Origin: Leuconostoc mesenteroides subsp. mesenteroides
Lineage (GTDB): Bacteria > Bacillota > Bacilli > Lactobacillales > Lactobacillaceae
DNA: 64,000 nucleotides
Direction of reading: 5' to 3'
NCBI GenBank assembly: GCA_009676745.1
Contig: CP046062.1
Location: forward strand, 1,039,501-1,103,500
Positions within the stretch are counted from its first letter, which is position 1; each line of letters starts with the position of its first letter. Under the pieces are notes generated by a model, which worked only from the letters and a program-made list of their open reading frames with translations, searched no databases and was not told the origin of the DNA. A program made the position numbers and the translations under genes. Below are positions 1 to 64,000 of the stretch, in pieces.

Positions 1-92
1 TACATGCAGGTCCTGATGCTGAAAAAGAAGCAGAATTATCACCAAGAGATCCATACGAGGATTTAGCAGGAAGTGAGGGAACAGCAAGATGA
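1..92 (+). CDS. cydA: Cytochrome bd oxidase subunit I, C-terminal end (partial)
   Basis: An open frame enters from the left edge and ends at TGA 90-92, leaving about 29 residues that finish SEGTAR. The tail is hydrophilic and rich in Glu, Pro and Asp. The stop overlaps the cydB start in an ATGA arrangement, typical of translationally coupled cydA-cydB. CydA carries the haems of the bd-type quinol oxidase. The identity rests on position and coupling, because too little sequence is present to show family motifs. Confidence 0.75.
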   Translation, partial: HAGPDAEKEAELSPRDPYEDLAGSEGTAR

Positions 93-1102
93 GTTTCTTA
101 CAAATTTTATGGTTTATTTTAATTGCCGTATTGTGGTCAGGTTTCTTCTTTCTAGAAGGATATGATTTTGGTATTGGTATGCAGTTTATTTTTAATTCTC
201 GTAACCAGGATGATCGGGAAGCACTGTATGAATCTATTGGACCCCATTGGGATGCCAATGAGGTTTGGTTAATTACCGCTGGTGGTGCAATGTTTGCAGC
301 TTTTCCTTACTGGTATGCATCGCTCTTTTCTGGCTTTTATCTACCATTGTTTATTGTATTGATGGCATTGATTTATCGTGGCGTTGCCTTTGAATTTCGT
401 GAACATATGCCTACCATTCAAGGGTCACAATTGTGGGAACGATTTATCGCAATCAGCTCGTTTATCGCACCATTTTTCTTAGGAATGATTTTTACTGCCA
501 TGGTATCAGGTATGCCAATGGATGCTAAGGGAAATTTGTCGGCCGGATTGTTTGACTATGTCACACCATTTACACTTGTGGGCGGTATTGCCGTCACATT
601 AATGAGTTATGTACATGGCTTAAACTACACACGCCTACGTATTATCGGTGATATTCGTACAAGGGCAATGACGCAATTGAAAGTATTTTATCCAATTTTG
701 TTGGCTGGAGAAGCGTTATTTGCAATTCTACTGTTCTTCTACACGGATTTTTTCCAAACTAAATTGTTGTGGACATTAGTTATATTAGTGGCGATTGTCC
801 TCTCCACTGTTATTGGCTGGTATTTAACGGTTAATCTGAAAAAAGAAGTTGTCCCATTTATTTTATCGGGTTTGACCTTGGTTGAAGTAGTTATCTTACT
901 ATTTGTTGGCCTATTCCCTCGTTTAATGGTAGCTGACAATCCATTACACAGTTTAAAAATTATTAATGCATCGTCATCGCCATATACATTAACAGTGATG
1001 TCATTTGTTGTATTAACAGCTTTACCATTGACATTAGGATACCAAATATGGAGTTTCTGGGTTTTCCGTAAGCGTATTATAGCTGATAAAGTGGTTGAAT
1101 AA
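89..1102 (+). CDS. cydB: Cytochrome d ubiquinol oxidase subunit II
   Basis: CydB is the second membrane subunit of the bd-type quinol oxidase, which reduces oxygen to water with electrons from quinol. The 337-residue product is close to the usual family length and consists of hydrophobic helices. The N-terminal GYDFGIGM and the GPHWDANEVWL stretch near residues 50-60 are hallmarks of CydB. It overlaps cydA by four bases and is followed by a terminator-like hairpin and then cydD. In lactic acid bacteria this oxidase usually works only when haem is supplied, so it supports optional respiration or oxygen removal. That physiological role is inferred from the family. Confidence 0.96.
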   Translation: MSFLQILWFILIAVLWSGFFFLEGYDFGIGMQFIFNSRNQDDREALYESIGPHWDANEVWLITAGGAMFAAFPYWYASLFSGFYLPLFIVLMALIYRGVAFEFREHMPTIQGSQLWERFIAISSFIAPFFLGMIFTAMVSGMPMDAKGNLSAGLFDYVTPFTLVGGIAVTLMSYVHGLNYTRLRIIGDIRTRAMTQLKVFYPILLAGEALFAILLFFYTDFFQTKLLWTLVILVAIVLSTVIGWYLTVNLKKEVVPFILSGLTLVEVVILLFVGLFPRLMVADNPLHSLKIINASSSPYTLTVMSFVVLTALPLTLGYQIWSFWVFRKRIIADKVVE

Positions 1103-1109
1103 TAAATCT

Positions 1110-1146
1110 AAAAACGTTTACAATTGATTGTAGGCGTTTTTTATTT
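1110..1146 (+). terminator. Hairpin terminator after cydB
   Basis: An A-rich arm with ACG...TTACAA pairs with TTGTAG...CGTTTT around a TTGA loop and runs into a T-tract. It lies between cydB and cydD, so cydAB transcripts may partly end here and readthrough would set cydDC levels. Confidence 0.7.
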
Positions 1147-1213
1147 TAAGGAGCATGTTTGGCAAGGTATTGTTATTTAGATGGCAATACTCTTGTTTAA
1201 CAAATATAAAAAT

Positions 1214-2941
1214 ATGATAGACAAAAGACTTTTTTCGTTACCAGGTATCATTAGTACTTTAATAATCTTAGTTATTTTGACAGGAATTCAAGCATTTTCG
1301 ATTATATTCCAAGGTGTTTTCTTGGCCCAATCAGTTACTGATTTATGGCAAGGTAAAAGTATTGATCAAACATTCATCAATGTGTTACTTTTTGCTTTTT
1401 CTTTTGTGATGAGACAATTATTGATTGTGTTAAAAAATAACTATATGTCGAAGTTTGCTGACCATACAGTGGAAAATTATCGTAAACAATTGTTAGCTAA
1501 GTATGCCGAAATTGGTCCTAGTATTATTAAACAGTCTGGTACAGGGAATGCAGTCACAACACTAGGAGCGGGGCTGGATAATGTTAAAAACTATTTCCAA
1601 CTACTACTGATTAAAGTTTTTGATTTGGGTATTATTCCGTGGTTAATTTTGATATATATCGCTTATCTTAAGTGGGAACAGGGACTATTTTTGTTGCTCG
1701 TATTTCCGGTGGTGATTTTATTCTTCATCATTTTGGGTTTGGCAGCACAAAGTAAAGCTGATGCAGAGTTTGCAAATTTTAAGAATTTAAATAATCGATT
1801 TGTAGATGCTCTGCGCGGTCTGCCAACCTTGAAGCAATTAGGCCTGTCCCAGTCATATGGAGACGAAATTTATAGTATTTCAGAAGATTATCGAAAAACA
1901 ACTATGCGAACACTAAAAATTGCGATTACATCAACGTTTGCACTTGATTTTTTCACAACATTATCAGTTGCAATAGTTGCTGTGTTTTTGGGGATGGATT
2001 TAATGAACGCCAGAATGACGCTTTTTCCGGCGTTGACTATCTTGATCTTAGCGCCAGAATATTTTCTTCCTTTGCGTAATTTTGCTGATGATTATCATGC
2101 CACTTTGAATGGTAAAAATTCACTCACTGATGTTTTGAAAGTAATTGACACCAAAATTGTCAACCAACAAGATGAATTCCAATCAAATGAGTGGCAAGCA
2201 GATAGCGAATTAGTATTGAACGATGTGCAGTTTTCTTATGATTCAAAAGTCACCTTGAAAGAGATTTCGCTACATGCTAAAGGTTATCAAAAAATTGCTT
2301 TGGTTGGTGAAAGTGGTTCTGGCAAATCTACACTACTTAGTATTTTGGGAGGCTTCTTAAAACCTGAGCAAGGAACAATCAATATCAATGGACAGGAGAT
2401 GAAGCATTTAACACAACAGCAATGGCAGAAACAGTTTTTTTATATGCCACAAACGCCTTATATTTTTCATGAATCGTTACGTGATAATATCAGATTTTAC
2501 GCACCAAGTGCTAGTGACGAAGCAATCAACGAAGCTGTTGAAAAAGCCGGTTTATCTGGTTTAATTGATGAATTACCAGACGGGTTAAATACTGTAATTG
2601 GTGAAAGTGGGCGTCAATTATCTGGCGGGCAGGCGCAGCGTGTAGCCTTAGCAAGAATGTTGCTAGATTCATCTCGTAAAGTGCTCTTGTTTGATGAACC
2701 CACAGCTCATTTAGACATTGAAACTGAAATTGACTTAAAGAAAACGATGTCAACTATTTTGAATAATCACTTAGTTTTTTTCGCAACACACCGGTTACAT
2801 TGGTTAGATCAAATGGATTTAGTTATTGTAATACGTGATGGGCGCATTGTGGAAACGGGTGTACCTAGTGTTTTGCTAGCTGATACTAATAGTGCTTTGA
2901 ATAAGCTGCGTCATGAAATGCATAAAGGTGGTCTGAAATGA
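1214..2941 (+). CDS. cydD: Thiol/haem ABC exporter subunit CydD
   Basis: This is one half of the heterodimeric CydDC ABC exporter, which moves reduced thiols (and is linked to haem) across the membrane and is needed to assemble cytochrome bd. An N-terminal six-helix membrane domain (about residues 1-310) is followed by an ATPase domain with Walker A GESGSGKS near 365, signature LSGGQAQR near 469 and Walker B LLFDEPT near 490. The segment RFVDALRGLPTLK matches CydD rather than CydC. I place the start at ATG 1214 (MIDKRLFSLPG), which looks like the family N-terminus. An in-frame ATG at 1181 would add 11 residues, but its only Shine-Dalgarno-like sequence is distant. Its end overlaps cydC by four bases. 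Confidence 0.93.
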   Translation: MIDKRLFSLPGIISTLIILVILTGIQAFSIIFQGVFLAQSVTDLWQGKSIDQTFINVLLFAFSFVMRQLLIVLKNNYMSKFADHTVENYRKQLLAKYAEIGPSIIKQSGTGNAVTTLGAGLDNVKNYFQLLLIKVFDLGIIPWLILIYIAYLKWEQGLFLLLVFPVVILFFIILGLAAQSKADAEFANFKNLNNRFVDALRGLPTLKQLGLSQSYGDEIYSISEDYRKTTMRTLKIAITSTFALDFFTTLSVAIVAVFLGMDLMNARMTLFPALTILILAPEYFLPLRNFADDYHATLNGKNSLTDVLKVIDTKIVNQQDEFQSNEWQADSELVLNDVQFSYDSKVTLKEISLHAKGYQKIALVGESGSGKSTLLSILGGFLKPEQGTININGQEMKHLTQQQWQKQFFYMPQTPYIFHESLRDNIRFYAPSASDEAINEAVEKAGLSGLIDELPDGLNTVIGESGRQLSGGQAQRVALARMLLDSSRKVLLFDEPTAHLDIETEIDLKKTMSTILNNHLVFFATHRLHWLDQMDLVIVIRDGRIVETGVPSVLLADTNSALNKLRHEMHKGGLK

Positions 2942-4662
2942 AGCGATTAAAAAAAATATTGTTACAAGACAGATGGATTCTTCCATTCTTACGTCAACAA
3001 AAATCTGGTCTCTTTTGGTCGATATTTTTAAATTTTATGATAACCTTCGCCGCCGGTGCCTTAATGTTTGTGTCTGGCTTTTTAATTTCACGTTCTGCTC
3101 AACATCCTTCTAATATTCTCATTATTTATGTGCCAATTGTTCTGACACGTGCATTTGGTATTGCTCGTCCAGTTTTTCGTTATGCACAGCGTTTGGTGTC
3201 ACACAATTGGGTATTGCGTGTCGTTTCGAAAACACGTAAACGGTTATACGAAAGTGCTGCTAGTACGGCTAGTAGCATTCGAGGACAACTTCAAACAGGT
3301 GAAGTGCTTAGTTTGCTTGCTGACGATTTAGATCGTTTACAAAATCTCTACCTTAGAACACTTTTCCCATTGGGTTCTGGTATGGTGTTGTACCTTTTCC
3401 TCACAATAGCAATTGGCGCAATTAATTGGCTATTCATGTTGTGGTGGTTTGTAATGTTGGCTATTATCTTAGTTGTTGTGCCATTATTGAGTTTGACAGT
3501 GAACTATAAAGGGGTGCGGCAACAAAAAGCATTACAGCAAAGCCTTTATACAGATGCAACTGATGCTATTTTAGGATTGCAAGATTGGGTGCTATCAGGA
3601 AGACAAGAAGATCTAGTACAAAATCAAGGCGAAACAATGTCAAAGTTGGCGCATGTTAAAAATCAAAGTATGAAATTTGGCTGGTGGCGTGATTTTGCCA
3701 TCCAAGTGTTAGCATTGATATTGGCTATAACAACTTTAATATGGGCAACAAATCAGTTTTCTGGTAATTTAAGTACAGTTAATTATATTGCAGCTTTCAC
3801 ACTTGCAATATTTCCTCTAATTGATAGCTTTATTGCTGTAAATCAAGGTGTAAGTGAATCTTCATTTTACGAAGATAGCATTATGCGTTTAAATAATTTA
3901 CCAGAACCAGCATTGCTACAGGAGAATCGACACACAATCAACTCAGCAGTAATTAATTTTAATCAAGTTACATTTAAGTATGGAGACAAAACAATTGTTG
4001 ATAATTTGTCATTTAAAGTTCAACCTAAAGAAAAAATTGCGTTACTTGGTCGTTCAGGTGCAGGTAAAACAACGTTACTCAAGCTTTTGGCAGGTGATAT
4101 CCAATCATCGTTGGGTGAAGTAACAATCAATGAAATGCCAGTCCAGAACTTACAAGGTAACATGTCTAGTTTAGTAGCTGTATTAGATCAACAGACATAT
4201 TTGTTTGATACAACGATTATGAACAACGTACGTATGGGGAATATTCATGCTACTGATGAACAGGTTCAACAAGCAGTTGAAAAGGCTGGCTTACAGCCAC
4301 TAATTAATTCTTTATCCAACGGATACAATACACAGATGCAGGAAGCAGGAACACGATTTTCTGGTGGAGAGCGACAAAGATTTGCCTTAGCACGAATCAT
4401 GCTGCAAGATGCGCCAATTGTCGTGTTAGATGAACCAACAGTATCACTAGATCCTAAAACAGAGTACGAGGTTTTGTCCCAAATATTTTCAGTTCTCAAA
4501 GACCGAACGATTATTTGGGTCACTCATCATTTGACAGGAATCGAAAATGTTGATAAAGTTTACTTTTTAGAGAATGGAAAATTCACGTTGAGCGGTTCAC
4601 CGGCTGAGTTGCAGCAAACTTCAGCAAGGTTTAAACAATTATTACTCATGGATCAATATTAA
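2938..4662 (+). CDS. cydC: Thiol/haem ABC exporter subunit CydC
   Basis: CydC is the partner of CydD in the exporter required for bd-oxidase maturation. It has a membrane domain of about 310 residues, then an ATPase domain with Walker A GRSGAGKT near 371, signature FSGGERQR near 474 and Walker B VVLDEPT near 495. At 574 residues the length is normal. The ATG overlaps the cydD stop (ATGA), and the stop shares its last base with the next gene (TAATG), so cydD, cydC and the glucosaminidase gene are likely one translationally coupled transcript. Confidence 0.94.
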   Translation: MKRLKKILLQDRWILPFLRQQKSGLFWSIFLNFMITFAAGALMFVSGFLISRSAQHPSNILIIYVPIVLTRAFGIARPVFRYAQRLVSHNWVLRVVSKTRKRLYESAASTASSIRGQLQTGEVLSLLADDLDRLQNLYLRTLFPLGSGMVLYLFLTIAIGAINWLFMLWWFVMLAIILVVVPLLSLTVNYKGVRQQKALQQSLYTDATDAILGLQDWVLSGRQEDLVQNQGETMSKLAHVKNQSMKFGWWRDFAIQVLALILAITTLIWATNQFSGNLSTVNYIAAFTLAIFPLIDSFIAVNQGVSESSFYEDSIMRLNNLPEPALLQENRHTINSAVINFNQVTFKYGDKTIVDNLSFKVQPKEKIALLGRSGAGKTTLLKLLAGDIQSSLGEVTINEMPVQNLQGNMSSLVAVLDQQTYLFDTTIMNNVRMGNIHATDEQVQQAVEKAGLQPLINSLSNGYNTQMQEAGTRFSGGERQRFALARIMLQDAPIVVLDEPTVSLDPKTEYEVLSQIFSVLKDRTIIWVTHHLTGIENVDKVYFLENGKFTLSGSPAELQQTSARFKQLLLMDQY

Positions 4663-5300
4663 TGGCAAAAAAAAAGCGAAGAAAATCAAAAAAAGGATTA
4701 CAGAAACAGCGATTACGTTTACTGTGTGGCTTGCTAGTTACATTGGTTATTTTAGCTACCATCACATCAAACACTGCGATTTACAAAAGGCCTCAAAACA
4801 ATCAAATCAGTACAAATAGTGAAGAATCAAAAAAGGTGGCTTGGATTAATGAGTTAGCACCATACGCGCGTGAATTGCAAGAAGAATATGGAGTTCTTGC
4901 ATCAATTAGCATTGCACAAGCTATCTTAGAGTCCGACTGGCACACAAGTACGTTGTCAACAAAGTATAATAATTTATATGGTATCAAAGCGGATGCAGGA
5001 CAAAAAAGTGCTGTATTACCAACGCAAGAGTATGTTAATGGTGAATGGATTACCATTCAAGGACGTTTTGCGGCTTATGATAGTTGGCAAGAAAGTATGA
5101 AGGCACATGCAAAACTACTACATGGTGGTACGAGTTGGAATGCAAAACAATATCAACATGTACTGGATGCAGACGATTACGCTTCAGCTGCCAAAGCACT
5201 GACACAGGACGGTTATGCGACTGATCCTAATTACGCTAAAAAGTTAATTACAATTATTCAAACTTGGCATTTGGAAAGGTTTGATGCAACAAAAAAGTAG
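4662..5300 (+). CDS. Membrane-anchored GH73-type endo-beta-N-acetylglucosaminidase
   Basis: This is a cell-wall hydrolase predicted to cut glycan strands of peptidoglycan. A very basic N-terminus (KKKRRKSKKG) precedes one hydrophobic segment at about residues 24-42 that anchors the protein or acts as a signal peptide. The catalytic domain follows: ISIAQAILESDW contains the expected general-acid Glu, then YNNLYGIK, FAAYDSWQESM and a C-terminal YATDPNYAKKL, all typical of the LytG/FlgJ-type fold. It has no separate wall-binding repeats. The start is coupled to the cydC stop by a one-base overlap, an unusual partner for a respiratory operon. Substrate preference cannot be read from the sequence. 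Confidence 0.85.
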   Translation: MAKKKRRKSKKGLQKQRLRLLCGLLVTLVILATITSNTAIYKRPQNNQISTNSEESKKVAWINELAPYARELQEEYGVLASISIAQAILESDWHTSTLSTKYNNLYGIKADAGQKSAVLPTQEYVNGEWITIQGRFAAYDSWQESMKAHAKLLHGGTSWNAKQYQHVLDADDYASAAKALTQDGYATDPNYAKKLITIIQTWHLERFDATKK

Positions 5301-5319
5301 ACGTTAGTCTACTTTTTTG
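5291..5319. terminator. Bidirectional terminator between glucosaminidase and acetyltransferase genes
   Basis: AAAAAAGTAGAC pairs with GTCTACTTTTTT around a short GTTA loop, with A- and T-tracts on opposite sides. It can end both converging genes. Confidence 0.85.
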
Positions 5320-5323
5320 TGTT

Positions 5324-5821
5324 TTAAAATGTAAATTCATGTGAGAAGATACCCATCATTAAACTGTCATGGTATTCTCCTTCAGCAAAAAAGTGTTGAC
5401 GAAGGGTCCCTTCAGGAATGAAACCAATTTTTTTATAGATGTGGATAGCAGCTGAATTATTCACATCAACATACAAATAGACTTTATGCATATTCAACAC
5501 CGTGAAAGCATACTCTATTCCTGATCTCATAGCAGCTTGTGCATACCCGTGACCTTGGAACTCTGAATGGATAATGATTTGAATTTCTGTATGTCTATGT
5601 AGCGTATCGATATCCATTAATTCAACGACGCCGATAAAACGATCATTCTCTTCCACAACAAAACGACGTTCTGTTTGGTCTAAAATATGACGATCGTAAA
5701 GAATTTGTAATTCATCAAAAGAGGTATAAGGTTCTTCGAACCATAACGCCATCACTTTGCGTGAGTTTTCTTGTTCATAAATATATGGGAGATCTCTTTT
5801 TTCAAGTGGTCTTAATTTCAT
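5324..5821 (-). CDS. GNAT-family N-acetyltransferase, SpeG-like
   Basis: This predicted acetyl-CoA-dependent N-acetyltransferase of 165 residues has an acetyl-CoA loop QGHGYAQAA near residue 90, the downstream VNNSAAIHIYKKIGF motif, and an N-terminal MKLRPLEKRDL. The overall pattern resembles diamine/spermidine acetyltransferases of the SpeG type, so a polyamine substrate is possible but not shown. The start has an AAGGA site nine bases or so upstream. It is a single gene facing the cyd block. Confidence 0.85.
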   Translation of the reverse strand: MKLRPLEKRDLPYIYEQENSRKVMALWFEEPYTSFDELQILYDRHILDQTERRFVVEENDRFIGVVELMDIDTLHRHTEIQIIIHSEFQGHGYAQAAMRSGIEYAFTVLNMHKVYLYVDVNNSAAIHIYKKIGFIPEGTLRQHFFAEGEYHDSLMMGIFSHEFTF

Positions 5822-6005
5822 AGAATCCTTTTTTCTTTCAATATGATTTTACTGTTGATTACCCTTATTATTTTATCATTGATATAGGGCTATATGCATA
5901 GAAATGTCAGAATATTGACGGGTGCATGTCTCGACGAGCCATTAGAGTTATTACATGAAAAATGGTAAAATAAAGGAAGTTATTTTTACAAGTAAGGATA
6001 TAAAA

Positions 6006-8251
6006 ATGCCAATTGAAACCCTAATTCAAGGAATGAATGAAAAGCAGTCAGAGGCTGTTCAAACCACTGAAGGACCACTATTAATTATGGCTGGTGCTGG
6101 TTCTGGTAAGACGCGCGTCTTGACACATCGTATTGCCCATTTGGTGCAAGATAAAAATGTATACCCATGGCGCATTTTGGCAATTACATTTACCAACAAA
6201 GCAGCTCGTGAAATGCGTGAACGTATTGCGCAACTAGTTGATCCAGAAATAGCAAGAGAAATTTGGGTCTCAACATTCCATGCTATGGCTGTTCGAATTT
6301 TACGTCGAGATGGTGAGAGAATTGGCCTAGCACGTAATTTTACAATTATCGATACAAGCGCACAACGCACGTTAATGAAGCGGGTTATTAATGATTTGAA
6401 CTTAGATACGAATCAATATGACCCACGCACAATTTTAGGCACGGTTTCTAATGCGAAGAATGATATGTTGACAGCTAAGGCTTATGCTAAGCAGGCTGGC
6501 AATGTATATGAAGAGACTGTCGCCGAAGTGTATGCCGCATATCAGGCAGAGCTACGTCGCGCTCAGAGTGTTGATTTTGATGACTTAATTATGTCAACAA
6601 TTGATTTATTCAAACAAGCACCAGACGTTCTGGAACGGTATCAAAACCAATTTGAATACCTGCATGTCGATGAATATCAAGATACCAATGATGCACAATA
6701 TACAATTGTTAATTTACTGGCGAAACGTTCACGTAATTTAGCTGTTGTGGGTGATGCAGATCAGTCTATTTATGGTTGGCGTGGTGCTAACATGAATAAT
6801 ATTTTAAATTTCGAAAAAGACTATCCAGATGCACACACTGTTTTGCTTGAACAAAACTATCGTTCAACTCAGAATATTTTAGATGCAGCGAATGCAGTTA
6901 TCAATAATAATAATGAGCGCATAGATAAGAGACTTTGGACCGAAAATGGCAAAGGCGATAAGATTACCTACTATCGTGCGCAAACAGAACGAGACGAAGC
7001 TAACTTTGTCTTGGCCAACATTCAAAAATCACGCCAAGATAAGAATACCGCATACAGTGATTTTGCAGTATTGTATCGCACGAACGCTCAGTCACGTGGT
7101 ATTGAAGAAGCTCTTGTGAAAGCTAATATGCCGTACACTATGGTTGGCGGACATAAGTTTTATGAGCGTAAAGAAATTCTTGATATCATGTCATACATGA
7201 ATTTGATGACAAATCCTGCTGATAATGCAGCGTTTGAACGAGTAGTTAATGAACCTAAACGTGGTATTGGTGCAACATCAATTAATCGGTTACGGGATTT
7301 TGCCAATCGAATGAATTTGTCTTATATGGGTGCAATTGAAAATATTGAATTAGCACCAGAAATTACAGCTAAGGCAGCTTCAAAATTAATTCAGTTTGCT
7401 GAAATGATGCACAATTTACGTCAACAGACTGAATTTTTAACTGTGACTGAACTTGCTGAATTGGTGATGACCAAATCTGGCTATCGCCAAAAGTTAGCTG
7501 AAAAAAATGATCCTGAAAGTCAAGGTCGTCTAGAAAACTTGGAAGAATTTTTGTCAGTTACAAAAGAATTCGACTCAAAGTATAATCCGGACGATCCTGA
7601 ATCTGTTGATCCGATGACTGATTTTTTGAGTTCAACTGCATTAATGAGCGATTTGGACGATTTTGAAGAAGGTGATGGTGCAGTTACCTTAATGACCTTA
7701 CACGCAGCTAAAGGTTTAGAGTTTCCTGTTGTCTTTTTAGTAGGTATGGAGGAAGGTATTTTTCCTTTGTCACGGTCTATGATGGATGATGATCAATTGG
7801 AAGAAGAACGTCGCTTAGCTTATGTTGGTATTACAAGAGCGATGAAAAAATTATATCTAACTAATGCTTTTTCACGCTTATTGTATGGTCGTACGCAAGC
7901 AAATGAACCTTCGAGATTCATTGATGAAATTTCAAACGAATTATTGGATACGCAATATGGTGGCATCTCATCTTCTTCAAATGACCGTGCTTTCCCATTT
8001 GATAAGAAAATGCAGCGAGCCACAGCCACAACTTACAAGACGGCTAGTCCGGTAACCAAAACTACTTCAGGACAAACTGGTGCTGATAGTATGGTTTGGC
8101 AGCCTGGTGATAAGGTGTCTCATAAAAAATGGGGTATTGGTACGATTGTTTCTGTGTCGGGATCTGCACAAGATCAAGAATTAAAAGTTGCTTTCCCATC
8201 AGAAGGGGTCAAGCAGTTATTAGCTGCTTTTGCACCAATTAAACGAGCAGA

Positions 8252-8255
<4 letters not shown>
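6006..8255 (+). CDS. pcrA: ATP-dependent DNA helicase PcrA (UvrD/Rep family)
   Basis: PcrA is a 3'-5' superfamily 1 helicase acting in nucleotide excision repair, removal of RecA filaments and rolling-circle replication. Helicase motifs appear in order: Walker A GAGSGKT near residues 31-37, DEYQDTND near 222, GDADQSIYGWRGA, and LMTLHAAKGLEF followed by EERRLAYVGITRA in the second half. The C-terminal tail (VWQPGDKVSHKKWG...) is the small Tudor-like domain that binds RNA polymerase. I chose ATG 6006 because AAGGA lies seven bases upstream; the in-frame ATG at 5955 has no such site. The gene overlaps the next by four bases, starting a repair operon with ligA. Confidence 0.96.
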
Positions 8256-10790
<2,535 letters not shown>

Positions 10791-10791
<1 letters not shown>

Positions 10792-11933
10792 TGAAGCGGA
10801 TTGGTTTTCGTGGTTATACAGCGATTATAGTTGGTATTTTGATTATCGCTGTTGGCATTTTATATTTTTTTAATGTGAATCGTGTCACACTAACAACAAG
10901 TAAAAAAACAAGTGGGGTCCAGTTGACCCAGAGCACGCCGGGTCAGTACCAAACAGTAATCAAAGATGGTCGTTATTTAGTGAGTGCAGCTCGTGGTATC
11001 ACGTCAACTTCTGAAACAAATAATCTTGATGTGAAAAACTTTGAGTCATCACTGCTTGATTTGGCCAAAACACATTTCAAAACAAGCAGCTATATTTTTC
11101 AGGAGGGACAATATTTGAGTTCGTCTACTGTTACTTCATTACTTGAACGTAAAAGTAACAGTAATAGTAATGGATTAAATCCGGAAGATAACGGTAAAAC
11201 AGATAGCTCACGTAATCCGATTTATATTCAAACACTGACCGAACAGGATTTTATGACTAAAAATGGTGACGACCTTAAGTTAGCTGGTATGGTTATCGGT
11301 GTAGCGATGAACACGCAGGATGAATACCAAAAAGAAGAGTATGGTGCTACCTATACACAAAATATTTTAGATGCTGATCGCATAGCTTATGGTGAAAAAA
11401 TTGCACCAGAAATCATCAAAAAAGTGCGAGAACAAAAGGGAGTTGATTCAGATACGCCTATTGTCATTGCTATGTATGCTAATTCCAAAACAGATTCATT
11501 AGCATCAGGAAACTTCTATGCAGAATCTACCAGCAGTAACGGGATTAACTTGAAAGAATGGACTAATATTAATCAAAAGTCTATTGTTTTGCCTAAGGAA
11601 TCAACTGATACATCAAGCTTAGGTTCAGAAGCTAACACATCTTTTGCTAATTTTAAAAATGATGTTTCGAATTTCTTTCCTAACATAGCTGGTGCTACGG
11701 CAGTCGCTAATTTTAAATCAGGTACGCTTTCTAGTATGAAGGTCACAGTCACAACACAATTTTACAGTCAAACTGAGATTGAAAGTTTTGCGACATATGT
11801 ATCTCAATCAGCACTAAAATTCTTACCAACTAATGTACCGATTCGAATAATTATTAAAGCTGCCAACGAAATGCAAGCAATTCTAGTTCGTAATTCAGGG
11901 GAAAAAACATTTACAACAACAATATTAGATTAA
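10791..11933 (+). CDS. CamS-family sex-pheromone-precursor-like protein, non-lipobox form
   Basis: This is a member of the CamS family, which in enterococci and staphylococci is a surface lipoprotein. Its place directly after ligA (TAATG overlap) is the usual CamS position. The body contains family-like segments such as YQTVIKDGRYLVSAARG and EIIKKVREQKG. The N-terminus is a single hydrophobic helix (about residues 9-28) followed by FNVNRV, with no cysteine and so no lipobox. The protein should therefore be a bitopic membrane protein rather than lipid-anchored. The gatCAB genes that often follow camS in Firmicutes are absent; a converging gene comes next. Function is unknown. Confidence 0.85.
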
Positions 11934-11963
11934 AAAAAATCGACCAACTTGGTCGATTTTTTT
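11934..11963. terminator. Bidirectional terminator between camS and the MucBP gene
   Basis: AAAATCGACCA pairs with TGGTCGATTTT around a short loop, with A- and T-tracts on either side. It is placed between two converging genes. Confidence 0.85.
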
Positions 11964-12651
11964 ATAGCTTATTAATATAGATACTGTTAATCCATCCTTT
12001 GGTAGCTATTTTATACCAAACAATATTGTTATCATGGACTTCTTCCGCGATTGCCACAAAGTCACCATCGGAGAGACTTCCGATTGGTAACCCATATGGT
12101 TCAGCATAAACTTCTATAGATTGATTAGGAAGGAAATTAACAACCGCGTTAGGCTGATTGCTTTTACTCTTTTCTGTATCATTAAAATAGTTAATATTTT
12201 CAACTTCTGGCGCTGAGTCTGATAATTTCATTTGTGTAGCATCATAACGAATCCAGTGGTGGTCACCAATTTGATACCAAAATTGACCATTGCCAGAAAT
12301 AGCGCGTAATTGTGTTGCCCAAAAAGTATTTGGATTTAAGTTTGTCGTAACGTTTGATAAATTATCTGGTTCTAGAAAAACTTGTACACTAGTCACTGTT
12401 TCAATAAACATGTTAATACGGTGTACAGCTTGCCATACTTGAGGCCGATAGTAAAGCTCTAATGATTGAGGTAGGTTACCAAACAAACCTGTCAAAGATC
12501 CTGAATTGTCAATATACTGATAATTATCGATATCGAAAATTTCGATTTCGTAAGGTGTGCCTGCTTTGCCATCTAATCTTGTTGGTTCGTGTAACTCATC
12601 ACCAGTTGCTATATTTTTATAATAAACCCATACGGGCGATGTATTTGCCAT
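11962..12651 (-). CDS. MucBP-like and SH3-like domain protein without a signal peptide
   Basis: This 229-residue protein starts MANTSPVWVYYKNIATG. The first 70 residues (VWVYYKN, GKAGTPYEI, LELYYRP) look like a MucBP repeat. The rest looks like two SH3b-type modules, each ending in a W-aromatic strand (WYQIGDHHWIRYD and WYKIATKGWINSIYI). Such domains normally occur on secreted wall proteins, but there is no signal peptide, no LPXTG motif and no membrane segment. The ATG has a good AAGGGGA site, so a longer N-terminus is unlikely. It could be cytoplasmic or leave by a non-classical route. Function unknown. Confidence 0.75.
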   Translation of the reverse strand: MANTSPVWVYYKNIATGDELHEPTRLDGKAGTPYEIEIFDIDNYQYIDNSGSLTGLFGNLPQSLELYYRPQVWQAVHRINMFIETVTSVQVFLEPDNLSNVTTNLNPNTFWATQLRAISGNGQFWYQIGDHHWIRYDATQMKLSDSAPEVENINYFNDTEKSKSNQPNAVVNFLPNQSIEVYAEPYGLPIGSLSDGDFVAIAEEVHDNNIVWYKIATKGWINSIYINKL

Positions 12652-12691
12652 AATATCCCCTTTGAATATACCTACATATTATATCATAAAC

Positions 12692-12714
12692 AAAAAACGA
12701 CTCGAAAGTCGTTT
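12692..12714 (-). terminator. Terminator of clpE
   Basis: Read on the minus strand, AAACGACT pairs with AGTCGTTT around a short TTCG loop and ends in T6. It lies 16 bases beyond the clpE stop. Confidence 0.85.
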
Positions 12715-12729
12715 CACATCACACGTAAA

Positions 12730-14847
12730 TTAAATTTTATTTACAGTAGCTGGTTCTGGCTTAACTTCACTAATAATAAATTCGTCATTTATAATATCAG
12801 CTTGTAAATGATGAACATCTGGGTGTTCTAAATAGAAATCGGCGATACCATCCGCAATTTTATCTTGCATGACACGACGAAGAGGTCGAGCACCCATCGC
12901 AGGATCATAACCAAGTTCCACTAATTTCTTTTTAGCATCAGTACTTAAATCAATGTGCAACCCGTTGTCGGATAAATTATCATTCATGTCAGTCAATAAC
13001 AAGTCGACAATATCTAGCAAATGATCTTGTGACAATGGTTGGAAATCAATGATATCATCTAATCGATTCAAGAATTCTGGACGGAAATAATTTTCTAAAC
13101 GTTGCATCAAACGATTTTGTTGATCAACTTGAGCGAATCCCACAGGTGTATTTCCTGTATCTGTCGAACCAGCATTAGAAGTCATAATAATAACAGTGTC
13201 TTTGAAGCTCACTATGTGACCTTGTGCATCAGTTAGGCGACCATCATCAAGAATTTGCAAGAACATATTCATTACATCTGGGTGCGCTTTTTCTACTTCA
13301 TCAAAGAGGACTAAGGAGTAGGGGCGACGACGAACTTGCTCTGTTAATTGACCAGCTTCTTCATAACCGACATAACCGGCAGGAGCACCAATCATTTTAG
13401 AAACAGTATGTTTTTCCATGTACTCTGACATGTCAAAACGAATCATAGCATCTTTGCTACCAAACATTTCCTTAGCTAATTGCTTGGCAGTTTCAGTTTT
13501 ACCAACACCGGTTGGCCCGACAAATAGGAATGAGCCAATTGGACGGCCAGATTTTGTTAGGCCAATACGATTACGGCGAATTGCCTTAGCTACTTTCTCT
13601 ACTGCCTCATCTTGACCAATAACATGTTTGGATAAGTTTTTATCCAAATCCTTCAGTTGATTAGCCTCGTTTTCTTTTAGAGCTCCGACAGGAATGTCGG
13701 TTTTATCTTCAACAATCTTTAAGATATCTTGCTCTGTTACTGTTTGTGGCTTTGACATCTCGGGGTGAGCCTCGACTTGTGCCTTCTGTGACTCAAGTTG
13801 GTTTACCTGATCACGCCAGTAGCTGGCTTTCTCAAAATCCTCTTTATCAATAGCTTCTTGCTTTAATTTATCAGCTGATTCGATATTTACTTGAATAGTT
13901 TTGGGATCTGCAACTTTCATTGTCAAATTTTTACGTGATCCAGCTTCATCAAGTAAATCAATTGCCTTATCTGGTAGAAATCTTTCTGGAATGTAACGAT
14001 CAGAAAGCTCAACAGCTGCTTGAAGAGCAGAATCACTAAATGTGACATAGTGATACTTTTCATATCGTTCACTAATTCCTTCTAAAATTGTGATAGTTTC
14101 TTCTTTAGAAGGTTCTTCAACTTGTACTGGTTGGAAACGACGGGCAATGGCACCATCTTTTTCAATCTTTCGATACTCATTTAAGGTTGTTGCACCAATT
14201 AATTGGAACTCACCACGAGCTAGGGCAGGCTTCAAAATATTACCTGCATCCATGCCGCCTTCAGCATTTCCGGCACCCATGATTTCATGGATTTCGTCAA
14301 TGAACAAGATGACATCGTCGCTGTTTGTAACTTCTTTCATTAATTCACGCATCCGTGCTTCGAATTGACCACGCATGCTCGTACCTTGAACTAAGGCAGA
14401 CATTTCTAAACGAATAACTTCTTTATGCTGTAACTTTTCAGGTACCTTTCCAGTTACGATAGCTTGAGCTAGTCCTTCAACAATAGCTGTCTTACCAACA
14501 CCAGGTTCACCAATGAGTACTGGATTATTCTTTGTACGACGATTTAAAATTTCAATTGTGCGAGCAACTTCGTTATCTCGACCAATAACAGGATCGAGCT
14601 TACCGTCGCGAGCTTGTTTGGTCAAATTAATACCGAACTCATCAAGTAAGCGTCTTTTTTTATTACCGTTATTATTTTTTTGTGCTTGTGTATTTTGTTG
14701 TCCTTGTGCTTGCGCCATTTGTTCATTCATTGCGCGAAACATTTCATCTAAATTACCAAAACCAAACGAATCTTGTTGTGCCATATTTTTACTTAGTGTG
14801 AAGCACCATGGAATACAGTTATTGCATTTCACCACAGTATTGCACAC
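12730..14847 (-). CDS. clpE: ATP-dependent Clp protease ATP-binding subunit ClpE
   Basis: ClpE is a class I Hsp100 ATPase that unfolds damaged proteins for ClpP. Two AAA+ modules are visible: the first with GEPGVGKT and FIDEIHEI, the second with GPTGVGKT and LFDEVEKAH. Between them is a UVR-like coiled segment ([15 protein letters not shown]), which with the lack of ClpC N-repeats indicates ClpE. The predicted start is GTG 14847, three bases after an AAAGGA site. The N-terminus ([15 protein letters not shown]) holds four cysteines in 15 residues but is far shorter than the usual CX2C-X22-CX2C zinc finger, so this domain looks reduced. A perfect CIRCE operator upstream indicates HrcA control. 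Confidence 0.92.
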
Positions 14848-14873
14848 GATTCCTTTCTGTAGGTTATGCTTTA

Positions 14874-14901
14874 ATTATAACATGATTTGAGAAAAATACA
14901 A
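14874..14901 (-). promoter_or_regulatory. clpE promoter
   Basis: On the minus strand, -35 TTGTAT (14901-14896) and -10 TATAAT (14879-14874) are separated by 16 bases. Transcription would start about 20 bases before the GTG start. Confidence 0.75.
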
Positions 14902-14907
14902 TTTAAA

Positions 14908-14934
14908 TTAGCACTCTTTTAATTAGAGTGCTAA
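14908..14934. promoter_or_regulatory. CIRCE operator (HrcA binding site)
   Basis: TTAGCACTC, nine spacer bases, then GAGTGCTAA form a perfect match to the CIRCE consensus. The site lies just upstream of the clpE -35 box on the minus strand. It is also about 35 bases upstream of the small gene at 14969 on the plus strand, so HrcA could act on both. Confidence 0.95.
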
Positions 14935-14968
14935 TTTAAAAAATGTTACAATATTAGTGAGGTGAGTG

Positions 14969-15142
14969 ATGGATTATACACAAGCATTGAATGATTTACG
15001 TGATGGAAAAATAGATGAGCTTCAGGTGACACCAGCAGTGTTTCCAGAATTTCAAAGAGCATGGGCGAATTTTGCATATCAGAATACTATACGTGGTATT
15101 GCTCATGCTCATGGTAAAGTAACATACGTTCGCTCAAATTGA
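14969..15142 (+). CDS. Small conserved-looking protein, 57 residues
   Basis: The product starts MDYTQALNDLRDGKIDEL and ends HGKVTYVRSN. It has no cysteine, signal peptide or membrane segment. A GAGGTGA site precedes the ATG. The pattern (short helix, LxVTPxxFPEFQ, then a basic GxA..GKV tail) agrees with my recollection of a small family found in lactobacilli near mreB, but I could not check this. It is transcribed towards mreB from the CIRCE side. Function unknown. Confidence 0.7.
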   Translation: MDYTQALNDLRDGKIDELQVTPAVFPEFQRAWANFAYQNTIRGIAHAHGKVTYVRSN

Positions 15143-15238
15143 TGTGCGAATTAACTCATTTTTATGCTACAATACTATAAGTTAAGTAAAATTTAAATGT
15201 GTTGCAATTGCAGTAGTAACACGATAAGGGGCAGTACA

Positions 15239-16246
15239 GTGGCATTTTCATTTGGACAAAAAAATGTTGGTATCGATCTGGGTACCGCTAACACATATGT
15301 ATATATCGAAGGTCGGGGCATCATATTACGTGAACCATCAGTAGTTGCGCGTAATACACAAACCAATGAAGTCGTTGCTGTAGGTTCTGAAGCTAAAGAC
15401 ATGTTAGGTCGGACGCCTGCAAGTATCGCTGCTATCCGTCCAATGCGTGATGGTGTTATTGCCGATTACGATACAACTGTTGAAATGATTCGCTATTATT
15501 TGCAAAAAGCACTTGGCGGACGTATTGGTAAACCTTATGTAACGATTGGTGTACCTTCGGGAGTAACAGCGGTTGAAAGACGTGCTGTTATTGATGCTGC
15601 TCGTGTTGCTGGTGCGCGTGATGCTTATGTTATAGAGGAACCATTTGCCGCAGCGGTTGGTGCTGGATTACCGGTTATGGACCCTACTGGATCAATGGTT
15701 GTTGACATGGGCGGTGGAACAACTGATGTTGCGACAATTTCATTGGGCGGGATTGTTTCAAGTCGTTCAATTCGTATAGCCGGAGATAAGCTAGACGAGG
15801 CAATAGCTAATTTTGTGCGTAACAAATATAACGTTACCATTGGTGAGCCAACAGCTGAAAGGCTCAAAATCGAAATTGGTGCTGCGTCACTTGCTTTAGC
15901 AAGAACTTTACCAAATGCTACGGTTAGAGGTCGGGACTTATTGACTGGTTTACCTAAAACTATTGATGTCACCGCCGAAGATGTTGCCACATCAATTCAA
16001 GAACCAGTGCAAGAAATCGTGGCAGCTATTCGTGAGACGTTAGAATCGACACAGCCTGAGCTAGCTGCAGATGTTATTGATCACGGTATGATTTTGACTG
16101 GTGGTGGGGCTTTATTACGCGACATTGAAAAAATTATTCAAGATGCAACTAAAGTGCCAGTCTTAATAGCTAACGAGCCATTAGATGCAGTTGCTATTGG
16201 TACTGGTGAGGCGTTGAAATCTATTGATGTCATGCGACAAAAGTAA
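15239..16246 (+). CDS. mreB: Rod-shape determining protein MreB
   Basis: MreB is the actin-like protein that forms membrane-bound filaments guiding lateral wall synthesis. Phosphate-binding motifs are visible: [10 protein letters not shown] at residues 8-17, the VDMGGGTTD loop near 155, and the adenosine motif LTGGGALL near 285. The 335-residue length is normal. I chose GTG 15239, preceded by AAGGGG seven bases away; an upstream in-frame ATG at 15197 would add a Cys-rich tail not found in MreB. mreC and mreD follow, but a hairpin terminator separates them from mreB. Leuconostoc cells are coccoid to short rods, so keeping mreBCD is noteworthy but not contradictory. Confidence 0.95.
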
Positions 16247-16260
16247 GGGTAGTTTAAAAT

Positions 16261-16287
16261 AGCGTGGCGCTTGCGCTACGCTTTTAT
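16261..16287 (+). terminator. Terminator after mreB
   Basis: AGCGTGGCGC pairs with GCGCTACGCT (one G-T pair) and is followed by TTTTATTT. It separates mreB from mreC. Confidence 0.75.
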
Positions 16288-16407
16288 TTATTTTTAAGAT
16301 TTAATGTCAAATAAAAGTTTCTAAATTAAAACAAAGTAACGTACCATTAGAATAGATGAAACTGTCAACTGTTTGTAGAAGTGGTAACTGGCTTTTTGGG
16401 GAAATAC

Positions 16408-17265
16408 ATGAAGAAAATATTTTCATCACGCACTTTGGTATCAATAATTGTTGCGTTTATAGTAATTGTAAGTTTGATTGCAGGATCTAATTGGTGGGCC
16501 AAAAGAACGAATACACCACCTTTTTTACAGCGTTTTGGAAATGATTTAGCCGGCGGTGTCAGCCGTATTATTGCTGTTCCAACGACTGCAGTTGGGCGTA
16601 CAGCAAATAGTATTAGTAATCTGTTAGATACATTTGAAGAAAACAAACGGTTGAAATCTAAGATTGATGAATTTGCCCAAGACAAGGTTCACTTACAAAC
16701 AGTTGAAGAAGAGAACAAATCTCTGAAGCAACAATTAAAACTAAAAGCCACATTGACGGACTATAAAACAGTCTCAGCTGTAACCATCAGTCGTTCACCT
16801 ACTACCTGGCAGTCACAATTAGTTATTGATGAAGGATCCAATTCAGGTTTGAAAAAAGGGATGCCTGTACTTGCTGGTGCCGGAATTATTGGACGCATTA
16901 GTGAAGTAAACACAACTAATTCAAAAGTGGCTTTGATTTCTGACACTAGTTCTGACGCCAATAGGTTTGCGATTAAAATTAAAGGTGATGATGGTGATGT
17001 TAACGGCATTGTAACAAGTTTTAATCGTGAAAAAAATCAACTAATTATGGGACAAGTGACATCAAATAATAAAATCAGTAAAGGTGACTTAGTTGAAACT
17101 TCTGGTCTCGGCGGTGTCATTCCAGCAGGCTTGTATGTTGGTAAGGTGGCTAGTGTCACGACGGATGATTATGGTTTATCCAAGAAAATATATATTGAAC
17201 CTGCAGCTGATCTAGGCAATATCACCACAGTCATGGTTGCAATTTCACAGATAGGAGCAAATTAA
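16408..17265 (+). CDS. mreC: Rod-shape determining protein MreC
   Basis: MreC is a bitopic membrane protein linking cytoplasmic MreB to extracytoplasmic wall enzymes. A transmembrane helix at about residues 10-28 is followed by a coiled coil (about 70-115, EENKRLK...EEENKSLKQQL) and a beta-rich region with GMPVLAGAGIIGRI and GGVIPAGLYVGKV. The length of 285 residues fits. I chose ATG 16408 because GGGGA lies five bases upstream; a GTG at 16381 would add nine residues. The stop shares a base with mreD (TAATG). Confidence 0.93.
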   Translation: MKKIFSSRTLVSIIVAFIVIVSLIAGSNWWAKRTNTPPFLQRFGNDLAGGVSRIIAVPTTAVGRTANSISNLLDTFEENKRLKSKIDEFAQDKVHLQTVEEENKSLKQQLKLKATLTDYKTVSAVTISRSPTTWQSQLVIDEGSNSGLKKGMPVLAGAGIIGRISEVNTTNSKVALISDTSSDANRFAIKIKGDDGDVNGIVTSFNREKNQLIMGQVTSNNKISKGDLVETSGLGGVIPAGLYVGKVASVTTDDYGLSKKIYIEPAADLGNITTVMVAISQIGAN

Positions 17266-17792
17266 TGGCATTTTGGCAATTGACGAGATTGCGTGTAATT
17301 TATCCTGTGTTATTATTTTTGATACTGTTTGTTGATGGAACATTCATGTCTAGCATGGGGGGGTTATTTACACAATTTCCTTGGCACATTTTACCTACTT
17401 TGACACTTGGTTGGCTCTTTCTAGGTGTCCAATTTGATGTTGAAAATGAACTGCCGTTATGGTTTTATGTTGTAGTCATTGGTATATTGTTTGATATGTA
17501 TTATACTGGTATTTTCGGTACATATACTTTTGCGTTTATTGCTGCGGTAGCCGTGATGAAGCAACTACACCTAGTTCTAGATGAACGTTTAGTCAGTGGC
17601 TTACTTTTATATTTATCCGGATTGCTTATTTACCTAATAATTTCTTATGTTAGTGGATTTGTTACAGGAATCGCTAATGTTAGCATATCGTCATTTTTAT
17701 TGTACGAGGTATTGCCAACAGTAATTTTAAATCTAGTTTTTGCTGCTTTATCATATTATCCCGTATGGTCTCTATTTCAGTTTCTGCGTTGA
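17265..17792 (+). CDS. mreD: Rod-shape determining protein MreD
   Basis: MreD is a small polytopic membrane protein that works with MreC in wall elongation. The 175 residues contain about five hydrophobic helices, and GILFDMYYTGIFG is the characteristic motif. It overlaps mreC by one base and has AGGAG upstream. Its stop codon overlaps the -35 box of the following T-box promoter. Confidence 0.88.
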   Translation: MAFWQLTRLRVIYPVLLFLILFVDGTFMSSMGGLFTQFPWHILPTLTLGWLFLGVQFDVENELPLWFYVVVIGILFDMYYTGIFGTYTFAFIAAVAVMKQLHLVLDERLVSGLLLYLSGLLIYLIISYVSGFVTGIANVSISSFLLYEVLPTVILNLVFAALSYYPVWSLFQFLR

Positions 17793-17817
17793 CAAGTTAT
17801 CTTTTTATAGTTATAAT
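17789..17817 (+). promoter_or_regulatory. Consensus promoter of the T-box operon
   Basis: A perfect TTGACA (17789-17794), 17-base spacer and perfect TATAAT (17812-17817). The -35 box overlaps the mreD stop codon. Transcription should start near 17824, just before the T-box leader. Confidence 0.88.
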
Positions 17818-17834
17818 TATGAGTATATATTAAA

Positions 17835-18083
17835 ACGTTGATTAGAAGAGTAGTTCATTTTAATTTGAAAGAGAATTTGCGGTCGCTGTGAGCAAATAAT
17901 TAAATTGGACGAAACACATCTATGAGTATAGAGCTGAAAAAAGTAAGCTTTGTCGGAAGTGTCCGTTATCACATAACAGTCTTTGACTTATTGAGATGCT
18001 ACTAGTGATAGTAGGATAACAAAGAGGTGGAACCGCGATTAAACGCCCTCTAAATACATTTATTGTATTTGGGGCGTTTTTAA
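17835..18083 (+). promoter_or_regulatory. Full T-box riboswitch leader with terminator
   Basis: This tRNA-sensing leader controls the amino-acid ABC transporter. Stem I is visible: AGAAGAGTA at the 5' side, an AGAGA bulge and a distal hairpin ATTTGC/GCAAAT (17875-17897). The T-box proper, GAGGTGGAACCGCG, lies at 18024-18037. It is followed by a long terminator (ACGCCC...GGGCGT, then T5) ending near 18083. In the specifier region GAAACACATC (17911-17920), the codon right after GAA is ACA (Thr); CAC (His) overlaps it. The TGGA bulge would pair with a tRNA ending UCCA, which suits Thr, Gly or Cys better than His. The amino acid is therefore tentatively threonine. Confidence 0.85.
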
Positions 18084-18085
18084 TT

Positions 18086-18192
18086 GGTTAGAAGACTGGT
18101 CGAGAGCTTTTGTGTGAACAAAAGTTGAATTCGAGGTGGAACCACGCTTTCGCGTCCTCTTGCAGTAGCAATATTGTAAGAGGATTTTTTCG
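18086..18192 (+). promoter_or_regulatory. Second, truncated T-box element with its own terminator
   Basis: A second T-box GAGGTGGAACCACG lies at 18133-18146. It is followed by a terminator with a 10-base stem (TCCTCTTGCA/TGTAAGAGGA) and T6 ending near 18190. Only about 50 bases separate it from the first terminator. These hold a GGTTAGAAGACTGG start resembling the first leader and a small hairpin CTTTTG/CAAAAG, but no room for a full Stem I with a specifier. It looks like a copy of the first T-box with the Stem I region deleted. Confidence 0.75.
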
Positions 18193-18264
18193 TTTTATAA
18201 ATATGATTTTTGTATTGTTAAAATATATGAGTTATAAGCGCAATTTAATAAAGGAGTTTCAATT

Positions 18265-18906
18265 ATGAGTTATCTAACTACAATTCTTCCCAGTTTATTG
18301 GCTGGATTAAAAACAACGCTAGGTGTGTTCTTTCTAACAATCGTTGGATCTGTACCATTAGGGATATTGGTTTCCTTAGGGATGAAATCACCTTACTTTA
18401 CAATACGTTGGTTGATTAACGGTTATATCTGGATTATGCGTGGTACGCCACTACTTTTACAATTGATTTTTATCTACTATGGTCTTGGAATGATGGGTAT
18501 AGCATTTCCACGATTTGAAGCTGCTGTTATAGCGTTTGTTATTAATTATGCAGCCTATCTGGCTGAAATTTTCCGTGGTGGACTACAATCAGTTCCAAGA
18601 GGACAATATGATGCTGCTAAAGTACTCGGTTTTAGTAAAATACAAACATTCTTCAAAATAATCTTGCCACAAGTAATAAAAATTGTTGTTCCCTCATTTG
18701 GTAACGAAGTAATTAACCTGGTCAAGGACACCTCTTTAGTTTATGTTATTGGCTTAGGAGATATATTGCGAGCAGGAAATATTGCAGCTAGTCGTGACGT
18801 CACTTTGATGCCATATTTATTGGTTGGATTAATATATTTGGTCATGACAGCAATTGTCACATTGTTATTGCGTCGTAGTGAAACAGTTCTGAATACTTGG
18901 AGGTAA
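18265..18906 (+). CDS. Polar amino-acid ABC transporter permease
   Basis: This is a membrane subunit of a His/Glu/Gln-type amino-acid importer. It has 213 residues with about five helices. The N-terminal region has WIMRGTPLLLQL and the EAA loop reads FRGGLQSVPRGQYDAAKVLG, the site that docks the ATPase. A strong AAGGAG site precedes the ATG. It is the first gene after the tandem T-box, followed by the ATPase (4 bases away) and binding protein. Only one permease gene is present, so it probably acts as a homodimer. Confidence 0.92.
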   Translation: MSYLTTILPSLLAGLKTTLGVFFLTIVGSVPLGILVSLGMKSPYFTIRWLINGYIWIMRGTPLLLQLIFIYYGLGMMGIAFPRFEAAVIAFVINYAAYLAEIFRGGLQSVPRGQYDAAKVLGFSKIQTFFKIILPQVIKIVVPSFGNEVINLVKDTSLVYVIGLGDILRAGNIAASRDVTLMPYLLVGLIYLVMTAIVTLLLRRSETVLNTWR

Positions 18907-18910
18907 TTTA

Positions 18911-19549
18911 ATGTTAGAAATCAAAAACTTAACTAAAAAATACAATCAAAATGTGATTTTTAAATCCCTTAATCTAACAGTGCATGATGGTGAAGTATTA
19001 AGCATTGTCGGACCTTCTGGTATTGGTAAAACAACCTTAATTAAAATCATGGCGGGACTAGAAACGGCAGACGATGGCGAAATTATTTTAAATGGTAAAA
19101 ATATTGATATAAAAGGTGAAAGTTCCAATACAAATATTGGCATGATTTTCCAAGACTTCAATTTATTTCCAAACTACACAGTCATTGACAATATCACGTT
19201 AGCACCGATTAATGTTAATAAACAGTCTCCGTCAAAGGCTGTTAAACAAGGACATGAAATTTTGGAATCATTGGGTATGTTAAATAAAGCGAACTTATTT
19301 CCCTATCAATTATCTGGTGGTCAAAAGCAGCGCGCAGCTATTGCACGTGCGTTGGCCATGAATCCGAAGATTTTGGCATATGATGAACCTACAAGTGGAC
19401 TAGATGAAGAATCGACACACCAAGTCGCTGATGTTGTTAAAACGCTTAAAGAGCGTGGTGTAACGCAAGTCATAATTACGCATGATCAGCCATTTGCTGA
19501 GATAGTTTCTGATCGCGTATTTGATTTCGCAACGGAGGTAAAACGCTAA
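18911..19549 (+). CDS. Amino-acid ABC transporter ATP-binding protein
   Basis: This cytoplasmic ATPase powers the importer. Motifs: Walker A GPSGIGKTT near residues 35-42, Q-loop MIFQDFNLFP, signature LSGGQKQR and Walker B ILAYDEPTSG, with a switch His in IITHDQ. At 212 residues it is somewhat shorter than typical members of about 240, missing part of the C-terminus. Its stop shares a base with the binding-protein start (TAATG). Confidence 0.92.
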   Translation: MLEIKNLTKKYNQNVIFKSLNLTVHDGEVLSIVGPSGIGKTTLIKIMAGLETADDGEIILNGKNIDIKGESSNTNIGMIFQDFNLFPNYTVIDNITLAPINVNKQSPSKAVKQGHEILESLGMLNKANLFPYQLSGGQKQRAAIARALAMNPKILAYDEPTSGLDEESTHQVADVVKTLKERGVTQVIITHDQPFAEIVSDRVFDFATEVKR

Positions 19550-20403
19550 TGCCAAGCATGAAAAAGAAGATTATTGTCAATAGTATTGTTGGTATTTTAT
19601 TTATCTTATTGGTTGTTATGGCAGGCCTCTCTTTATCTAATAATTCCCAAAAAAGCAAAAGTACAGAACAGACAGTGGTGAAAACGGATCAGTGGTCACG
19701 AATCAAGAGAGAAAAGCAAATTACGATTGGTTTAGATGATACATTTGTTCCAATGGGATTTCGTGATAAATCGGGTAAATTAGTAGGGTTTGATGTCGAT
19801 TTGGCAACTGCTGTGTTCAAGAGTTTGGGTATTAAGGTAAAATGGCAACCCATCGATTGGTCAATGAAAGAAACAGAATTAAATACCGGAAACATTGATG
19901 CTATCTGGAACGGCTATACAGTTACAGATGACCGAAAAAAGAAAGTTGCTTTTTCAATACCTTACCATAAGGCAACACAAGTGCTGGTTACTTTAAAGAA
20001 AAGTAACATAAATCAGTTTTCTGATATGCAAGATAAAGTATTGGGCGATCAAACAGCTTCAAGTGGTGATCAAACTTTTGCACAATATCCTAAAGTTTTG
20101 AAACAATATGTTAAAGATCAAAAGGTTATTGGCTATGATACTTTTGATAAAGCATTCAATGATCTGAATGCGAATCGCATTGATGGGCTGTTGATTGATG
20201 AAGACTATGCACGTTATTATGTTGCGCACCAATCTAACCCGAATGATTATACAATTACAACAGGTGGTTACCCGGTGAATGACAATGCAGTTGGCTTCCG
20301 CAAAGCAGATAAAAAATTACGACAAGCAGTAAATAAAGAATTAACAACTTATGAAAAGGATGGTCGTTTACAAAAATATAGTACGAAATGGTTTGGTAAT
20401 TGA
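19549..20403 (+). CDS. Amino-acid ABC transporter substrate-binding protein, membrane-anchored
   Basis: This extracytoplasmic receptor of the T-box-controlled importer belongs to the bacterial solute-binding family 3. The ligand domain shows ITIGLDDTFVPMGFRD, LVGFDVDLA and WNGYTVTDDR, classic for amino-acid binding. The N-terminus (MPSMKKKIIVN then a hydrophobic stretch to about residue 28) is a membrane anchor with no cysteine, so there is no lipobox although the family is usually lipid-anchored. ATG 19549 has GGAGG ten bases upstream; ATG 19558 is less favoured. Substrate is not certain; see the T-box entry. Confidence 0.92.
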   Translation: MPSMKKKIIVNSIVGILFILLVVMAGLSLSNNSQKSKSTEQTVVKTDQWSRIKREKQITIGLDDTFVPMGFRDKSGKLVGFDVDLATAVFKSLGIKVKWQPIDWSMKETELNTGNIDAIWNGYTVTDDRKKKVAFSIPYHKATQVLVTLKKSNINQFSDMQDKVLGDQTASSGDQTFAQYPKVLKQYVKDQKVIGYDTFDKAFNDLNANRIDGLLIDEDYARYYVAHQSNPNDYTITTGGYPVNDNAVGFRKADKKLRQAVNKELTTYEKDGRLQKYSTKWFGN

Positions 20404-20413
20404 TACATACTTT

Positions 20414-20442
20414 AGCAGCACCGTAATGGTGCTGCTTTTATG
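20414..20442 (+). terminator. Terminator of the amino-acid transporter operon
   Basis: AGCAGCACC pairs with GGTGCTGCT around a GTAAT-type loop, followed by a short T-run. Confidence 0.82.
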
Positions 20443-20482
20443 TTAGAATAGTATTAATAGTTTTTGCGCTGGGGAGGGCAGT

Positions 20483-21937
20483 ATGCTTAGGATATCTTTT
20501 TGGATTGTTATATTAATCGCGTTGGTTATCAATACAATTATTTCATTTATTGCTGTTTTTCGGCAAAAACGTGAAATTGCTACAATTTGGGCATGGATGC
20601 TTGTGCTTATGCTGTTACCTGTTGTAGGATTTGCCATCTTCTTTTTAGCAGGTAGTCGTATTTCTAGTAAAAAAATATTTCGCTTGCGAACCCAAGAACA
20701 ACGTGGTTTAGACCAGATTGCTTTAAATCAAAAAAAACAGTTACAAGATATTGAGAATTTACTTCCTATTCCCTACAGTGCAACAGAATTATTGAAATTA
20801 TTTTTATCATCCGATCGTGCAGTTTTGACACGTGGTAATAAAATTACAATTTTAAACGATGGACAAGAGAAGTTTGATAAGCTTTTTTCAGATATTAGGG
20901 CTGCCAAGGAGCATATACATTTAGAATACTTTTCTATTTTTGATGATAATATAGGGCATCAGCTAGTTGACCTATTAACTGAAAAAGCTAATGAAGGTGT
21001 TGAAGTTCACGTGATTTACGATCAGTTTGGTTCTCATGGACAACATCATAAAATGTATAGACCATTACGCGCAGCTGGTGGTGTTGCTGTACCATTCTTA
21101 ATGCGACGTTTTCAGTTATTAACTTTGCGTTTTAACTTTAGGAATCACCGTAAAATTGCGATTATTGATGGTAAGATTGGATATATCGGCGGATTTAATG
21201 TAGGTGATCAATATATTGGTGAATCTAAAAAATTTGGATATTGGCGCGATACTCATATCCGAATTATTGGGGATGCCGTATTATCATTGCAAAGTCGATT
21301 TTTAATGGATTGGAATGCTACCGCTGAAGGCAGAGAGCTATTGACCCAGACAACAAAGTACTTTCCTGAGAACTTCTCGTTACCAGGCAAGTCTATGGTT
21401 CAAATTGTTTCCAGTGGTCCTGATGACGATATGAAGCAAATTAAACAAGGGTACATGAGAATGTTTTCTTCTGCTCGTGAGAGTATAAGTATCCAAACCC
21501 CTTATTTCATTCCAGACGGTCCTGTTTTAGAAACACTTGAAGTTGCTATATTATCTGGGGTTAAGGTAAAATTAATGATACCTAATAAGCCCGATCATCC
21601 TTTGGTTTATCGGGCAACAGAGTATTATGCTCAAGAATTAATTGATTTTGGCGCCACAGTTTACCGCTATGATGGTGGCTTTTTACATAGCAAGGTTGTG
21701 ACTATTGATAATGAGGTAGCAACTGTCGGGTCAGCTAATATGGACATTCGTTCATTTTCTCTTAATTTTGAAGGCAACGCATTTATATATGATCCAGACT
21801 TTGCAGCTGACTTAGAAGATTTATTTGAGCAAGATGTACTAAAGTCCACAAAATTGACAATGGAATATTTTGAGAAACAGTCTGCTTGGATGAAGTTTAA
21901 GCAAAAATTCAGTAGACTTTTCTCACCAATACTATGA
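20483..21937 (+). CDS. cls: Cardiolipin synthase
   Basis: This membrane phospholipase-D-type enzyme joins two phosphatidylglycerols to make cardiolipin. Two N-terminal helices (about residues 3-55, the PLDc N-region) precede two HKD catalytic motifs: HRKIAIIDG and HSKVVTIDN, each followed by a GG or GSAN segment. At 484 residues it is complete. A strong GGGGAGG lies six bases before ATG 20483. It overlaps ymfF by four bases. Confidence 0.94.
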   Translation: MLRISFWIVILIALVINTIISFIAVFRQKREIATIWAWMLVLMLLPVVGFAIFFLAGSRISSKKIFRLRTQEQRGLDQIALNQKKQLQDIENLLPIPYSATELLKLFLSSDRAVLTRGNKITILNDGQEKFDKLFSDIRAAKEHIHLEYFSIFDDNIGHQLVDLLTEKANEGVEVHVIYDQFGSHGQHHKMYRPLRAAGGVAVPFLMRRFQLLTLRFNFRNHRKIAIIDGKIGYIGGFNVGDQYIGESKKFGYWRDTHIRIIGDAVLSLQSRFLMDWNATAEGRELLTQTTKYFPENFSLPGKSMVQIVSSGPDDDMKQIKQGYMRMFSSARESISIQTPYFIPDGPVLETLEVAILSGVKVKLMIPNKPDHPLVYRATEYYAQELIDFGATVYRYDGGFLHSKVVTIDNEVATVGSANMDIRSFSLNFEGNAFIYDPDFAADLEDLFEQDVLKSTKLTMEYFEKQSAWMKFKQKFSRLFSPIL

Positions 21938-23199
21938 AAAAAACAATTATTAATCATGGCGCGAATCTTGTTATTCTGCCAACGACACAATTTAAAACAT
22001 TGCATATTGCAGTTGATTTTTCAACATCAGTTGATCCTAAGCACATTAGTGCACGTACATTAGTGTCTTATTTAGCTGGCGTTAGCTCGGCGCGTTATAA
22101 AACGCAGCAACAAGTGGCACAAAAAACAATTGATTTGTATGGTGCACATTATCAAACTGATGTTTTTCGCATTGGACAAACCCATCATGTACGCTTTACT
22201 TTGCAAGTACCTGCACCTACTTATATCATGGGTGGCAAACAGCTCTTAACCGAAGCTTTTGATTTTTTAAGTGAGATGATATTTAATCCCTTGGTGGATA
22301 ATCATGCATTCAATGAACGAGTATTTGCAAATGAGCAGCAAAGTCTAATGAATGAACTAGCCAGTGTTAAAGATGATAAAAGTCGTTATTCGATGGCGAA
22401 ACTTCGTGAAATAACTTATGATAAGCCCGGCATGTGTGTATCCGCTAGTGGGAATGAAGAGGCCGTTGCTAATTTAAATCCATCTGACGTTTATCAAACG
22501 TATCAAAATATGATCAACGAAGATACTATGAATATCGTTGTGCTTGGTGATATTAATCAACAGCAAATTATTTCACTATTACAGAAGTGGCCGATTGGAC
22601 CACATCAAGCTAAGGAAGACAAAGAGCCTTTTTATAGGCAGGTTCCTCGAGTACAGCTTAGGGAAGTAGTTGAGCATAAAGCGGCAATTAATCAGGCTAT
22701 GTTGACCATGGCTTACCAAATAAATGTTGAACCATTTGATGACCAGCGTTTTGCTGTTATGGTCATGAATGCTTTGTTAGGTGGTACGCCTCTATCAAAA
22801 CTATTTATGAATGTGCGTGAGAAGGAATCATTAGCATATAGCATTTATTCTCGTTGGCAGCATGATACTGGATTTTTAACTATTGCGGCTGGCCTGGATG
22901 CTGCAAAAGTGCGTCAGACTGACATGATGATACAAGAACAAATTAAAGCTATTCAAGAGGGCGATTTTGACAATCAAACAGTTGATGCGATTAAGATGAG
23001 CTTAATTAGTGATTACTTGAGTCAACGTGACTCACCATCAAGCCAAATGGAAGTTGCTTTTTCTCGATTACTCACAAGAAGAGAAACGAGTGAACAGGAG
23101 TGGATTGATCGCGTTAGGTCTGTGACTGCTGACGATATTCAAAATGCTGCGCAAAAGATGTCACTTCAAAGTCGTTATATATTATTACCCGAGGTCTAA
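21934..23199 (+). CDS. ymfF: M16-family peptidase-like protein YmfF (inactive partner)
   Basis: One of a pair of insulinase-like proteins next to rodZ, pgsA and recA, in the order of the Bacillus ymfF-ymfH cluster. The 421-residue protein has the M16 fold pattern (for example LSKLFMNVREKESLAYSIYS near residue 290) but no HxxEH zinc motif in its first half. It is therefore probably the non-catalytic half of a YmfF/YmfH dimer. It overlaps cls by four bases (ATGA), and ymfH starts one base after its stop. Some databases link this pair to EF-P modification in Bacillus, but the reductase gene ymfI is not present here. Confidence 0.85.
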   Translation: MKKTIINHGANLVILPTTQFKTLHIAVDFSTSVDPKHISARTLVSYLAGVSSARYKTQQQVAQKTIDLYGAHYQTDVFRIGQTHHVRFTLQVPAPTYIMGGKQLLTEAFDFLSEMIFNPLVDNHAFNERVFANEQQSLMNELASVKDDKSRYSMAKLREITYDKPGMCVSASGNEEAVANLNPSDVYQTYQNMINEDTMNIVVLGDINQQQIISLLQKWPIGPHQAKEDKEPFYRQVPRVQLREVVEHKAAINQAMLTMAYQINVEPFDDQRFAVMVMNALLGGTPLSKLFMNVREKESLAYSIYSRWQHDTGFLTIAAGLDAAKVRQTDMMIQEQIKAIQEGDFDNQTVDAIKMSLISDYLSQRDSPSSQMEVAFSRLLTRRETSEQEWIDRVRSVTADDIQNAAQKMSLQSRYILLPEV

Positions 23200-23200
23200 T

Positions 23201-24472
23201 ATGAAAACAAAACATTATCTAAAGTTAAAAGAAGATGTGATTACAGAAACGTTAGATAATGGCCTATCAATAGTGATGGTTCCGAAGTCTAATTACCATA
23301 AAACTTTTGCTGTATTAACAACGGCTTATGGTGCGTTAGATCAAGAATTTGCTATCGATGATGCACAGCCAATTAAGATTCCTGCTGGAACAGCACATTT
23401 TCTGGAGCACAAGCTATTTGAAAAAGAAAATGAAGATGCATTCGCAAAATTTGGTGAATTAGGGGCTGATGCTAATGCATTTACCAATGCCTATCAAACA
23501 AGTTATCTATTCTCAACTACGCAAAACTTAATACCTGCCATAACACATTTATTGGACTTTGTTCAAACGCCGTATTTTTCAAAGCAAACAGTAGAAAAAG
23601 AACAGGGAATTATTGGACAAGAAATACAAATGTATGATGATGACCCTAATTGGGCCCTTTATATGGGATTGTTAAATACACTATATCCAGACTCATCGAT
23701 TGCTAAAGATATCGCTGGAACCCGTGAAACTATTGCAACCATCACACCTGAACTGCTTTATGCTATTCATTCCGCATTTTATCAACCCACTCAGCTGACA
23801 TTACAAATTGTGGGGCATTTTAATCCTAAAGAAATATTAGCAGTCGTTAAAGAAAATCAAGTTAAAAAAAGTTTAAAGCTTAGTAAGTTAACCCGTTTCT
23901 CGGAAAAACTCTTACCAACAAAAGAACAACAAGCGGAACGCTACTTTAATGTTTCACGTCCTAAAGTTGCATTTGGAATCCGATTGGATCAGAATCAAGT
24001 CGTTGGTATAGAAGCAGCCAAACGTATATTAATTGCTGATATTTTGAATGATTTATTGTTTGGTGAGCAAACAGATTGGTATCAGAATTTATATAGTCAT
24101 GGTATTATTGATACAGAATTTGAAACAGCATTTGATATTATAAAAGATTATCAGTATGTGAGCTTTTTTGCGGAAACGGAAGATTATGAAATTCTGACGC
24201 AAGAAATTCAAAGTCAAATTGACAATTATCAAAATGTTTTAAAAAACCAACAAAATGCTTTTGAATCACTACAACGAGCTACGGTGGGGGAAGGAATCCA
24301 AAAATTGAATTCCTTAGAAAGTATGGCCTTGCAAGGTGATGATGTCTTGTTTGGAACCAATCTTTTTGATAAGATAGAGTTGTTACAAGATTTAACATTT
24401 GATGACATTCTTGTAACAGCAGATAAAATATATCGAAATGCTACGTTGCAACGATTTGTGTTGCATAAGTAG
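23201..24472 (+). CDS. ymfH: M16-family zinc peptidase YmfH
   Basis: This is the catalytic partner of YmfF. HFLEHKLFE near residue 67 is the inverted zinc motif HxxEH, and the expected downstream Glu lies in the GQEIQMYDDDP segment. At 423 residues the length is typical. I chose ATG 23201, which has GAGG six bases upstream; an earlier in-frame start lies inside ymfF. The substrate is not known. Operon context is cls-ymfF-ymfH-rodZ-pgsA. Confidence 0.88.
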   Translation: MKTKHYLKLKEDVITETLDNGLSIVMVPKSNYHKTFAVLTTAYGALDQEFAIDDAQPIKIPAGTAHFLEHKLFEKENEDAFAKFGELGADANAFTNAYQTSYLFSTTQNLIPAITHLLDFVQTPYFSKQTVEKEQGIIGQEIQMYDDDPNWALYMGLLNTLYPDSSIAKDIAGTRETIATITPELLYAIHSAFYQPTQLTLQIVGHFNPKEILAVVKENQVKKSLKLSKLTRFSEKLLPTKEQQAERYFNVSRPKVAFGIRLDQNQVVGIEAAKRILIADILNDLLFGEQTDWYQNLYSHGIIDTEFETAFDIIKDYQYVSFFAETEDYEILTQEIQSQIDNYQNVLKNQQNAFESLQRATVGEGIQKLNSLESMALQGDDVLFGTNLFDKIELLQDLTFDDILVTADKIYRNATLQRFVLHK

Positions 24473-24486
24473 TCTTGTGGGCTATT

Positions 24487-25362
24487 ATGAATGAAACTTT
24501 AACAAATCAAATAGGCGAACAACTGAAAGCGGCTCGCTTAGACAAACAATTATCATTAGATGATATTCAAGAAATTACAAAAATCCAACGCCGGTATTTA
24601 TTAGCTATTGAAGAAAACAATCTTAGCGTTTTACCTGGTGATTTTTATGTTCGTGCTTTTATTCGGCAATATGCATTAGCTGTAGGGTTACATCCTGATG
24701 AACTATTAGGGGAAGCAAAACCAATGTCTATGTCTCGAACTAGCGATTTGAGCCGAGCTCACAGGGATAATGATGGCATTGTTCGTGCAGGAATAGATAA
24801 TACACCAACGGCAAAATCGAGGTTGGCAAATTCTATGCCAACAATTGGTTTAGGGCTATTGATTCTCGTAGCTTTAATAGTTATTTGGTTTGTACTGACA
24901 CATATAGGAACTAATTCTCAACAGACATCTAATAGCGGTAATATCTCTGTTTCTACCTCTGAGGTTTCTCAATCTTCGCGTAAATCATCAGCACCAAAGT
25001 CATCTGAGTCTAGCGCCAGTGAGAAATCTGCGACACTTGATTTAGGTACACCTGAAATAAATACAAGCTTGCAGACGACAATCTATAACTTGTCTAATGA
25101 AAATACTAAAAAGCATACAGTTGTTATAACAGCGAAGAACACAGGTACTTCGGTTAAGGTTAATGATGCTAATAGTAATATTTTGCTAAATGAAACATTG
25201 GCTAGTGGCAGTAAAACAGTAGAAATTCCAACGGGAACAACGGCATTTAACCTACAGTTTTCTAATATTAATAATGCTTCAGTTACGGTTGACGGACAAA
25301 ATGTTGAAATAAGTGGGACAACAACAACATTTTGGAATGTGCTTTTTAATCTCAATAAATAA
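24487..25362 (+). CDS. rodZ: RodZ-like helix-turn-helix membrane protein
   Basis: RodZ links the MreB cytoskeleton to the membrane and wall machinery. Residues 1-75 form an HTH of the RodZ type (LKAARLDKQLSLDDIQEITKI, FYVRAFIRQYA). A transmembrane helix at about 120-142 follows, then a Ser-rich linker and a C-terminal beta-rich domain. ATG 24487 is chosen over a TTG at 24475. It corresponds to Bacillus ymfM, which is likewise next to pgsA. With mreBCD earlier in the window, a full elongation scaffold is encoded. Confidence 0.85.
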   Translation: MNETLTNQIGEQLKAARLDKQLSLDDIQEITKIQRRYLLAIEENNLSVLPGDFYVRAFIRQYALAVGLHPDELLGEAKPMSMSRTSDLSRAHRDNDGIVRAGIDNTPTAKSRLANSMPTIGLGLLILVALIVIWFVLTHIGTNSQQTSNSGNISVSTSEVSQSSRKSSAPKSSESSASEKSATLDLGTPEINTSLQTTIYNLSNENTKKHTVVITAKNTGTSVKVNDANSNILLNETLASGSKTVEIPTGTTAFNLQFSNINNASVTVDGQNVEISGTTTTFWNVLFNLNK

Positions 25363-25372
25363 AGGATGTATC

Positions 25373-25954
25373 ATGAATTTACCCAATAAACTAACGGTTT
25401 TCAGAATTATTTTAATCCCAGTATTTATTTTATTACTGACAGTACCATATGCTTGGTCTAATATTAGTTTTTTAGGATCAACTATACCTATTAACTGGTT
25501 GATTGCCGCTTTCGTCTTTGCAGTAGCTTCTGCAACGGATTTCTTGGACGGTCAGATAGCTCGTAAACAGCATTTAGTTACTAATTTTGGAAAGTTTGCG
25601 GATCCTTTGGCTGACAAACTTTTGGTTATGACAGCATTAATTTTCTTAACGAGTTTCAATGTTGTGCCAGCCTGGATGACTGCGGTTATTGTTATTCGAG
25701 AGTTAGCCGTTACAGGCTTACGTACACTAATTGTTGAAAACAATGGTCAAGTTTTGGCAGCACAGATGCCAGGAAAGATAAAAACATTTTCACAAATGTT
25801 TGCTATTTTCTTCTTATATATTCGTAACGCCCCATTTTCTAGTATTAATTTTCCGATTGGGGATGTCCTGTTGTGGGTTGCAGTTATCTTTACAATCTAT
25901 TCCGGTATCGATTATTTTTGGCAAAATAGAAATGTCTTTTCTGACGGCATGTAA
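25373..25954 (+). CDS. pgsA: CDP-diacylglycerol--glycerol-3-phosphate 3-phosphatidyltransferase
   Basis: PgsA makes phosphatidylglycerol phosphate, the first committed step to phosphatidylglycerol and cardiolipin. The CDP-alcohol phosphatidyltransferase signature spans ATDFLDGQIARKQH and FGKFADPLADK (D..DG..AR...G...D...D). The 193 residues include several membrane helices. ATG 25373 follows AAAGGATG. It shares an operon with cls, so substrate and product enzymes of this lipid branch are co-located. A terminator follows; cinA, often next, is absent. Confidence 0.94.
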   Translation: MNLPNKLTVFRIILIPVFILLLTVPYAWSNISFLGSTIPINWLIAAFVFAVASATDFLDGQIARKQHLVTNFGKFADPLADKLLVMTALIFLTSFNVVPAWMTAVIVIRELAVTGLRTLIVENNGQVLAAQMPGKIKTFSQMFAIFFLYIRNAPFSSINFPIGDVLLWVAVIFTIYSGIDYFWQNRNVFSDGM

Positions 25955-25960
25955 GAGACT

Positions 25961-25984
25961 AAAAGCGCTTTTAGCGCTTTTTTC
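25961..25984 (+). terminator. Terminator after pgsA
   Basis: AAAGCGC pairs with GCGCTTT around a TTTTA loop, followed by T6. It separates the pgsA operon from recA. Confidence 0.82.
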
Positions 25985-26012
25985 GTATAATCAAAAAGAA
26001 AGCAAACAGAAA

Positions 26013-26026
26013 CGAACAAATGTTCG
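26013..26026. promoter_or_regulatory. LexA (DinR) SOS box upstream of recA
   Basis: CGAACAAATGTTCG is a perfect palindromic match to the Gram-positive SOS box core (CGAAC-N4-GTTCG). It lies immediately upstream of the recA -35 box. Confidence 0.9.
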
Positions 26027-26034
26027 AAAAACAC

Positions 26035-26063
26035 TTGCTTTTGACCCACGAAAAAGGTACACT
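26035..26063 (+). promoter_or_regulatory. recA promoter
   Basis: TTGCTT (26035-26040), 17 bases, TACACT (26058-26063). The LexA box ends nine bases upstream of the -35 hexamer. Confidence 0.65.
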
Positions 26064-26093
26064 AATCAAGTAAGATAAAAGGAGTTAGCCGCA

Positions 26094-27251
26094 ATGGTAG
26101 CAAAAAAAACGACTAAAAAAGATGATCAAGCAAAAAAAGATGGTCGTCGAGCCGCGCTAGATGAAGCGTTAAAGAAAATTGAAAAGAACTTTGGGAAAGG
26201 TTCAGTGATGACGTTAGGCGATAATGCGCTAACGCAAATTGAAACGATTCCTTCTGGTTCTGTTAAAATTGATGTTGCCCTGGGTGTTGGTGGCTATCCC
26301 AAGGGTCGTATTATTGAAGTATACGGTCCAGAATCATCAGGTAAAACAACCATCGCACTTCATGCAGTTGCTGAAGTTCAAAAACAAGGTGGAACAGCAG
26401 CCTATATTGATGCCGAAAACGCTTTAGATGTCAAATATGCTGAAGCTCTTGGTGTTAAAAAAGACGAATTACTTTTGTCACAACCGGATACAGGCGAACA
26501 AGGATTAGAAATTGCTGATGCTTTGGTACAATCAGGTGCCGTAGATATGATTGTTGTTGACTCAGTTGCTGCATTAGTACCTCGTGCTGAAATTGAAGGT
26601 GAGATGGGTGATGCACACGTTGGATTGCAAGCTCGTTTAATGAGTCAGGCACTGCGTAAGTTAGCAGGAACTTTAAACAGAACGGGAACAATCGCTATTT
26701 TCATCAATCAAATTCGTGAAAAAGTCGGCGTAATGTTTGGAAACCCAGAAACTACACCCGGTGGTCGTGCATTAAAGTTTTATTCGACAGTGCGTTTAGA
26801 AGTTAGACGTTCAACACAAATTAAAGATGGTACGGATGTCACTGGTAATTTAACAAAAGTTAAAATTGTTAAAAATAAAGTGGCTCCACCATTCAAAGTT
26901 GCTGAAGTTGATATTATGTATGGACATGGTATCTCACAGACAGGTGAAATTCTTGACCTCGCTGTTGATCAAGATATTATCGACAAAGCAGGTGCATGGT
27001 ACGCCTACGAAGGAGAACGAATTGGTCAAGGACGTGAGAAAGCCAAAGATTATCTAGATGATCCTGAGCATGCCGAACTGCGACAAGAACTTTATGTCAA
27101 GGTACGTCAAGCATATGGTATTGATTCTAATGCGAATGGTACTGCCGTTTCAAATACAGAAGCTCAAGCAGAAAAATCTGATGAACAAATCAATTTATCG
27201 GATGTGGATACATCGAGTGATGATGCTTTAACGGACGAACCAATTGTATAA
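26094..27251 (+). CDS. recA: Recombinase RecA
   Basis: RecA forms filaments on single-stranded DNA for homologous recombination and triggers LexA self-cleavage. Walker A GPESSGKT is near residues 81-88, [10 protein letters not shown] is Walker B, and the L1/L2 regions follow ([25 protein letters not shown]). At 385 residues it is slightly long because of an acidic C-terminal tail. AAGGAG precedes the ATG. Regulation by LexA is supported by the SOS box. Confidence 0.98.
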
Positions 27252-27266
27252 ATTATGTAAATATTG

Positions 27267-27298
27267 AGAAAAACGTTAGGTCGTTTTTCTTTTTTTTG
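27267..27298 (+). terminator. Terminator after recA
   Basis: GAAAAACG pairs with CGTTTTTC around TTAGGT, followed by a T7 run. Confidence 0.88.
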
Positions 27299-27333
27299 TT
27301 ACAATTCAAGTATACAAATGCATGGAGATGGAC

Positions 27334-28026
27334 ATGACTAATATACTTGTTGTTGATGATGAAACGGCAATTTCAACACTGTTGCAATACAATTTGCAGC
27401 AGAACGGTTACGAAGTGACAGTTGCATCGGATGGCTTATTCGCTTATCAAAAGGCAAAAGAGCAACAATTTGATGCAATATTGCTGGATCTAATGTTGCC
27501 AGAGATGGATGGCATGACCGTTTTAAAACAGTTACGTCAAGATAAAGTTAGCACACCAATAATTTTGGTGACTGCAAAAGGCGATGAGTTTGATCGTGTG
27601 CTTGGGTTAGAATTAGGTGCAGATGACTATATCACTAAACCCTTTAGCCCTCGGGAGGTTGTGGCAAGATTAAAAGCAGTACTACGTCGTTCGCAAGTTA
27701 CTACAGATAGCAACGAAACCGATGAAATGGTTATTTCTATACAAGATTTGCTTATTAACGATAGTAAAAAAACAGTGATGAAAGAAAATATTGTTCTGTC
27801 CTTGACACCACGGGAATATGATTTATTATTATATTTTGCACAACGATTGGGTCGTGTAATTGATCGTGAAACAATTTTGACGGCTGTATGGGGATATGAA
27901 TATACTGGTGAAAGCCGTATGGTAGATATGCACATTAGTAACTTGCGTGATAAGATTGAGTCAAATCCAAAGGCACCTAAAATATTGAAAACAGTTCGCG
28001 GATTTGGCTACACTATGACCAATTAG
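27334..28026 (+). CDS. phoP: Phosphate response regulator (PhoB/PhoP type)
   Basis: This OmpR-family regulator is expected to switch on phosphate uptake genes. The receiver domain shows LVVDDE at the N-terminus, the phosphoacceptor Asp in ILLDLMLPEMDG near residue 53, and a conserved Lys in YITKPF. A winged-helix DNA-binding domain makes up the C-terminal half (TPREYDLLLYFA, VWGYEY, VRGFGYTM). I chose ATG 27334, preceded by GGAG six bases away. Its sensor phoR lies 1.2 kb downstream, with pstS1 inserted between the two. Confidence 0.92.
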   Translation: MTNILVVDDETAISTLLQYNLQQNGYEVTVASDGLFAYQKAKEQQFDAILLDLMLPEMDGMTVLKQLRQDKVSTPIILVTAKGDEFDRVLGLELGADDYITKPFSPREVVARLKAVLRRSQVTTDSNETDEMVISIQDLLINDSKKTVMKENIVLSLTPREYDLLLYFAQRLGRVIDRETILTAVWGYEYTGESRMVDMHISNLRDKIESNPKAPKILKTVRGFGYTMTN

Positions 28027-28114
28027 TGTTTTCATAGATATATTATTATCATAGTAAATGGCAAGCTTTGGACATAGCGTCAAAAGAGAGCCATTTTTGT
28101 TTTGTAAATTTTTC

Positions 28115-28130
28115 TTTACACGCATTTACA
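28115..28130 (+). promoter_or_regulatory. Candidate Pho box upstream of pstS1
   Basis: Two direct TTTACA repeats start at 28115 and 28125. They resemble the spaced TTnACA-like repeats bound by PhoP in Bacillus and by related regulators in lactobacilli. The same hexamer recurs upstream of pstS2. Confidence 0.6.
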
Positions 28131-28260
28131 AGAATTCGACCAAATTGTGGCGTGTTTCATAACATAACTCTCGTAATATATAAGTTGTAAACAAGGAGTG
28201 GCACCCAAGAGCCTCTACTACAACCTTGTTTCATTACATATTTCTAAGGGAGAAACCTTC

Positions 28261-29169
28261 ATGAACAAAAAGATTGTAGGAATTATTGGTGGTATAGTGG
28301 TCATTGTGGCTGGAATTGCCTTGTATACTTCTGCTAATGATAAGTCCAGCAATAGCAAAACAAGTACAACGTCATCTTCTAAAGTAAGTGGCAAAGTGTT
28401 ATCGTTAGGATCAACGGCATTACAGCCTTTAGCAGAGCAAGTTGCTAAGTCATTTCAGGAGAAAAATCCTAATGTAACAATTACGGTACAAGGGGGTGGG
28501 TCGGGTGCTGGGCTAAGTCAAGTATCTGATGGTTCAGCACAAATTGGGAACTCAGATGTATTTGCTGAAGAAAAAGATGGTATTGACGCTACTAAACTAG
28601 TAGATCATAAAGTAGCTGTAGTTGGTATTGCGCCGGTTGTGAATAGTGATGTGCAGATTACGAGTTTAACAAAGGAACAATTACGTAATATTTTTACTGG
28701 CAAAGTAACAAATTGGAAAGAAGTTGGTGGTAACGATGAAAAAATTGTTGTTATCAATCGTGCAACTGGTTCGGGAACACGTGCTGTTTTTGAAAAAAAT
28801 GTTTTGGACGGTCAGGATGCTGTACAAGCGACGGAACAAGATTCCAATGGTACAGTACAAAAAATTGTCAAAACGACACCAGGATCAATTTCGTACTTGG
28901 CATTTGCCTACCTCGACTCTGACGGTATCAAGGCATTGGACTTAAATAAAGTTCATCCTAACAAACAAAATGTTGAAGATAATTCATGGCCAATATGGGC
29001 TTACGAACACATGTACACTAAGGGAAATCCAACTGGTGCTACTAAGTCCTTCTTAGATTACTTTACAACCAAAGAAGTTCAAAAAAATATTGTACCTAAG
29101 CTAGGATACATTGGATTAACAGATATGAAAGTCACTCGTGATGCAAGTGGCAAAGTAACAGATAAATAA
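28261..29169 (+). CDS. pstS: Phosphate ABC transporter substrate-binding protein, copy 1
   Basis: This extracytoplasmic phosphate receptor feeds the PstCAB transporter. The ligand-binding signature is present: LGSTALQPL, GGGSGAGLSQV, ATGSGTR and TKEQLRNIFTGKVTNWKEVGG. Its N-terminus is one hydrophobic helix (about residues 5-24) followed by a Ser/Thr/Lys-rich linker. There is no cysteine, so it is not a classical lipoprotein. ATG 28261 has AGGGAG upstream. It is a stand-alone unit with its own Pho-like repeats and terminator, placed between phoP and phoR. Copy 2 at 30729 is a clear paralog. Confidence 0.93.
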   Translation: MNKKIVGIIGGIVVIVAGIALYTSANDKSSNSKTSTTSSSKVSGKVLSLGSTALQPLAEQVAKSFQEKNPNVTITVQGGGSGAGLSQVSDGSAQIGNSDVFAEEKDGIDATKLVDHKVAVVGIAPVVNSDVQITSLTKEQLRNIFTGKVTNWKEVGGNDEKIVVINRATGSGTRAVFEKNVLDGQDAVQATEQDSNGTVQKIVKTTPGSISYLAFAYLDSDGIKALDLNKVHPNKQNVEDNSWPIWAYEHMYTKGNPTGATKSFLDYFTTKEVQKNIVPKLGYIGLTDMKVTRDASGKVTDK

Positions 29170-29180
29170 ACCTACTATAT

Positions 29181-29205
29181 AAACAAGCATTAAGCTTGTT
29201 TTTTT
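29181..29205 (+). terminator. Terminator after pstS1
   Basis: AAACAAGC pairs with GCTTGTTT around ATTAA, followed by T5. Confidence 0.87.
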
Positions 29206-29233
29206 GTGTTAAAGTTATGCAAATTTAAAACCA

Positions 29234-29242
29234 TGATAGAAT
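29234..29242 (+). promoter_or_regulatory. Extended -10 promoter of phoR
   Basis: TG-A-TAGAAT forms an extended -10 element that ends six bases before the phoR ATG, with TTATGC a possible -35. Transcription would start at or within a base or two of the start codon. Confidence 0.6.
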
Positions 29243-29248
29243 AAACTT

Positions 29249-30589
29249 ATGAAGAAAAAAATTGGTAAAATAACCAGCGTATTCAGTATAAATATTTTAT
29301 TATTATTTATAGTAACTCGAGTAATCCATGTACCTCATAATCAACTCTACATATTAATTATTATATTTTTTGTAGTAACTATTTTTGAGATTTGGTTTTT
29401 AAATTTTTGGCAGAATAAAGAAACAGCAGAATTAACTATTATGAAGAATAGAATGATTGCTACTTCAGCTGGAAAAACACCACGGGGTGTTTTAGCAGAA
29501 CCAACATCTCCATACTATGAATTATTAGAACAGTTCAATGAATTACAAAGCTATGTTCGCCACTCACAATATAGTGCTAATCGTGAAATAAATAATTACC
29601 AGACACTATTAGCCAGTCTACCAGTTGGGGTTATTAATGTTAGTCGTCATCATATGATAGATGTTTTCAATCAATCGGCAGCCGATATGCTTGGTGTAGA
29701 AGTGCCAGAATTACCAACTTTAGATAGTTTAGTGATTCGTCAGTTTACGTTGTCAGAAATCATTAGTCATACCTTCAACACGAATCAAAGACAGCACTCC
29801 ATTTTGAACTTGACGGTTGATGGCGAGGCACGGCAGTATGATGTTAGCACATCATTTCATCAATCTGGATCAAATTCAGAAGTGATGGTTATGTTGTATG
29901 ATTTGACGGAAGTATTGAAATTAGAACGCATGCAAGCCGATTTTTTGGCCAATGCTTCGCATGAGTTTAAAACACCTTTGACTGCGATAACTGGATTTGT
30001 TGAGACATTACAAGGTGATGCAGGAGCGGACGAAGAAACGAGAACTCAATTTTTGCAAATTGTGGCAGATGAGGCGAGACGTTTATCAGCACTGGTTAAT
30101 GACATATTGTCTTTGTCACGTATGCAACATAAAGTAGATGAAAAAATTTCTCAGTTGCAAATTTCAGCTATCGTTGAACAGCAATTAGAAAAAATCGATA
30201 CTAAAACGGTTACGGTACACAATGATATTGCATCAGACTTCAGCGTATCAGGAGTTGCTAGTGATGTGTCCACCATCATTCAAAATTTATTAACTAATTC
30301 AGTTAAGTATAATAAAATAAATGGTGAAGTTTGGATATCAGCATGCAAAAATATGCAACAATGGCAAATAACGGTCAGCGACTCGGGGATTGGTATTCCA
30401 CTGAACCAGCAGTCTCGTATATTTGAGCGCTTCTATCGAGGTGACGAATCAAGACAACGTAAAATAGCAAGTGGTACTGGATTGGGGCTTGCAATTGTCA
30501 ATGAGATTGTGAACCAACATAATGGGGAAATCAATATTAAATCACAGGTAGGTGTCGGGACGACAATTAGTGTTATTCTACCTTTGTAG
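29249..30589 (+). CDS. phoR: Phosphate sensor histidine kinase
   Basis: This membrane sensor kinase pairs with the regulator at 27334. Two helices lie within residues 8-55, followed by a HAMP-like/linker region and a PAS-like domain (about 110-210). The phosphorylated His lies in FLANASHEFKTPL near residue 237. ATPase boxes follow: LLTNSVKYN (N), SDSGIGI (G1) and GTGLGLAIV (G2). At 446 residues the length is normal. No Shine-Dalgarno site precedes ATG 29249; together with the promoter placement this suggests a leaderless message. Confidence 0.92.
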   Translation: MKKKIGKITSVFSINILLLFIVTRVIHVPHNQLYILIIIFFVVTIFEIWFLNFWQNKETAELTIMKNRMIATSAGKTPRGVLAEPTSPYYELLEQFNELQSYVRHSQYSANREINNYQTLLASLPVGVINVSRHHMIDVFNQSAADMLGVEVPELPTLDSLVIRQFTLSEIISHTFNTNQRQHSILNLTVDGEARQYDVSTSFHQSGSNSEVMVMLYDLTEVLKLERMQADFLANASHEFKTPLTAITGFVETLQGDAGADEETRTQFLQIVADEARRLSALVNDILSLSRMQHKVDEKISQLQISAIVEQQLEKIDTKTVTVHNDIASDFSVSGVASDVSTIIQNLLTNSVKYNKINGEVWISACKNMQQWQITVSDSGIGIPLNQQSRIFERFYRGDESRQRKIASGTGLGLAIVNEIVNQHNGEINIKSQVGVGTTISVILPL

Positions 30590-30640
30590 AAAAGTACCAA
30601 AACAGTAAAATTGATGTTTGTGTATGAAAACATCATGCTC

Positions 30641-30679
30641 TTTACACAATCTTTACATAAAAGCGTTTTGACATTTACA
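30641..30679 (+). promoter_or_regulatory. Candidate Pho box array upstream of pstS2-pstCAB-phoU
   Basis: TTTACA hexamers start at 30641, 30652 and 30674. The spacing is 11 bases and then 22 bases (two turns), with a weaker half-site expected at 30663. Phasing on one DNA face is typical of PhoP/PhoB sites. A GATAAT-like -10 (30689-30694) follows. Confidence 0.7.
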
Positions 30680-30728
30680 CAAGTTTAAGATAATAAATAT
30701 GTAGTAGTAAATCTTGGGAGGCATGAAC

Positions 30729-31610
30729 ATGTCGAAATCATATCGCGGTTCAATCGTATTCACGATTGCAGCTGTGGCAGTTGTTGCAGCGCTTGGAACA
30801 GCGTATGCAATGCGCGATAAAAGTGCGTCAAATACGTCAATCACTGCAGTTGGGTCAACTGCTTTACAGCCACTGGTTGAAGCTGCTGGTGAGGAATACG
30901 CTAAAGATAATCTTGGTACCTTTATCAATGTTCAGGGTGGTGGAACAGGCACAGGACTGAGTCAAGTGTCGCAAGGTGCTGTTGACATTGGTAATTCTGA
31001 TGTATTTGCTGAAGAAAAAGATGGTATTGATGCTAAAGCGTTAATTGATCATCAGGTTGCGGTTGTCGGTATTGCGCCACTATTGAATAAACACAACGGT
31101 GTCAAAAATTTGACAACTAAACAGCTCATTTCTATCTTTACCGGAAAGGTAACGAATTGGAAAGAGGTTGGTGGTAATGATCAAAAAATCGTCATCATTA
31201 ACCGTGCAGCTGGATCAGGGACACGTGCCACTTTTGAACAGTGGGGATTGAATGGTGCACAAAGTACAGAGGCACAGGAGCAAGATTCTTCAGGAATGGT
31301 TCGTTCAATTGTTAGCACGACACCAGGGGCTATCTCGTATGCAGCCTTTGGTTATATTGATGCCAGTGTGGTAGCGCCTAAAGTTAATGGTGTAAAACCT
31401 ACTAAACAGAATGTCGTTTCTGGAAAATATGCCATTTGGTCGTATGAACATGTTTACACTAAAGGAAAACCCTCCGAACCTGTAGCTAAGTTTTTAAACT
31501 ATTTAACTTCCGAAAAGGTTCAATCAACACTTGTATCAAAACTAGGATACATATCAATACATGACATGAAGATTAGTCGTGACGTAAATGGTCAAGTAAC
31601 TAGAAAATAA
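30729..31610 (+). CDS. pstS: Phosphate ABC transporter substrate-binding protein, copy 2
   Basis: This second phosphate receptor is the first gene of the pst operon. It shares with copy 1 the motifs GSTALQPL, GGGTGTGLSQV, NSDVFAEEKDGID and GSGTRA. Its N-terminus has a hydrophobic helix (about residues 10-28) and no cysteine, so again no lipobox. I chose ATG 30729, seven bases after GGGAGG; ATG 30723 and TTG 30714 are too close to that site. The two copies look like an old duplication, because identity is moderate and spread along the whole length. Confidence 0.93.
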   Translation: MSKSYRGSIVFTIAAVAVVAALGTAYAMRDKSASNTSITAVGSTALQPLVEAAGEEYAKDNLGTFINVQGGGTGTGLSQVSQGAVDIGNSDVFAEEKDGIDAKALIDHQVAVVGIAPLLNKHNGVKNLTTKQLISIFTGKVTNWKEVGGNDQKIVIINRAAGSGTRATFEQWGLNGAQSTEAQEQDSSGMVRSIVSTTPGAISYAAFGYIDASVVAPKVNGVKPTKQNVVSGKYAIWSYEHVYTKGKPSEPVAKFLNYLTSEKVQSTLVSKLGYISIHDMKISRDVNGQVTRK

Positions 31611-31662
31611 ACATATTTCTTGTTCGAAAATATTATATTTCGACACGTACGTTGGAGAGAAA

Positions 31663-32586
31663 ATGGATAACATTACAAAAAAACTTATGCAAAAATCTGA
31701 ATCCACGCATAAGGACACGATTGGTCGTGCTGTTAGTTTAACGGCACTAGCCTTAATTGGTATTGTGGTTGTGGCAATATTTGCCTTTGTTCTGAGTCGC
31801 GGGCTTTCAACATTCTTTAGAGATGGTGTTAGTGTCAAAGACTTTCTATTCGGAACAACATGGAATCCGTCTGTAACCAACCCAGAAACCAATCAGCCTT
31901 ATATTGGTGCATTGCCAATGATCATTGGTTCATTTTTAGTAACCTTTTTAGCTGCGATAGTTGCCACACCATTTGCAATTGGAACATCTTTGTTGATGAC
32001 TGAAATAGCGCAAAAGCGTGGTGCAAAAATTATGCAACCAATTATTGAATTGTTAGTCGGTATTCCGTCAGTTGTATACGGATTTATTGGTTTAACAGTC
32101 GTTGTTCCTTTTATACGAAATATAACTGGTGGCTCTGGTTTTGGTATTTTGTCTGGAACAATCGTTTTGTTTGTTATGATTTTGCCAACAATCACTTCGA
32201 TGACCGTGGACACATTAAAATCAGTTCCACGTTACTATCGAGAATCTGCTCTAGCAATTGGTGCTACACGTTGGCAAATGATTTATAAAGTTATTTTACG
32301 TTCAGCAACACCGGGTATTATGACGGCAATTGTGTTTGGTATGGCACGTGCGTTTGGTGAAGCATTAGCTGTTCAAATGGTTATAGGTAATGCTGCATTA
32401 ATGCCTACAGGATTAGCTACTCCAGCATCTACCTTAACATCTGTTTTGACTATGGGTATCGGAAATACAGTTATGGGCTCACTACAAAACGATGTTTTGT
32501 GGACCTTGGCCATGATTCTATTGTTGATGTCATTGGTATTTAATTTGATTGTTCGTGCAATTGGACGTAGAGGAGCGATGAAATAA
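31663..32586 (+). CDS. pstC: Phosphate ABC transporter permease PstC
   Basis: This is one of the two membrane subunits of the high-affinity phosphate importer. It has 307 residues with about six helices; the EAA-type loop near YYRESALAIGATRWQM contacts the ATPase, and GRGLSTFF-like and VYGFIGLTVVVPF segments are typical of PstC. GGAGAG precedes the ATG. Its stop overlaps the pstA start (TAATG). Confidence 0.93.
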   Translation: MDNITKKLMQKSESTHKDTIGRAVSLTALALIGIVVVAIFAFVLSRGLSTFFRDGVSVKDFLFGTTWNPSVTNPETNQPYIGALPMIIGSFLVTFLAAIVATPFAIGTSLLMTEIAQKRGAKIMQPIIELLVGIPSVVYGFIGLTVVVPFIRNITGGSGFGILSGTIVLFVMILPTITSMTVDTLKSVPRYYRESALAIGATRWQMIYKVILRSATPGIMTAIVFGMARAFGEALAVQMVIGNAALMPTGLATPASTLTSVLTMGIGNTVMGSLQNDVLWTLAMILLLMSLVFNLIVRAIGRRGAMK

Positions 32587-33470
32587 TGAATGCAAAAACT
32601 GCTGATAAAATTGCAACAGGCGTTATTTACGCTATTTCTGGCATTGTCGCTTTAATTTTGTTTGCGATGCTGGCTTTTATTCTTGTACAAGGCGTACCAC
32701 ATTTATCATGGCACTTCTTAACCTCTCCAGCACGGGCATTTGAAGCAGGTGGTGGTATTGGAATACAACTTTTTAATTCTTTCTACTTGTTAATTTTGGC
32801 GATGTTGATTAGCTTTCCGATTGCGCTGGGTGCAGCAATTTATCTTAATGAATACGCGCAAAAAAATCATTTTACAGCAATCATACGTACAGCCATTGAA
32901 ATATTAAGTTCTTTGCCTTCTGTTGTTGTTGGTTTATTTGGATTCTTACTTTTCGTTGTACAATTTAAATTAGGTTTTTCAATTTTGTCTGGTGCAATTG
33001 CGCTAACTTTGTTTAATTTACCTCTTTTGACACGTTCAATTGAAACGAGTTTAGCACAAATTCCTGATTTACAACGTGAAGCGGGGGCAGCACTTGGTTT
33101 ATCACGATGGGAAACGGTTTTGCATGTCATTCTACCTGCAGCTGTTCCATCAATTGTGACGGGTGTGGTTCTATCTGCCGGGCGAGTGTTTGGTGAAGCC
33201 GCAGCTCTAATTTATACTGCGGGACAATCCGCTCCAGCTTTAGACTTTTCCGACTGGAACCCATTCAACATTTCGAGCCCTTTGAATCCAATGCGACCGG
33301 CAGAAACATTAGCCGTACATATTTGGAAAATTAATTCTGAAGGTATTATGCCTGATGTGAGTGCCGTGTCAGCAGGGGCTTCTGCCGTTTTGATTATTGT
33401 TGTGTTGCTGTTCAACTTTAGCGCACGAAAATTAGGTATGAAGCTTTATAAGAAGTTAACGAGTGCGTGA
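32586..33470 (+). CDS. pstA: Phosphate ABC transporter permease PstA
   Basis: This is the second membrane subunit of the phosphate importer, 294 residues with about six helices. The ATPase-contact loop is LQREAGAALGLSRWETV, and SLPSVVVGLFGF and AGRVFGEAAALIYTAG are conserved PstA segments. It is coupled to pstC by a one-base overlap, and its stop lies seven bases before pstB1. Confidence 0.93.
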   Translation: MNAKTADKIATGVIYAISGIVALILFAMLAFILVQGVPHLSWHFLTSPARAFEAGGGIGIQLFNSFYLLILAMLISFPIALGAAIYLNEYAQKNHFTAIIRTAIEILSSLPSVVVGLFGFLLFVVQFKLGFSILSGAIALTLFNLPLLTRSIETSLAQIPDLQREAGAALGLSRWETVLHVILPAAVPSIVTGVVLSAGRVFGEAAALIYTAGQSAPALDFSDWNPFNISSPLNPMRPAETLAVHIWKINSEGIMPDVSAVSAGASAVLIIVVLLFNFSARKLGMKLYKKLTSA

Positions 33471-33477
33471 GGCCATT

Positions 33478-34320
33478 ATGATAAATTCAAATACAGATCT
33501 TAAACCAGCTAGTGAGTTCATTAGAGAAAATGCACCAGAGCGTTTTATTTATAACATGGATACTGAAAAACATGAAATTGCTCTGTCAACACACGATTTG
33601 CAAGTTTTTTATGGTGATAACCTTGCCTTGAGTGAAGGGGACCTGCAGTTTGAGCGTTATAAAATTACGAGTTTGGTTGGTGCTTCTGGATCAGGAAAAT
33701 CAACATTTTTACGTTCACTAAACCGTATGAATGATGGTGTTGCTACCGTTAATGGTAACATTATGTATCGTGGTTTGGATATCAATACAAAAAAAATAGA
33801 TGTTTATGAAATGCGTCGACATATCGGCATGGTATTTCAACGCCCTAATCCTTTTGCTAAGTCAATTTATGACAATATAACCTTTGCACTAACAAGCCGA
33901 GGTAACTACACTAAGGAGCAACTGGATGAAGTAGTTGAAACTAGCTTAAAACAAGCTGCTTTGTGGGATCAAGTTAAAGATGAATTAAATAAATCGGCAC
34001 TAGCATTATCCGGTGGGCAAGCACAGCGACTAGTGATTGCTCGTGCATTAGCATTAAAGCCTGATATTTTGTTGTTAGATGAGCCTTCGAGTGCGCTAGA
34101 CCCTATATCATCTGCTCAGGTTGAAGATACACTACTCAAATTAAAAGATCAGTATACAATTATTATTGTCACTCACAACATGCAACAAGCAGCTCGAATT
34201 AGTGATTATACAGCTTTCTTTCATATGGGTAAGGTCATTGAATATGATTTAACACGAAAAATATTTACGCGACCAAAAGTAGCACTTACAAACGATTACA
34301 TATCAGGTAACTTTGGATGA
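33478..34320 (+). CDS. pstB: Phosphate ABC transporter ATP-binding protein, copy 1
   Basis: This ATPase subunit has Walker [10 protein letters not shown], the PstB-type RSLNRMND after it, Q-loop MVFQRPNPF, signature LSGGQAQR and Walker [12 protein letters not shown]. An extra N-terminal stretch of about 35 residues precedes the ATPase core. ATG 33478 is chosen because TGAGG lies five bases upstream; an earlier in-frame GTG at 33463 would overlap pstA. It overlaps pstB2 by four bases. Confidence 0.92.
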
Positions 34321-35087
34321 CAGATAATAAAGAAAAAACAATTTTATCAACCCGCGATGTACATCTTTGGTACGCTAAGAAAGAGGCACTGTATGGTATT
34401 GACTTAGATTTCCCAGAAAAGGGGATTACTGCGTTAATCGGCCCTTCCGGATCAGGGAAATCAACATACCTACGTGCAATTAATCGTATGCATGATTTAG
34501 AAGATAATGTCACAGTGACAGGGTCTTTCAAATTTAAAGATACGGATATCTATGCACCCACAACTGATACAGTTGACCTACGCAAACGTATTGGAATGGT
34601 CTTTCAACAGCCTAATCCGTTTCCGTTTTCAACTTATGAAAATGTGGCATTCGGTTTGCGACTGGCTGGAGTCAAAGATAAAGCTATCTTGGACGAAGCA
34701 GTTGAAAAAGCTTTAAAACAATCTTCTGTTTGGGATGAAGTGAAGGATAATTTACATAAGTCAGCTCTTGGATTATCCGGTGGCCAACAGCAACGTGTTT
34801 CGATAGCACGTGTTTTGGCTACATCTCCAGAACTTTTACTGTTAGACGAACCTACGTCTGCGTTAGATCCAGTTTCTAGTCACAATATTGAAGAAACTTT
34901 ATTAAAACTACGAGATGATTATGCAATGATTATTGTGACACATTCGATGTCACAAGCATCACGAATTTCTGATCGTACAGCCTTTTTCTTGAGTGGTGAC
35001 TTAATTGAAGTTGATGATACAAAGCACATTTTCTTAGATCCATCAAAAAAAGAAACACAAGATTATGTTTCGGGTCGTTTTGGCTAA
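34317..35087 (+). CDS. pstB: Phosphate ABC transporter ATP-binding protein, copy 2
   Basis: This second PstB of 256 residues has Walker [20 protein letters not shown]-loop [10 protein letters not shown], signature LSGGQQQR and Walker [12 protein letters not shown]. Tandem pstB genes are common in Lactobacillales. The two could form a heterodimer or act as alternatives. ATGA overlap with pstB1. Confidence 0.92.
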
Positions 35088-35145
35088 TTTACACAATTTT
35101 GATACAGAACAGTTATAATATAATAAAGTTGAAGGAGGTTTCACT

Positions 35146-35820
35146 ATGCGTCGATTATTTGATGAAGAATTAGCAGATTTAGATAGCTCATTTACAGAAA
35201 TGGGTATGCTTGTTTCACAAACTATTCAAAAAGCGGTACAATCATTCGTTGACCATGACCGTGAAGGGGCTCGTAAGATCTTAGAGAACGACCACCAAAT
35301 TAATGAGCGCGAGGCGGCTATTGAAAAGAAAACTTTCGAAATGATAGCTTTGTATCAGCCAGTAACTACTGATTTACGTGAAATTGTTACGATCTTAAAG
35401 GCTGTGTCAGTGCTTGAGCGTATGGGAGACCAAGCACGTAATATTGCAAATTCAACAATACGTGTCAAAGGTACCAAACATATTGCTAGTGTTGAACAAG
35501 AATTGGGTGAAATGGGCGAGATGGTTGCTACTATGGTTTCAGAGGTCATGGATTACTATGTAAAAAATGATGCTCTTGGTGCTGAAGCAATTGCTGATAA
35601 AAATAGTGTACTTACACACAGCGCAGCTAAAGTTCGAACAGATTCAGTTAATGGTATGAAAGAGGATGCCGAATTGGTTGACTCAGCAGCAGACTATCTA
35701 GTGATTGCAGGATATTTGAAGCGAATTGGCGATTATACGACAGATATTGCTGAGTGGATTGTGTACAAAAGGACAGGGAAAATTATTGAATTAAATCCTG
35801 GTTATAATTTCTTTATATAA
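35146..35820 (+). CDS. phoU: Phosphate signalling protein PhoU
   Basis: PhoU is a helical regulator linking Pst transport to PhoR activity. The 224 residues have two three-helix repeats, with metal-binding motifs ERMGDQARNIAN in the first and KRIGDYTTDIAEW in the second (E/KRxGDxxxxxA/E). GGAGG lies upstream of ATG 35146. It closes the pst operon and is followed by a terminator. Confidence 0.95.
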   Translation: MRRLFDEELADLDSSFTEMGMLVSQTIQKAVQSFVDHDREGARKILENDHQINEREAAIEKKTFEMIALYQPVTTDLREIVTILKAVSVLERMGDQARNIANSTIRVKGTKHIASVEQELGEMGEMVATMVSEVMDYYVKNDALGAEAIADKNSVLTHSAAKVRTDSVNGMKEDAELVDSAADYLVIAGYLKRIGDYTTDIAEWIVYKRTGKIIELNPGYNFFI

Positions 35821-35832
35821 AATTTCTTTTAT

Positions 35833-35866
35833 TAAAAGGCGCGACAGTTATGTCGTGCCTTTTAAT
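35833..35866 (+). terminator. Terminator of the pst-phoU operon
   Basis: AAAAGGCGCGACA pairs with TGTCGTGCCTTTT around a GTTA-type loop, ending in a T-rich run. Confidence 0.85.
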
Positions 35867-35899
35867 TTACTAATAATTTGTGGGGAATTTGAATCCTGA

Positions 35900-37000
35900 T
35901 TATAGTAAAATAATTCCCACTGCAATGAAGAGAACTAAAAAAATTAGATTGAGTAGGGTAAAAGTTTTGAAGAATTGAAAATTTGAACGATTTTGAGAAT
36001 AACCAGTGTATTGTCTTAAGGCGAGCAAATTAGCTAAGGAAGCAATAATAGTGCCTAGACCACCAACACTGACACCTAGAAATAATGGGTAGACGTGGTT
36101 TGTGAATTTGGATAATAATACAGCAGCAGGGACATTACTAATCAATTGACTTGTAATGATAGTTGATAAAAAAGTTGATAAAACATTATCTGTGTGGATA
36201 GTAATCAATTCGTGAACAAAGTCAATACGACTGATAGCGCCAACAATTATGAAAAAATTGATGAACGTCAGTATTACGGCGTAGTCAACACGTTTAAATA
36301 CATTTTTACTGAGCATTAGCCCACTGAGTAGGCTAATAAACAAAGATAATGTTATAGGAATGACTGACAATATACCGAGCAATATTACTATACTTGCTAG
36401 TAATAGCCACACTGTTTTTTTCTTGTTTATGTATATTATATTTGAACTTAGTTTTTTAATTTGTTCATTTTTAATAAATAAAGTACAGAAAAACAAAGAA
36501 ATTAGTGAAATCAAACCAAAAGGAATGCTCATTCCTAAAAAATCAATGGGACTTAATTTATAAAAAGAAGCAATATAAATGTTTTGTGGATTACCAAAAG
36601 GTGTGAATGAACTTCCAAGATTAGCGTAGATGGTTAACAAACTAATAGAGAGTATTTTGGGAAGTGGGAGATACTGACTAATATTAAAGAAAATAGGAAT
36701 AAGCGTTAGGATAGCTACATCGTTTGTAAAAAACATCGAGCCAAAAAACGAACAGAGTAAAAGAACCAGAAGAACTAAGCGTGTAGAATGGCATTTTGAA
36801 ACAATGAAATTGGCAATGAATTTTAAGATTCCTAAATCTTGATAGATGGCAATCATAATTAACAAAGATAATAAGGAAATAATGGTTTTGAAGTCGATGT
36901 CTGTTGCTTTTACCTGACCAAAACACAAAGATAAGATGGATAATATGAATGTTATGAAAAAGGTTTTATCAGTTAAAATACCTTTCAATGTATTAAGCAT
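35900..37000 (-). CDS. SLC13/ArsB-type anion permease
   Basis: This 366-residue protein is almost entirely hydrophobic helices (about ten). Its pattern fits the ArsB/NhaD/SLC13 ion-transporter superfamily: FFTNDVAILTLIPI and the related second-half segment SQLISNVPAAVLLSKF are the paired membrane-entry motifs with a conserved Asn-Asp or Asn-Val-Pro. Substrate could be arsenite, citrate, sulfate or another anion; no arsR or arsC gene is nearby, so I do not name it arsB. It looks AT-rich beside its neighbours and has an unexplained 370-base stretch upstream, which may suggest insertion into this region. Confidence 0.78.
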   Translation of the reverse strand: MLNTLKGILTDKTFFITFILSILSLCFGQVKATDIDFKTIISLLSLLIMIAIYQDLGILKFIANFIVSKCHSTRLVLLVLLLCSFFGSMFFTNDVAILTLIPIFFNISQYLPLPKILSISLLTIYANLGSSFTPFGNPQNIYIASFYKLSPIDFLGMSIPFGLISLISLFFCTLFIKNEQIKKLSSNIIYINKKKTVWLLLASIVILLGILSVIPITLSLFISLLSGLMLSKNVFKRVDYAVILTFINFFIIVGAISRIDFVHELITIHTDNVLSTFLSTIITSQLISNVPAAVLLSKFTNHVYPLFLGVSVGGLGTIIASLANLLALRQYTGYSQNRSNFQFFKTFTLLNLIFLVLFIAVGIILL

Positions 37001-37083
37001 AGATTATTGCAGCCCCATATAACATGGGAATAAATTGACGTTGCATAAAGAATTCCCCGTATACTTTCAAATAATGTTAATAT

Positions 37084-37188
37084 TTCATGCCATTGTCCGT
37101 TTTTCATCAACACAATGTGATTGTCAGAAAGTGGTTTGGCATCATGAATAGTTACAATAGTATCAAATCTGCAAAGCCATAAACATAG
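37084..37188 (-). pseudogene. Possible relic of an ABC-type ATPase C-terminus
   Basis: The 37001-37370 stretch has no complete gene. On the minus strand a frame without a start codon reads DTIVTIHDAKPLSD, then HIVLMKNGQWHE. This resembles the switch-His and following strand of ABC ATPases (VTHD...ADHIVLMKNG). No Walker A or signature motif is present. The resemblance is short and could be chance. The rest of this stretch holds only the yvlD promoter and a cre-like site. Confidence 0.3.
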
Positions 37189-37269
37189 TTAGGCGAAATT
37201 TAATTAAATACTTAATATTATTAGATAATAAAGTAAGACAGAATTTTGGATAGTTACTTTTAAGTACAT

Positions 37270-37300
37270 TTGACAAACTATCTAAGATATTTGTTATAAT
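37270..37300 (+). promoter_or_regulatory. Promoter of the yvlD-hprK-gpsA-galU operon
   Basis: A perfect TTGACA (37270-37275) and TATAAT (37295-37300) with a 19-base spacer. The start site would be near 37307. Confidence 0.65.
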
Positions 37301-37330
37301 GGAATTATTGAAAGCTTACTATATCAATAT

Positions 37331-37344
37331 GGTAAACGTTTTCA
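37331..37344. promoter_or_regulatory. cre-like site (CcpA) in the hprK operon leader
   Basis: GGTAAACGTTTTCA matches the TGWAARCGYTWNCW cre consensus at 13 of 14 positions (first base G). It lies about 25 bases downstream of the predicted transcription start, a position where CcpA normally blocks elongation. Confidence 0.55.
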
Positions 37345-37370
37345 AAAAATTATAAGTAATGGAGAATTTA

Positions 37371-37727
37371 ATGCAATTTATTGTTCGTTTAGCGATAAAC
37401 ATGCTAACCTTTCTACTTTTATCAATGATTTTCCCATCAGGATTTCGGGTAGATAGCTGGGATGCAGCATTATTGGCAGCATTTGTATTATCGATATTAA
37501 ATGCCATCATTAAACCAATTTTAACAATTTTGGCGTTACCGTTAACAATTTTAACATTTGGATTTTTTGCTATTGTTGTTAATGCAATGTTATTGGAAGT
37601 TACCGCTGATCTTGTTGGTGGATTTGAATTTTCAAGTTTTGGCTGGGCAATGATTATTGCATTTATTGTTTCCATTATTAACACGTTTTTGACAAAAGAT
37701 TTGCATGTGCAAGTAGAAAGACATTAA
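37371..37727 (+). CDS. YvlD/holin-IV-family small membrane protein
   Basis: This 118-residue protein has about four hydrophobic helices. The segments ILNAIIKPILTILALPLTILTFG are the signature of the YvlD family, annotated as phage-holin superfamily IV although members sit in housekeeping operons. ATG 37371 is preceded by GGAG six bases away; ATG 37359 overlaps that site. The stop is one base before hprK. In Lactobacillales this gene commonly sits just before hprK. Function unknown. Confidence 0.8.
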   Translation: MQFIVRLAINMLTFLLLSMIFPSGFRVDSWDAALLAAFVLSILNAIIKPILTILALPLTILTFGFFAIVVNAMLLEVTADLVGGFEFSSFGWAMIIAFIVSIINTFLTKDLHVQVERH

Positions 37728-37728
37728 G

Positions 37729-38694
37729 ATGGCACAAAATTCAGTAACAGTAAAACAATTAGTAGAAAATACCCGACTAAAGATTGTTGCCGGTGATCAG
37801 TATCTAGACCGAGAAATCACTACTTCAGATATTTCTCGTCCTGGATTAGAGATGACAGGGTATTTCAATTATTATGCACCAGAAAGAATTCAGTTACTTG
37901 GAATTACTGAAACATCATTTTCTGAGCGCATGAGTCATGATGAACTATTATTAGTATTTCGTCGTATGGCAGATGAAAAAACCCCAGCATTCGTTATTTC
38001 AACTGGATTACCAATAAGTGATGAATTAAGTCAAGCAGCTGATGAAGCACATATCCCGATTTTATCATCAACCTTAACCTCTTCAAGAATTTTATCCAAC
38101 ATGACGTATTATTTGGGTGGTGAACTTGCACCACGTAAAAATGTGCATGGTGTTTTGATTGATGTTCACGGATTAGGCGTTTTAATTACTGGTGACGCAG
38201 GCATTGGTAAGACAGAATCAGCCTTGGAATTAATTCAACAAGGGAAAGCGCGTTTGGTCGCTGATGATCGCGTAGACATTTATCAAGAAGATGAAGAACG
38301 GCTGATTGGCGAACCAAACGGTGTATTACGTAATATGATGGAAGTACGTGGTGTCGGAATAATTGATGTTCAGCAAGTTTATGGTGCTGTATCTGTTCGA
38401 TCACATGCTACAATTGCATTAAACATCCATTTATCTAATGGTAAAATAGGTGAAGCTAATTTTGACCGTTTAGGTGATGATAATGATTCCTTAGAAATCT
38501 TAGGTGTTAAGATTAAACGAATGGTTGTGCCAGTGACACCTGGTAGAAATACTGCCAGTGTGATTGATGCAGCCTCAGTTAAGTTCCGTACAGCGAACAT
38601 GGGTATTGATGCGCTGAAGACATTGGAAGAGCGTATGACTGCCGAAATGGAAAAAAATGAAAAAATCGATGCAAGGGACGAGAAAAATGACTAA
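37729..38694 (+). CDS. hprK: HPr kinase/phosphorylase
   Basis: HprK phosphorylates Ser46 of HPr and removes the phosphate, setting carbon catabolite control through CcpA. The P-loop GDAGIGKTE lies near residues 155-163 and the HprK signature MEVRGVGIIDV near 204. At 321 residues it is complete, and an acidic-basic tail extends past the usual end. Its 3' end overlaps gpsA by eight bases. The lgt gene, normally between hprK and gpsA in Lactobacillales, is missing. Confidence 0.96.
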   Translation: MAQNSVTVKQLVENTRLKIVAGDQYLDREITTSDISRPGLEMTGYFNYYAPERIQLLGITETSFSERMSHDELLLVFRRMADEKTPAFVISTGLPISDELSQAADEAHIPILSSTLTSSRILSNMTYYLGGELAPRKNVHGVLIDVHGLGVLITGDAGIGKTESALELIQQGKARLVADDRVDIYQEDEERLIGEPNGVLRNMMEVRGVGIIDVQQVYGAVSVRSHATIALNIHLSNGKIGEANFDRLGDDNDSLEILGVKIKRMVVPVTPGRNTASVIDAASVKFRTANMGIDALKTLEERMTAEMEKNEKIDARDEKND

Positions 38695-39697
38695 AATAGC
38701 CGTATTGGGCGGTGGCTCTTGGGGCACGGCGTTAGCTAACGTTGCTGCAGAAAATAATAATGATGTGCGTTTATGGACACGTACAGCGACACAAGCAGAT
38801 GAAATAAACAGTCAACATACCAACCAAAAGTATTTGCCAGACGCAGAGCTATCATCTGAGTTAATGGCCACCAGTAACATGGCCTTAGCAGTGATGGATG
38901 CTGAAATTGTTTTAACAGTTGTTCCTACTAAAGTTGTACGAGAAGTTGCACGTCAGTTAGCTGACGTTTTGAATAAACAAGATCATCCAGTAATTTTGGC
39001 CCATGCTACTAAAGGTTTAGAGCAAGTAACTTATAAGCGTGTGTCGGAGATGCTTGCTGAAGAAATACCTTCAAAGTATCGCTCCACGTTGGCGATGATT
39101 TCTGGACCATCGCATGCAGAAGATGTTATCAAGCATGATTTAACATCTGTATCGATTGCTTCTGAAGATGAAGAAGCTGCTGAGTTATTACAGCAAGTAT
39201 TTGCTAACAATTCATTTAGACCTTATACGAACCATGATTTGTTAGGATCAGAACTGGCAGCAGCCCTAAAAAATATTATCGCCATTGGATCAGGCGCATT
39301 AATAGGATTAGGCTATGGTGCTAATGCACAGGCTGCTTTACTGACACGTGGTTTATCAGAAATGCGCGCCCTAGGGCAAGCAATGGGAGCGCAGCCCGAA
39401 ACATTTTTGGGACTTGCAGGCATTGGTGATTTAATCGTTACTGGTATGTCACCAAACTCCAGAAATTATCGTGCTGGAAAACAGCTGGGTGAAGGAAAGA
39501 GCTTGCAAGAGATTCAAGATGAAATGGGCATGGTTATAGAAGGTGTTAGCACAACAAAAGCAGTATATGAATTTTCGCAACATCATCATATGGAGATGCC
39601 TATCACAGCCAGTATTTATCGTATATTATATGAAAATGAGCCATTACGAGATGCAATTAACGACCTAATGAGTCGTCCTTTGCGTAGTGAAGATTAG
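38687..39697 (+). CDS. gpsA: Glycerol-3-phosphate dehydrogenase [NAD(P)+]
   Basis: GpsA reduces dihydroxyacetone phosphate to glycerol 3-phosphate for phospholipid synthesis. The N-terminal dinucleotide motif is [12 protein letters not shown] at residues 5-16. The catalytic Lys lies in the [12 protein letters not shown] segment and [16 protein letters not shown] is conserved. I chose ATG 38687, eight bases after AAGGGA. It overlaps hprK by eight bases and is followed by galU 23 bases on. Confidence 0.96.
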
Positions 39698-39720
39698 AAA
39701 AAGATAAAGAGGAAAAAATC

Positions 39721-40596
39721 ATGAAACCAGTACGTAAAGCTATTATTCCAGCAGCCGGATTGGGCACACGTTTTTTGCCAGCAACTAAGGCATTAGCTAA
39801 GGAAATGTTGCCAATCGTTGACACACCAACGATTGAATATATCGTGCGTGAAGCAATTGAATCTGGTATTGAAGATATCGTGATTGTTGATGGTAAGTCA
39901 AAACGTTCTATTGAGGACCATTTTGATTCTAACCCAGAATTAGAGAATAATTTACGTGAAAAAGGAAAGGATGAACTATTAAAGCTTGTTGAGGAAACAA
40001 CAGATATTAATATGTACTTCATCCGTCAATCACATCCTAAAGGTCTCGGTGATGCCGTATTGACTGCTAAGGCGTTTATTGGTGACGAACCGTTTGTGGT
40101 TTTGCTAGGTGATGACTTGATGCAAGATGAAGTACCATTGACAAAACAACTAATCCAACGTTACGAAGAAACTGGTGAATCAACGTTAGCGGTCATGAAA
40201 GTACCGCACGATCAAGTATCCGAATACGGTGTAATAGATCCAGCCGCACAAGTTGATAAAGGTGGACTATACCGTGTAAAGAGTTTTGTTGAAAAGCCAA
40301 AGCCAGAGGATGCACCTTCCGATCTAGCAATTATTGGGCGTTACCTTTTGACCCCTGAAATTTTCGAAGAGCTAGAAAGAACAAAACCTGGTAAAGGAAA
40401 TGAAATACAATTGACTGACGCTATTGACTCATTGAACAACCGTCAGCACGTATATGCGCATGAATTCAAGGGTAGTCGTTATGATATTGGTTCAAAAATT
40501 GGATTCTTGGAAACAAACATTGAATTCGGTTTAAAGCATCCGCAAACGAAAGATGCTTTGCGTGCGTATATTAAAGAATTGGCATCAAAGTTGTAA
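39721..40596 (+). CDS. galU: UTP--glucose-1-phosphate uridylyltransferase
   Basis: GalU makes UDP-glucose from UTP and glucose 1-phosphate, feeding glycolipid, wall polymer and exopolysaccharide synthesis. The N-terminal nucleotide motif is [21 protein letters not shown] (about residues 11-31), with LLGDDLMQ in the middle and [10 protein letters not shown] later. At 291 residues it is complete. The pgm gene that supplies glucose 1-phosphate is 5 kb downstream. Confidence 0.96.
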
Positions 40597-40598
40597 TT

Positions 40599-40631
40599 AA
40601 AAAAACAGGAGAAATACTTCCTGTTTTTTTA
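40599..40631 (+). terminator. Terminator after galU
   Basis: AAAAAACAGGA pairs with TCCTGTTTTTT around a GAAATACT-type loop. Confidence 0.83.
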
Positions 40632-40708
40632 AATCAGATGATACACTCGACAAGGGGTACATAATCGAGTACAATTGGTGTTAACAAAAAGTAAGTAAAG
40701 GGGTAAAT

Positions 40709-41662
40709 ATGTCAGAAGAACTCAAAGAATATGATGTAGTTGTTATTGGGGCTGGACCAGCGGGGATGACTGCAGCCACATATGCTTCAAGAGCTAATTT
40801 ATCAGTATTAATGTTGGATCGTGGTATTTATGGTGGTCAAATGAATAATACAGCTGAGGTAGAAAATTATCCTGGATTTGATTCCATTCTGGGTCCGGAT
40901 TTAGCTGAAAAGATGTATTCTTCGTCAACACAATTTGGTGCCGAATATGGTTTTGGATCAGTAAAGAGTATTGAAGTTGAAGATTATATAAAAATAATTC
41001 GCACTGATATGGGCGATTATGCTGCCAAGGCAATCATTATAGCAACAGGGTCAGAGCATATCCATTTAGATGTAACGGGTGAAGACGAGTATCAAGGTCG
41101 TGGTGTGAGTTATTGTGCAGTGTGTGATGGTGCATTTTTCCGAGACGAGGATGTTTTGGTTATTGGCGGCGGTGATTCAGCTATCGAAGAAGGTTTATAC
41201 TTAACTAATCTAGCTAAATCGGTGACAGTACTTCATCGTCGTGACAAATTACGTGCACAACAAATTATCCAAAACCGCGCATTTGATAACTCTAAAATGA
41301 AGTTTGAATGGCATACTGAAGTGGTGGCAATTACTGGTGATAATGACAAAGTTACAGGCGTTGATGTGATTAATAACCTGACAAACGAAAAAAGTCACAT
41401 TGATGCATCAGGGGTGTTTATTTATGTAGGATTGAAGGCAAATACGCAAGGGTTTGAAAATCTTAATATTACCGATTCAGAAGGATGGATTGTAACAGAT
41501 GATAAGATGCAAACGAATATTCCTGGTATTTTTGCTGTTGGCGATGTTCGTGTAAAAGATTTGAGGCAAATCACTACTGCTGTTGGTGATGGCAGTTTGG
41601 CAGGTCAGGGTGTGTATGATTATATTAGTAGTTTGCCCACCACTGAAAAAATTGCAGAATAA
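40709..41662 (+). CDS. trxB: Thioredoxin-disulfide reductase
   Basis: TrxB passes electrons from NADPH through FAD to thioredoxin. The FAD motif is VIGAGPAGMTAA near residues 11-22. The redox pair is Cys136 and Cys139 in SYCAVCDG. A second dinucleotide motif is VIGGGDSAIEEG, and the C-terminal FAVGDVRVK contacts FAD. At 317 residues it is complete. It has its own short upstream region after the galU terminator. Confidence 0.96.
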   Translation: MSEELKEYDVVVIGAGPAGMTAATYASRANLSVLMLDRGIYGGQMNNTAEVENYPGFDSILGPDLAEKMYSSSTQFGAEYGFGSVKSIEVEDYIKIIRTDMGDYAAKAIIIATGSEHIHLDVTGEDEYQGRGVSYCAVCDGAFFRDEDVLVIGGGDSAIEEGLYLTNLAKSVTVLHRRDKLRAQQIIQNRAFDNSKMKFEWHTEVVAITGDNDKVTGVDVINNLTNEKSHIDASGVFIYVGLKANTQGFENLNITDSEGWIVTDDKMQTNIPGIFAVGDVRVKDLRQITTAVGDGSLAGQGVYDYISSLPTTEKIAE

Positions 41663-41696
41663 AAAAACGATGACGATTAGTCATCGTTTTTTTTTA
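41661..41696. terminator. Bidirectional terminator between trxB and the VOC gene
   Basis: AAAAAACGATGAC pairs with GTCATCGTTTTTT around a short GATTA loop, flanked by A- and T-runs. Confidence 0.88.
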
Positions 41697-42077
41697 TTTA
41701 ACGATTTCGCAGAATTCTACGATAACACCATCAGGTCCTTGAATATTAAAGAACTTAATTCCTTTGTCCCAAAATGGTAAATGTTGTACTTCTGAATCGA
41801 TTAAAGTAAAGCCTTCAGCCTTAGCAGCATCAAAAGCAGCATCTGCATCAGTAGTGTCCATTGAAATATGGTTAATAGCTCCTGGTTTACCAGCAACTTC
41901 GTCACCGCTCCATGTTTCAATCACTAGATTTTCACGTTGCATGAAGATGACATTCCCGGCAGGAAAATCACCAGTCTTTTTAAAACCTAATTTAGTCCAA
42001 AATGCTTCAGATTGTGCTAATGAAGATGATGGAATACCAATATGTTGTACACCTGAGTAGTAATCAGCAAAAGCCAT
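41694..42077 (-). CDS. VOC-superfamily (glyoxalase-like) protein
   Basis: This small protein of 127 residues has the vicinal-oxygen-chelate fold: VQHIGIPSSSLAQSEAFWTKLGF at the N-terminus, INHISMDTTD in the middle and FFNIQGPDGVIVEFCE at the end give His and Glu metal ligands. Related proteins include lactoylglutathione lyases and antibiotic-binding proteins; the exact substrate is unknown. I chose ATG 42077, with GGAGG eight bases upstream; a TTG at 42092 would overlap that site. Confidence 0.85.
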   Translation of the reverse strand: MAFADYYSGVQHIGIPSSSLAQSEAFWTKLGFKKTGDFPAGNVIFMQRENLVIETWSGDEVAGKPGAINHISMDTTDADAAFDAAKAEGFTLIDSEVQHLPFWDKGIKFFNIQGPDGVIVEFCEIVK

Positions 42078-42127
42078 AATTTTCTCCTCCAAAAATAATA
42101 TTTTTTATACCAAACAATGAGTCTATT

Positions 42128-42865
42128 TTATTCACCAACATCAACAGCTTGGTGATCTAAATTACGAAATACTAGCTTGTCAGCAATTCCAGTTATCCCG
42201 CCTTGGAAAAGAAAGGCGAAGAGCGTTCCTAAGCCAAAATTATATAGATTTGGGAAAGTAATGATAAACGCAATAATGGCAAAAATCGTTGGTGGAATGT
42301 ATGAGGCCCACATTGCTTTGAAAGCAGAACCCTTAAAATACTTAAAACGCAATATTTGCATTAAATCATCTGCTGGATGCAAAACCAAATTTACACGCTG
42401 ATATATTGAAATAGCGGTACCAATAAGGGCAACTCCTAAGAAATTAATAACAATGTATAAAATTACCATTGGTAATGACTTTGCATCAGGCATAATTTGA
42501 TTGAAAATATTTGAAAACCATTGAATGAAAATTGAAAACGGTAGCATGAATACAAAGTTACCAAAAATTCTTTTCCAATCAATCTTTTTCATCAAAAATG
42601 CATTTAAGAAAGAGATTAACATACCAAGAACTAGAAAGGCCCAGAATAATGCTAGAGAATTATTTCCTAGAATCGCGTGACCTAAGTTGGCTTCTGCTGC
42701 TGTCCAGTAGGCAGAACCAAGAAAGGCAGGGTGAATATGATCAGAGGTAACCAGGGTTAAAACGTTACCCATAGCATTGATAACTAGTGAAATAATAAAG
42801 TAGGTAATCGATAAACTCATTGAAATAGTTCTAGAGCTTTTCGTCTTTGTCTCGTTTTGAGTCAT
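42128..42865 (-). CDS. YczE/YitT-like integral membrane protein
   Basis: This 245-residue protein has about five hydrophobic helices and an N-terminal hydrophilic tail. The layout, with VINAMGNVLTL in helix one and GVALIGTAISIYQRVNLVLHPADDLM after helix four, resembles the YczE/YyaS/YitT family. It starts two bases after mannitol dehydrogenase on the same strand, so they are co-transcribed. A transport role for fructose or mannitol is possible from context but not shown by motifs. Confidence 0.75.
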   Translation of the reverse strand: MTQNETKTKSSRTISMSLSITYFIISLVINAMGNVLTLVTSDHIHPAFLGSAYWTAAEANLGHAILGNNSLALFWAFLVLGMLISFLNAFLMKKIDWKRIFGNFVFMLPFSIFIQWFSNIFNQIMPDAKSLPMVILYIVINFLGVALIGTAISIYQRVNLVLHPADDLMQILRFKYFKGSAFKAMWASYIPPTIFAIIAFIITFPNLYNFGLGTLFAFLFQGGITGIADKLVFRNLDHQAVDVGE

Positions 42866-42867
42866 AA

Positions 42868-43884
42868 TTATGCCTCTTCGCCGCCGACCTTCACAACAGC
42901 CTTAGATACGACACCTAACTTACCATTAACAAAGTCGTCAACAGTTGCATAGTCTAATTCGTGTGACATCAATGCTTCAACATTCAACTTACCAGATGAT
43001 AGCAAAGCCAATGAATCTTCAAATGCGTTAGGGTTGATAAATGAACCTTGAATAGTTAATTGCTTTTGGAATACTTCATAAGTGTTCATTTGGAACTTAG
43101 CATCAGGACCACCAACACCAAACATCAATACTTGAGCACCACGAGCTGATGCTTCAATAGCAGATTCTTGTGTTTGTGGTAGACCAACAGCTTCGATGAT
43201 AACATCATATTCACCTTCAGGGATTTTGTCGCCCTTCATTGTGTTGTATGTGTTCTTTACACCAAACTTTTCCTTGTTCATTGCCAACTTTTCATCAACA
43301 ATACCAGCTAAATCAACTTGGTGAATACCATATGCTTGCAAAATTTGAACAAACAATTCACCCATGAAGCCATCACCGATTACCAAAGCCTTTTGGTAAG
43401 GAGTAACTTTCAACAATTGGATACCGTGAACAGCACATGAAATGGGTTCAACAACAGCAGCTGACTTCAATGAAACATTGTCAGGAATTTGGTAAACAAC
43501 AGATGCAGGAGCCGTGAAGAATTCTTCAAAACCACCATCACGTGTAACACCAACAGCTGATAGGTTTTCACATAATTCAGGACGTGCAGTGCGGCAAAAC
43601 TTGCATTGTCCGCAATAGATGTTAGGATCAACAGTTACGCGATCACCAACTTTAACGTTAGTAACGCTTGAACCAACTTCAGCAACAACACCAGAATTTT
43701 CATGTCCCAAAACAATTGGAGGAACGGCATCAGCAGACCCAGGTAAACCAGCATATAGTGCGTGATCAGTACCACAAATACCAGCAAATGCTGTATGAAT
43801 CAAAACTTCATTAGGCAAAACCTTTGGACGTTCAATGTCCTTTACTTCTAATTGCTTAGTTCCGGTTAAAACAAGTGCTTCCAT
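42868..43884 (-). CDS. mdh: NADP-type mannitol 2-dehydrogenase
   Basis: This enzyme reduces fructose to mannitol, using fructose as electron acceptor to regenerate NAD(P)+ in heterofermentative metabolism. It is a zinc medium-chain dehydrogenase of 338 residues. Catalytic zinc ligands appear in GICGTDHALY and GHENSGVV; the structural zinc site is CGQCKFC...C near residues 90-104. The coenzyme fold is near LVIGDGFMGEL. Length and sequence match my recollection of the Leuconostoc enzyme closely. It is divergent from a LacI-type regulator, which probably controls it. Confidence 0.94.
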   Translation of the reverse strand: MEALVLTGTKQLEVKDIERPKVLPNEVLIHTAFAGICGTDHALYAGLPGSADAVPPIVLGHENSGVVAEVGSSVTNVKVGDRVTVDPNIYCGQCKFCRTARPELCENLSAVGVTRDGGFEEFFTAPASVVYQIPDNVSLKSAAVVEPISCAVHGIQLLKVTPYQKALVIGDGFMGELFVQILQAYGIHQVDLAGIVDEKLAMNKEKFGVKNTYNTMKGDKIPEGEYDVIIEAVGLPQTQESAIEASARGAQVLMFGVGGPDAKFQMNTYEVFQKQLTIQGSFINPNAFEDSLALLSSGKLNVEALMSHELDYATVDDFVNGKLGVVSKAVVKVGGEEA

Positions 43885-43927
43885 GATTAATTCTCCTTTT
43901 TTGTGACAAAAGTAACTTACGGTGACT

Positions 43928-43956
43928 ATGCTAAACCTTTGGCATTATAAAGTCAA
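43928..43956 (-). promoter_or_regulatory. mdh promoter
   Basis: On the minus strand, TTGACT (43956-43951), 17 bases, TAGCAT (43933-43928). It lies between mdh and the divergent regulator, with room for a LacI-type operator. Confidence 0.65.
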
Positions 43957-44031
43957 GTCTCACGACGAATTAATTTCCGTTTTATAAGGCTATTGGTGTG
44001 ATAAAATAATATAAGACTATGGAGGTATGTA

Positions 44032-45012
44032 ATGGTTGCAAAATTAAGTGATGTCGCAGCGCTAGCTGGTGTTTCTGTGACAACAGTATCACGTGTTATT
44101 AACAGCTATGGTTCTTTGAGCCAAAAAACAATTGATAAGGTCCATGCTGCAATGCGTGAACTACATTATCAACCAAATGCAATGGCACGTTCATTACAAG
44201 GTAAATCATCACAATTTATCGGTTTGATTTTACCTAATATGGAAAACCCATTTTTTACTGCATTAGCCAACGAAATTGAGCAGTTATTGTTCTTAAAAGG
44301 TTATAAAGTTATTATCGCAGCATCAGCAAATAATGTTGAGAAAGAGCAGCAATACTTGCAAATGCTTGCAGCTAATCAAGTTGAAGGGATAATAACATCT
44401 TCACATAATCTAGATATTGAAGAATATCAGAATACCTATTTACCGATTGTTTCTTATGATCGATATTTATCAGATGATATCCCTATTGTTTCTGAAGACA
44501 ATGAAGAGGGAGGATATCTTGCTGGTAACTATTTACTCTCAACAGGTGCTCGACGTCTATTAATATTGAGTGATGATGATGGCTCGAAATCACCTACACA
44601 TATCCGCTATGATGGTTTTGTAAGAGCGACAAAAGACTCTACAGCTAAGGTTTTTCAAGAAAATTTCAATCTAGAAGGGTTCGCTTCAAAAGAAGATCTC
44701 GATAAAATGATTGACTACGTTACAAGCAACGATATTGATGGTGTTTTTGCTTACAATGATGTTGGTGCAATTCAATTACAAAATGCACTAAGAAAAATCG
44801 GTAAACGTGTTCCAGAAGATGTGAAAATTATAGGTTACGATGGGACACCAATTGTTCGTCAGCTACATCCTGATTTACCAACAATCGTACAACCAATGAA
44901 ACAGGCGGCAAAAGTGTTGATTGACGTATTGTTTGCGGTAATAGAAAATCCTGGAGAAAAGCCACAAAATAATCAATTACTTGGTGTTGAGTTATTTCAA
45001 CCCAAACAATAA
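44032..45012 (+). CDS. LacI-family transcriptional regulator
   Basis: This 326-residue repressor has an N-terminal LacI helix-turn-helix (KLSDVAALAGVSVTTVSRVIN, then NAMARSLQGKSS hinge). A periplasmic-binding-protein-like sensor domain starts FIGLILPNMENPFFTAL. GGAGGT precedes ATG 44032. It is transcribed away from mdh. Similarity to sucrose/ribose-type repressors is general; the effector is unknown. Fructose or sucrose is the natural guess from the neighbourhood. Confidence 0.9.
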   Translation: MVAKLSDVAALAGVSVTTVSRVINSYGSLSQKTIDKVHAAMRELHYQPNAMARSLQGKSSQFIGLILPNMENPFFTALANEIEQLLFLKGYKVIIAASANNVEKEQQYLQMLAANQVEGIITSSHNLDIEEYQNTYLPIVSYDRYLSDDIPIVSEDNEEGGYLAGNYLLSTGARRLLILSDDDGSKSPTHIRYDGFVRATKDSTAKVFQENFNLEGFASKEDLDKMIDYVTSNDIDGVFAYNDVGAIQLQNALRKIGKRVPEDVKIIGYDGTPIVRQLHPDLPTIVQPMKQAAKVLIDVLFAVIENPGEKPQNNQLLGVELFQPKQ

Positions 45013-45058
45013 ATGATTTCACTGTGTTTTTTTAATATTATGACATTTTGGAGGGGAA

Positions 45059-45718
45059 ATGCTTATAAATACATTGGCAATGATGCCAGAGTGGATTACC
45101 TATCTAATTAGCAGTGACGCTGATTTTTCTATATCAACTTTTGTTGTAATGTTTTTACTAATATTTGTTGAGACAGCTGGTATTCTAACTGGGTTTATTC
45201 CTGGAGATGCGATTTTGATTACAGCCGGAGGATTGGTAGGAACACATCACGATTTTTTTGAACTTGGACTAGTTGTTTTAGTTTTTGCTTTTGCGTCTTT
45301 TTTGGGGGATGGCGTTAATTATTGGTTTGGTGCTTATATTACAAAGCAATTTGGTAAGATTCCCATAATTAAAAAATACGTGCATGATGAGTTAATTGAA
45401 CAAATCGCAGGTAATTTTCATCCAAAACGCTGGTTGTTATTTATTGTCTTGGGACGTTTCTTGCCTTTTATTCGTGTTGCGGTGCCACTATTAGCTCACC
45501 GTTTAGGTTTAGCATTTTCAAATTATCTAAGGATGTCAGCCTTTGCTAGCTTTCTATGGTCACTAATCATGGTTTCAATAGGATATTTTATTGGTCATCT
45601 GGCAATTCCAAGACAAGATACAATTTCCTTAATGATAGTAATAGCAATAGTGTTGATAGTGATTTTACGTATTCCCAAATGTCGGCAAAGTATTATCCAA
45701 TTGTTTATTCGAAAATAA
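45059..45718 (+). CDS. DedA-family membrane protein
   Basis: This 219-residue polytopic protein has the DedA signature: FVETAGILTGFIPGDAILITAGGL near the start and GRFLPFIRVAVPLLAH with the conserved Arg and Pro in the second half. DedA proteins are thought to flip phospholipids or polyprenyl carriers, and to support membrane potential. It has GGAGGGG upstream. It sits alone between the LacI-type gene and pgm. Confidence 0.9.
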   Translation: MLINTLAMMPEWITYLISSDADFSISTFVVMFLLIFVETAGILTGFIPGDAILITAGGLVGTHHDFFELGLVVLVFAFASFLGDGVNYWFGAYITKQFGKIPIIKKYVHDELIEQIAGNFHPKRWLLFIVLGRFLPFIRVAVPLLAHRLGLAFSNYLRMSAFASFLWSLIMVSIGYFIGHLAIPRQDTISLMIVIAIVLIVILRIPKCRQSIIQLFIRK

Positions 45719-45761
45719 ATTTGTTATAATTTAAGAAATTACAAAAAAAAGAAGGTAAATC

Positions 45762-47462
45762 ATGAGTTATAAAGAAGCACTTACAAAATGGCAGGAAGCG
45801 ACTTTACCAGATTATTTGGCTGCTGATTTAGAAAAATACACACCAGAACAAGAGGAAGATGCTTTTTATCAAAATCTAAGTTTTGGTACAGCTGGAATGC
45901 GTGGTGTATTGGGTGCAGGGACAAACCGCATGAATGTTTTCACAGTTCGTCAAGTAACTGAAGCTTTGGCACGTTATATTGATCAACAAGGATTAGACGC
46001 TCAAAAGCGTGGTGTAGCAATTAGTTTTGATTCGCGCCATTTTTCACCCGAGTTTGCTTCAAATGCGGCACAAGTATTGTCAGCACACGGAATTAAGAGT
46101 TTTCTTTTTAGCTCATTACGTCCAACACCAGAATTATCATTTACTGTACGTGAATTACATGCTTTCGCTGGTATTATGATCACTGCATCACATAATCCTA
46201 AAGAATATAACGGTTACAAGGTTTATGGAGAAGACGGCGGTCAAATGGTTCCAAAAGCAGTTGAGGCTGTGGTTAACGAACTGGCGAACATTACTGATAT
46301 TTTTAATATTGCTTTAGATGAAGACAACAAAAATGTACAAATTATTGATGATGAAATCGATAATAAATATTTAAAGAAGATGGAAACAGTGACAGTTAAC
46401 ACTGACCTTGTTGCCAAAGAAGGTGCTTCGCTAAAATTTGTTTATTCACCGTTACATGGAACAGGACAATATATTGGTGAAAAAGCTTTGCAGCAGGCAG
46501 GTTTCACAAATTACACAATTGTAAAGGAACAAGCTGTTATTGATGGTGACTTTCCAACGGTTCAAAAACCTAATCCAGAAGATGCTGCCGCGCTATCACT
46601 AGCTATTGAATATGCTAAGCGAGATGGAGCGGATGCTGTTGTAGCAACAGATCCTGACGCTGATCGTATGGGTGCGGCTGTTAAATTAGCTGACGGTACA
46701 TTCCAAATTTTGACAGGTAATCAAATTGCTGCTGTTTTGGTTAACTATTTATTAACAGCTAAAAAAGATACAAATACTTTACCAACTAATGGCTCAATTG
46801 TGACATCAATTGTATCATCACGCTTTGCCTCAAAAGTTGCGGAAAGTTTTGGTGTTGAGACAGCTGATGTGTTAACTGGGTTTAAATATATTGCTGCTAC
46901 GATTGATCGATTTGAAGAAACGAAATCCAATACATTTTTGTTTGGTTTTGAAGAAAGTTTCGGTTACTTGGTCAAGCCTTTCTCGCATGATAAAGATGCT
47001 ATTCAAGCCTTGGTATTATTTGCAGAAGTTGCTGCATACTACAAGTCACAAGGGAAGACCTTTGCGGATGGATTGTATGAATTGTTTGAGAAATTTGGAT
47101 ACTTTGAAGAGAAGACGATTAGCTTAGATTTCCCAGGAATTCATGGTAATGATGAAATGGCTGCAATTATTGCTGGCTTTCGCGATAATCAACCCAATGA
47201 AATTGGTGGAATAGAAGTTGCACGTGTGCAAGACTTTTCAACTTCAGTTGAAACAAATAAAAATGGATCAACGACTAAGCTGTCTCAACCAAAAGCAAAT
47301 GTATTAAAATATTGGTTGGACGATGGTTCTTGGGTAGCCTTACGACCATCAGGAACTGAACCTAAGCTAAAGTTCTACATCGGGGTTGAATCTGAATCAC
47401 AAGAAGAATCACAAAATAAAATTGATATTATTTCCGCTGATTTAATGAAACATGCAAAGTAA
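45762..47462 (+). CDS. pgm: Phosphoglucomutase (phospho-sugar mutase)
   Basis: This enzyme interconverts glucose 6-phosphate and glucose 1-phosphate, feeding galU. The phosphoserine lies in ITASHNPKEYNG near residue 143. The metal loop is DPDADRMG, the sugar loop GFEESFGYL and the C-terminal phosphate-binding loop RPSGTEPK. At 566 residues it belongs to the long PgcA-type family. In L. plantarum the pgm gene also sits downstream of the hprK-galU-trxB cluster, as I recall it. Confidence 0.95.
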   Translation: MSYKEALTKWQEATLPDYLAADLEKYTPEQEEDAFYQNLSFGTAGMRGVLGAGTNRMNVFTVRQVTEALARYIDQQGLDAQKRGVAISFDSRHFSPEFASNAAQVLSAHGIKSFLFSSLRPTPELSFTVRELHAFAGIMITASHNPKEYNGYKVYGEDGGQMVPKAVEAVVNELANITDIFNIALDEDNKNVQIIDDEIDNKYLKKMETVTVNTDLVAKEGASLKFVYSPLHGTGQYIGEKALQQAGFTNYTIVKEQAVIDGDFPTVQKPNPEDAAALSLAIEYAKRDGADAVVATDPDADRMGAAVKLADGTFQILTGNQIAAVLVNYLLTAKKDTNTLPTNGSIVTSIVSSRFASKVAESFGVETADVLTGFKYIAATIDRFEETKSNTFLFGFEESFGYLVKPFSHDKDAIQALVLFAEVAAYYKSQGKTFADGLYELFEKFGYFEEKTISLDFPGIHGNDEMAAIIAGFRDNQPNEIGGIEVARVQDFSTSVETNKNGSTTKLSQPKANVLKYWLDDGSWVALRPSGTEPKLKFYIGVESESQEESQNKIDIISADLMKHAK

Positions 47463-47465
47463 TAC

Positions 47466-47494
47466 TAGACATTAAAATCATAATTTGCTATAAT
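47466..47494 (+). promoter_or_regulatory. rplS promoter
   Basis: TAGACA (47466-47471), 17-base spacer, TATAAT (47489-47494). It starts three bases after the pgm stop. The transcript should begin near 47500 with a GGCT/AGCC hairpin. Confidence 0.75.
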
Positions 47495-47499
47495 TACTT

Positions 47500-47585
47500 C
47501 TGGCTATTAAAGCCCATATTAACGATAATCCGCTGTGCGTTCAGCCTAAGGGCAAGTGTATGATTGTCGATCAGGAGAATGACCG
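47500..47585 (+). promoter_or_regulatory. Structured rplS leader, L19-leader-like autoregulatory RNA
   Basis: After an initial hairpin GGCT/AGCC, the leader can form a three-way junction. CGATAATC (47523-47530) pairs over eight bases with GATTGTCG (47562-47569), enclosing GCTG/CAGC and GCC-TAAG-GGC hairpins. The Shine-Dalgarno site follows immediately. This fits the idea of an L19 binding site for feedback control, known for L19 leaders in Firmicutes. I did not check it against a covariance model. Confidence 0.6.
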
Positions 47586-47945
47586 ATGCGTCAAAATACT
47601 ATTTTAGAAAACGTTACATCAGCACAATTGCGTACTGACATTCCTGCTTTCCGTGCAGGAGACACTGTTAAAGTGTATGCTAAGATCGTTGAAGGTTCAC
47701 GTGAACGTGTTCAGTTGTTTGAAGGTGTTGTTATTAAGCGCAAGGGCGCTGGCATCCAAGCAACTTATACAGTTCGTAAGATTTCTTCAGGTGTTGGTGT
47801 GGAACGTACGTTCCCATTGCACTCGCCACGTGTTGAAAAGATTGAAGTTACTCGCTTTGGTCAAGTACGTCGTGCAAAGTTGTACTACTTGCGTGCTTTG
47901 CAAGGTAAGGCAGCTCGTATTAAAGAACGTCGTCGCGACGTTTAA
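47586..47945 (+). CDS. rplS: 50S ribosomal protein L19
   Basis: L19 sits at the subunit interface of the ribosome. The 119-residue protein has [16 protein letters not shown] and [13 protein letters not shown], the family signature, and ends KERRRDV. AGGAG lies upstream of ATG 47586. It is transcribed alone with a structured leader and its own terminator. Codons look strongly biased, as expected for a highly expressed gene. Confidence 0.98.
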
Positions 47946-47952
47946 ACTATGT

Positions 47953-47982
47953 AAAAAGCATTTCTTTGGAAGTGCTTTTTTG
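47953..47982 (+). terminator. Terminator after rplS
   Basis: AAAAAGCATTTC pairs with GAAGTGCTTTTT around a TTTG loop, followed by T-run. Confidence 0.88.
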
Positions 47983-48095
47983 TTAATTATTTTTAATAAA
48001 AGTTATTTACTTCACTAAGTATTATGTCATTGTCACGTAATAATTTTGTCAAAATTCAGACATATTATTGCAGATGAATTAGTCTATAATAGACA

Positions 48096-48235
48096 TATAC
48101 TCAAATAACATTTGAGTTTCATTACTTCCCCCAGTAATGCATCAATCAGCTCCCCCAATTGTTGATTGATACACCGATAACTTATGTTATCAAACCCCTG
48201 GCCAACCCCCCTCTTCGGTCAGGGGCTTTTTATTT
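48096..48235 (+). ncRNA. Candidate small RNA with three C-rich loops
   Basis: The non-coding stretch 47946-48294 contains a compact RNA-like unit. A TATAAT -10 at 48085-48090 is followed by five hairpins: CTCAAAT/ATTTGAG (48100-48116); CATTACT/AGTAATG with loop TCCCCC (48120-48139); ATCAATCA/TGATTGAT with CCCCC in its loop (48141-48170); GATAAC/GTTATC (48176-48191); and a strong terminator CCCCTGGCC/GGTCAGGGG whose loop has CCCCCC (48195-48225), then T-rich sequence. C-rich loops could pair with Shine-Dalgarno sites, as in RsaE- or LhrC-type regulators. No ORF is evident. I recognise no known family. Confidence 0.7.
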
Positions 48236-48258
48236 GTAAAAAATTATTGAAATCCAAT

Positions 48259-48293
48259 AAAAACCCGTTAACGCTTTCGTTAACGGGTTTTTT
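48259..48293. terminator. Terminator, mainly for yslB
   Basis: AAAACCCGTTAACG pairs with CGTTAACGGGTTTT around CTTT, with A- and T-runs on both sides. It ends yslB on the minus strand and can back up the small RNA terminator. Confidence 0.9.
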
Positions 48294-48294
48294 A

Positions 48295-49008
48295 TTATTT
48301 AAAAGGGGACTGTGGATTTTCTGTAGATGTTGGCACATTGAATGGATCAATTTCTTCACCAGATAAAGCACTCAACCCGGAACTCTCTTCTGTAGGCATG
48401 ACGGTTTCGTCAAACTTAAAAGCCAGTAAGGAGTCTGTGATAGACTGTTCACGTGAAATATCATCGTTATTCCTTACTTCCACAACGGTAGCTTTTTCTG
48501 TTGTCGCATGTGTTCGATCTAAGAAAGAATCCCGTGCAGCTGCACGTTGCCTAAGATCATCAACATTGACTGTTTCAGATAGGTCAGTGATTACTTCAAA
48601 GGAAACACCTTCGTTTTTCTTCAAATACTTGAAATTGGCTTCAGCAATAGCACCAGTTTGTACTTCAAGCTGTTGTGCTAAAAAACCGGCTTCTAAACTG
48701 AAATCCGCATTTTTATTTAATTCAAGACGTTGTCGTACTAAATCGCCAGTTAATTCCCAACGTTGATTTTTGCTATTTTGTGACTTGATTTCTAAATCAC
48801 CAAAGGCAGCGTTGGCAAAAAACTCTTTTACTGTCGACAGTGTGTCGGTTGGAAACTGTCGTGCAATTTCTTTGCCAGCCCAGTATAAAATATGAGGGTA
48901 GTCTTCTTGAAGTAAATTTTTTAAGAGACCATCACGTAGCAAGCTAAGTGCAAAACTGTTTACTTGAAAGTTTGTTTGTAAAATTTTATCGTAATCGTTG
49001 ATATCCAT
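48295..49008 (-). CDS. YslB-family (DUF2507) protein
   Basis: Cytoplasmic protein of 237 residues. The first 130 residues match the YslB/DUF2507 pattern (NSFALSLLRDGLL, ILYWAGKEIARQFP, and WELTGDLVRQRL). The C-terminal 100 residues are an acidic, probably disordered extension. I chose ATG 49008; AAAGGA lies 12 bases upstream, slightly long. An in-frame TTG at 49056 would add 16 residues. In Bacillus yslB lies next to racE, and here it is divergent from racE too. Function unknown. Confidence 0.85.
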   Translation of the reverse strand: MDINDYDKILQTNFQVNSFALSLLRDGLLKNLLQEDYPHILYWAGKEIARQFPTDTLSTVKEFFANAAFGDLEIKSQNSKNQRWELTGDLVRQRLELNKNADFSLEAGFLAQQLEVQTGAIAEANFKYLKKNEGVSFEVITDLSETVNVDDLRQRAAARDSFLDRTHATTEKATVVEVRNNDDISREQSITDSLLAFKFDETVMPTEESSGLSALSGEEIDPFNVPTSTENPQSPFK

Positions 49009-49060
49009 GGTTGACGAAAATCCTTTCATTTCATTATACACAAAATTAGTGTTCAAATGC

Positions 49061-49088
49061 TTGCATTTTTTATTATCCTAGTCATAAT
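49061..49088 (+). promoter_or_regulatory. racE promoter
   Basis: TTGCAT (49061-49066), 16-base spacer, CATAAT (49083-49088). The -10 ends seven bases before the racE ATG, so the start site would coincide with the start codon. Confidence 0.55.
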
Positions 49089-49095
49089 TAATTAT

Positions 49096-49932
49096 ATGAT
49101 AAAAAATAATCCTATTGGGCTAGTTGACTCTGGTATTGGTGGTCTAACGGTTGTTAAAGAGACTCAGAAGCAATTACCAAACGAACAATTAATTTATATT
49201 GGCGATACGGCACGTATGCCATATGGACCGCGCTCCGAAAAAGAAGTCATTGACTATACTTTTCAAATGGCTCATTACTTGGTAAATGACCAGCATATCA
49301 AAATGTTGGTCATTGCTTGTAATACAGCTACTGCTAGAGCTCTAGAACAATTACGAGAGCAATTGTCTATCCCAGTTATTGGCGTCATTCAACCAGGCGC
49401 AGAAGCGGCTGTTTCAGTTAGTCAAAATAAAAGAATTGGATTAATTGCAACACAAGGTACTGTCGAATCGCAAGTCTATAATAAAAAAATATTAGCAATT
49501 GATAATAATGTCCAAATTACTTCTAAAGCTGAACCTGAATTTGTTACATTAGTGGAAAATAATCTCTATCAGAGTGACGAAGCTCGTGAGATAGTTCATC
49601 GTCATTTGAGTACTTTTAAAGATGCAAATGTAGATACACTAATCTTGGGATGTACTCATTTTCCATTACTGACGTCTTTTATTCAAGAAGCTGTCGGGAC
49701 TGATGTGACATTAGTTGATTCTGGCGCCAAAACGGTTGCAGTAATGAAACAATATTTGGATGAACTCGATATTCATTCAGCCGTGAAGCATAATCATAAT
49801 AATGATATTTATAATACGACAGGTGAAACATTGAAATTCAAAACAATTGCTAGTAGTTGGTTAGCACGAGATCATGAGCTAGATGTGCGCCATCTTAACG
49901 TTGTTGATAACCATTTGGAGGAAGAAAAGTGA
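49096..49932 (+). CDS. racE: Glutamate racemase
   Basis: RacE (MurI) makes D-glutamate for peptidoglycan. The two catalytic cysteines are in VIACNTATARAL and LGCTHFPLL; IGLVDSGIGGLTV opens the protein. I chose ATG 49096, giving 278 residues. An upstream ATG at 49057 would add a hydrophobic stretch not found in the family. No Shine-Dalgarno site is visible and the promoter sits right before the ATG, suggesting a leaderless message. The stop overlaps rdgB (GTGA). Confidence 0.94.
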   Translation: MIKNNPIGLVDSGIGGLTVVKETQKQLPNEQLIYIGDTARMPYGPRSEKEVIDYTFQMAHYLVNDQHIKMLVIACNTATARALEQLREQLSIPVIGVIQPGAEAAVSVSQNKRIGLIATQGTVESQVYNKKILAIDNNVQITSKAEPEFVTLVENNLYQSDEAREIVHRHLSTFKDANVDTLILGCTHFPLLTSFIQEAVGTDVTLVDSGAKTVAVMKQYLDELDIHSAVKHNHNNDIYNTTGETLKFKTIASSWLARDHELDVRHLNVVDNHLEEEK

Positions 49933-50540
49933 AGCTAATTATAGCGAGTAATAATACCCATAAAATAACTGAAATTGAAGCCTTACTGGCGGCAATAAGT
50001 ATTGATTTACCTGTCGTTTCACTTCAAGAAATAGGGGATGTGCCTGAGATTGTTGAAGATGGAACAACGTTTGAAGAAAATGCTGTGAAGAAAGTTGAAA
50101 CGATTGCTAAAGTTGCTCCTAATGATTATATTTTGGCTGATGACTCTGGTATGTCAGTGGATGCTTTAAACGGTGAACCAGGAGTTTATTCAGCACGATA
50201 CGCTGGTGACCACGATGATCAAGCAAATCTTGACAAAGTTTTGCAAAAATTAACTCAGTTTCCTAAAGAGCAGCGAACAGCACACTTCAATAGTGTTATT
50301 GCGCTACATAGTCCTAAGGGTTCTAACCTAATTGTTAACGGCCAGGTAGATGGCTACATCACAGAAAGTGAACGTGGGCAAGACGGCTTTGGCTATGATC
50401 CAATATTTTTTGTACCTAGCATGAACAAAACTTTTGCGGAAATGTCTGCAAGCGAAAAAAATGCAATTAGTCATCGTGGCTTGGCACTACAAGAACTCGG
50501 TAAAAAATTACCAGTTTGGTTGGAGGAAAATGATGGTTAA
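49929..50540 (+). CDS. rdgB: dITP/XTP pyrophosphatase (RdgB/HAM1 family)
   Basis: This enzyme hydrolyses non-canonical purine triphosphates such as XTP and dITP, keeping them out of DNA. The 203-residue protein starts with GTG 49929 (IIASNNTHKITEIE, the family N-terminus). It has DDSGMSVDALNGEPGVYSARYAG in the middle and GFGYDPIFF plus SHRGLAL near the end. GGAGGAAG lies upstream. It is coupled to racE by a four-base overlap and to the next gene by eight bases, the usual racE-rdgB-yfcE order. Confidence 0.94.
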   Translation: MKLIIASNNTHKITEIEALLAAISIDLPVVSLQEIGDVPEIVEDGTTFEENAVKKVETIAKVAPNDYILADDSGMSVDALNGEPGVYSARYAGDHDDQANLDKVLQKLTQFPKEQRTAHFNSVIALHSPKGSNLIVNGQVDGYITESERGQDGFGYDPIFFVPSMNKTFAEMSASEKNAISHRGLALQELGKKLPVWLEENDG

Positions 50541-51069
50541 ATTTTTAGTTGTTTCAGATATACATAGTGATCGAAAAATTTTAGCAGATATTTTGGCACA
50601 TTGGCGAGATCAGGTTGCTGGCATTTTTTACAATGGTGATTCTGAATTACACGCTGATGATGACATTTTTAAAGGTGTTTCCACGGTAACTGGTAACATG
50701 GATAATGATCCTGATTTTGTTGAAGCACGTTCAACGGTTATTGAAGATATAACTTTTTTTCAAACCCACGGTCATCTTTATAATGCGACAGCAATATTGA
50801 AGTGGGCTCATTTAGATTTAATGAATGAAGCTGCAAGCGATGCGCATGCACAAATTGTTTTGTTTGGGCATACACATAAAGAAGGGGCAGTTTCATACGA
50901 TCAAAAGTTATTTATAAATCCAGGTTCAACAACCCTACCAAAGGGACCACATGCAAACCTTGGTGGGACTTATGCGATTTTAGAAGTAACAGACAATCAG
51001 TATATCGTAACCTTTTACACACGTCAGCATCAGGCCGTTCCTGATTTAACTGTGACAGTAAATCGATAA
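50533..51069 (+). CDS. YfcE-type metallophosphoesterase
   Basis: This 178-residue phosphodiesterase has the calcineurin-like metal motifs VVSDIHSD, FYNGDSELH, TGNMDND, TFFQTHGHLY and LFGHTHKEG. The fold is that of YfcE/MJ0936-type enzymes, whose natural substrates are unclear. I chose ATG 50533, six bases after GGAGG. It overlaps rdgB by eight bases. Confidence 0.92.
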   Translation: MVKFLVVSDIHSDRKILADILAHWRDQVAGIFYNGDSELHADDDIFKGVSTVTGNMDNDPDFVEARSTVIEDITFFQTHGHLYNATAILKWAHLDLMNEAASDAHAQIVLFGHTHKEGAVSYDQKLFINPGSTTLPKGPHANLGGTYAILEVTDNQYIVTFYTRQHQAVPDLTVTVNR

Positions 51070-51085
51070 AATTTTTTAAAATATA

Positions 51086-51131
51086 AAAACTCCTTTTGTT
51101 ATAATTTACTTATAAGCTTAGGGAGTTTTTA
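51086..51131 (+). terminator. Weak terminator after the yfcE-type gene
   Basis: AAAACTCC pairs with GGGAGTTTT with a long loop of about 27 bases that contains a TATAAT-like sequence. The long loop makes it a weak prediction; the TATAAT could instead be part of the ruvB promoter. Confidence 0.4.
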
Positions 51132-51201
51132 TTACGTCATATCATAGTATGATGCTTAAAAATGTAACTACATCATGAACGTATATAATATAGGACTAAC
51201 T

Positions 51202-52257
51202 ATGACAGAAGATAACCCACAATTTAATCAATGGTATGAACAAGACACCGAAGTAGATCATTTATTACGTGACGCAGCTGCTAATGATGAAGAACAGCGT
51301 AGTGAATTATCATTGCGTCCACAATTTTTGCGTGAGTATATTGGACAAGAGGCATTAAAAGAAGAGCTGAATGTCTATATTTCAGCAGCAAAACAACGTG
51401 AAGAAGCTTTAGATCATGTGTTACTTTTTGGACCACCAGGATTAGGTAAAACAACGCTTGCAATGATTATTGCTAATGAGATGAATGTCAATATTAAAAC
51501 AACATCGGGACCTGCTATTGAAAAACCAGGCGACTTAGTAGCACTACTGAATGAACTGGAGCCAGGCGATATCTTGTTCATTGATGAAATACATCGAATT
51601 CCTACTAATATTGAGGAAATAATGTATTCAGCAATGGAAGATTATTTTGTTGATATCATGGTTGGTCAGGGGCCAACAGCGCGGCCAGTTCATTTTCCGT
51701 TGCCGCCATTTACTTTAATTGGGGCGACTACGCGTCCTGGTATGTTATCTAAGCCTCTTCGCGATCGATTTGGTATTATTAACTCGCTGCAATACTACAC
51801 GCCAGAAGAATTACAACAAATAGTTGTCCGTACAGCAGATATTTTTGATGCACCAATTAAGTCAGAAGGTGCATATGAAATATCGTTGCGCTCTCGTGGC
51901 ACACCTCGTATCGCTAATCGTCTGTTGAAACGTGTCCGTGATTTTGCTCAAGTAGAGGGAAAGGCTGCAATTGACAAAAACATTGTGACCATTGGATTAG
52001 ATAAGTTACGTGTTGATGATAAAGGTCTTGACGAAACTGATCATAAGTTATTGGAAACAATGATTGAATATTATAAAGGTGGTCCTGTTGGGTTAAACAC
52101 AATAGCAGCTAATATTGGTGAGGAGTCAGAAACATTAGAGGCAATGGTTGAACCATATTTATTGCAGATTGGTTTTTTACAGCGTACGCCACGAGGACGT
52201 GTTGTTACTGAAGCAGGGTATGCGCATTTGGGACATGCCTATCAAAGGAAATTATGA
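51202..52257 (+). CDS. ruvB: Holliday junction branch migration helicase RuvB
   Basis: RuvB is the hexameric ATPase that drives branch migration on RuvA-bound Holliday junctions. The AAA+ motifs are [20 protein letters not shown] and the sensor ATTRPGML; the C-terminal winged helix ends [12 protein letters not shown] chose ATG 51202, which has AGGA six bases upstream; an in-frame ATG at 51175 adds nine residues. ruvA, usually adjacent, is 3.3 kb downstream here. The stop overlaps the next gene by four bases. Confidence 0.97.
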
Positions 52258-53111
52258 CAAATTTTATTATTTCAGATACTCATTTTAATCATGAAAAGAT
52301 TCTATATTTTGATAAATCACGGGCTGTATCATTGAAAGCATTGAATATTGAGCCAACGATTAAAAATATGGATCAATATCTTGAGGATACTTGGAACGAG
52401 ACCGTGACAGACGAGGACGTAGTTTATTTTCTTGGTGATTTGGGCATGTTTCGTAAGAAACAGGATTTTGTAGCCCAACTTAGTCGTTTAAAAGGCAAAA
52501 AAGTGTTTTTTAAAGGAAATCATGATCATTCAGACCAAATTAAAGCAGCAATAAAAACACCTGAAACAAACATTATTGAGTATATTGAAACTGCTAAAGC
52601 TATAAAAATTAATAGTATTAATGTATGGATGAGCCATTATGCAATTGATTTACCATACCCCATTTTATCTGTTCATGGACATATTCATGAAGCAGAATAC
52701 AAGCAAGCTGGTATGGTTAATTTATCGCTTGATTCCTCGTTTATGCAAAAAAGACGTTTTGGACAACCAATTGCTTTTGATGAACTAACCGAAGAACTGA
52801 AGGATAGATTGGAAAAAATTCAAAATGAATATACAATTGAGTCCAATAACAAGCGTTATGATCGTTCCGTTGAGCGAGCTTTTGATGAAACAATAACAAT
52901 TAATAAACCAACCGCTACCCAACGCCACGAATTAGCTTTATTAGTTGATTATCTGAATCAACACGATTTGACGTATGCTGATGTTTTGAAGCAATTTGAA
53001 ATTCCAAATGTCAATAAAATATTGACTGCCGATGAACTTGACAAAGTAGCGCAAACTGGGTTTGAATTCGAAAAGGAAACGGGTCTTAGTGGTAACACCG
53101 GTAGTTTATAA
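52254..53111 (+). CDS. Calcineurin-like metallophosphoesterase with C-terminal extension
   Basis: Predicted phosphoesterase of 285 residues. Metal motifs: [11 protein letters not shown] at the N-terminus, [25 protein letters not shown] and SVHGHIHEA. The first 180 residues form the catalytic domain. The last 100 are a helical, charged extension of unknown role. It is coupled to ruvB by an ATGA overlap. The substrate is unknown. Confidence 0.85.
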
Positions 53112-53220
53112 AACATTTTCTAATTTTTTCATTTGTTAAGCCAGTTCAATAGCTTTTTTCTTTACAAACAAGTATGTTACAATTGAAATTAGATTATTTT
53201 TAAAGGGATTCGATATTATT

Positions 53221-54282
53221 ATGGCAGAAGAAAAAAAATATACATTATCAGATTTTGATTATGATTTACCAGAGGCATTGATTGCACAAACACCGTTGAA
53301 GCAACGTGATGCTTCGAGATTATTAGCAATGGACGCTAAGACTGGTGTTTATGAGGATAAACATTTCTATGACATATTAGATTACTTGAATCCTGGGGAT
53401 GCTATTGTCATGAATAATTCGCGTGTTCTACCGGCACGCTTACACGGTGCACGTCCGGAAACAGGTGGGCATGCTGAAGTCTTATTACTTCGTCAAGATC
53501 ATGGTGATGTATGGGAGACACTAGTTAAACCAGCGAAAAAATCTCCTGTTGGATCAACTATTGTTTTTGGAGATGACATTGAAAATCCAATTATGACGGC
53601 AACAGTTGTTGGTGAATTAGAACATGGTGGTCGATATATTGAATTTCACTATGATGGTATTTTTATGGAACTTCTTGAGCAGTTGGGCGAAATGCCATTG
53701 CCGCCTTATATTAAAGAAAAACTTGACGATCAAGAACGTTATCAAACAGTTTATTCAAAGGTTGAAGGATCAGCAGCAGCACCAACAGCAGGGCTACATT
53801 GGACACCTGAGTTGCTAGATAAGGTTCGTGCCAAAGGTGTTAAAACAGTTGAATTAACGCTTCATGTGGGTCTTGGAACGTTTCGGCCTGTTGACGAAGA
53901 AAATATTGAAGATCATAAAATGCATTCAGAATTTTACCAACTCAGCCAAGAAGCCGCTGATGAGTTGAATTCGGTTAAAAAACACGGTGGGCGTATCATT
54001 GCTACAGGTACGACATCAATACGTACCCTTGAAACTATAGGTACTAAGTTTAATGGTGACTTGGCCGCTGATTCAGGTTGGACAGATATATTTATTAAGC
54101 CAGGATACAATTGGACAGTCGTAGATGCCTTTATAACTAATTTTCACTTGCCTAAATCAACATTGGTCATGCTAGTTGCAGCCTTTACTGGGCGTGATAA
54201 TATTTTGAATGCTTATAAACATGCGGTTGATGATCAGTATCGTTTCTTTAGTTTTGGAGACGCGATGTTTATTCATAAATAA
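53221..54282 (+). CDS. queA: tRNA preQ1(34) S-adenosylmethionine ribosyltransferase-isomerase
   Basis: QueA adds the cyclopentene-like ring from S-adenosylmethionine to 7-aminomethyl-7-deazaguanine in tRNA, making epoxyqueuosine. The 353-residue protein contains [38 protein letters not shown] and [11 protein letters not shown], all family signatures. It has its own promoter region. In many bacteria queA sits beside ruvAB, and a looser form of that arrangement is kept here. Confidence 0.96.
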
Positions 54283-54300
54283 TAAAGATGAACAAAACGA

Positions 54301-54334
54301 AAAAAATACATCTGACTCTCAGACGTATTTTTTA
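54301..54334 (+). terminator. Terminator after queA
   Basis: AAAATAC-A-TCTGA pairs with TCAGA-C-GTATTTT around a CTC loop, followed by a T-run. Confidence 0.85.
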
Positions 54335-54381
54335 TTTGTTTATCAAAGTAGAATGCTATAAGTTGTAATAACGGGGGTAAC

Positions 54382-55500
54382 ATGAGATTTATTTTAGGTT
54401 TGTGTGCACTACTATCAGGCATGCTTTTTACCAAAATCGTGAATTCAGAAGTGGGCTCAGTACAGCCACCTTCAATGCTAGAAAAAGTAGTGCTAACACA
54501 AATTGAAAATGGTGCAGTAGGCCAAACACCACACTCTGGTTATGTGAATGGTAGTTATTATAAAACGGCTGAACCGGCTAACGGTTATTTAGATGATGGA
54601 ACGGGAAAGTATTTTTTTAAAGATGGCAAACGTCAAAGTGGTTTACAAACGGTTGGATTGAAAACTTATTATTTTGATTCAGTAACAAATCTTGCTATTA
54701 AAAATCAATTGAAATCAGTTGATAAGCACACATATTACTTTGCTTCTGATGGAAGTGTCCAATATCGTGTTAATGGTAATTTTCAAACAAAGTTAATTGC
54801 CCACCGTGGGGCGTCCAACTTAGCGCCTGAGAATTCGATACCCGCTTTTCAATTAGCTAAGGGTAGTTATGGTGCGGAGACAGATATCTGGCTTACAAAA
54901 GACAAACAGTGGATTGTCAGTCATGATGGTACTATTGATCGTATGACTAACGGCCATGGTGCTATTAAAGATTTGACATTGGCTCAGATTAAACAATATC
55001 ATATTGATTCTGGTGCTAATGTTGGAAAATATCAATCACTAACTTTACCAACTTTAAAAGAGTACTTAACGGAAATGTTTAGTAATAGTTTACGTCCAAT
55101 TATTGAAGTTAAACAACCGGCTAGTCAAATGACCGATGGTGATGTTCAAAATTTAATTACTGCAGTTAAAAATGCAGGATTGTATAACCATAGTACAATA
55201 ATCAGCTCGCAGTATGAAGCCTTAAAACATGTGTATGCGTTAGATAAAAATATTTCGCTCGAGCTTTTATGGGATTCGGCCAGTGATCCTGTGCAATTGT
55301 CTCAAAAATTAAACGAATTAGGACCCAAAGCAGGACTGGATATTAATGGGAAAAGATTAACGCAGCAAACAATTCAAGCACTCAGACAGCAAGGTCGAAG
55401 ACTAAATGTTTGGACAATATCGCCATCAGAGTTCCCGTATTATATTGGACTAGGTGTTGATGAAATTACGACGGATGCTAATAGTTTTAGTTTGAACTGA
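54382..55500 (+). CDS. Glycerophosphodiester phosphodiesterase with glucan-binding-type repeats
   Basis: Secreted or surface protein of 372 residues. A hydrophobic N-terminal segment (about residues 3-20) acts as signal or anchor. Residues 50-125 hold choline/glucan-binding-type repeats (KYFFKDGKRQSGLQ, KTYYFDSVTNLAIKN, HTYYFASDGSV), as in Leuconostoc and Streptococcus glucansucrases. From about residue 133, LIAHRGASNLAPENSIPAF starts a GDPD domain with the catalytic His pair (HRG and SHDGTIDR) and metal Glu (ETDIW). It should cleave glycerophosphodiesters or teichoic acid while bound to the cell surface or to dextran. The localisation is inference. Confidence 0.88.
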   Translation: MRFILGLCALLSGMLFTKIVNSEVGSVQPPSMLEKVVLTQIENGAVGQTPHSGYVNGSYYKTAEPANGYLDDGTGKYFFKDGKRQSGLQTVGLKTYYFDSVTNLAIKNQLKSVDKHTYYFASDGSVQYRVNGNFQTKLIAHRGASNLAPENSIPAFQLAKGSYGAETDIWLTKDKQWIVSHDGTIDRMTNGHGAIKDLTLAQIKQYHIDSGANVGKYQSLTLPTLKEYLTEMFSNSLRPIIEVKQPASQMTDGDVQNLITAVKNAGLYNHSTIISSQYEALKHVYALDKNISLELLWDSASDPVQLSQKLNELGPKAGLDINGKRLTQQTIQALRQQGRRLNVWTISPSEFPYYIGLGVDEITTDANSFSLN

Positions 55501-55575
55501 CTTACTTTAGGGTGAGTGCCGTGCACGTTTTATGCTAAACTAAAAGAAACCATTTGAAAGAGAGTTATTGCGTAA

Positions 55576-56166
55576 ATGTATGAGTATATTAATGGACTAA
55601 TCACAAACATCACACCATCGTATATTGTGATTGCATCCCGAAGTGGCGTGGGGTATCGTTTGTACAGTGCAAATCCTTACCGTTTTGAGGAGAATGTGGA
55701 ATCGCATGTCTATGTGCAGCAAATTGTTCGTGAAAATGACATCAGTTTATATGGCTTTATTGATGCTGATGAGAAGGCTTTGTTTAATAAGCTATTGAAC
55801 GTCTCAGGAATCGGGCCTAAGAGTGCCTTAGCTATTTTAGCAAACGGGGATGCCGAGGGACTTATTAGCGCAGTTGAAAATGATAATGTGGCGTATTTGA
55901 CACAATTCCCTGGTGTTGGAAAGAAAACGGCTCAGCAAATTGTTTTAGATTTGAAAGGTAAGTTAGATGAGTTGGTATCACGAACGGGTATGATTGATTC
56001 TTCAAATAAGCCAGAACAATCGCAAGCCTTAGATGATGCACTTGAAGCGCTATTGGCACTTGGCTATACAGCTAAAGATGTGAAAACGGTTGCCCAAATC
56101 GTTGGTCGCAATAACGATAGTACAGATGGCTATATTCGCTCAGCTTTAAAACTATTGGTTAAATAA
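55576..56166 (+). CDS. ruvA: Holliday junction branch migration protein RuvA
   Basis: RuvA binds four-way junctions and loads RuvB. The 196 residues contain the N-terminal OB fold (MYEYINGLITNI), two helix-hairpin-helix motifs (LLNVSGIGPKSALAIL and LTQFPGVGKKTAQQIVLDL) and the C-terminal RuvB-contact domain (ALLALGYTAKDV). It is separated from ruvB by three genes and oriented the same way. A terminator follows. Confidence 0.96.
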   Translation: MYEYINGLITNITPSYIVIASRSGVGYRLYSANPYRFEENVESHVYVQQIVRENDISLYGFIDADEKALFNKLLNVSGIGPKSALAILANGDAEGLISAVENDNVAYLTQFPGVGKKTAQQIVLDLKGKLDELVSRTGMIDSSNKPEQSQALDDALEALLALGYTAKDVKTVAQIVGRNNDSTDGYIRSALKLLVK

Positions 56167-56191
56167 AAACGTCCGTGAGGATGTTTTTTTG
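56166..56191 (+). terminator. Terminator after ruvA
   Basis: AAAAACGTCC pairs with GGATGTTTTT (one G-T pair) around a GTGA loop, then T7. Confidence 0.85.
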
Positions 56192-56246
56192 TAGAATAAA
56201 TTGGCAGGTGTTTCAAATAGTCTGCATTTATTTTGAAGGATGTATT

Positions 56247-56406
56247 TGATATAATAAACATTGTCTGAAATACTGAGAATACTTCTGAATATTGTGCGAG
56301 GTTTAATCAGATATGACAAAAGTCGCTCACTAGCGATTACTTGAAAATAGTTGATTCAAACTAATTTTCAAGTCAAAATAATGAAAACATCAGGAAGAAG
56401 GTTGTC
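56247..56406 (+). promoter_or_regulatory. Structured leader of the deoxynucleoside kinase gene
   Basis: An extended -10 (TG-A-TATAAT, 56247-56255) starts a leader of about 145 bases. It contains a GTCGCT/AGCGAT hairpin and a long hairpin CTTGAAAAT/ATTTTCAAG (56340-56372) whose loop can pair further (AGTT/AACT). No T-run follows, so it is not a simple terminator. The Shine-Dalgarno site comes 20 or so bases later. It does not match any riboswitch class I know. Confidence 0.5.
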
Positions 56407-57039
56407 ATGGTGATTATTACTGCAGGTATGATCGGTGTTGGTAAAACAACGCTCACAAGTTTGATTGCAAAGCATATGAACACAAAAGCATTTTATGAAC
56501 CGGTAGGCGATAATCCCGTTCTACCGCTTTATTACTCGGATCCAAAGCAATATGGTTTCTTGTTGCAAATATACTTTTTAAATCGTCGTTTCGACATGAT
56601 TAAGCAAGCGTTGGCGGATGACAATAATGTTCTTGATCGTTCAATTTATGAAGATGCTTTGTTTACTGAAGAAAACCATAAAGATGGTAATATTTCTGAC
56701 TCTGAGATGGACGTTTATACCAGTCTATTAGACAATATGATGGCTGAACTACAAAAAATGCCTAAAAAAGCTCCTGATTTGATGGTATATGCTGAAACTG
56801 ATTTCGAAACTATTTTATACCGTATTAAAAAGCGTGGCCGTGATTATGAACAATTTGATAATAACGACGGGTTAAGAGCCTATTATTATAAAATGTGGTC
56901 AGCTTATCGTGATTGGTTCGATGCCTATGATGCATCTCCAAAAATTAAAATTGATTTGCAGACTTATGATCTTGAGCAAGTCGATAACCAAAAGATTATT
57001 TTGGAACAAATTGATGATGCACTCAAGCCCATTCGATAA
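56407..57039 (+). CDS. Deoxynucleoside kinase (dAdo/dGuo kinase type)
   Basis: This kinase phosphorylates salvaged deoxynucleosides. The Walker A is AGMIGVGKTTL at residues 6-16. The substrate-site Glu lies in AFYEPVGDNPVLPLYY, and the DRS motif is NVLDRSIYEDALF. The RIKKRGRDYEQ lid follows, and the 210-residue length matches lactic acid bacterial dAK/dGK enzymes. Only one copy is here, whereas some lactobacilli have two in tandem. A structured leader precedes it. Confidence 0.93.
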   Translation: MVIITAGMIGVGKTTLTSLIAKHMNTKAFYEPVGDNPVLPLYYSDPKQYGFLLQIYFLNRRFDMIKQALADDNNVLDRSIYEDALFTEENHKDGNISDSEMDVYTSLLDNMMAELQKMPKKAPDLMVYAETDFETILYRIKKRGRDYEQFDNNDGLRAYYYKMWSAYRDWFDAYDASPKIKIDLQTYDLEQVDNQKIILEQIDDALKPIR

Positions 57040-57042
57040 ATA

Positions 57043-57076
57043 AAAAAAGAAGTTCAATTTGAACTTCTTTTTTTAT
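57043..57076. terminator. Bidirectional terminator between kinase and mscL genes
   Basis: AAAAAAAGAAGTTCAA pairs with TTGAACTTCTTTTTTT, flanked by A- and T-runs. It serves both converging genes. Confidence 0.88.
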
Positions 57077-57456
57077 TGTGCTTTTTTCTCAGCATCTAAC
57101 AAATCACGGATTTCTGTTAGAATCTCCAATTCAGGGTTTGCTTTTGTTTCTTCTTTTTTGTTAGCTTTAAATAAGCGATTAATAAACTTAACAATCAAGA
57201 ATACAACGAAAGCAGTAATCAGAAAATTAATTACGTCATTTAAGAAGGCCCCGTATTTAAATGTTAACGTTTTTGTAATGACAAGTTGCAATTGATCTAA
57301 GTCTGTTGTTCCGCCAGTTGCAAATGCAATGATTGGGCCGATTAAGTTCGTAGTTAATGATTTAACCAATCCAGTAAAGGCACCACCGATAATGACACCA
57401 ACCGCCAAGTCAAGTACATTTCCTCGCATAATAAAAGCTTTGAATTCCGATAACAT
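57073..57456 (-). CDS. mscL: Large-conductance mechanosensitive channel
   Basis: MscL opens under membrane tension to release solutes on osmotic downshock. The 127-residue protein has the N-terminal amphipathic helix, first pore helix [19 protein letters not shown], a short outer loop, the second helix and the C-terminal bundle ([14 protein letters not shown]). It has GGAG upstream of the ATG and its own terminator. Confidence 0.97.
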
Positions 57457-57587
57457 TAAGTTTTCTCCTCTATCTTTTTAAAATTATTCTTGACTAATTA
57501 TACAATAAATGTAAATTTTTACCAAAAAAACGAATGAGTAGAAGAACTATCAACAAAGGGTGGCCGCATCAAAAAGTTAGTTTTTTA

Positions 57588-57616
57588 TTGACAAATTAAT
57601 AATGTATCTATATAGT
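57588..57616 (+). promoter_or_regulatory. Promoter of the first ECF S-component
   Basis: Perfect TTGACA (57588-57593), 17-base spacer, TATAGT (57611-57616). Confidence 0.75.
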
Positions 57617-57648
57617 TTAGGGCATATGCAGTTATTGGAGACGCTATA

Positions 57649-58263
57649 ATGATCAATCAAAATACCCGTTATTTCGTGATAACGACACTTTTTATCGCCA
57701 TTGTATTTTTACAAACTTTTGTTCCGTGGCTTGGATTATTGCCCCTTGGTGCTTTTATTGTTGGTGCTTCAGTAACGATTATTCAATTTACCGTTGCCAT
57801 TGCAAGCGTTATTTTAGGTCCAAAATATGGCGCAATTGTTGGCTGTTGGTGGGGTCTATTATCGTTTGTAAATGCTATAACTCACCCGGGAACGATAGGT
57901 TCTTTAATATTTCAAAATCCATTGACTGCTATTATCCCACGTGCTTTAGTTGGGTTGATTATTGGGTATCTCTTTAATAAATTACTACGAAACCAGTCTA
58001 AATCAATTCGAACGTTTGGATTAGGGGTATTGGGCACAACGGCAGCTTTAATCAACACAGTTGGTGTTGTTTTGCTAACGACACTAGGTTTTACCGTTAT
58101 GCACACTAACTTTACTGGGGTCCCAACGCATAACATCTTAGCTTGGCTGATCAGCATTGTTTCGTTCAATGCCTTATTTGAAATGATTGTAGGTTTTATT
58201 TTACTTAGTGTGATTGGTAGCATACTATTACCAATAGCAGAACGATCAAATATAATAGGATAG
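57649..58263 (+). CDS. ECF transporter S-component, copy 1
   Basis: This integral membrane substrate-capture subunit of an energy-coupling factor importer has 204 residues and six predicted helices. The N-terminal ITTLFIAIVFLQTFVPWLGLLPLGAF and the GPKYGAIVGCWWGLLSF segment fit ECF S-proteins for vitamins or similar cofactors. It needs a shared EcfAA'T module not seen in this window. Substrate unknown. A close paralog lies at 58479. Confidence 0.85.
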   Translation: MINQNTRYFVITTLFIAIVFLQTFVPWLGLLPLGAFIVGASVTIIQFTVAIASVILGPKYGAIVGCWWGLLSFVNAITHPGTIGSLIFQNPLTAIIPRALVGLIIGYLFNKLLRNQSKSIRTFGLGVLGTTAALINTVGVVLLTTLGFTVMHTNFTGVPTHNILAWLISIVSFNALFEMIVGFILLSVIGSILLPIAERSNIIG

Positions 58264-58295
58264 AAAAAGGGGTGCCAAATCGGCACCCCTTTTTC
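58264..58295 (+). terminator. Terminator after ECF S-component copy 1
   Basis: AAAAAGGGGTGCC pairs with GGCACCCCTTTTT around AAATC. Confidence 0.9.
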
Positions 58296-58298
58296 TTA

Positions 58299-58371
58299 TG
58301 CGTCCACCCAGACTCGAACTGGGAGCTAAAACTTAGGAGGTTCTTGTTCTATCCTGTTGAACTATAGACGC
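58299..58371 (-). tRNA. tRNA-Arg (anticodon CCT)
   Basis: The 73-base cloverleaf closes on the minus strand: acceptor GCGTCTA/TGGACGC (one G-T pair), D-stem GTTC/GAAC, anticodon stem AGAAC/GTTTT around loop CTCCTAA, T-stem CCCAG/CTGGG around TTCGAGT, and discriminator A. The anticodon is CCT, reading AGG. The 3' CCA is not encoded and must be added enzymatically. It lies between two paralogous ECF genes transcribed the other way. Confidence 0.95.
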
Positions 58372-58478
58372 ATTACTCATAAATTATACCGATATTTGGC
58401 GACAAAAACAAATGTTAAATGAATAATGTTGCTCTATGATATGATATAAGGCGTGGAATATACATAGGAGCAAATTTT

Positions 58479-59093
58479 ATGACCAACAATAAGACAAAAT
58501 ATTTGGTAATTACAACCTTTTTTATGGCAATTATTTTATTACAAGTACTGATTCCTTGGCTTGGGTATATACCACTCGGGGCTGTTATTGTAGGCGCACA
58601 GCCAACAATTATACAGTTTACCGTAGCGATTGCTGCAATTCTTCTAGGAGCACGTCGTGGGGCCTTTATTGGTGGTTTCTGGGGCCTATTAACTTTTTGG
58701 CAAGCTTGGTCGACACCGGGGTCTATTGGTTCTTTAATGTTTCAAAACCCTTTTACAGCGTTCATACCTCGTATTTTGATAGGCCTGGTAATCGGTCTAG
58801 TATTTAATAAATGGTTACGTAACAAGAATCTAGGGGTTCGTACGTTTGGATTAGGATTTTTGGGCGGACTAGCTGCTTTGATTAATACCGTTGGAGTGGT
58901 GTTACTTACAGCTATTGGCTTTACGGTTATGCGCACGAATTTTACGGGTATACCTAATCATAATTTATTAGGCTGGCTTATAGGCATCGTGTCGTTTAAT
59001 AGTATTTTTGAAATTATTACTGGAATCATTTTAGTAGCTGCTATTGGGAATGTTTTGATTCCTATTGCTGAAAGAGCTGGCATAAACGGATAA
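58479..59093 (+). CDS. ECF transporter S-component, copy 2
   Basis: This paralog of copy 1 has the same length (204 residues) and closely similar sequence along its whole extent: ITTFFMAIILLQVLIPWLGYIPLGAV, GARRGAFIGGFWGLLTFWQ, RTFGLGFLGGLAALINTVGVVLLTAIGFTVMRTNFTG-type middle. It has its own promoter region and a GGAG site. The two copies may bind different but related substrates. Confidence 0.85.
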   Translation: MTNNKTKYLVITTFFMAIILLQVLIPWLGYIPLGAVIVGAQPTIIQFTVAIAAILLGARRGAFIGGFWGLLTFWQAWSTPGSIGSLMFQNPFTAFIPRILIGLVIGLVFNKWLRNKNLGVRTFGLGFLGGLAALINTVGVVLLTAIGFTVMRTNFTGIPNHNLLGWLIGIVSFNSIFEIITGIILVAAIGNVLIPIAERAGING

Positions 59094-59102
59094 CAGCACA
59101 AT

Positions 59103-59132
59103 AAAAAAGACATCAGTTAAGATGTCTTTTTT
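59103..59132. terminator. Bidirectional terminator after ECF copy 2
   Basis: AAAAAAGACATC pairs with GATGTCTTTTTT around AGTTAA. It serves the converging Ser-rich gene too. Confidence 0.88.
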
Positions 59133-59787
59133 ATTGTAATCCTGATTGTGTTTTATTGCTTGCAATAAGTTGCACGTTATTACTGTCACCGCTAGGTGTA
59201 AAGACGACAGAAACTTTCGCACCGCTTTGACTTTGCCAAGTAGCATAAGCATATTTTTGATCTGCGGTTAAGTAGGTAGGATTGCCATATGTAGCACGGA
59301 TCTGATCATAAGTAGCTGAACCAAGGGCAACATCATTATATGTTGCTAAAGACCAGTTGCCAAATGTAGTTGTACTTGATGAAGTAGCACTTGATGAAGA
59401 AGAACTATCGTTAACACTAGATGTATCGCTGTTATCTTGTACTGGTGTCTGCGTAGCATCTTGGGTAGCGCTACTTAATACTTGGGAAACTTCACTACTA
59501 GCGACAGATGGCGCTGCAGCTACGCTTGTGGAAGAACTTATAATTGAAGTGGCTTCTTCTGCTGAAGTACTGTTTGATATTTTTGAAGATGTACTTGATT
59601 TTTTTGATTTCTTTTGACTTGAAGAAGTTGATGAGCTACGAGAAACTTTGCTTGAAGAAGTCTCTTTTTTATTGTCGGATTGGTGACCAACAATGACAAA
59701 TCCTATCACCACTGCTGCAATAATGATAATAATTGCTATGATGGTATTGCGAATTTTGTGTGATGGCTTGAATGGATGACGTTGCAT
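59131..59787 (-). CDS. Ser-rich membrane-anchored protein with small C-terminal domain
   Basis: This 218-residue protein has a cytoplasmic basic tail, one hydrophobic helix (about residues 15-34), then a long Ser/Thr-rich low-complexity linker (about 40-145). The compact C-terminal domain of about 70 residues (WSLATYNDVALGSATYDQIRATYGNP, then YATWQSQSGAKVSVVF) resembles the small fold in outer-membrane assembly/BLIP-like proteins and Gram-positive DUF3862. It is a surface-exposed single-pass protein. Function unknown. Confidence 0.72.
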   Translation of the reverse strand: MQRHPFKPSHKIRNTIIAIIIIIAAVVIGFVIVGHQSDNKKETSSSKVSRSSSTSSSQKKSKKSSTSSKISNSTSAEEATSIISSSTSVAAAPSVASSEVSQVLSSATQDATQTPVQDNSDTSSVNDSSSSSSATSSSTTTFGNWSLATYNDVALGSATYDQIRATYGNPTYLTADQKYAYATWQSQSGAKVSVVFTPSGDSNNVQLIASNKTQSGLQ

Positions 59788-59945
59788 GAGTTATTTTGTT
59801 CCTTTCGTCTATAAACATGCTTTTTATTAATTTTGTATCTGTCATTCTCAACAGATACTATTTTATTATTGACACGCTGTTTCAATAATACCAGAAAAGA
59901 GTTGAAAAGTATGCTAAAATAGAAACATTACGTATCGAGACAAGC

Positions 59946-60076
59946 AACAAGGAAGACCTCAGTGTTCTAGACCGGCAGGTTCCTGTTATTCATAAAATAT
60001 ACGAATAAAAAGAGTGTGTAGACTATGGTGATAACTAAAACATCTAGTTGATCACATGTTTATAAAGGAAAGATTA
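59946..60076 (+). promoter_or_regulatory. Leader of the RNase J gene
   Basis: An extended -10 (TATGCTAAAAT, near 59920) precedes a leader of about 140 bases. AACAAGGAA (59946-59954) pairs with TTCCTGTT (59980-59987), enclosing a C/G-rich loop. The rest is AT-rich. A binding or cleavage site for the RNase itself is conceivable but not shown. Confidence 0.4.
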
Positions 60077-61906
60077 ATGACAGATTTAAGTATTATTCCA
60101 TTTGGCGGAGTCCGTGAAAATGGGAAAAACATGTATGCCGTCACAGTTAATGACGATATTTTTATATTGGATGCAGGATTAAAGTATCCAGAAACAGACC
60201 AGCTGGGTGTGGATGTAGTTGTACCCGATTTTGACTATTTGATTAAAAACACTGAAAAAATTGCCGGTGTTTTCTTGTCACACGGACACGCTGATGCAAT
60301 TGGTGCTTTGCCATATTTTTTACAGCAAGTCAATGTACCAATTTTTGGATCTGAGTTGACAATTGAGTTAGTTAAGCTAGCGATAAAAGATCAGCCTGCA
60401 TTAAAAGATTATAATGATTACCACATTATTAATGAAAAGAGTGAAATTGACTTTGGTAATGTTAAAGTGTCTTTCTTTAATACCACACACTCGATTCCTG
60501 AATCATTAGGTATTGTAATTGGTACGGAATATGGTCAAATCGTGTACACTGGCGATTTTAAGTTTGATCAAACAGCAGAAAGTTACTACCGTACTGATAT
60601 TCCTCGTTTAGTAGAAGTTGGTCAAGGGAAAGTATTAGCTTTGTTGGCTGATGCTGCTGGTACAGAGGGTGGAGCTGATTCGGTTAACGAATCCAAAATT
60701 GGCGATTATATATTAGAAACGTTCCGTGATAACAAAAAAAAGCGTATTATTGTAGCAGCTGTCGCTTCGAACATCCAAAGAATTCAACAGATTATCGATG
60801 CCACTGCTGCAACAAAACGTAAGCTAATTTTATCAGGGAATGATATTGAAAATGTTGTACGAACAGCTATCAAACTAAAAAAATTACAGTTACCTTTGCC
60901 TGAAAGTCAATTATTTGTCAGTTTAAAGAATATGAAGAGTGTAGTTGCTCATGAAACGGTTATTTTAGAAACAGGTCGCATGGGTGAACCCATTAAGCAT
61001 TTGAATCGTATGGCAAATGGCGAAGACGCTCATATTAAAATTGGCTCAGATGATCTCGTGTTCATTACGACAACACCTTCTACAGCCATGGAAAGTGTCG
61101 TCGCAAAAACACGCGATATGCTATTCAAGCAAGGTGCTGATGTGAAGCAAATTAGTACCGATATGCGCTCTAGTGGTCATGCATCACGAAATGATTTACA
61201 AATGATGCTTAATATCATGCAACCAGCGTACTTCATGCCCATTCAAGGAGAATATCGTGTGATGTCAGCAGCTAAAGATGCTGCTGAGGAGGTTAACGTA
61301 CCTGAAAATCATATTTTGATGGCAATGAAGGGTGATCAGTTTAAGCTAATTGACGGCGAATTTGAGTTGAAAGATTCGTTTACCATTGGTGAAACGTTGA
61401 TTGATGGTTCTGGTATTGGCGATATTGGTAACGTGGTCTTGCGTGATCGTCGCATATTGTCTGAAGATGGCGTCTTTGTTTCTGTTGTGACAATTGATCG
61501 TAAAAAACGTCAGGTTGTCTCAAAACCAAAGCTAACATCACGTGGATTTGTGTATGTTAAAGCAAATCGTGATTTGATGAAAGAAGCTTCTGATTTAACT
61601 GTTCAACAGATTGAAGATTATTTAACTAATAATAAAAATTTTGATTGGAACGAGCTAAAAGCTGGTGTTCGTGATGTATTGTCACGCTTCTTATTTGAAC
61701 AAACAAGACGTCGACCTATGGTTATGCCTGTGGTTATGGAAGTTAACCAAAATCGCCGACCAAACAGCCACAAAACAGCAGCGACACAGTCTGGTACTCA
61801 GGCTAATAAACGCACCGCACAGAAAAAATCTGCAACACCTAATAGCAATAAAAAAAAGGTTCGCCGTCCAGCAAAAAAGAATGTGCAAAGTAAGGCTACC
61901 GAATAA
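60077..61906 (+). CDS. rnjB: Ribonuclease J2-type protein
   Basis: RNase J proteins combine 5'-3' exonuclease and endonuclease activity in Gram-positive RNA decay. The metallo-beta-lactamase core opens FGGVRENGKNMY. The zinc motif, HxHxDH in active J1, reads SHGHADAIGA here, so the last His is Ala, the pattern I associate with J2 in streptococci. Later metal positions (TTHSIPES, TGDFKFD) and the SGHASRNDLQMM beta-CASP motif remain. The last 60 residues are a very basic, disordered-looking tail. I chose ATG 60077, six bases after AAAGGAA; ATG 60056 is unsupported. Confidence 0.9.
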   Translation: MTDLSIIPFGGVRENGKNMYAVTVNDDIFILDAGLKYPETDQLGVDVVVPDFDYLIKNTEKIAGVFLSHGHADAIGALPYFLQQVNVPIFGSELTIELVKLAIKDQPALKDYNDYHIINEKSEIDFGNVKVSFFNTTHSIPESLGIVIGTEYGQIVYTGDFKFDQTAESYYRTDIPRLVEVGQGKVLALLADAAGTEGGADSVNESKIGDYILETFRDNKKKRIIVAAVASNIQRIQQIIDATAATKRKLILSGNDIENVVRTAIKLKKLQLPLPESQLFVSLKNMKSVVAHETVILETGRMGEPIKHLNRMANGEDAHIKIGSDDLVFITTTPSTAMESVVAKTRDMLFKQGADVKQISTDMRSSGHASRNDLQMMLNIMQPAYFMPIQGEYRVMSAAKDAAEEVNVPENHILMAMKGDQFKLIDGEFELKDSFTIGETLIDGSGIGDIGNVVLRDRRILSEDGVFVSVVTIDRKKRQVVSKPKLTSRGFVYVKANRDLMKEASDLTVQQIEDYLTNNKNFDWNELKAGVRDVLSRFLFEQTRRRPMVMPVVMEVNQNRRPNSHKTAATQSGTQANKRTAQKKSATPNSNKKKVRRPAKKNVQSKATE

Positions 61907-61912
61907 TAAAAT

Positions 61913-61939
61913 GTCCCAACTCAATTGAGTTGGGATTTT
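61913..61939 (+). terminator. Terminator after rnjB
   Basis: TCCCAACTCAA pairs exactly with TTGAGTTGGGA, followed by TTTT. Confidence 0.8.
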
Positions 61940-62012
61940 GAGTATTTGAAAGGAGGGCATGTGTTTTAATGATATGCTGCATAATTTGGGTATTGTTTGA
62001 ACACAAAAAAAT

Positions 62013-62936
62013 ATGGATGAAAATATAACACCAGAAAATCAAGAATTGATTGATCGAGCCAATATCGAGACAAAACAAAAAAATTGGCATGATGCTGCTG
62101 AAACATTAGCTACACTATATGAAAAGATGCAAACATTTGAAGTCAACTATCGCTTAGTGACCGCCTTGTTTATGGATGAACAATATCAGCTTGCATCAAC
62201 TTATGCAGATGATTTTCTATTAGAATATTTAGATGATGAATCTAATTTTCGAATGGTTGTAGCGCTTGCCGTTCAAAATCAAAATTTTGTCTATGCGCAA
62301 CAATTAGCTGTTCTTTGGGATGATTTAGATGTCGTTGATGAAGTTTTGAAAGAAATCAGACAAGCTGAAGAACGAGCACAAGAAAATATGAGAGCAACAC
62401 TCGATACGATTGCGCGCCAATTTTATCATATGAGCGATTATGATTTGTTAGCACAACGTGATCGTTACGAATCTGCGCGACACTTACCAGTAGCGCAGTT
62501 TGTTGTAGGTGCTAAATTTATCCTTGTTGATCCCTACGCATTACCGATTATTCGTGCAACATTACTGGAAGATCTGCAAAAATTACAGATTGATGAAACA
62601 GTGAAGTACCGCTGGCTTGATGATGAAATTTATACGGTACAGCTGAGCGATATAATGCCATTAACTAGTTCAGCTGTATTTGAAGCTGCAGCAGCAACAC
62701 TGGAAAACAGGTTAGGGCAAAAGGACCCCATCGCTCTAGAAATGTTGGCGCATCAAATACGTATTGAGCTAACATTACTATACCCACGTGTTGATATTGC
62801 AATAACGGATATTGAAAAATGGGTTGATAGCAGTATCGCACATTATTATGGTCGCTCTAAACCAAATGAGCCAGAAAATCAACAACAATGGCATGAAAAA
62901 ATAAATACACTGACTGAAAGCTTTTTCGAAAATTAA
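62013..62936 (+). CDS. TPR-like helical protein of unknown function
   Basis: This 307-residue cytoplasmic protein consists of helices. Residues 1-120 look like TPR-type repeats (NWHDAAETLATLYEKM, EQYQLASTYADDFL, QNFVYAQQLAVLWDDL), followed by a helical C-terminal domain. It sits directly before tuf, as I recall for related lactobacilli. The ATG has no Shine-Dalgarno site. A strong AGGAGGG lies 55 bases upstream in front of a tiny ORF in the same frame that stops at 61998-62000, so the ORF cannot extend further. Function unknown. Confidence 0.8.
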   Translation: MDENITPENQELIDRANIETKQKNWHDAAETLATLYEKMQTFEVNYRLVTALFMDEQYQLASTYADDFLLEYLDDESNFRMVVALAVQNQNFVYAQQLAVLWDDLDVVDEVLKEIRQAEERAQENMRATLDTIARQFYHMSDYDLLAQRDRYESARHLPVAQFVVGAKFILVDPYALPIIRATLLEDLQKLQIDETVKYRWLDDEIYTVQLSDIMPLTSSAVFEAAAATLENRLGQKDPIALEMLAHQIRIELTLLYPRVDIAITDIEKWVDSSIAHYYGRSKPNEPENQQQWHEKINTLTESFFEN

Positions 62937-62947
62937 GTTCAAAATGG

Positions 62948-62976
62948 TTTACATTTTCTTAATAAATCGGTATAAT
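62948..62976 (+). promoter_or_regulatory. tuf promoter
   Basis: TTTACA (62948-62953), 17-base spacer, perfect TATAAT (62971-62976). Start near 62983, just at the CTGGCTT/AAGCCGG hairpin (62982-62998). Confidence 0.82.
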
Positions 62977-63099
62977 AATTTCTGGCTTCAAAAGCCGGAA
63001 AAATGCAAGTTATTTGTTGTCTTTTGACGGCTTGCGTTGTAAAATATATTTATAAACATTTTTCATAGTATTGAAAAATGAATTTTGGAGGAAACTACA

Positions 63100-64000
63100 T
63101 TGGCTAAGGAAACTTACGTTCGCACTAAGCCCCACGTTAACATTGGTACTATTGGACACGTCGATCACGGAAAGACGACTTTGACTGCCGCTATCTCAAA
63201 GGTATTGGCTGAAAAGCAGGGTGTTGATGCTACTGATTTTGCTGAAATCGATAACGCGCCTGAAGAAAAAGAACGTGGTATCACAATTAACACTTCTCAC
63301 ATCGAATATGAAACAGAGAAGCGTCACTATGCCCACATCGATGCCCCAGGTCACGCGGATTATGTTAAAAACATGATCACTGGTGCTGCCCAAATGGATG
63401 GTGCTATCTTGGTTGTTGCTGCAACTGATGGTCCTATGCCACAAACACGTGAACACATCTTGTTGGCACGTCAAGTTGGTGTTGACTACTTGGTTGTCTT
63501 CTTGAACAAGACTGATTTGGTTGATGATGAAGAATTAGTTGAATTGGTTGAAATGGAAGTTCGTGAATTGTTGTCAGAATATGACTTCCCAGGCGACGAT
63601 ATTCCTGTACTTAAGGGATCAGCTTTGAAGGCTTTGGAAGGTGATGCTGAACAAGTTAAGGTTATCGAAGAATTGATGGATACTGTTGATTCATACATTC
63701 CAGAACCAGCACGTGAAACAGACAAGCCATTCTTGATGCCTGTTGAAGATGTCTTCACAATCACTGGTCGTGGTACAGTTGCTTCTGGTCGTGTTGACCG
63801 TGGTGTATTGACTACTGGAACTGAAGTTGAAATCGTTGGATTGAAAGACGAAGTTCAAAAGACTACTGTTACAGGTATCGAAATGTTCCGTAAGACTTTG
63901 GAAGAAGCTCAAGCGGGTGATAACATCGGTGCATTGTTGCGTGGTGTTGATCGTAGCAACATTGAACGTGGTCAAGTTTTGGCAAAGCCAGGTTCAATTA
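63100..64000 (+). CDS. tuf: Elongation factor Tu (N-terminal 300 residues, runs off the window)
   Basis: EF-Tu delivers aminoacyl-tRNA to the ribosome. G-domain motifs: [11 protein letters not shown] (G1), RGITINT (G2), DAPGHADY (G3), NKTD (G4) and SALKAL (G5). Domain 2 starts [26 protein letters not shown]. The frame stays open to the right edge. The start is TTG 63100, seven bases after GGAGGA; the nearby ATG 63078 is out of frame and hits a stop. Codon choice is strongly biased, as expected for an abundant protein. Confidence 0.97.

Follow-up and report, generated by a model that had tools for sequence, protein, structure and literature searches.

Lack of lipoboxes and of the Lgt and LspA enzymes in Leuconostoc and its relatives points to loss of the lipoprotein pathway and a shift to helix-held binding proteins

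Introduction

How does a bacterium hold its binding proteins at the cell surface when these no longer carry the cysteine to which a lipid is attached? The window analysed here, a 64,000-nucleotide stretch of Leuconostoc mesenteroides subsp. mesenteroides, belongs to contig 1 of a genome of 1.85 Mb and 99.99% completeness, and it encodes four proteins of normally lipid-anchored families that raise this question. A sequence-only reading of the window had proposed that all four lack a lipobox, following parallel conversion to plain membrane anchors after loss of the lipidation pathway. Leuconostoc and its closest relatives are lactic acid bacteria that live on plants and in foods.

The lipobox, located where the signal peptide ends, has the consensus [LVI][ASTVI][GAS]C (PMC5817068). 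A 2026 paper describes Lgt as occurring in all bacteria and as a target for antibiotics (PMC13251419). Leuconostoc is one of the genera listed as having a counterpart of a certain staphylococcal lipoprotein, in a passage that is silent on lipidation (PMC5020093). None of the papers listed by our literature search was seen to state that lgt or lspA is missing from Leuconostocaceae; an earlier notice is possible, the likeliest place being Sutcliffe, Harrington and Hutchings (2012, Protein Cell 3:163).

Results

The four proteins are encoded in the window as follows.

10791..11933, + strand: CamS family protein; N-terminal helix, lipobox absent
19549..20403, + strand: amino-acid binding protein (SBP_bac_3); N-terminal helix, lipobox absent
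28261..29169, + strand: PstS1 phosphate-binding protein; N-terminal helix, lipobox absent
30729..31610, + strand: PstS2 phosphate-binding protein; N-terminal helix, lipobox absent, AYA motif at the helix end

Pfam profiles identified the first as CamS (PF07537, E 3.5e-103, 345.6 bits against a cut-off of 25), the second as SBP_bac_3 (PF00497, E 2.9e-41, 140.8 bits against 26.4) and both PstS proteins as PBP_like_2 (PF12849, E 8.9e-41 and 1.9e-38). The PstS pair also passes the PstS-family model TIGR02136 with 278.5 and 279.8 bits, given a cut-off of 206.6. Among the matches listed, the nearest named locus to the window CamS is that of Leuconostoc litchii (88% identity). The amino-acid binding protein is preceded by a permease-like ORF (18265-18906) and an ATPase-like ORF (18911-19549), and permease-like ORFs lie downstream of PstS2 at 31663 and 32586; these neighbours were named by eye. 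Each of the four proteins begins with positive residues followed by a hydrophobic helix, and none (0/4) has an N-terminal Cys; one of the N-termini reads MSKSYRGSIVFTIAAVAVVAALGTAYAMRD, with Cys absent. PstS1 might also start from a GTG at 28198, its MNKK... reading beginning at 28261, and PstS2 from an alternative TTG at 30714. The positions, families and missing lipoboxes reported in the sequence-only reading were thus confirmed. By the criterion of a lipobox at the signal peptide end, none of the four is a bacterial lipoprotein.

The second criterion, Lgt together with LspA in the same genome, gave the same answer, as a profile search of the window genome revealed no match to LGT (PF01790) or to signal peptidase II (PF01252). 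Among 301 genomes of the same family, 253 have an LGT match, six of them as fragments only, and these six belong to the window genus (g1) and to g18. Five of the 40 genera are devoid of any LGT match (g2, g7, g8, g29 and g39), and the LGT-less genomes number 48, including 28 beyond those listed individually. We assigned g18 to Weissella and g29 to Oenococcus, as their CamS N-termini match named loci. LspA was matched in 247 of the 301 genomes and in none of the 15 of the window genus. Lgt was further checked in 36 genomes reached through named CamS loci, for which completeness is not given. It is full-length in 3/3 Periweissella, the sister genus, and in 9/9 other lactobacilli, and in none of 24 genomes that we refer to as the Lgt-minus clade (seven Leuconostoc, three Fructobacillus, two Convivina, nine Weissella, one Oenococcus and two further relatives), 23 of which gave nothing and one, L. 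carnosum, a fragment.

At the level of the order, an LGT match was found in 287 of 295 genomes (in G054 by a fragment), and of the remaining eight, six belong to the Lgt-minus clade and the other two are incomplete (72% and 89%). The search can miss a real Lgt, given that the Bacillus subtilis control genome was unmatched by PF01790 in every Lgt search run, although this species possesses lgt (gerF; PMC13068155). A missed Lgt is nevertheless unlikely in the window clade, in view of the order-level result and the empty slot at the position expected for lgt.

37729..38694, + strand: hprK (PF07475, E 1.3e-59); left edge of the ancestral lgt slot
38687..39697, + strand: gpsA (PF07479, E 2.5e-56); right edge of the ancestral lgt slot
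38687..38694, + strand: empty lgt slot; the start codon of gpsA lies within the last eight bases of hprK

In all five Lgt-plus genomes examined, lgt directly follows hprK, and the next gene, named by eye, is gpsA in four and trxB-like in one (G008). All ten Lgt-minus genomes examined have hprK and then gpsA, with lgt absent. The eight-base overlap in the window leaves no room for a remnant of lgt in the slot. A search for the lspA slot via the lspA neighbours from L005, covering 46% of the window genome, did not find it, and its sole trace was a distant match (38% identity) of a gene that adjoins lspA. The unmatched enzymes, the empty slot and the clade-wide absence of Lgt together bear out the earlier proposal that the lipidation pathway has been lost.

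We then asked whether lipoboxes are missing as a class. ORFs from our own caller were scanned with the Gram-positive lipobox pattern, and starts as far as 60 codons into an ORF were tried as well. With this one pattern, a lipobox was found in none of 790 ORFs (362 + 64 + 364) in 861 kb of the window genome, corresponding to 46% of its length. The samples of G018 and G029, taken by their CamS for a Weissella and an Oenococcus, gave 0/364 and 0/371, together 0/735, so that the three Lgt-minus genomes pooled have 0/1525. Two Lgt-plus relatives gave 5/397 and 5/347, 10/744 in total, one of the ten matches (L159) looking doubtful. The difference corresponds to a Fisher p of 1.4e-5, or 4.2e-5 without L159, values that are descriptive since the rows have common ancestry. 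A 100-kb sample of an Lgt-plus Periweissella had a lipobox in 0/77 ORFs and is too small to be read either way, which indicates that short samples are weak as lipobox evidence; p is 2.7e-5 once these 77 ORFs join the Lgt-plus side. We also read 14 proteins of lipoprotein class in the window genome, namely the four above, four of the ZnuA family, a phosphonate-binding protein, a second SBP_bac_3, Bmp, NlpA/MetQ, SBP_bac_8 and Peripla_BP_6, and none of them (0/14) has a lipobox. The suggestion that four of four was unlikely to be chance therefore gained support from the 0/790 and 0/735 ORFs against 5/397 and 5/347 in the Lgt-plus relatives. No other binding protein with an intact lipobox, many of which would have contradicted the sequence-only reading, was encountered among the 14 or in the 46% of the genome read. 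One ZnuA-family protein has a Cys inside its helix, but preceded by Val.

The same partition was seen when single families were followed across relatives. Among 80 named CamS loci, the best 80 of 427 with several strains per species in places and some MAGs, the lipobox is present in 0/48 from genera of the Lgt-minus clade versus 32/32 elsewhere, Periweissella included; Lgt itself was checked in 36 of the genomes concerned. All of 29 further genomes have CamS, with a lipobox, as judged by eye, in 12/12 Lgt-plus and 0/17 Lgt-minus genomes. For PstS, the counts are 0/17 Lgt-minus versus 6/8 Lgt-plus, based on 25 of 27 listed matches, one of the other two being below the cut-off and one the second half of a broken gene. 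Free SBP_bac_3 proteins gave 0/9 versus 6/8, counting as a lipobox the LAGC of L288 (Periweissella) that the regular expression had missed; of 53 matches listed, 30 were read with their loci, including five of the six in the window genome, the sixth lying near 435 kb of contig C1. Long SBP_bac_3 copies (480-513 aa), which we took for fusions to a permease, are without a lipobox in Lgt-minus (nine) and Lgt-plus (four) genomes alike. Two rows of G007 (L252 and L285) have odd N-termini and are probably frame-broken.

How might proteins without a lipobox be retained? In a crude test, an AXA motif near the helix end was present in 0/48 CamS from the Lgt-minus clade, a result in favour of an anchor that stays uncleaved. 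Inspection by eye showed no AXA-type motif in the window CamS or amino-acid binding protein either. The picture differs for some other proteins, whose helix ends look cleavable by eye: PstS2 (...GTAYA), the phosphonate-binding protein (...NVHA) and one ZnuA (...TVRA) of the window genome, and the PstS of G029 (Oenococcus; ...TSAFA) and G252 (Weissella; ...NIYA). The window genome also encodes a protein that resembles type I signal peptidase by eye (L153). These ends and this peptidase would suit an alternative in which most of the proteins are secreted after cleavage by signal peptidase I and work as free binding proteins retained by the cell wall. That alternative has to reckon with the CamS result, with the two window proteins devoid of the motif and with the loss of AYA from PstS2 in G293 and G006, and we regard it as unlikely. 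The sequences rather suggest, in our reading, an anchor for most proteins and secretion for some. The plain membrane anchors of the earlier proposal fit CamS best; some orthologues look as if signal peptidase I could cut them.

A tree of LigA and PcrA was built for 39 named loci (the two proteins having been located for 79 of the 80 CamS loci). The 24 Lgt-minus rows form one clade with Periweissella as its sister, supported by an SH-aLRT of 97 under a mixture model with a quick search, by 98/95 under a simpler model and by 98% of 200 bootstrap trees. The branch leading to Oenococcus is long. The tree is compatible with one loss in a common ancestor. Given a single event, the species counts are not independent evidence of its cause; the evidence lies instead in the number of protein families that changed along the single line. 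The word parallel in the sequence-only reading is therefore not supported in the sense of independent losses; the tree fits several proteins changing along one lineage.

Periweissella, which retains Lgt, makes it possible to order these changes. It has the lipobox in 3/3 CamS, and in the PstS1 clade of the PstS tree (24 sequences) its 3/3 copies read LAAC, whereas seven Lgt-minus copies have no lipobox. In the PstS2 clade, the lipobox is absent from the one Periweissella copy found (G326) and from the copy of the Lgt-plus genome G013. Both Periweissella orthologues found of the amino-acid binding protein (2/2) also lack it, and that of G013 has LSGC. Several branches of the PstS and amino-acid binding protein trees are moderately supported, and the early change is drawn from one Periweissella genome for PstS2 and from two for the amino-acid binding protein. 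As the lipobox is already missing in Lgt-bearing Periweissella, these two proteins appear to have changed while Lgt was still there; as it is kept in Periweissella, CamS and PstS1 appear to have changed after the Periweissella split. CamS and PstS1 changed along the branch that also saw Lgt lost, and their change could predate, accompany or follow that loss. A scheme in which all four proteins changed in parallel, and only after the pathway was lost, would thus be possible for CamS and PstS1, whose lipoboxes persist in Periweissella; against it stand the lipobox-free amino-acid binding protein (2/2) and PstS2 (1/1) of Periweissella and the PstS2-type copy of G013. We consider this scheme quite improbable for the four as a set, so that the timing proposed in the sequence-only reading may stand for two proteins, the other two having changed earlier in an Lgt-bearing line.

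Discussion

Taken together, these data very probably reflect a single loss of the pathway (Lgt and LspA) in the ancestor of the Lgt-minus clade, with binding proteins now mostly held by helices and some probably secreted, the individual changes having occurred in mixed order. In this putative model, the ancestor shared by Leuconostoc, Fructobacillus, Convivina, Weissella and Oenococcus would have shed both enzymes, most simply once, after parting from Periweissella. Where other Firmicutes use a diacylglyceryl-cysteine tether, the binding proteins would mostly have an N-terminal helix that is left uncleaved (signal anchor), and some would probably be secreted after cleavage by signal peptidase I. 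The amino-acid binding protein and PstS2 would have given up lipidation before Lgt was gone, and CamS and PstS1 would have changed on the branch of its loss. Such stepwise weaning would leave Lgt with fewer substrates and may have made its loss cheaper and affordable. That the loss is affordable is supported by L. plantarum WCFS1, in which deletion of lgt is viable, the predicted lipoproteins are released and lgt is dispensable for laboratory growth (PMC7403179). On balance, we lean towards the broader view that a whole free-living lineage with ordinary-sized genomes makes no lipoproteins, some of its binding proteins having moved one by one to helix anchors under Lgt before the pathway was dropped, with Periweissella as a living intermediate.

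Two further explanations deserve little weight. Lipoprotein synthesis might continue with an enzyme that is unrelated or has strongly diverged, as Archaea use non-homologous ones (PMC13251419); given that no conserved N-terminal Cys is left in the part read (0/14 proteins of lipoprotein class, 0/48 CamS) and that LspA is absent too, this is highly implausible. Wrongly chosen starts, absent contigs or masked sequence could also mimic the absence, and reliance on our own ORF caller and the missed B. subtilis control might speak for this, but such an artefact has a negligible chance in a genome 99.99% complete with a contiguous slot, alternative starts tried up to 60 codons into the ORFs, and 24 further genomes in agreement.

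The proposed state differs from the known cases of Lgt-less cells. The lgt deletion mutants of L. plantarum WCFS1 (PMC7403179) and S. pneumoniae (PMC3404074) are likewise living cells without Lgt, the loss being costlier in S. pneumoniae, via metal uptake, than in L. plantarum, where the cost is small (PMC3404074; PMC7403179). In these mutants, however, the lipobox stays on the substrates, which are either released or less abundant at the surface, whereas in the Leuconostoc clade the substrates themselves have changed, across five genera. As in this clade, lgt is absent from Buchnera and Orientia, but these are endosymbiotic or obligate intracellular bacteria with small genomes (PMC13251419), in contrast to the 1.2-2.2 Mb and several ABC importers of the Leuconostoc clade. 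A further comparison is offered by the PstS2-type proteins of Lgt-bearing Periweissella G326 and of G013, members of the same family in which a helix replaces the lipobox in the same way. There, the helix type is one protein among lipoproteins, whereas in the window genome it extends to all lipoprotein-class proteins read (14/14).

A culturable lineage without Lgt would make it testable which functions truly need a lipid anchor, how an importer functions when its binding protein is free or tethered by a helix, and by which steps a near-universal pathway disappears. Leuconostoc, Weissella and Oenococcus are predicted to be without lipoprotein ligands of TLR2 and to be insensitive to inhibitors of Lgt and LspA such as globomycin. 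The label lipoprotein on database entries of these three genera would then be misleading.

Traces of both enzymes do occur within the clade. Two Weissella genomes hold an intact LspA reading frame adjoining a transposase-like gene. Matches in Leuconostoc and Weissella with E about 1e-13 were considered as a second kind of Lgt and rejected, being fragments that derive from its final third; they cover positions 154-240 of the profile, several with stops. The two such loci examined in Leuconostoc lie beside Dps-, Crp/Fnr- and CopZ-like genes, one of them also with a P-type ATPase (named by eye). The idea that an acquired lgt decays in hosts without lipoboxes found little support, given similar short matches on plasmids of other hosts. 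An intact plasmid-borne lgt in the Lgt-minus clade is possible beyond the 60 of 518 plasmid records listed, for which the ten commonest genera were named. Leuconostoc plasmids carry the same fragment cassette, and similar short LGT matches are found on plasmids of Latilactobacillus curvatus, Listeria and Enterococcus.

The two pstS genes of the window, which encode the phosphate-binding proteins PstS1 and PstS2, fall into separate clades of the PstS tree, and their lipobox histories differ. Between them lies one further gene, identified by eye:

29249-30589, histidine-kinase-like gene, between the two pstS genes (28261-31610)

Copies of pstS with broken or odd reading frames (L252, L275, L277) were seen in G007, a 91% complete genome whose CamS resembles that of Leuconostoc fallax.

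In Periweissella, the sister genus of the Lgt-lacking clade, some binding proteins already lack the lipobox while Lgt is retained (L099, L100, L105, L266, L267, L272, L283, L290). Periweissella possibly represents an intermediate state with a smaller set of lipoproteins.

Bacillus subtilis has lgt, yet the LGT family search gave no match in the genome of this species that served as control. Within Leuconostoc, a Dps-Fnr-lgt-CopZ-P-ATPase cassette holds a truncated lgt (L036, L041, L333 at 2908-3174, and L334). Plasmids also bear this Leuconostoc cassette with the truncated gene, which is annotated in L. gasicomitatum and unannotated in L. suionicum; at the corresponding place of the cassette, Carnobacterium and Enterococcus plasmids carry an annotated lgt.

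Two Weissella genomes, both without a full-length Lgt, contain an intact LspA reading frame (L047, 1483-1938; L046). Its neighbors are a transposase-like gene and, judged by eye, a membrane protein resembling the cadmium-resistance type. In the Weissella genome G252, an lgt fragment is located about 1.3 kb from the LspA frame on the same contig.
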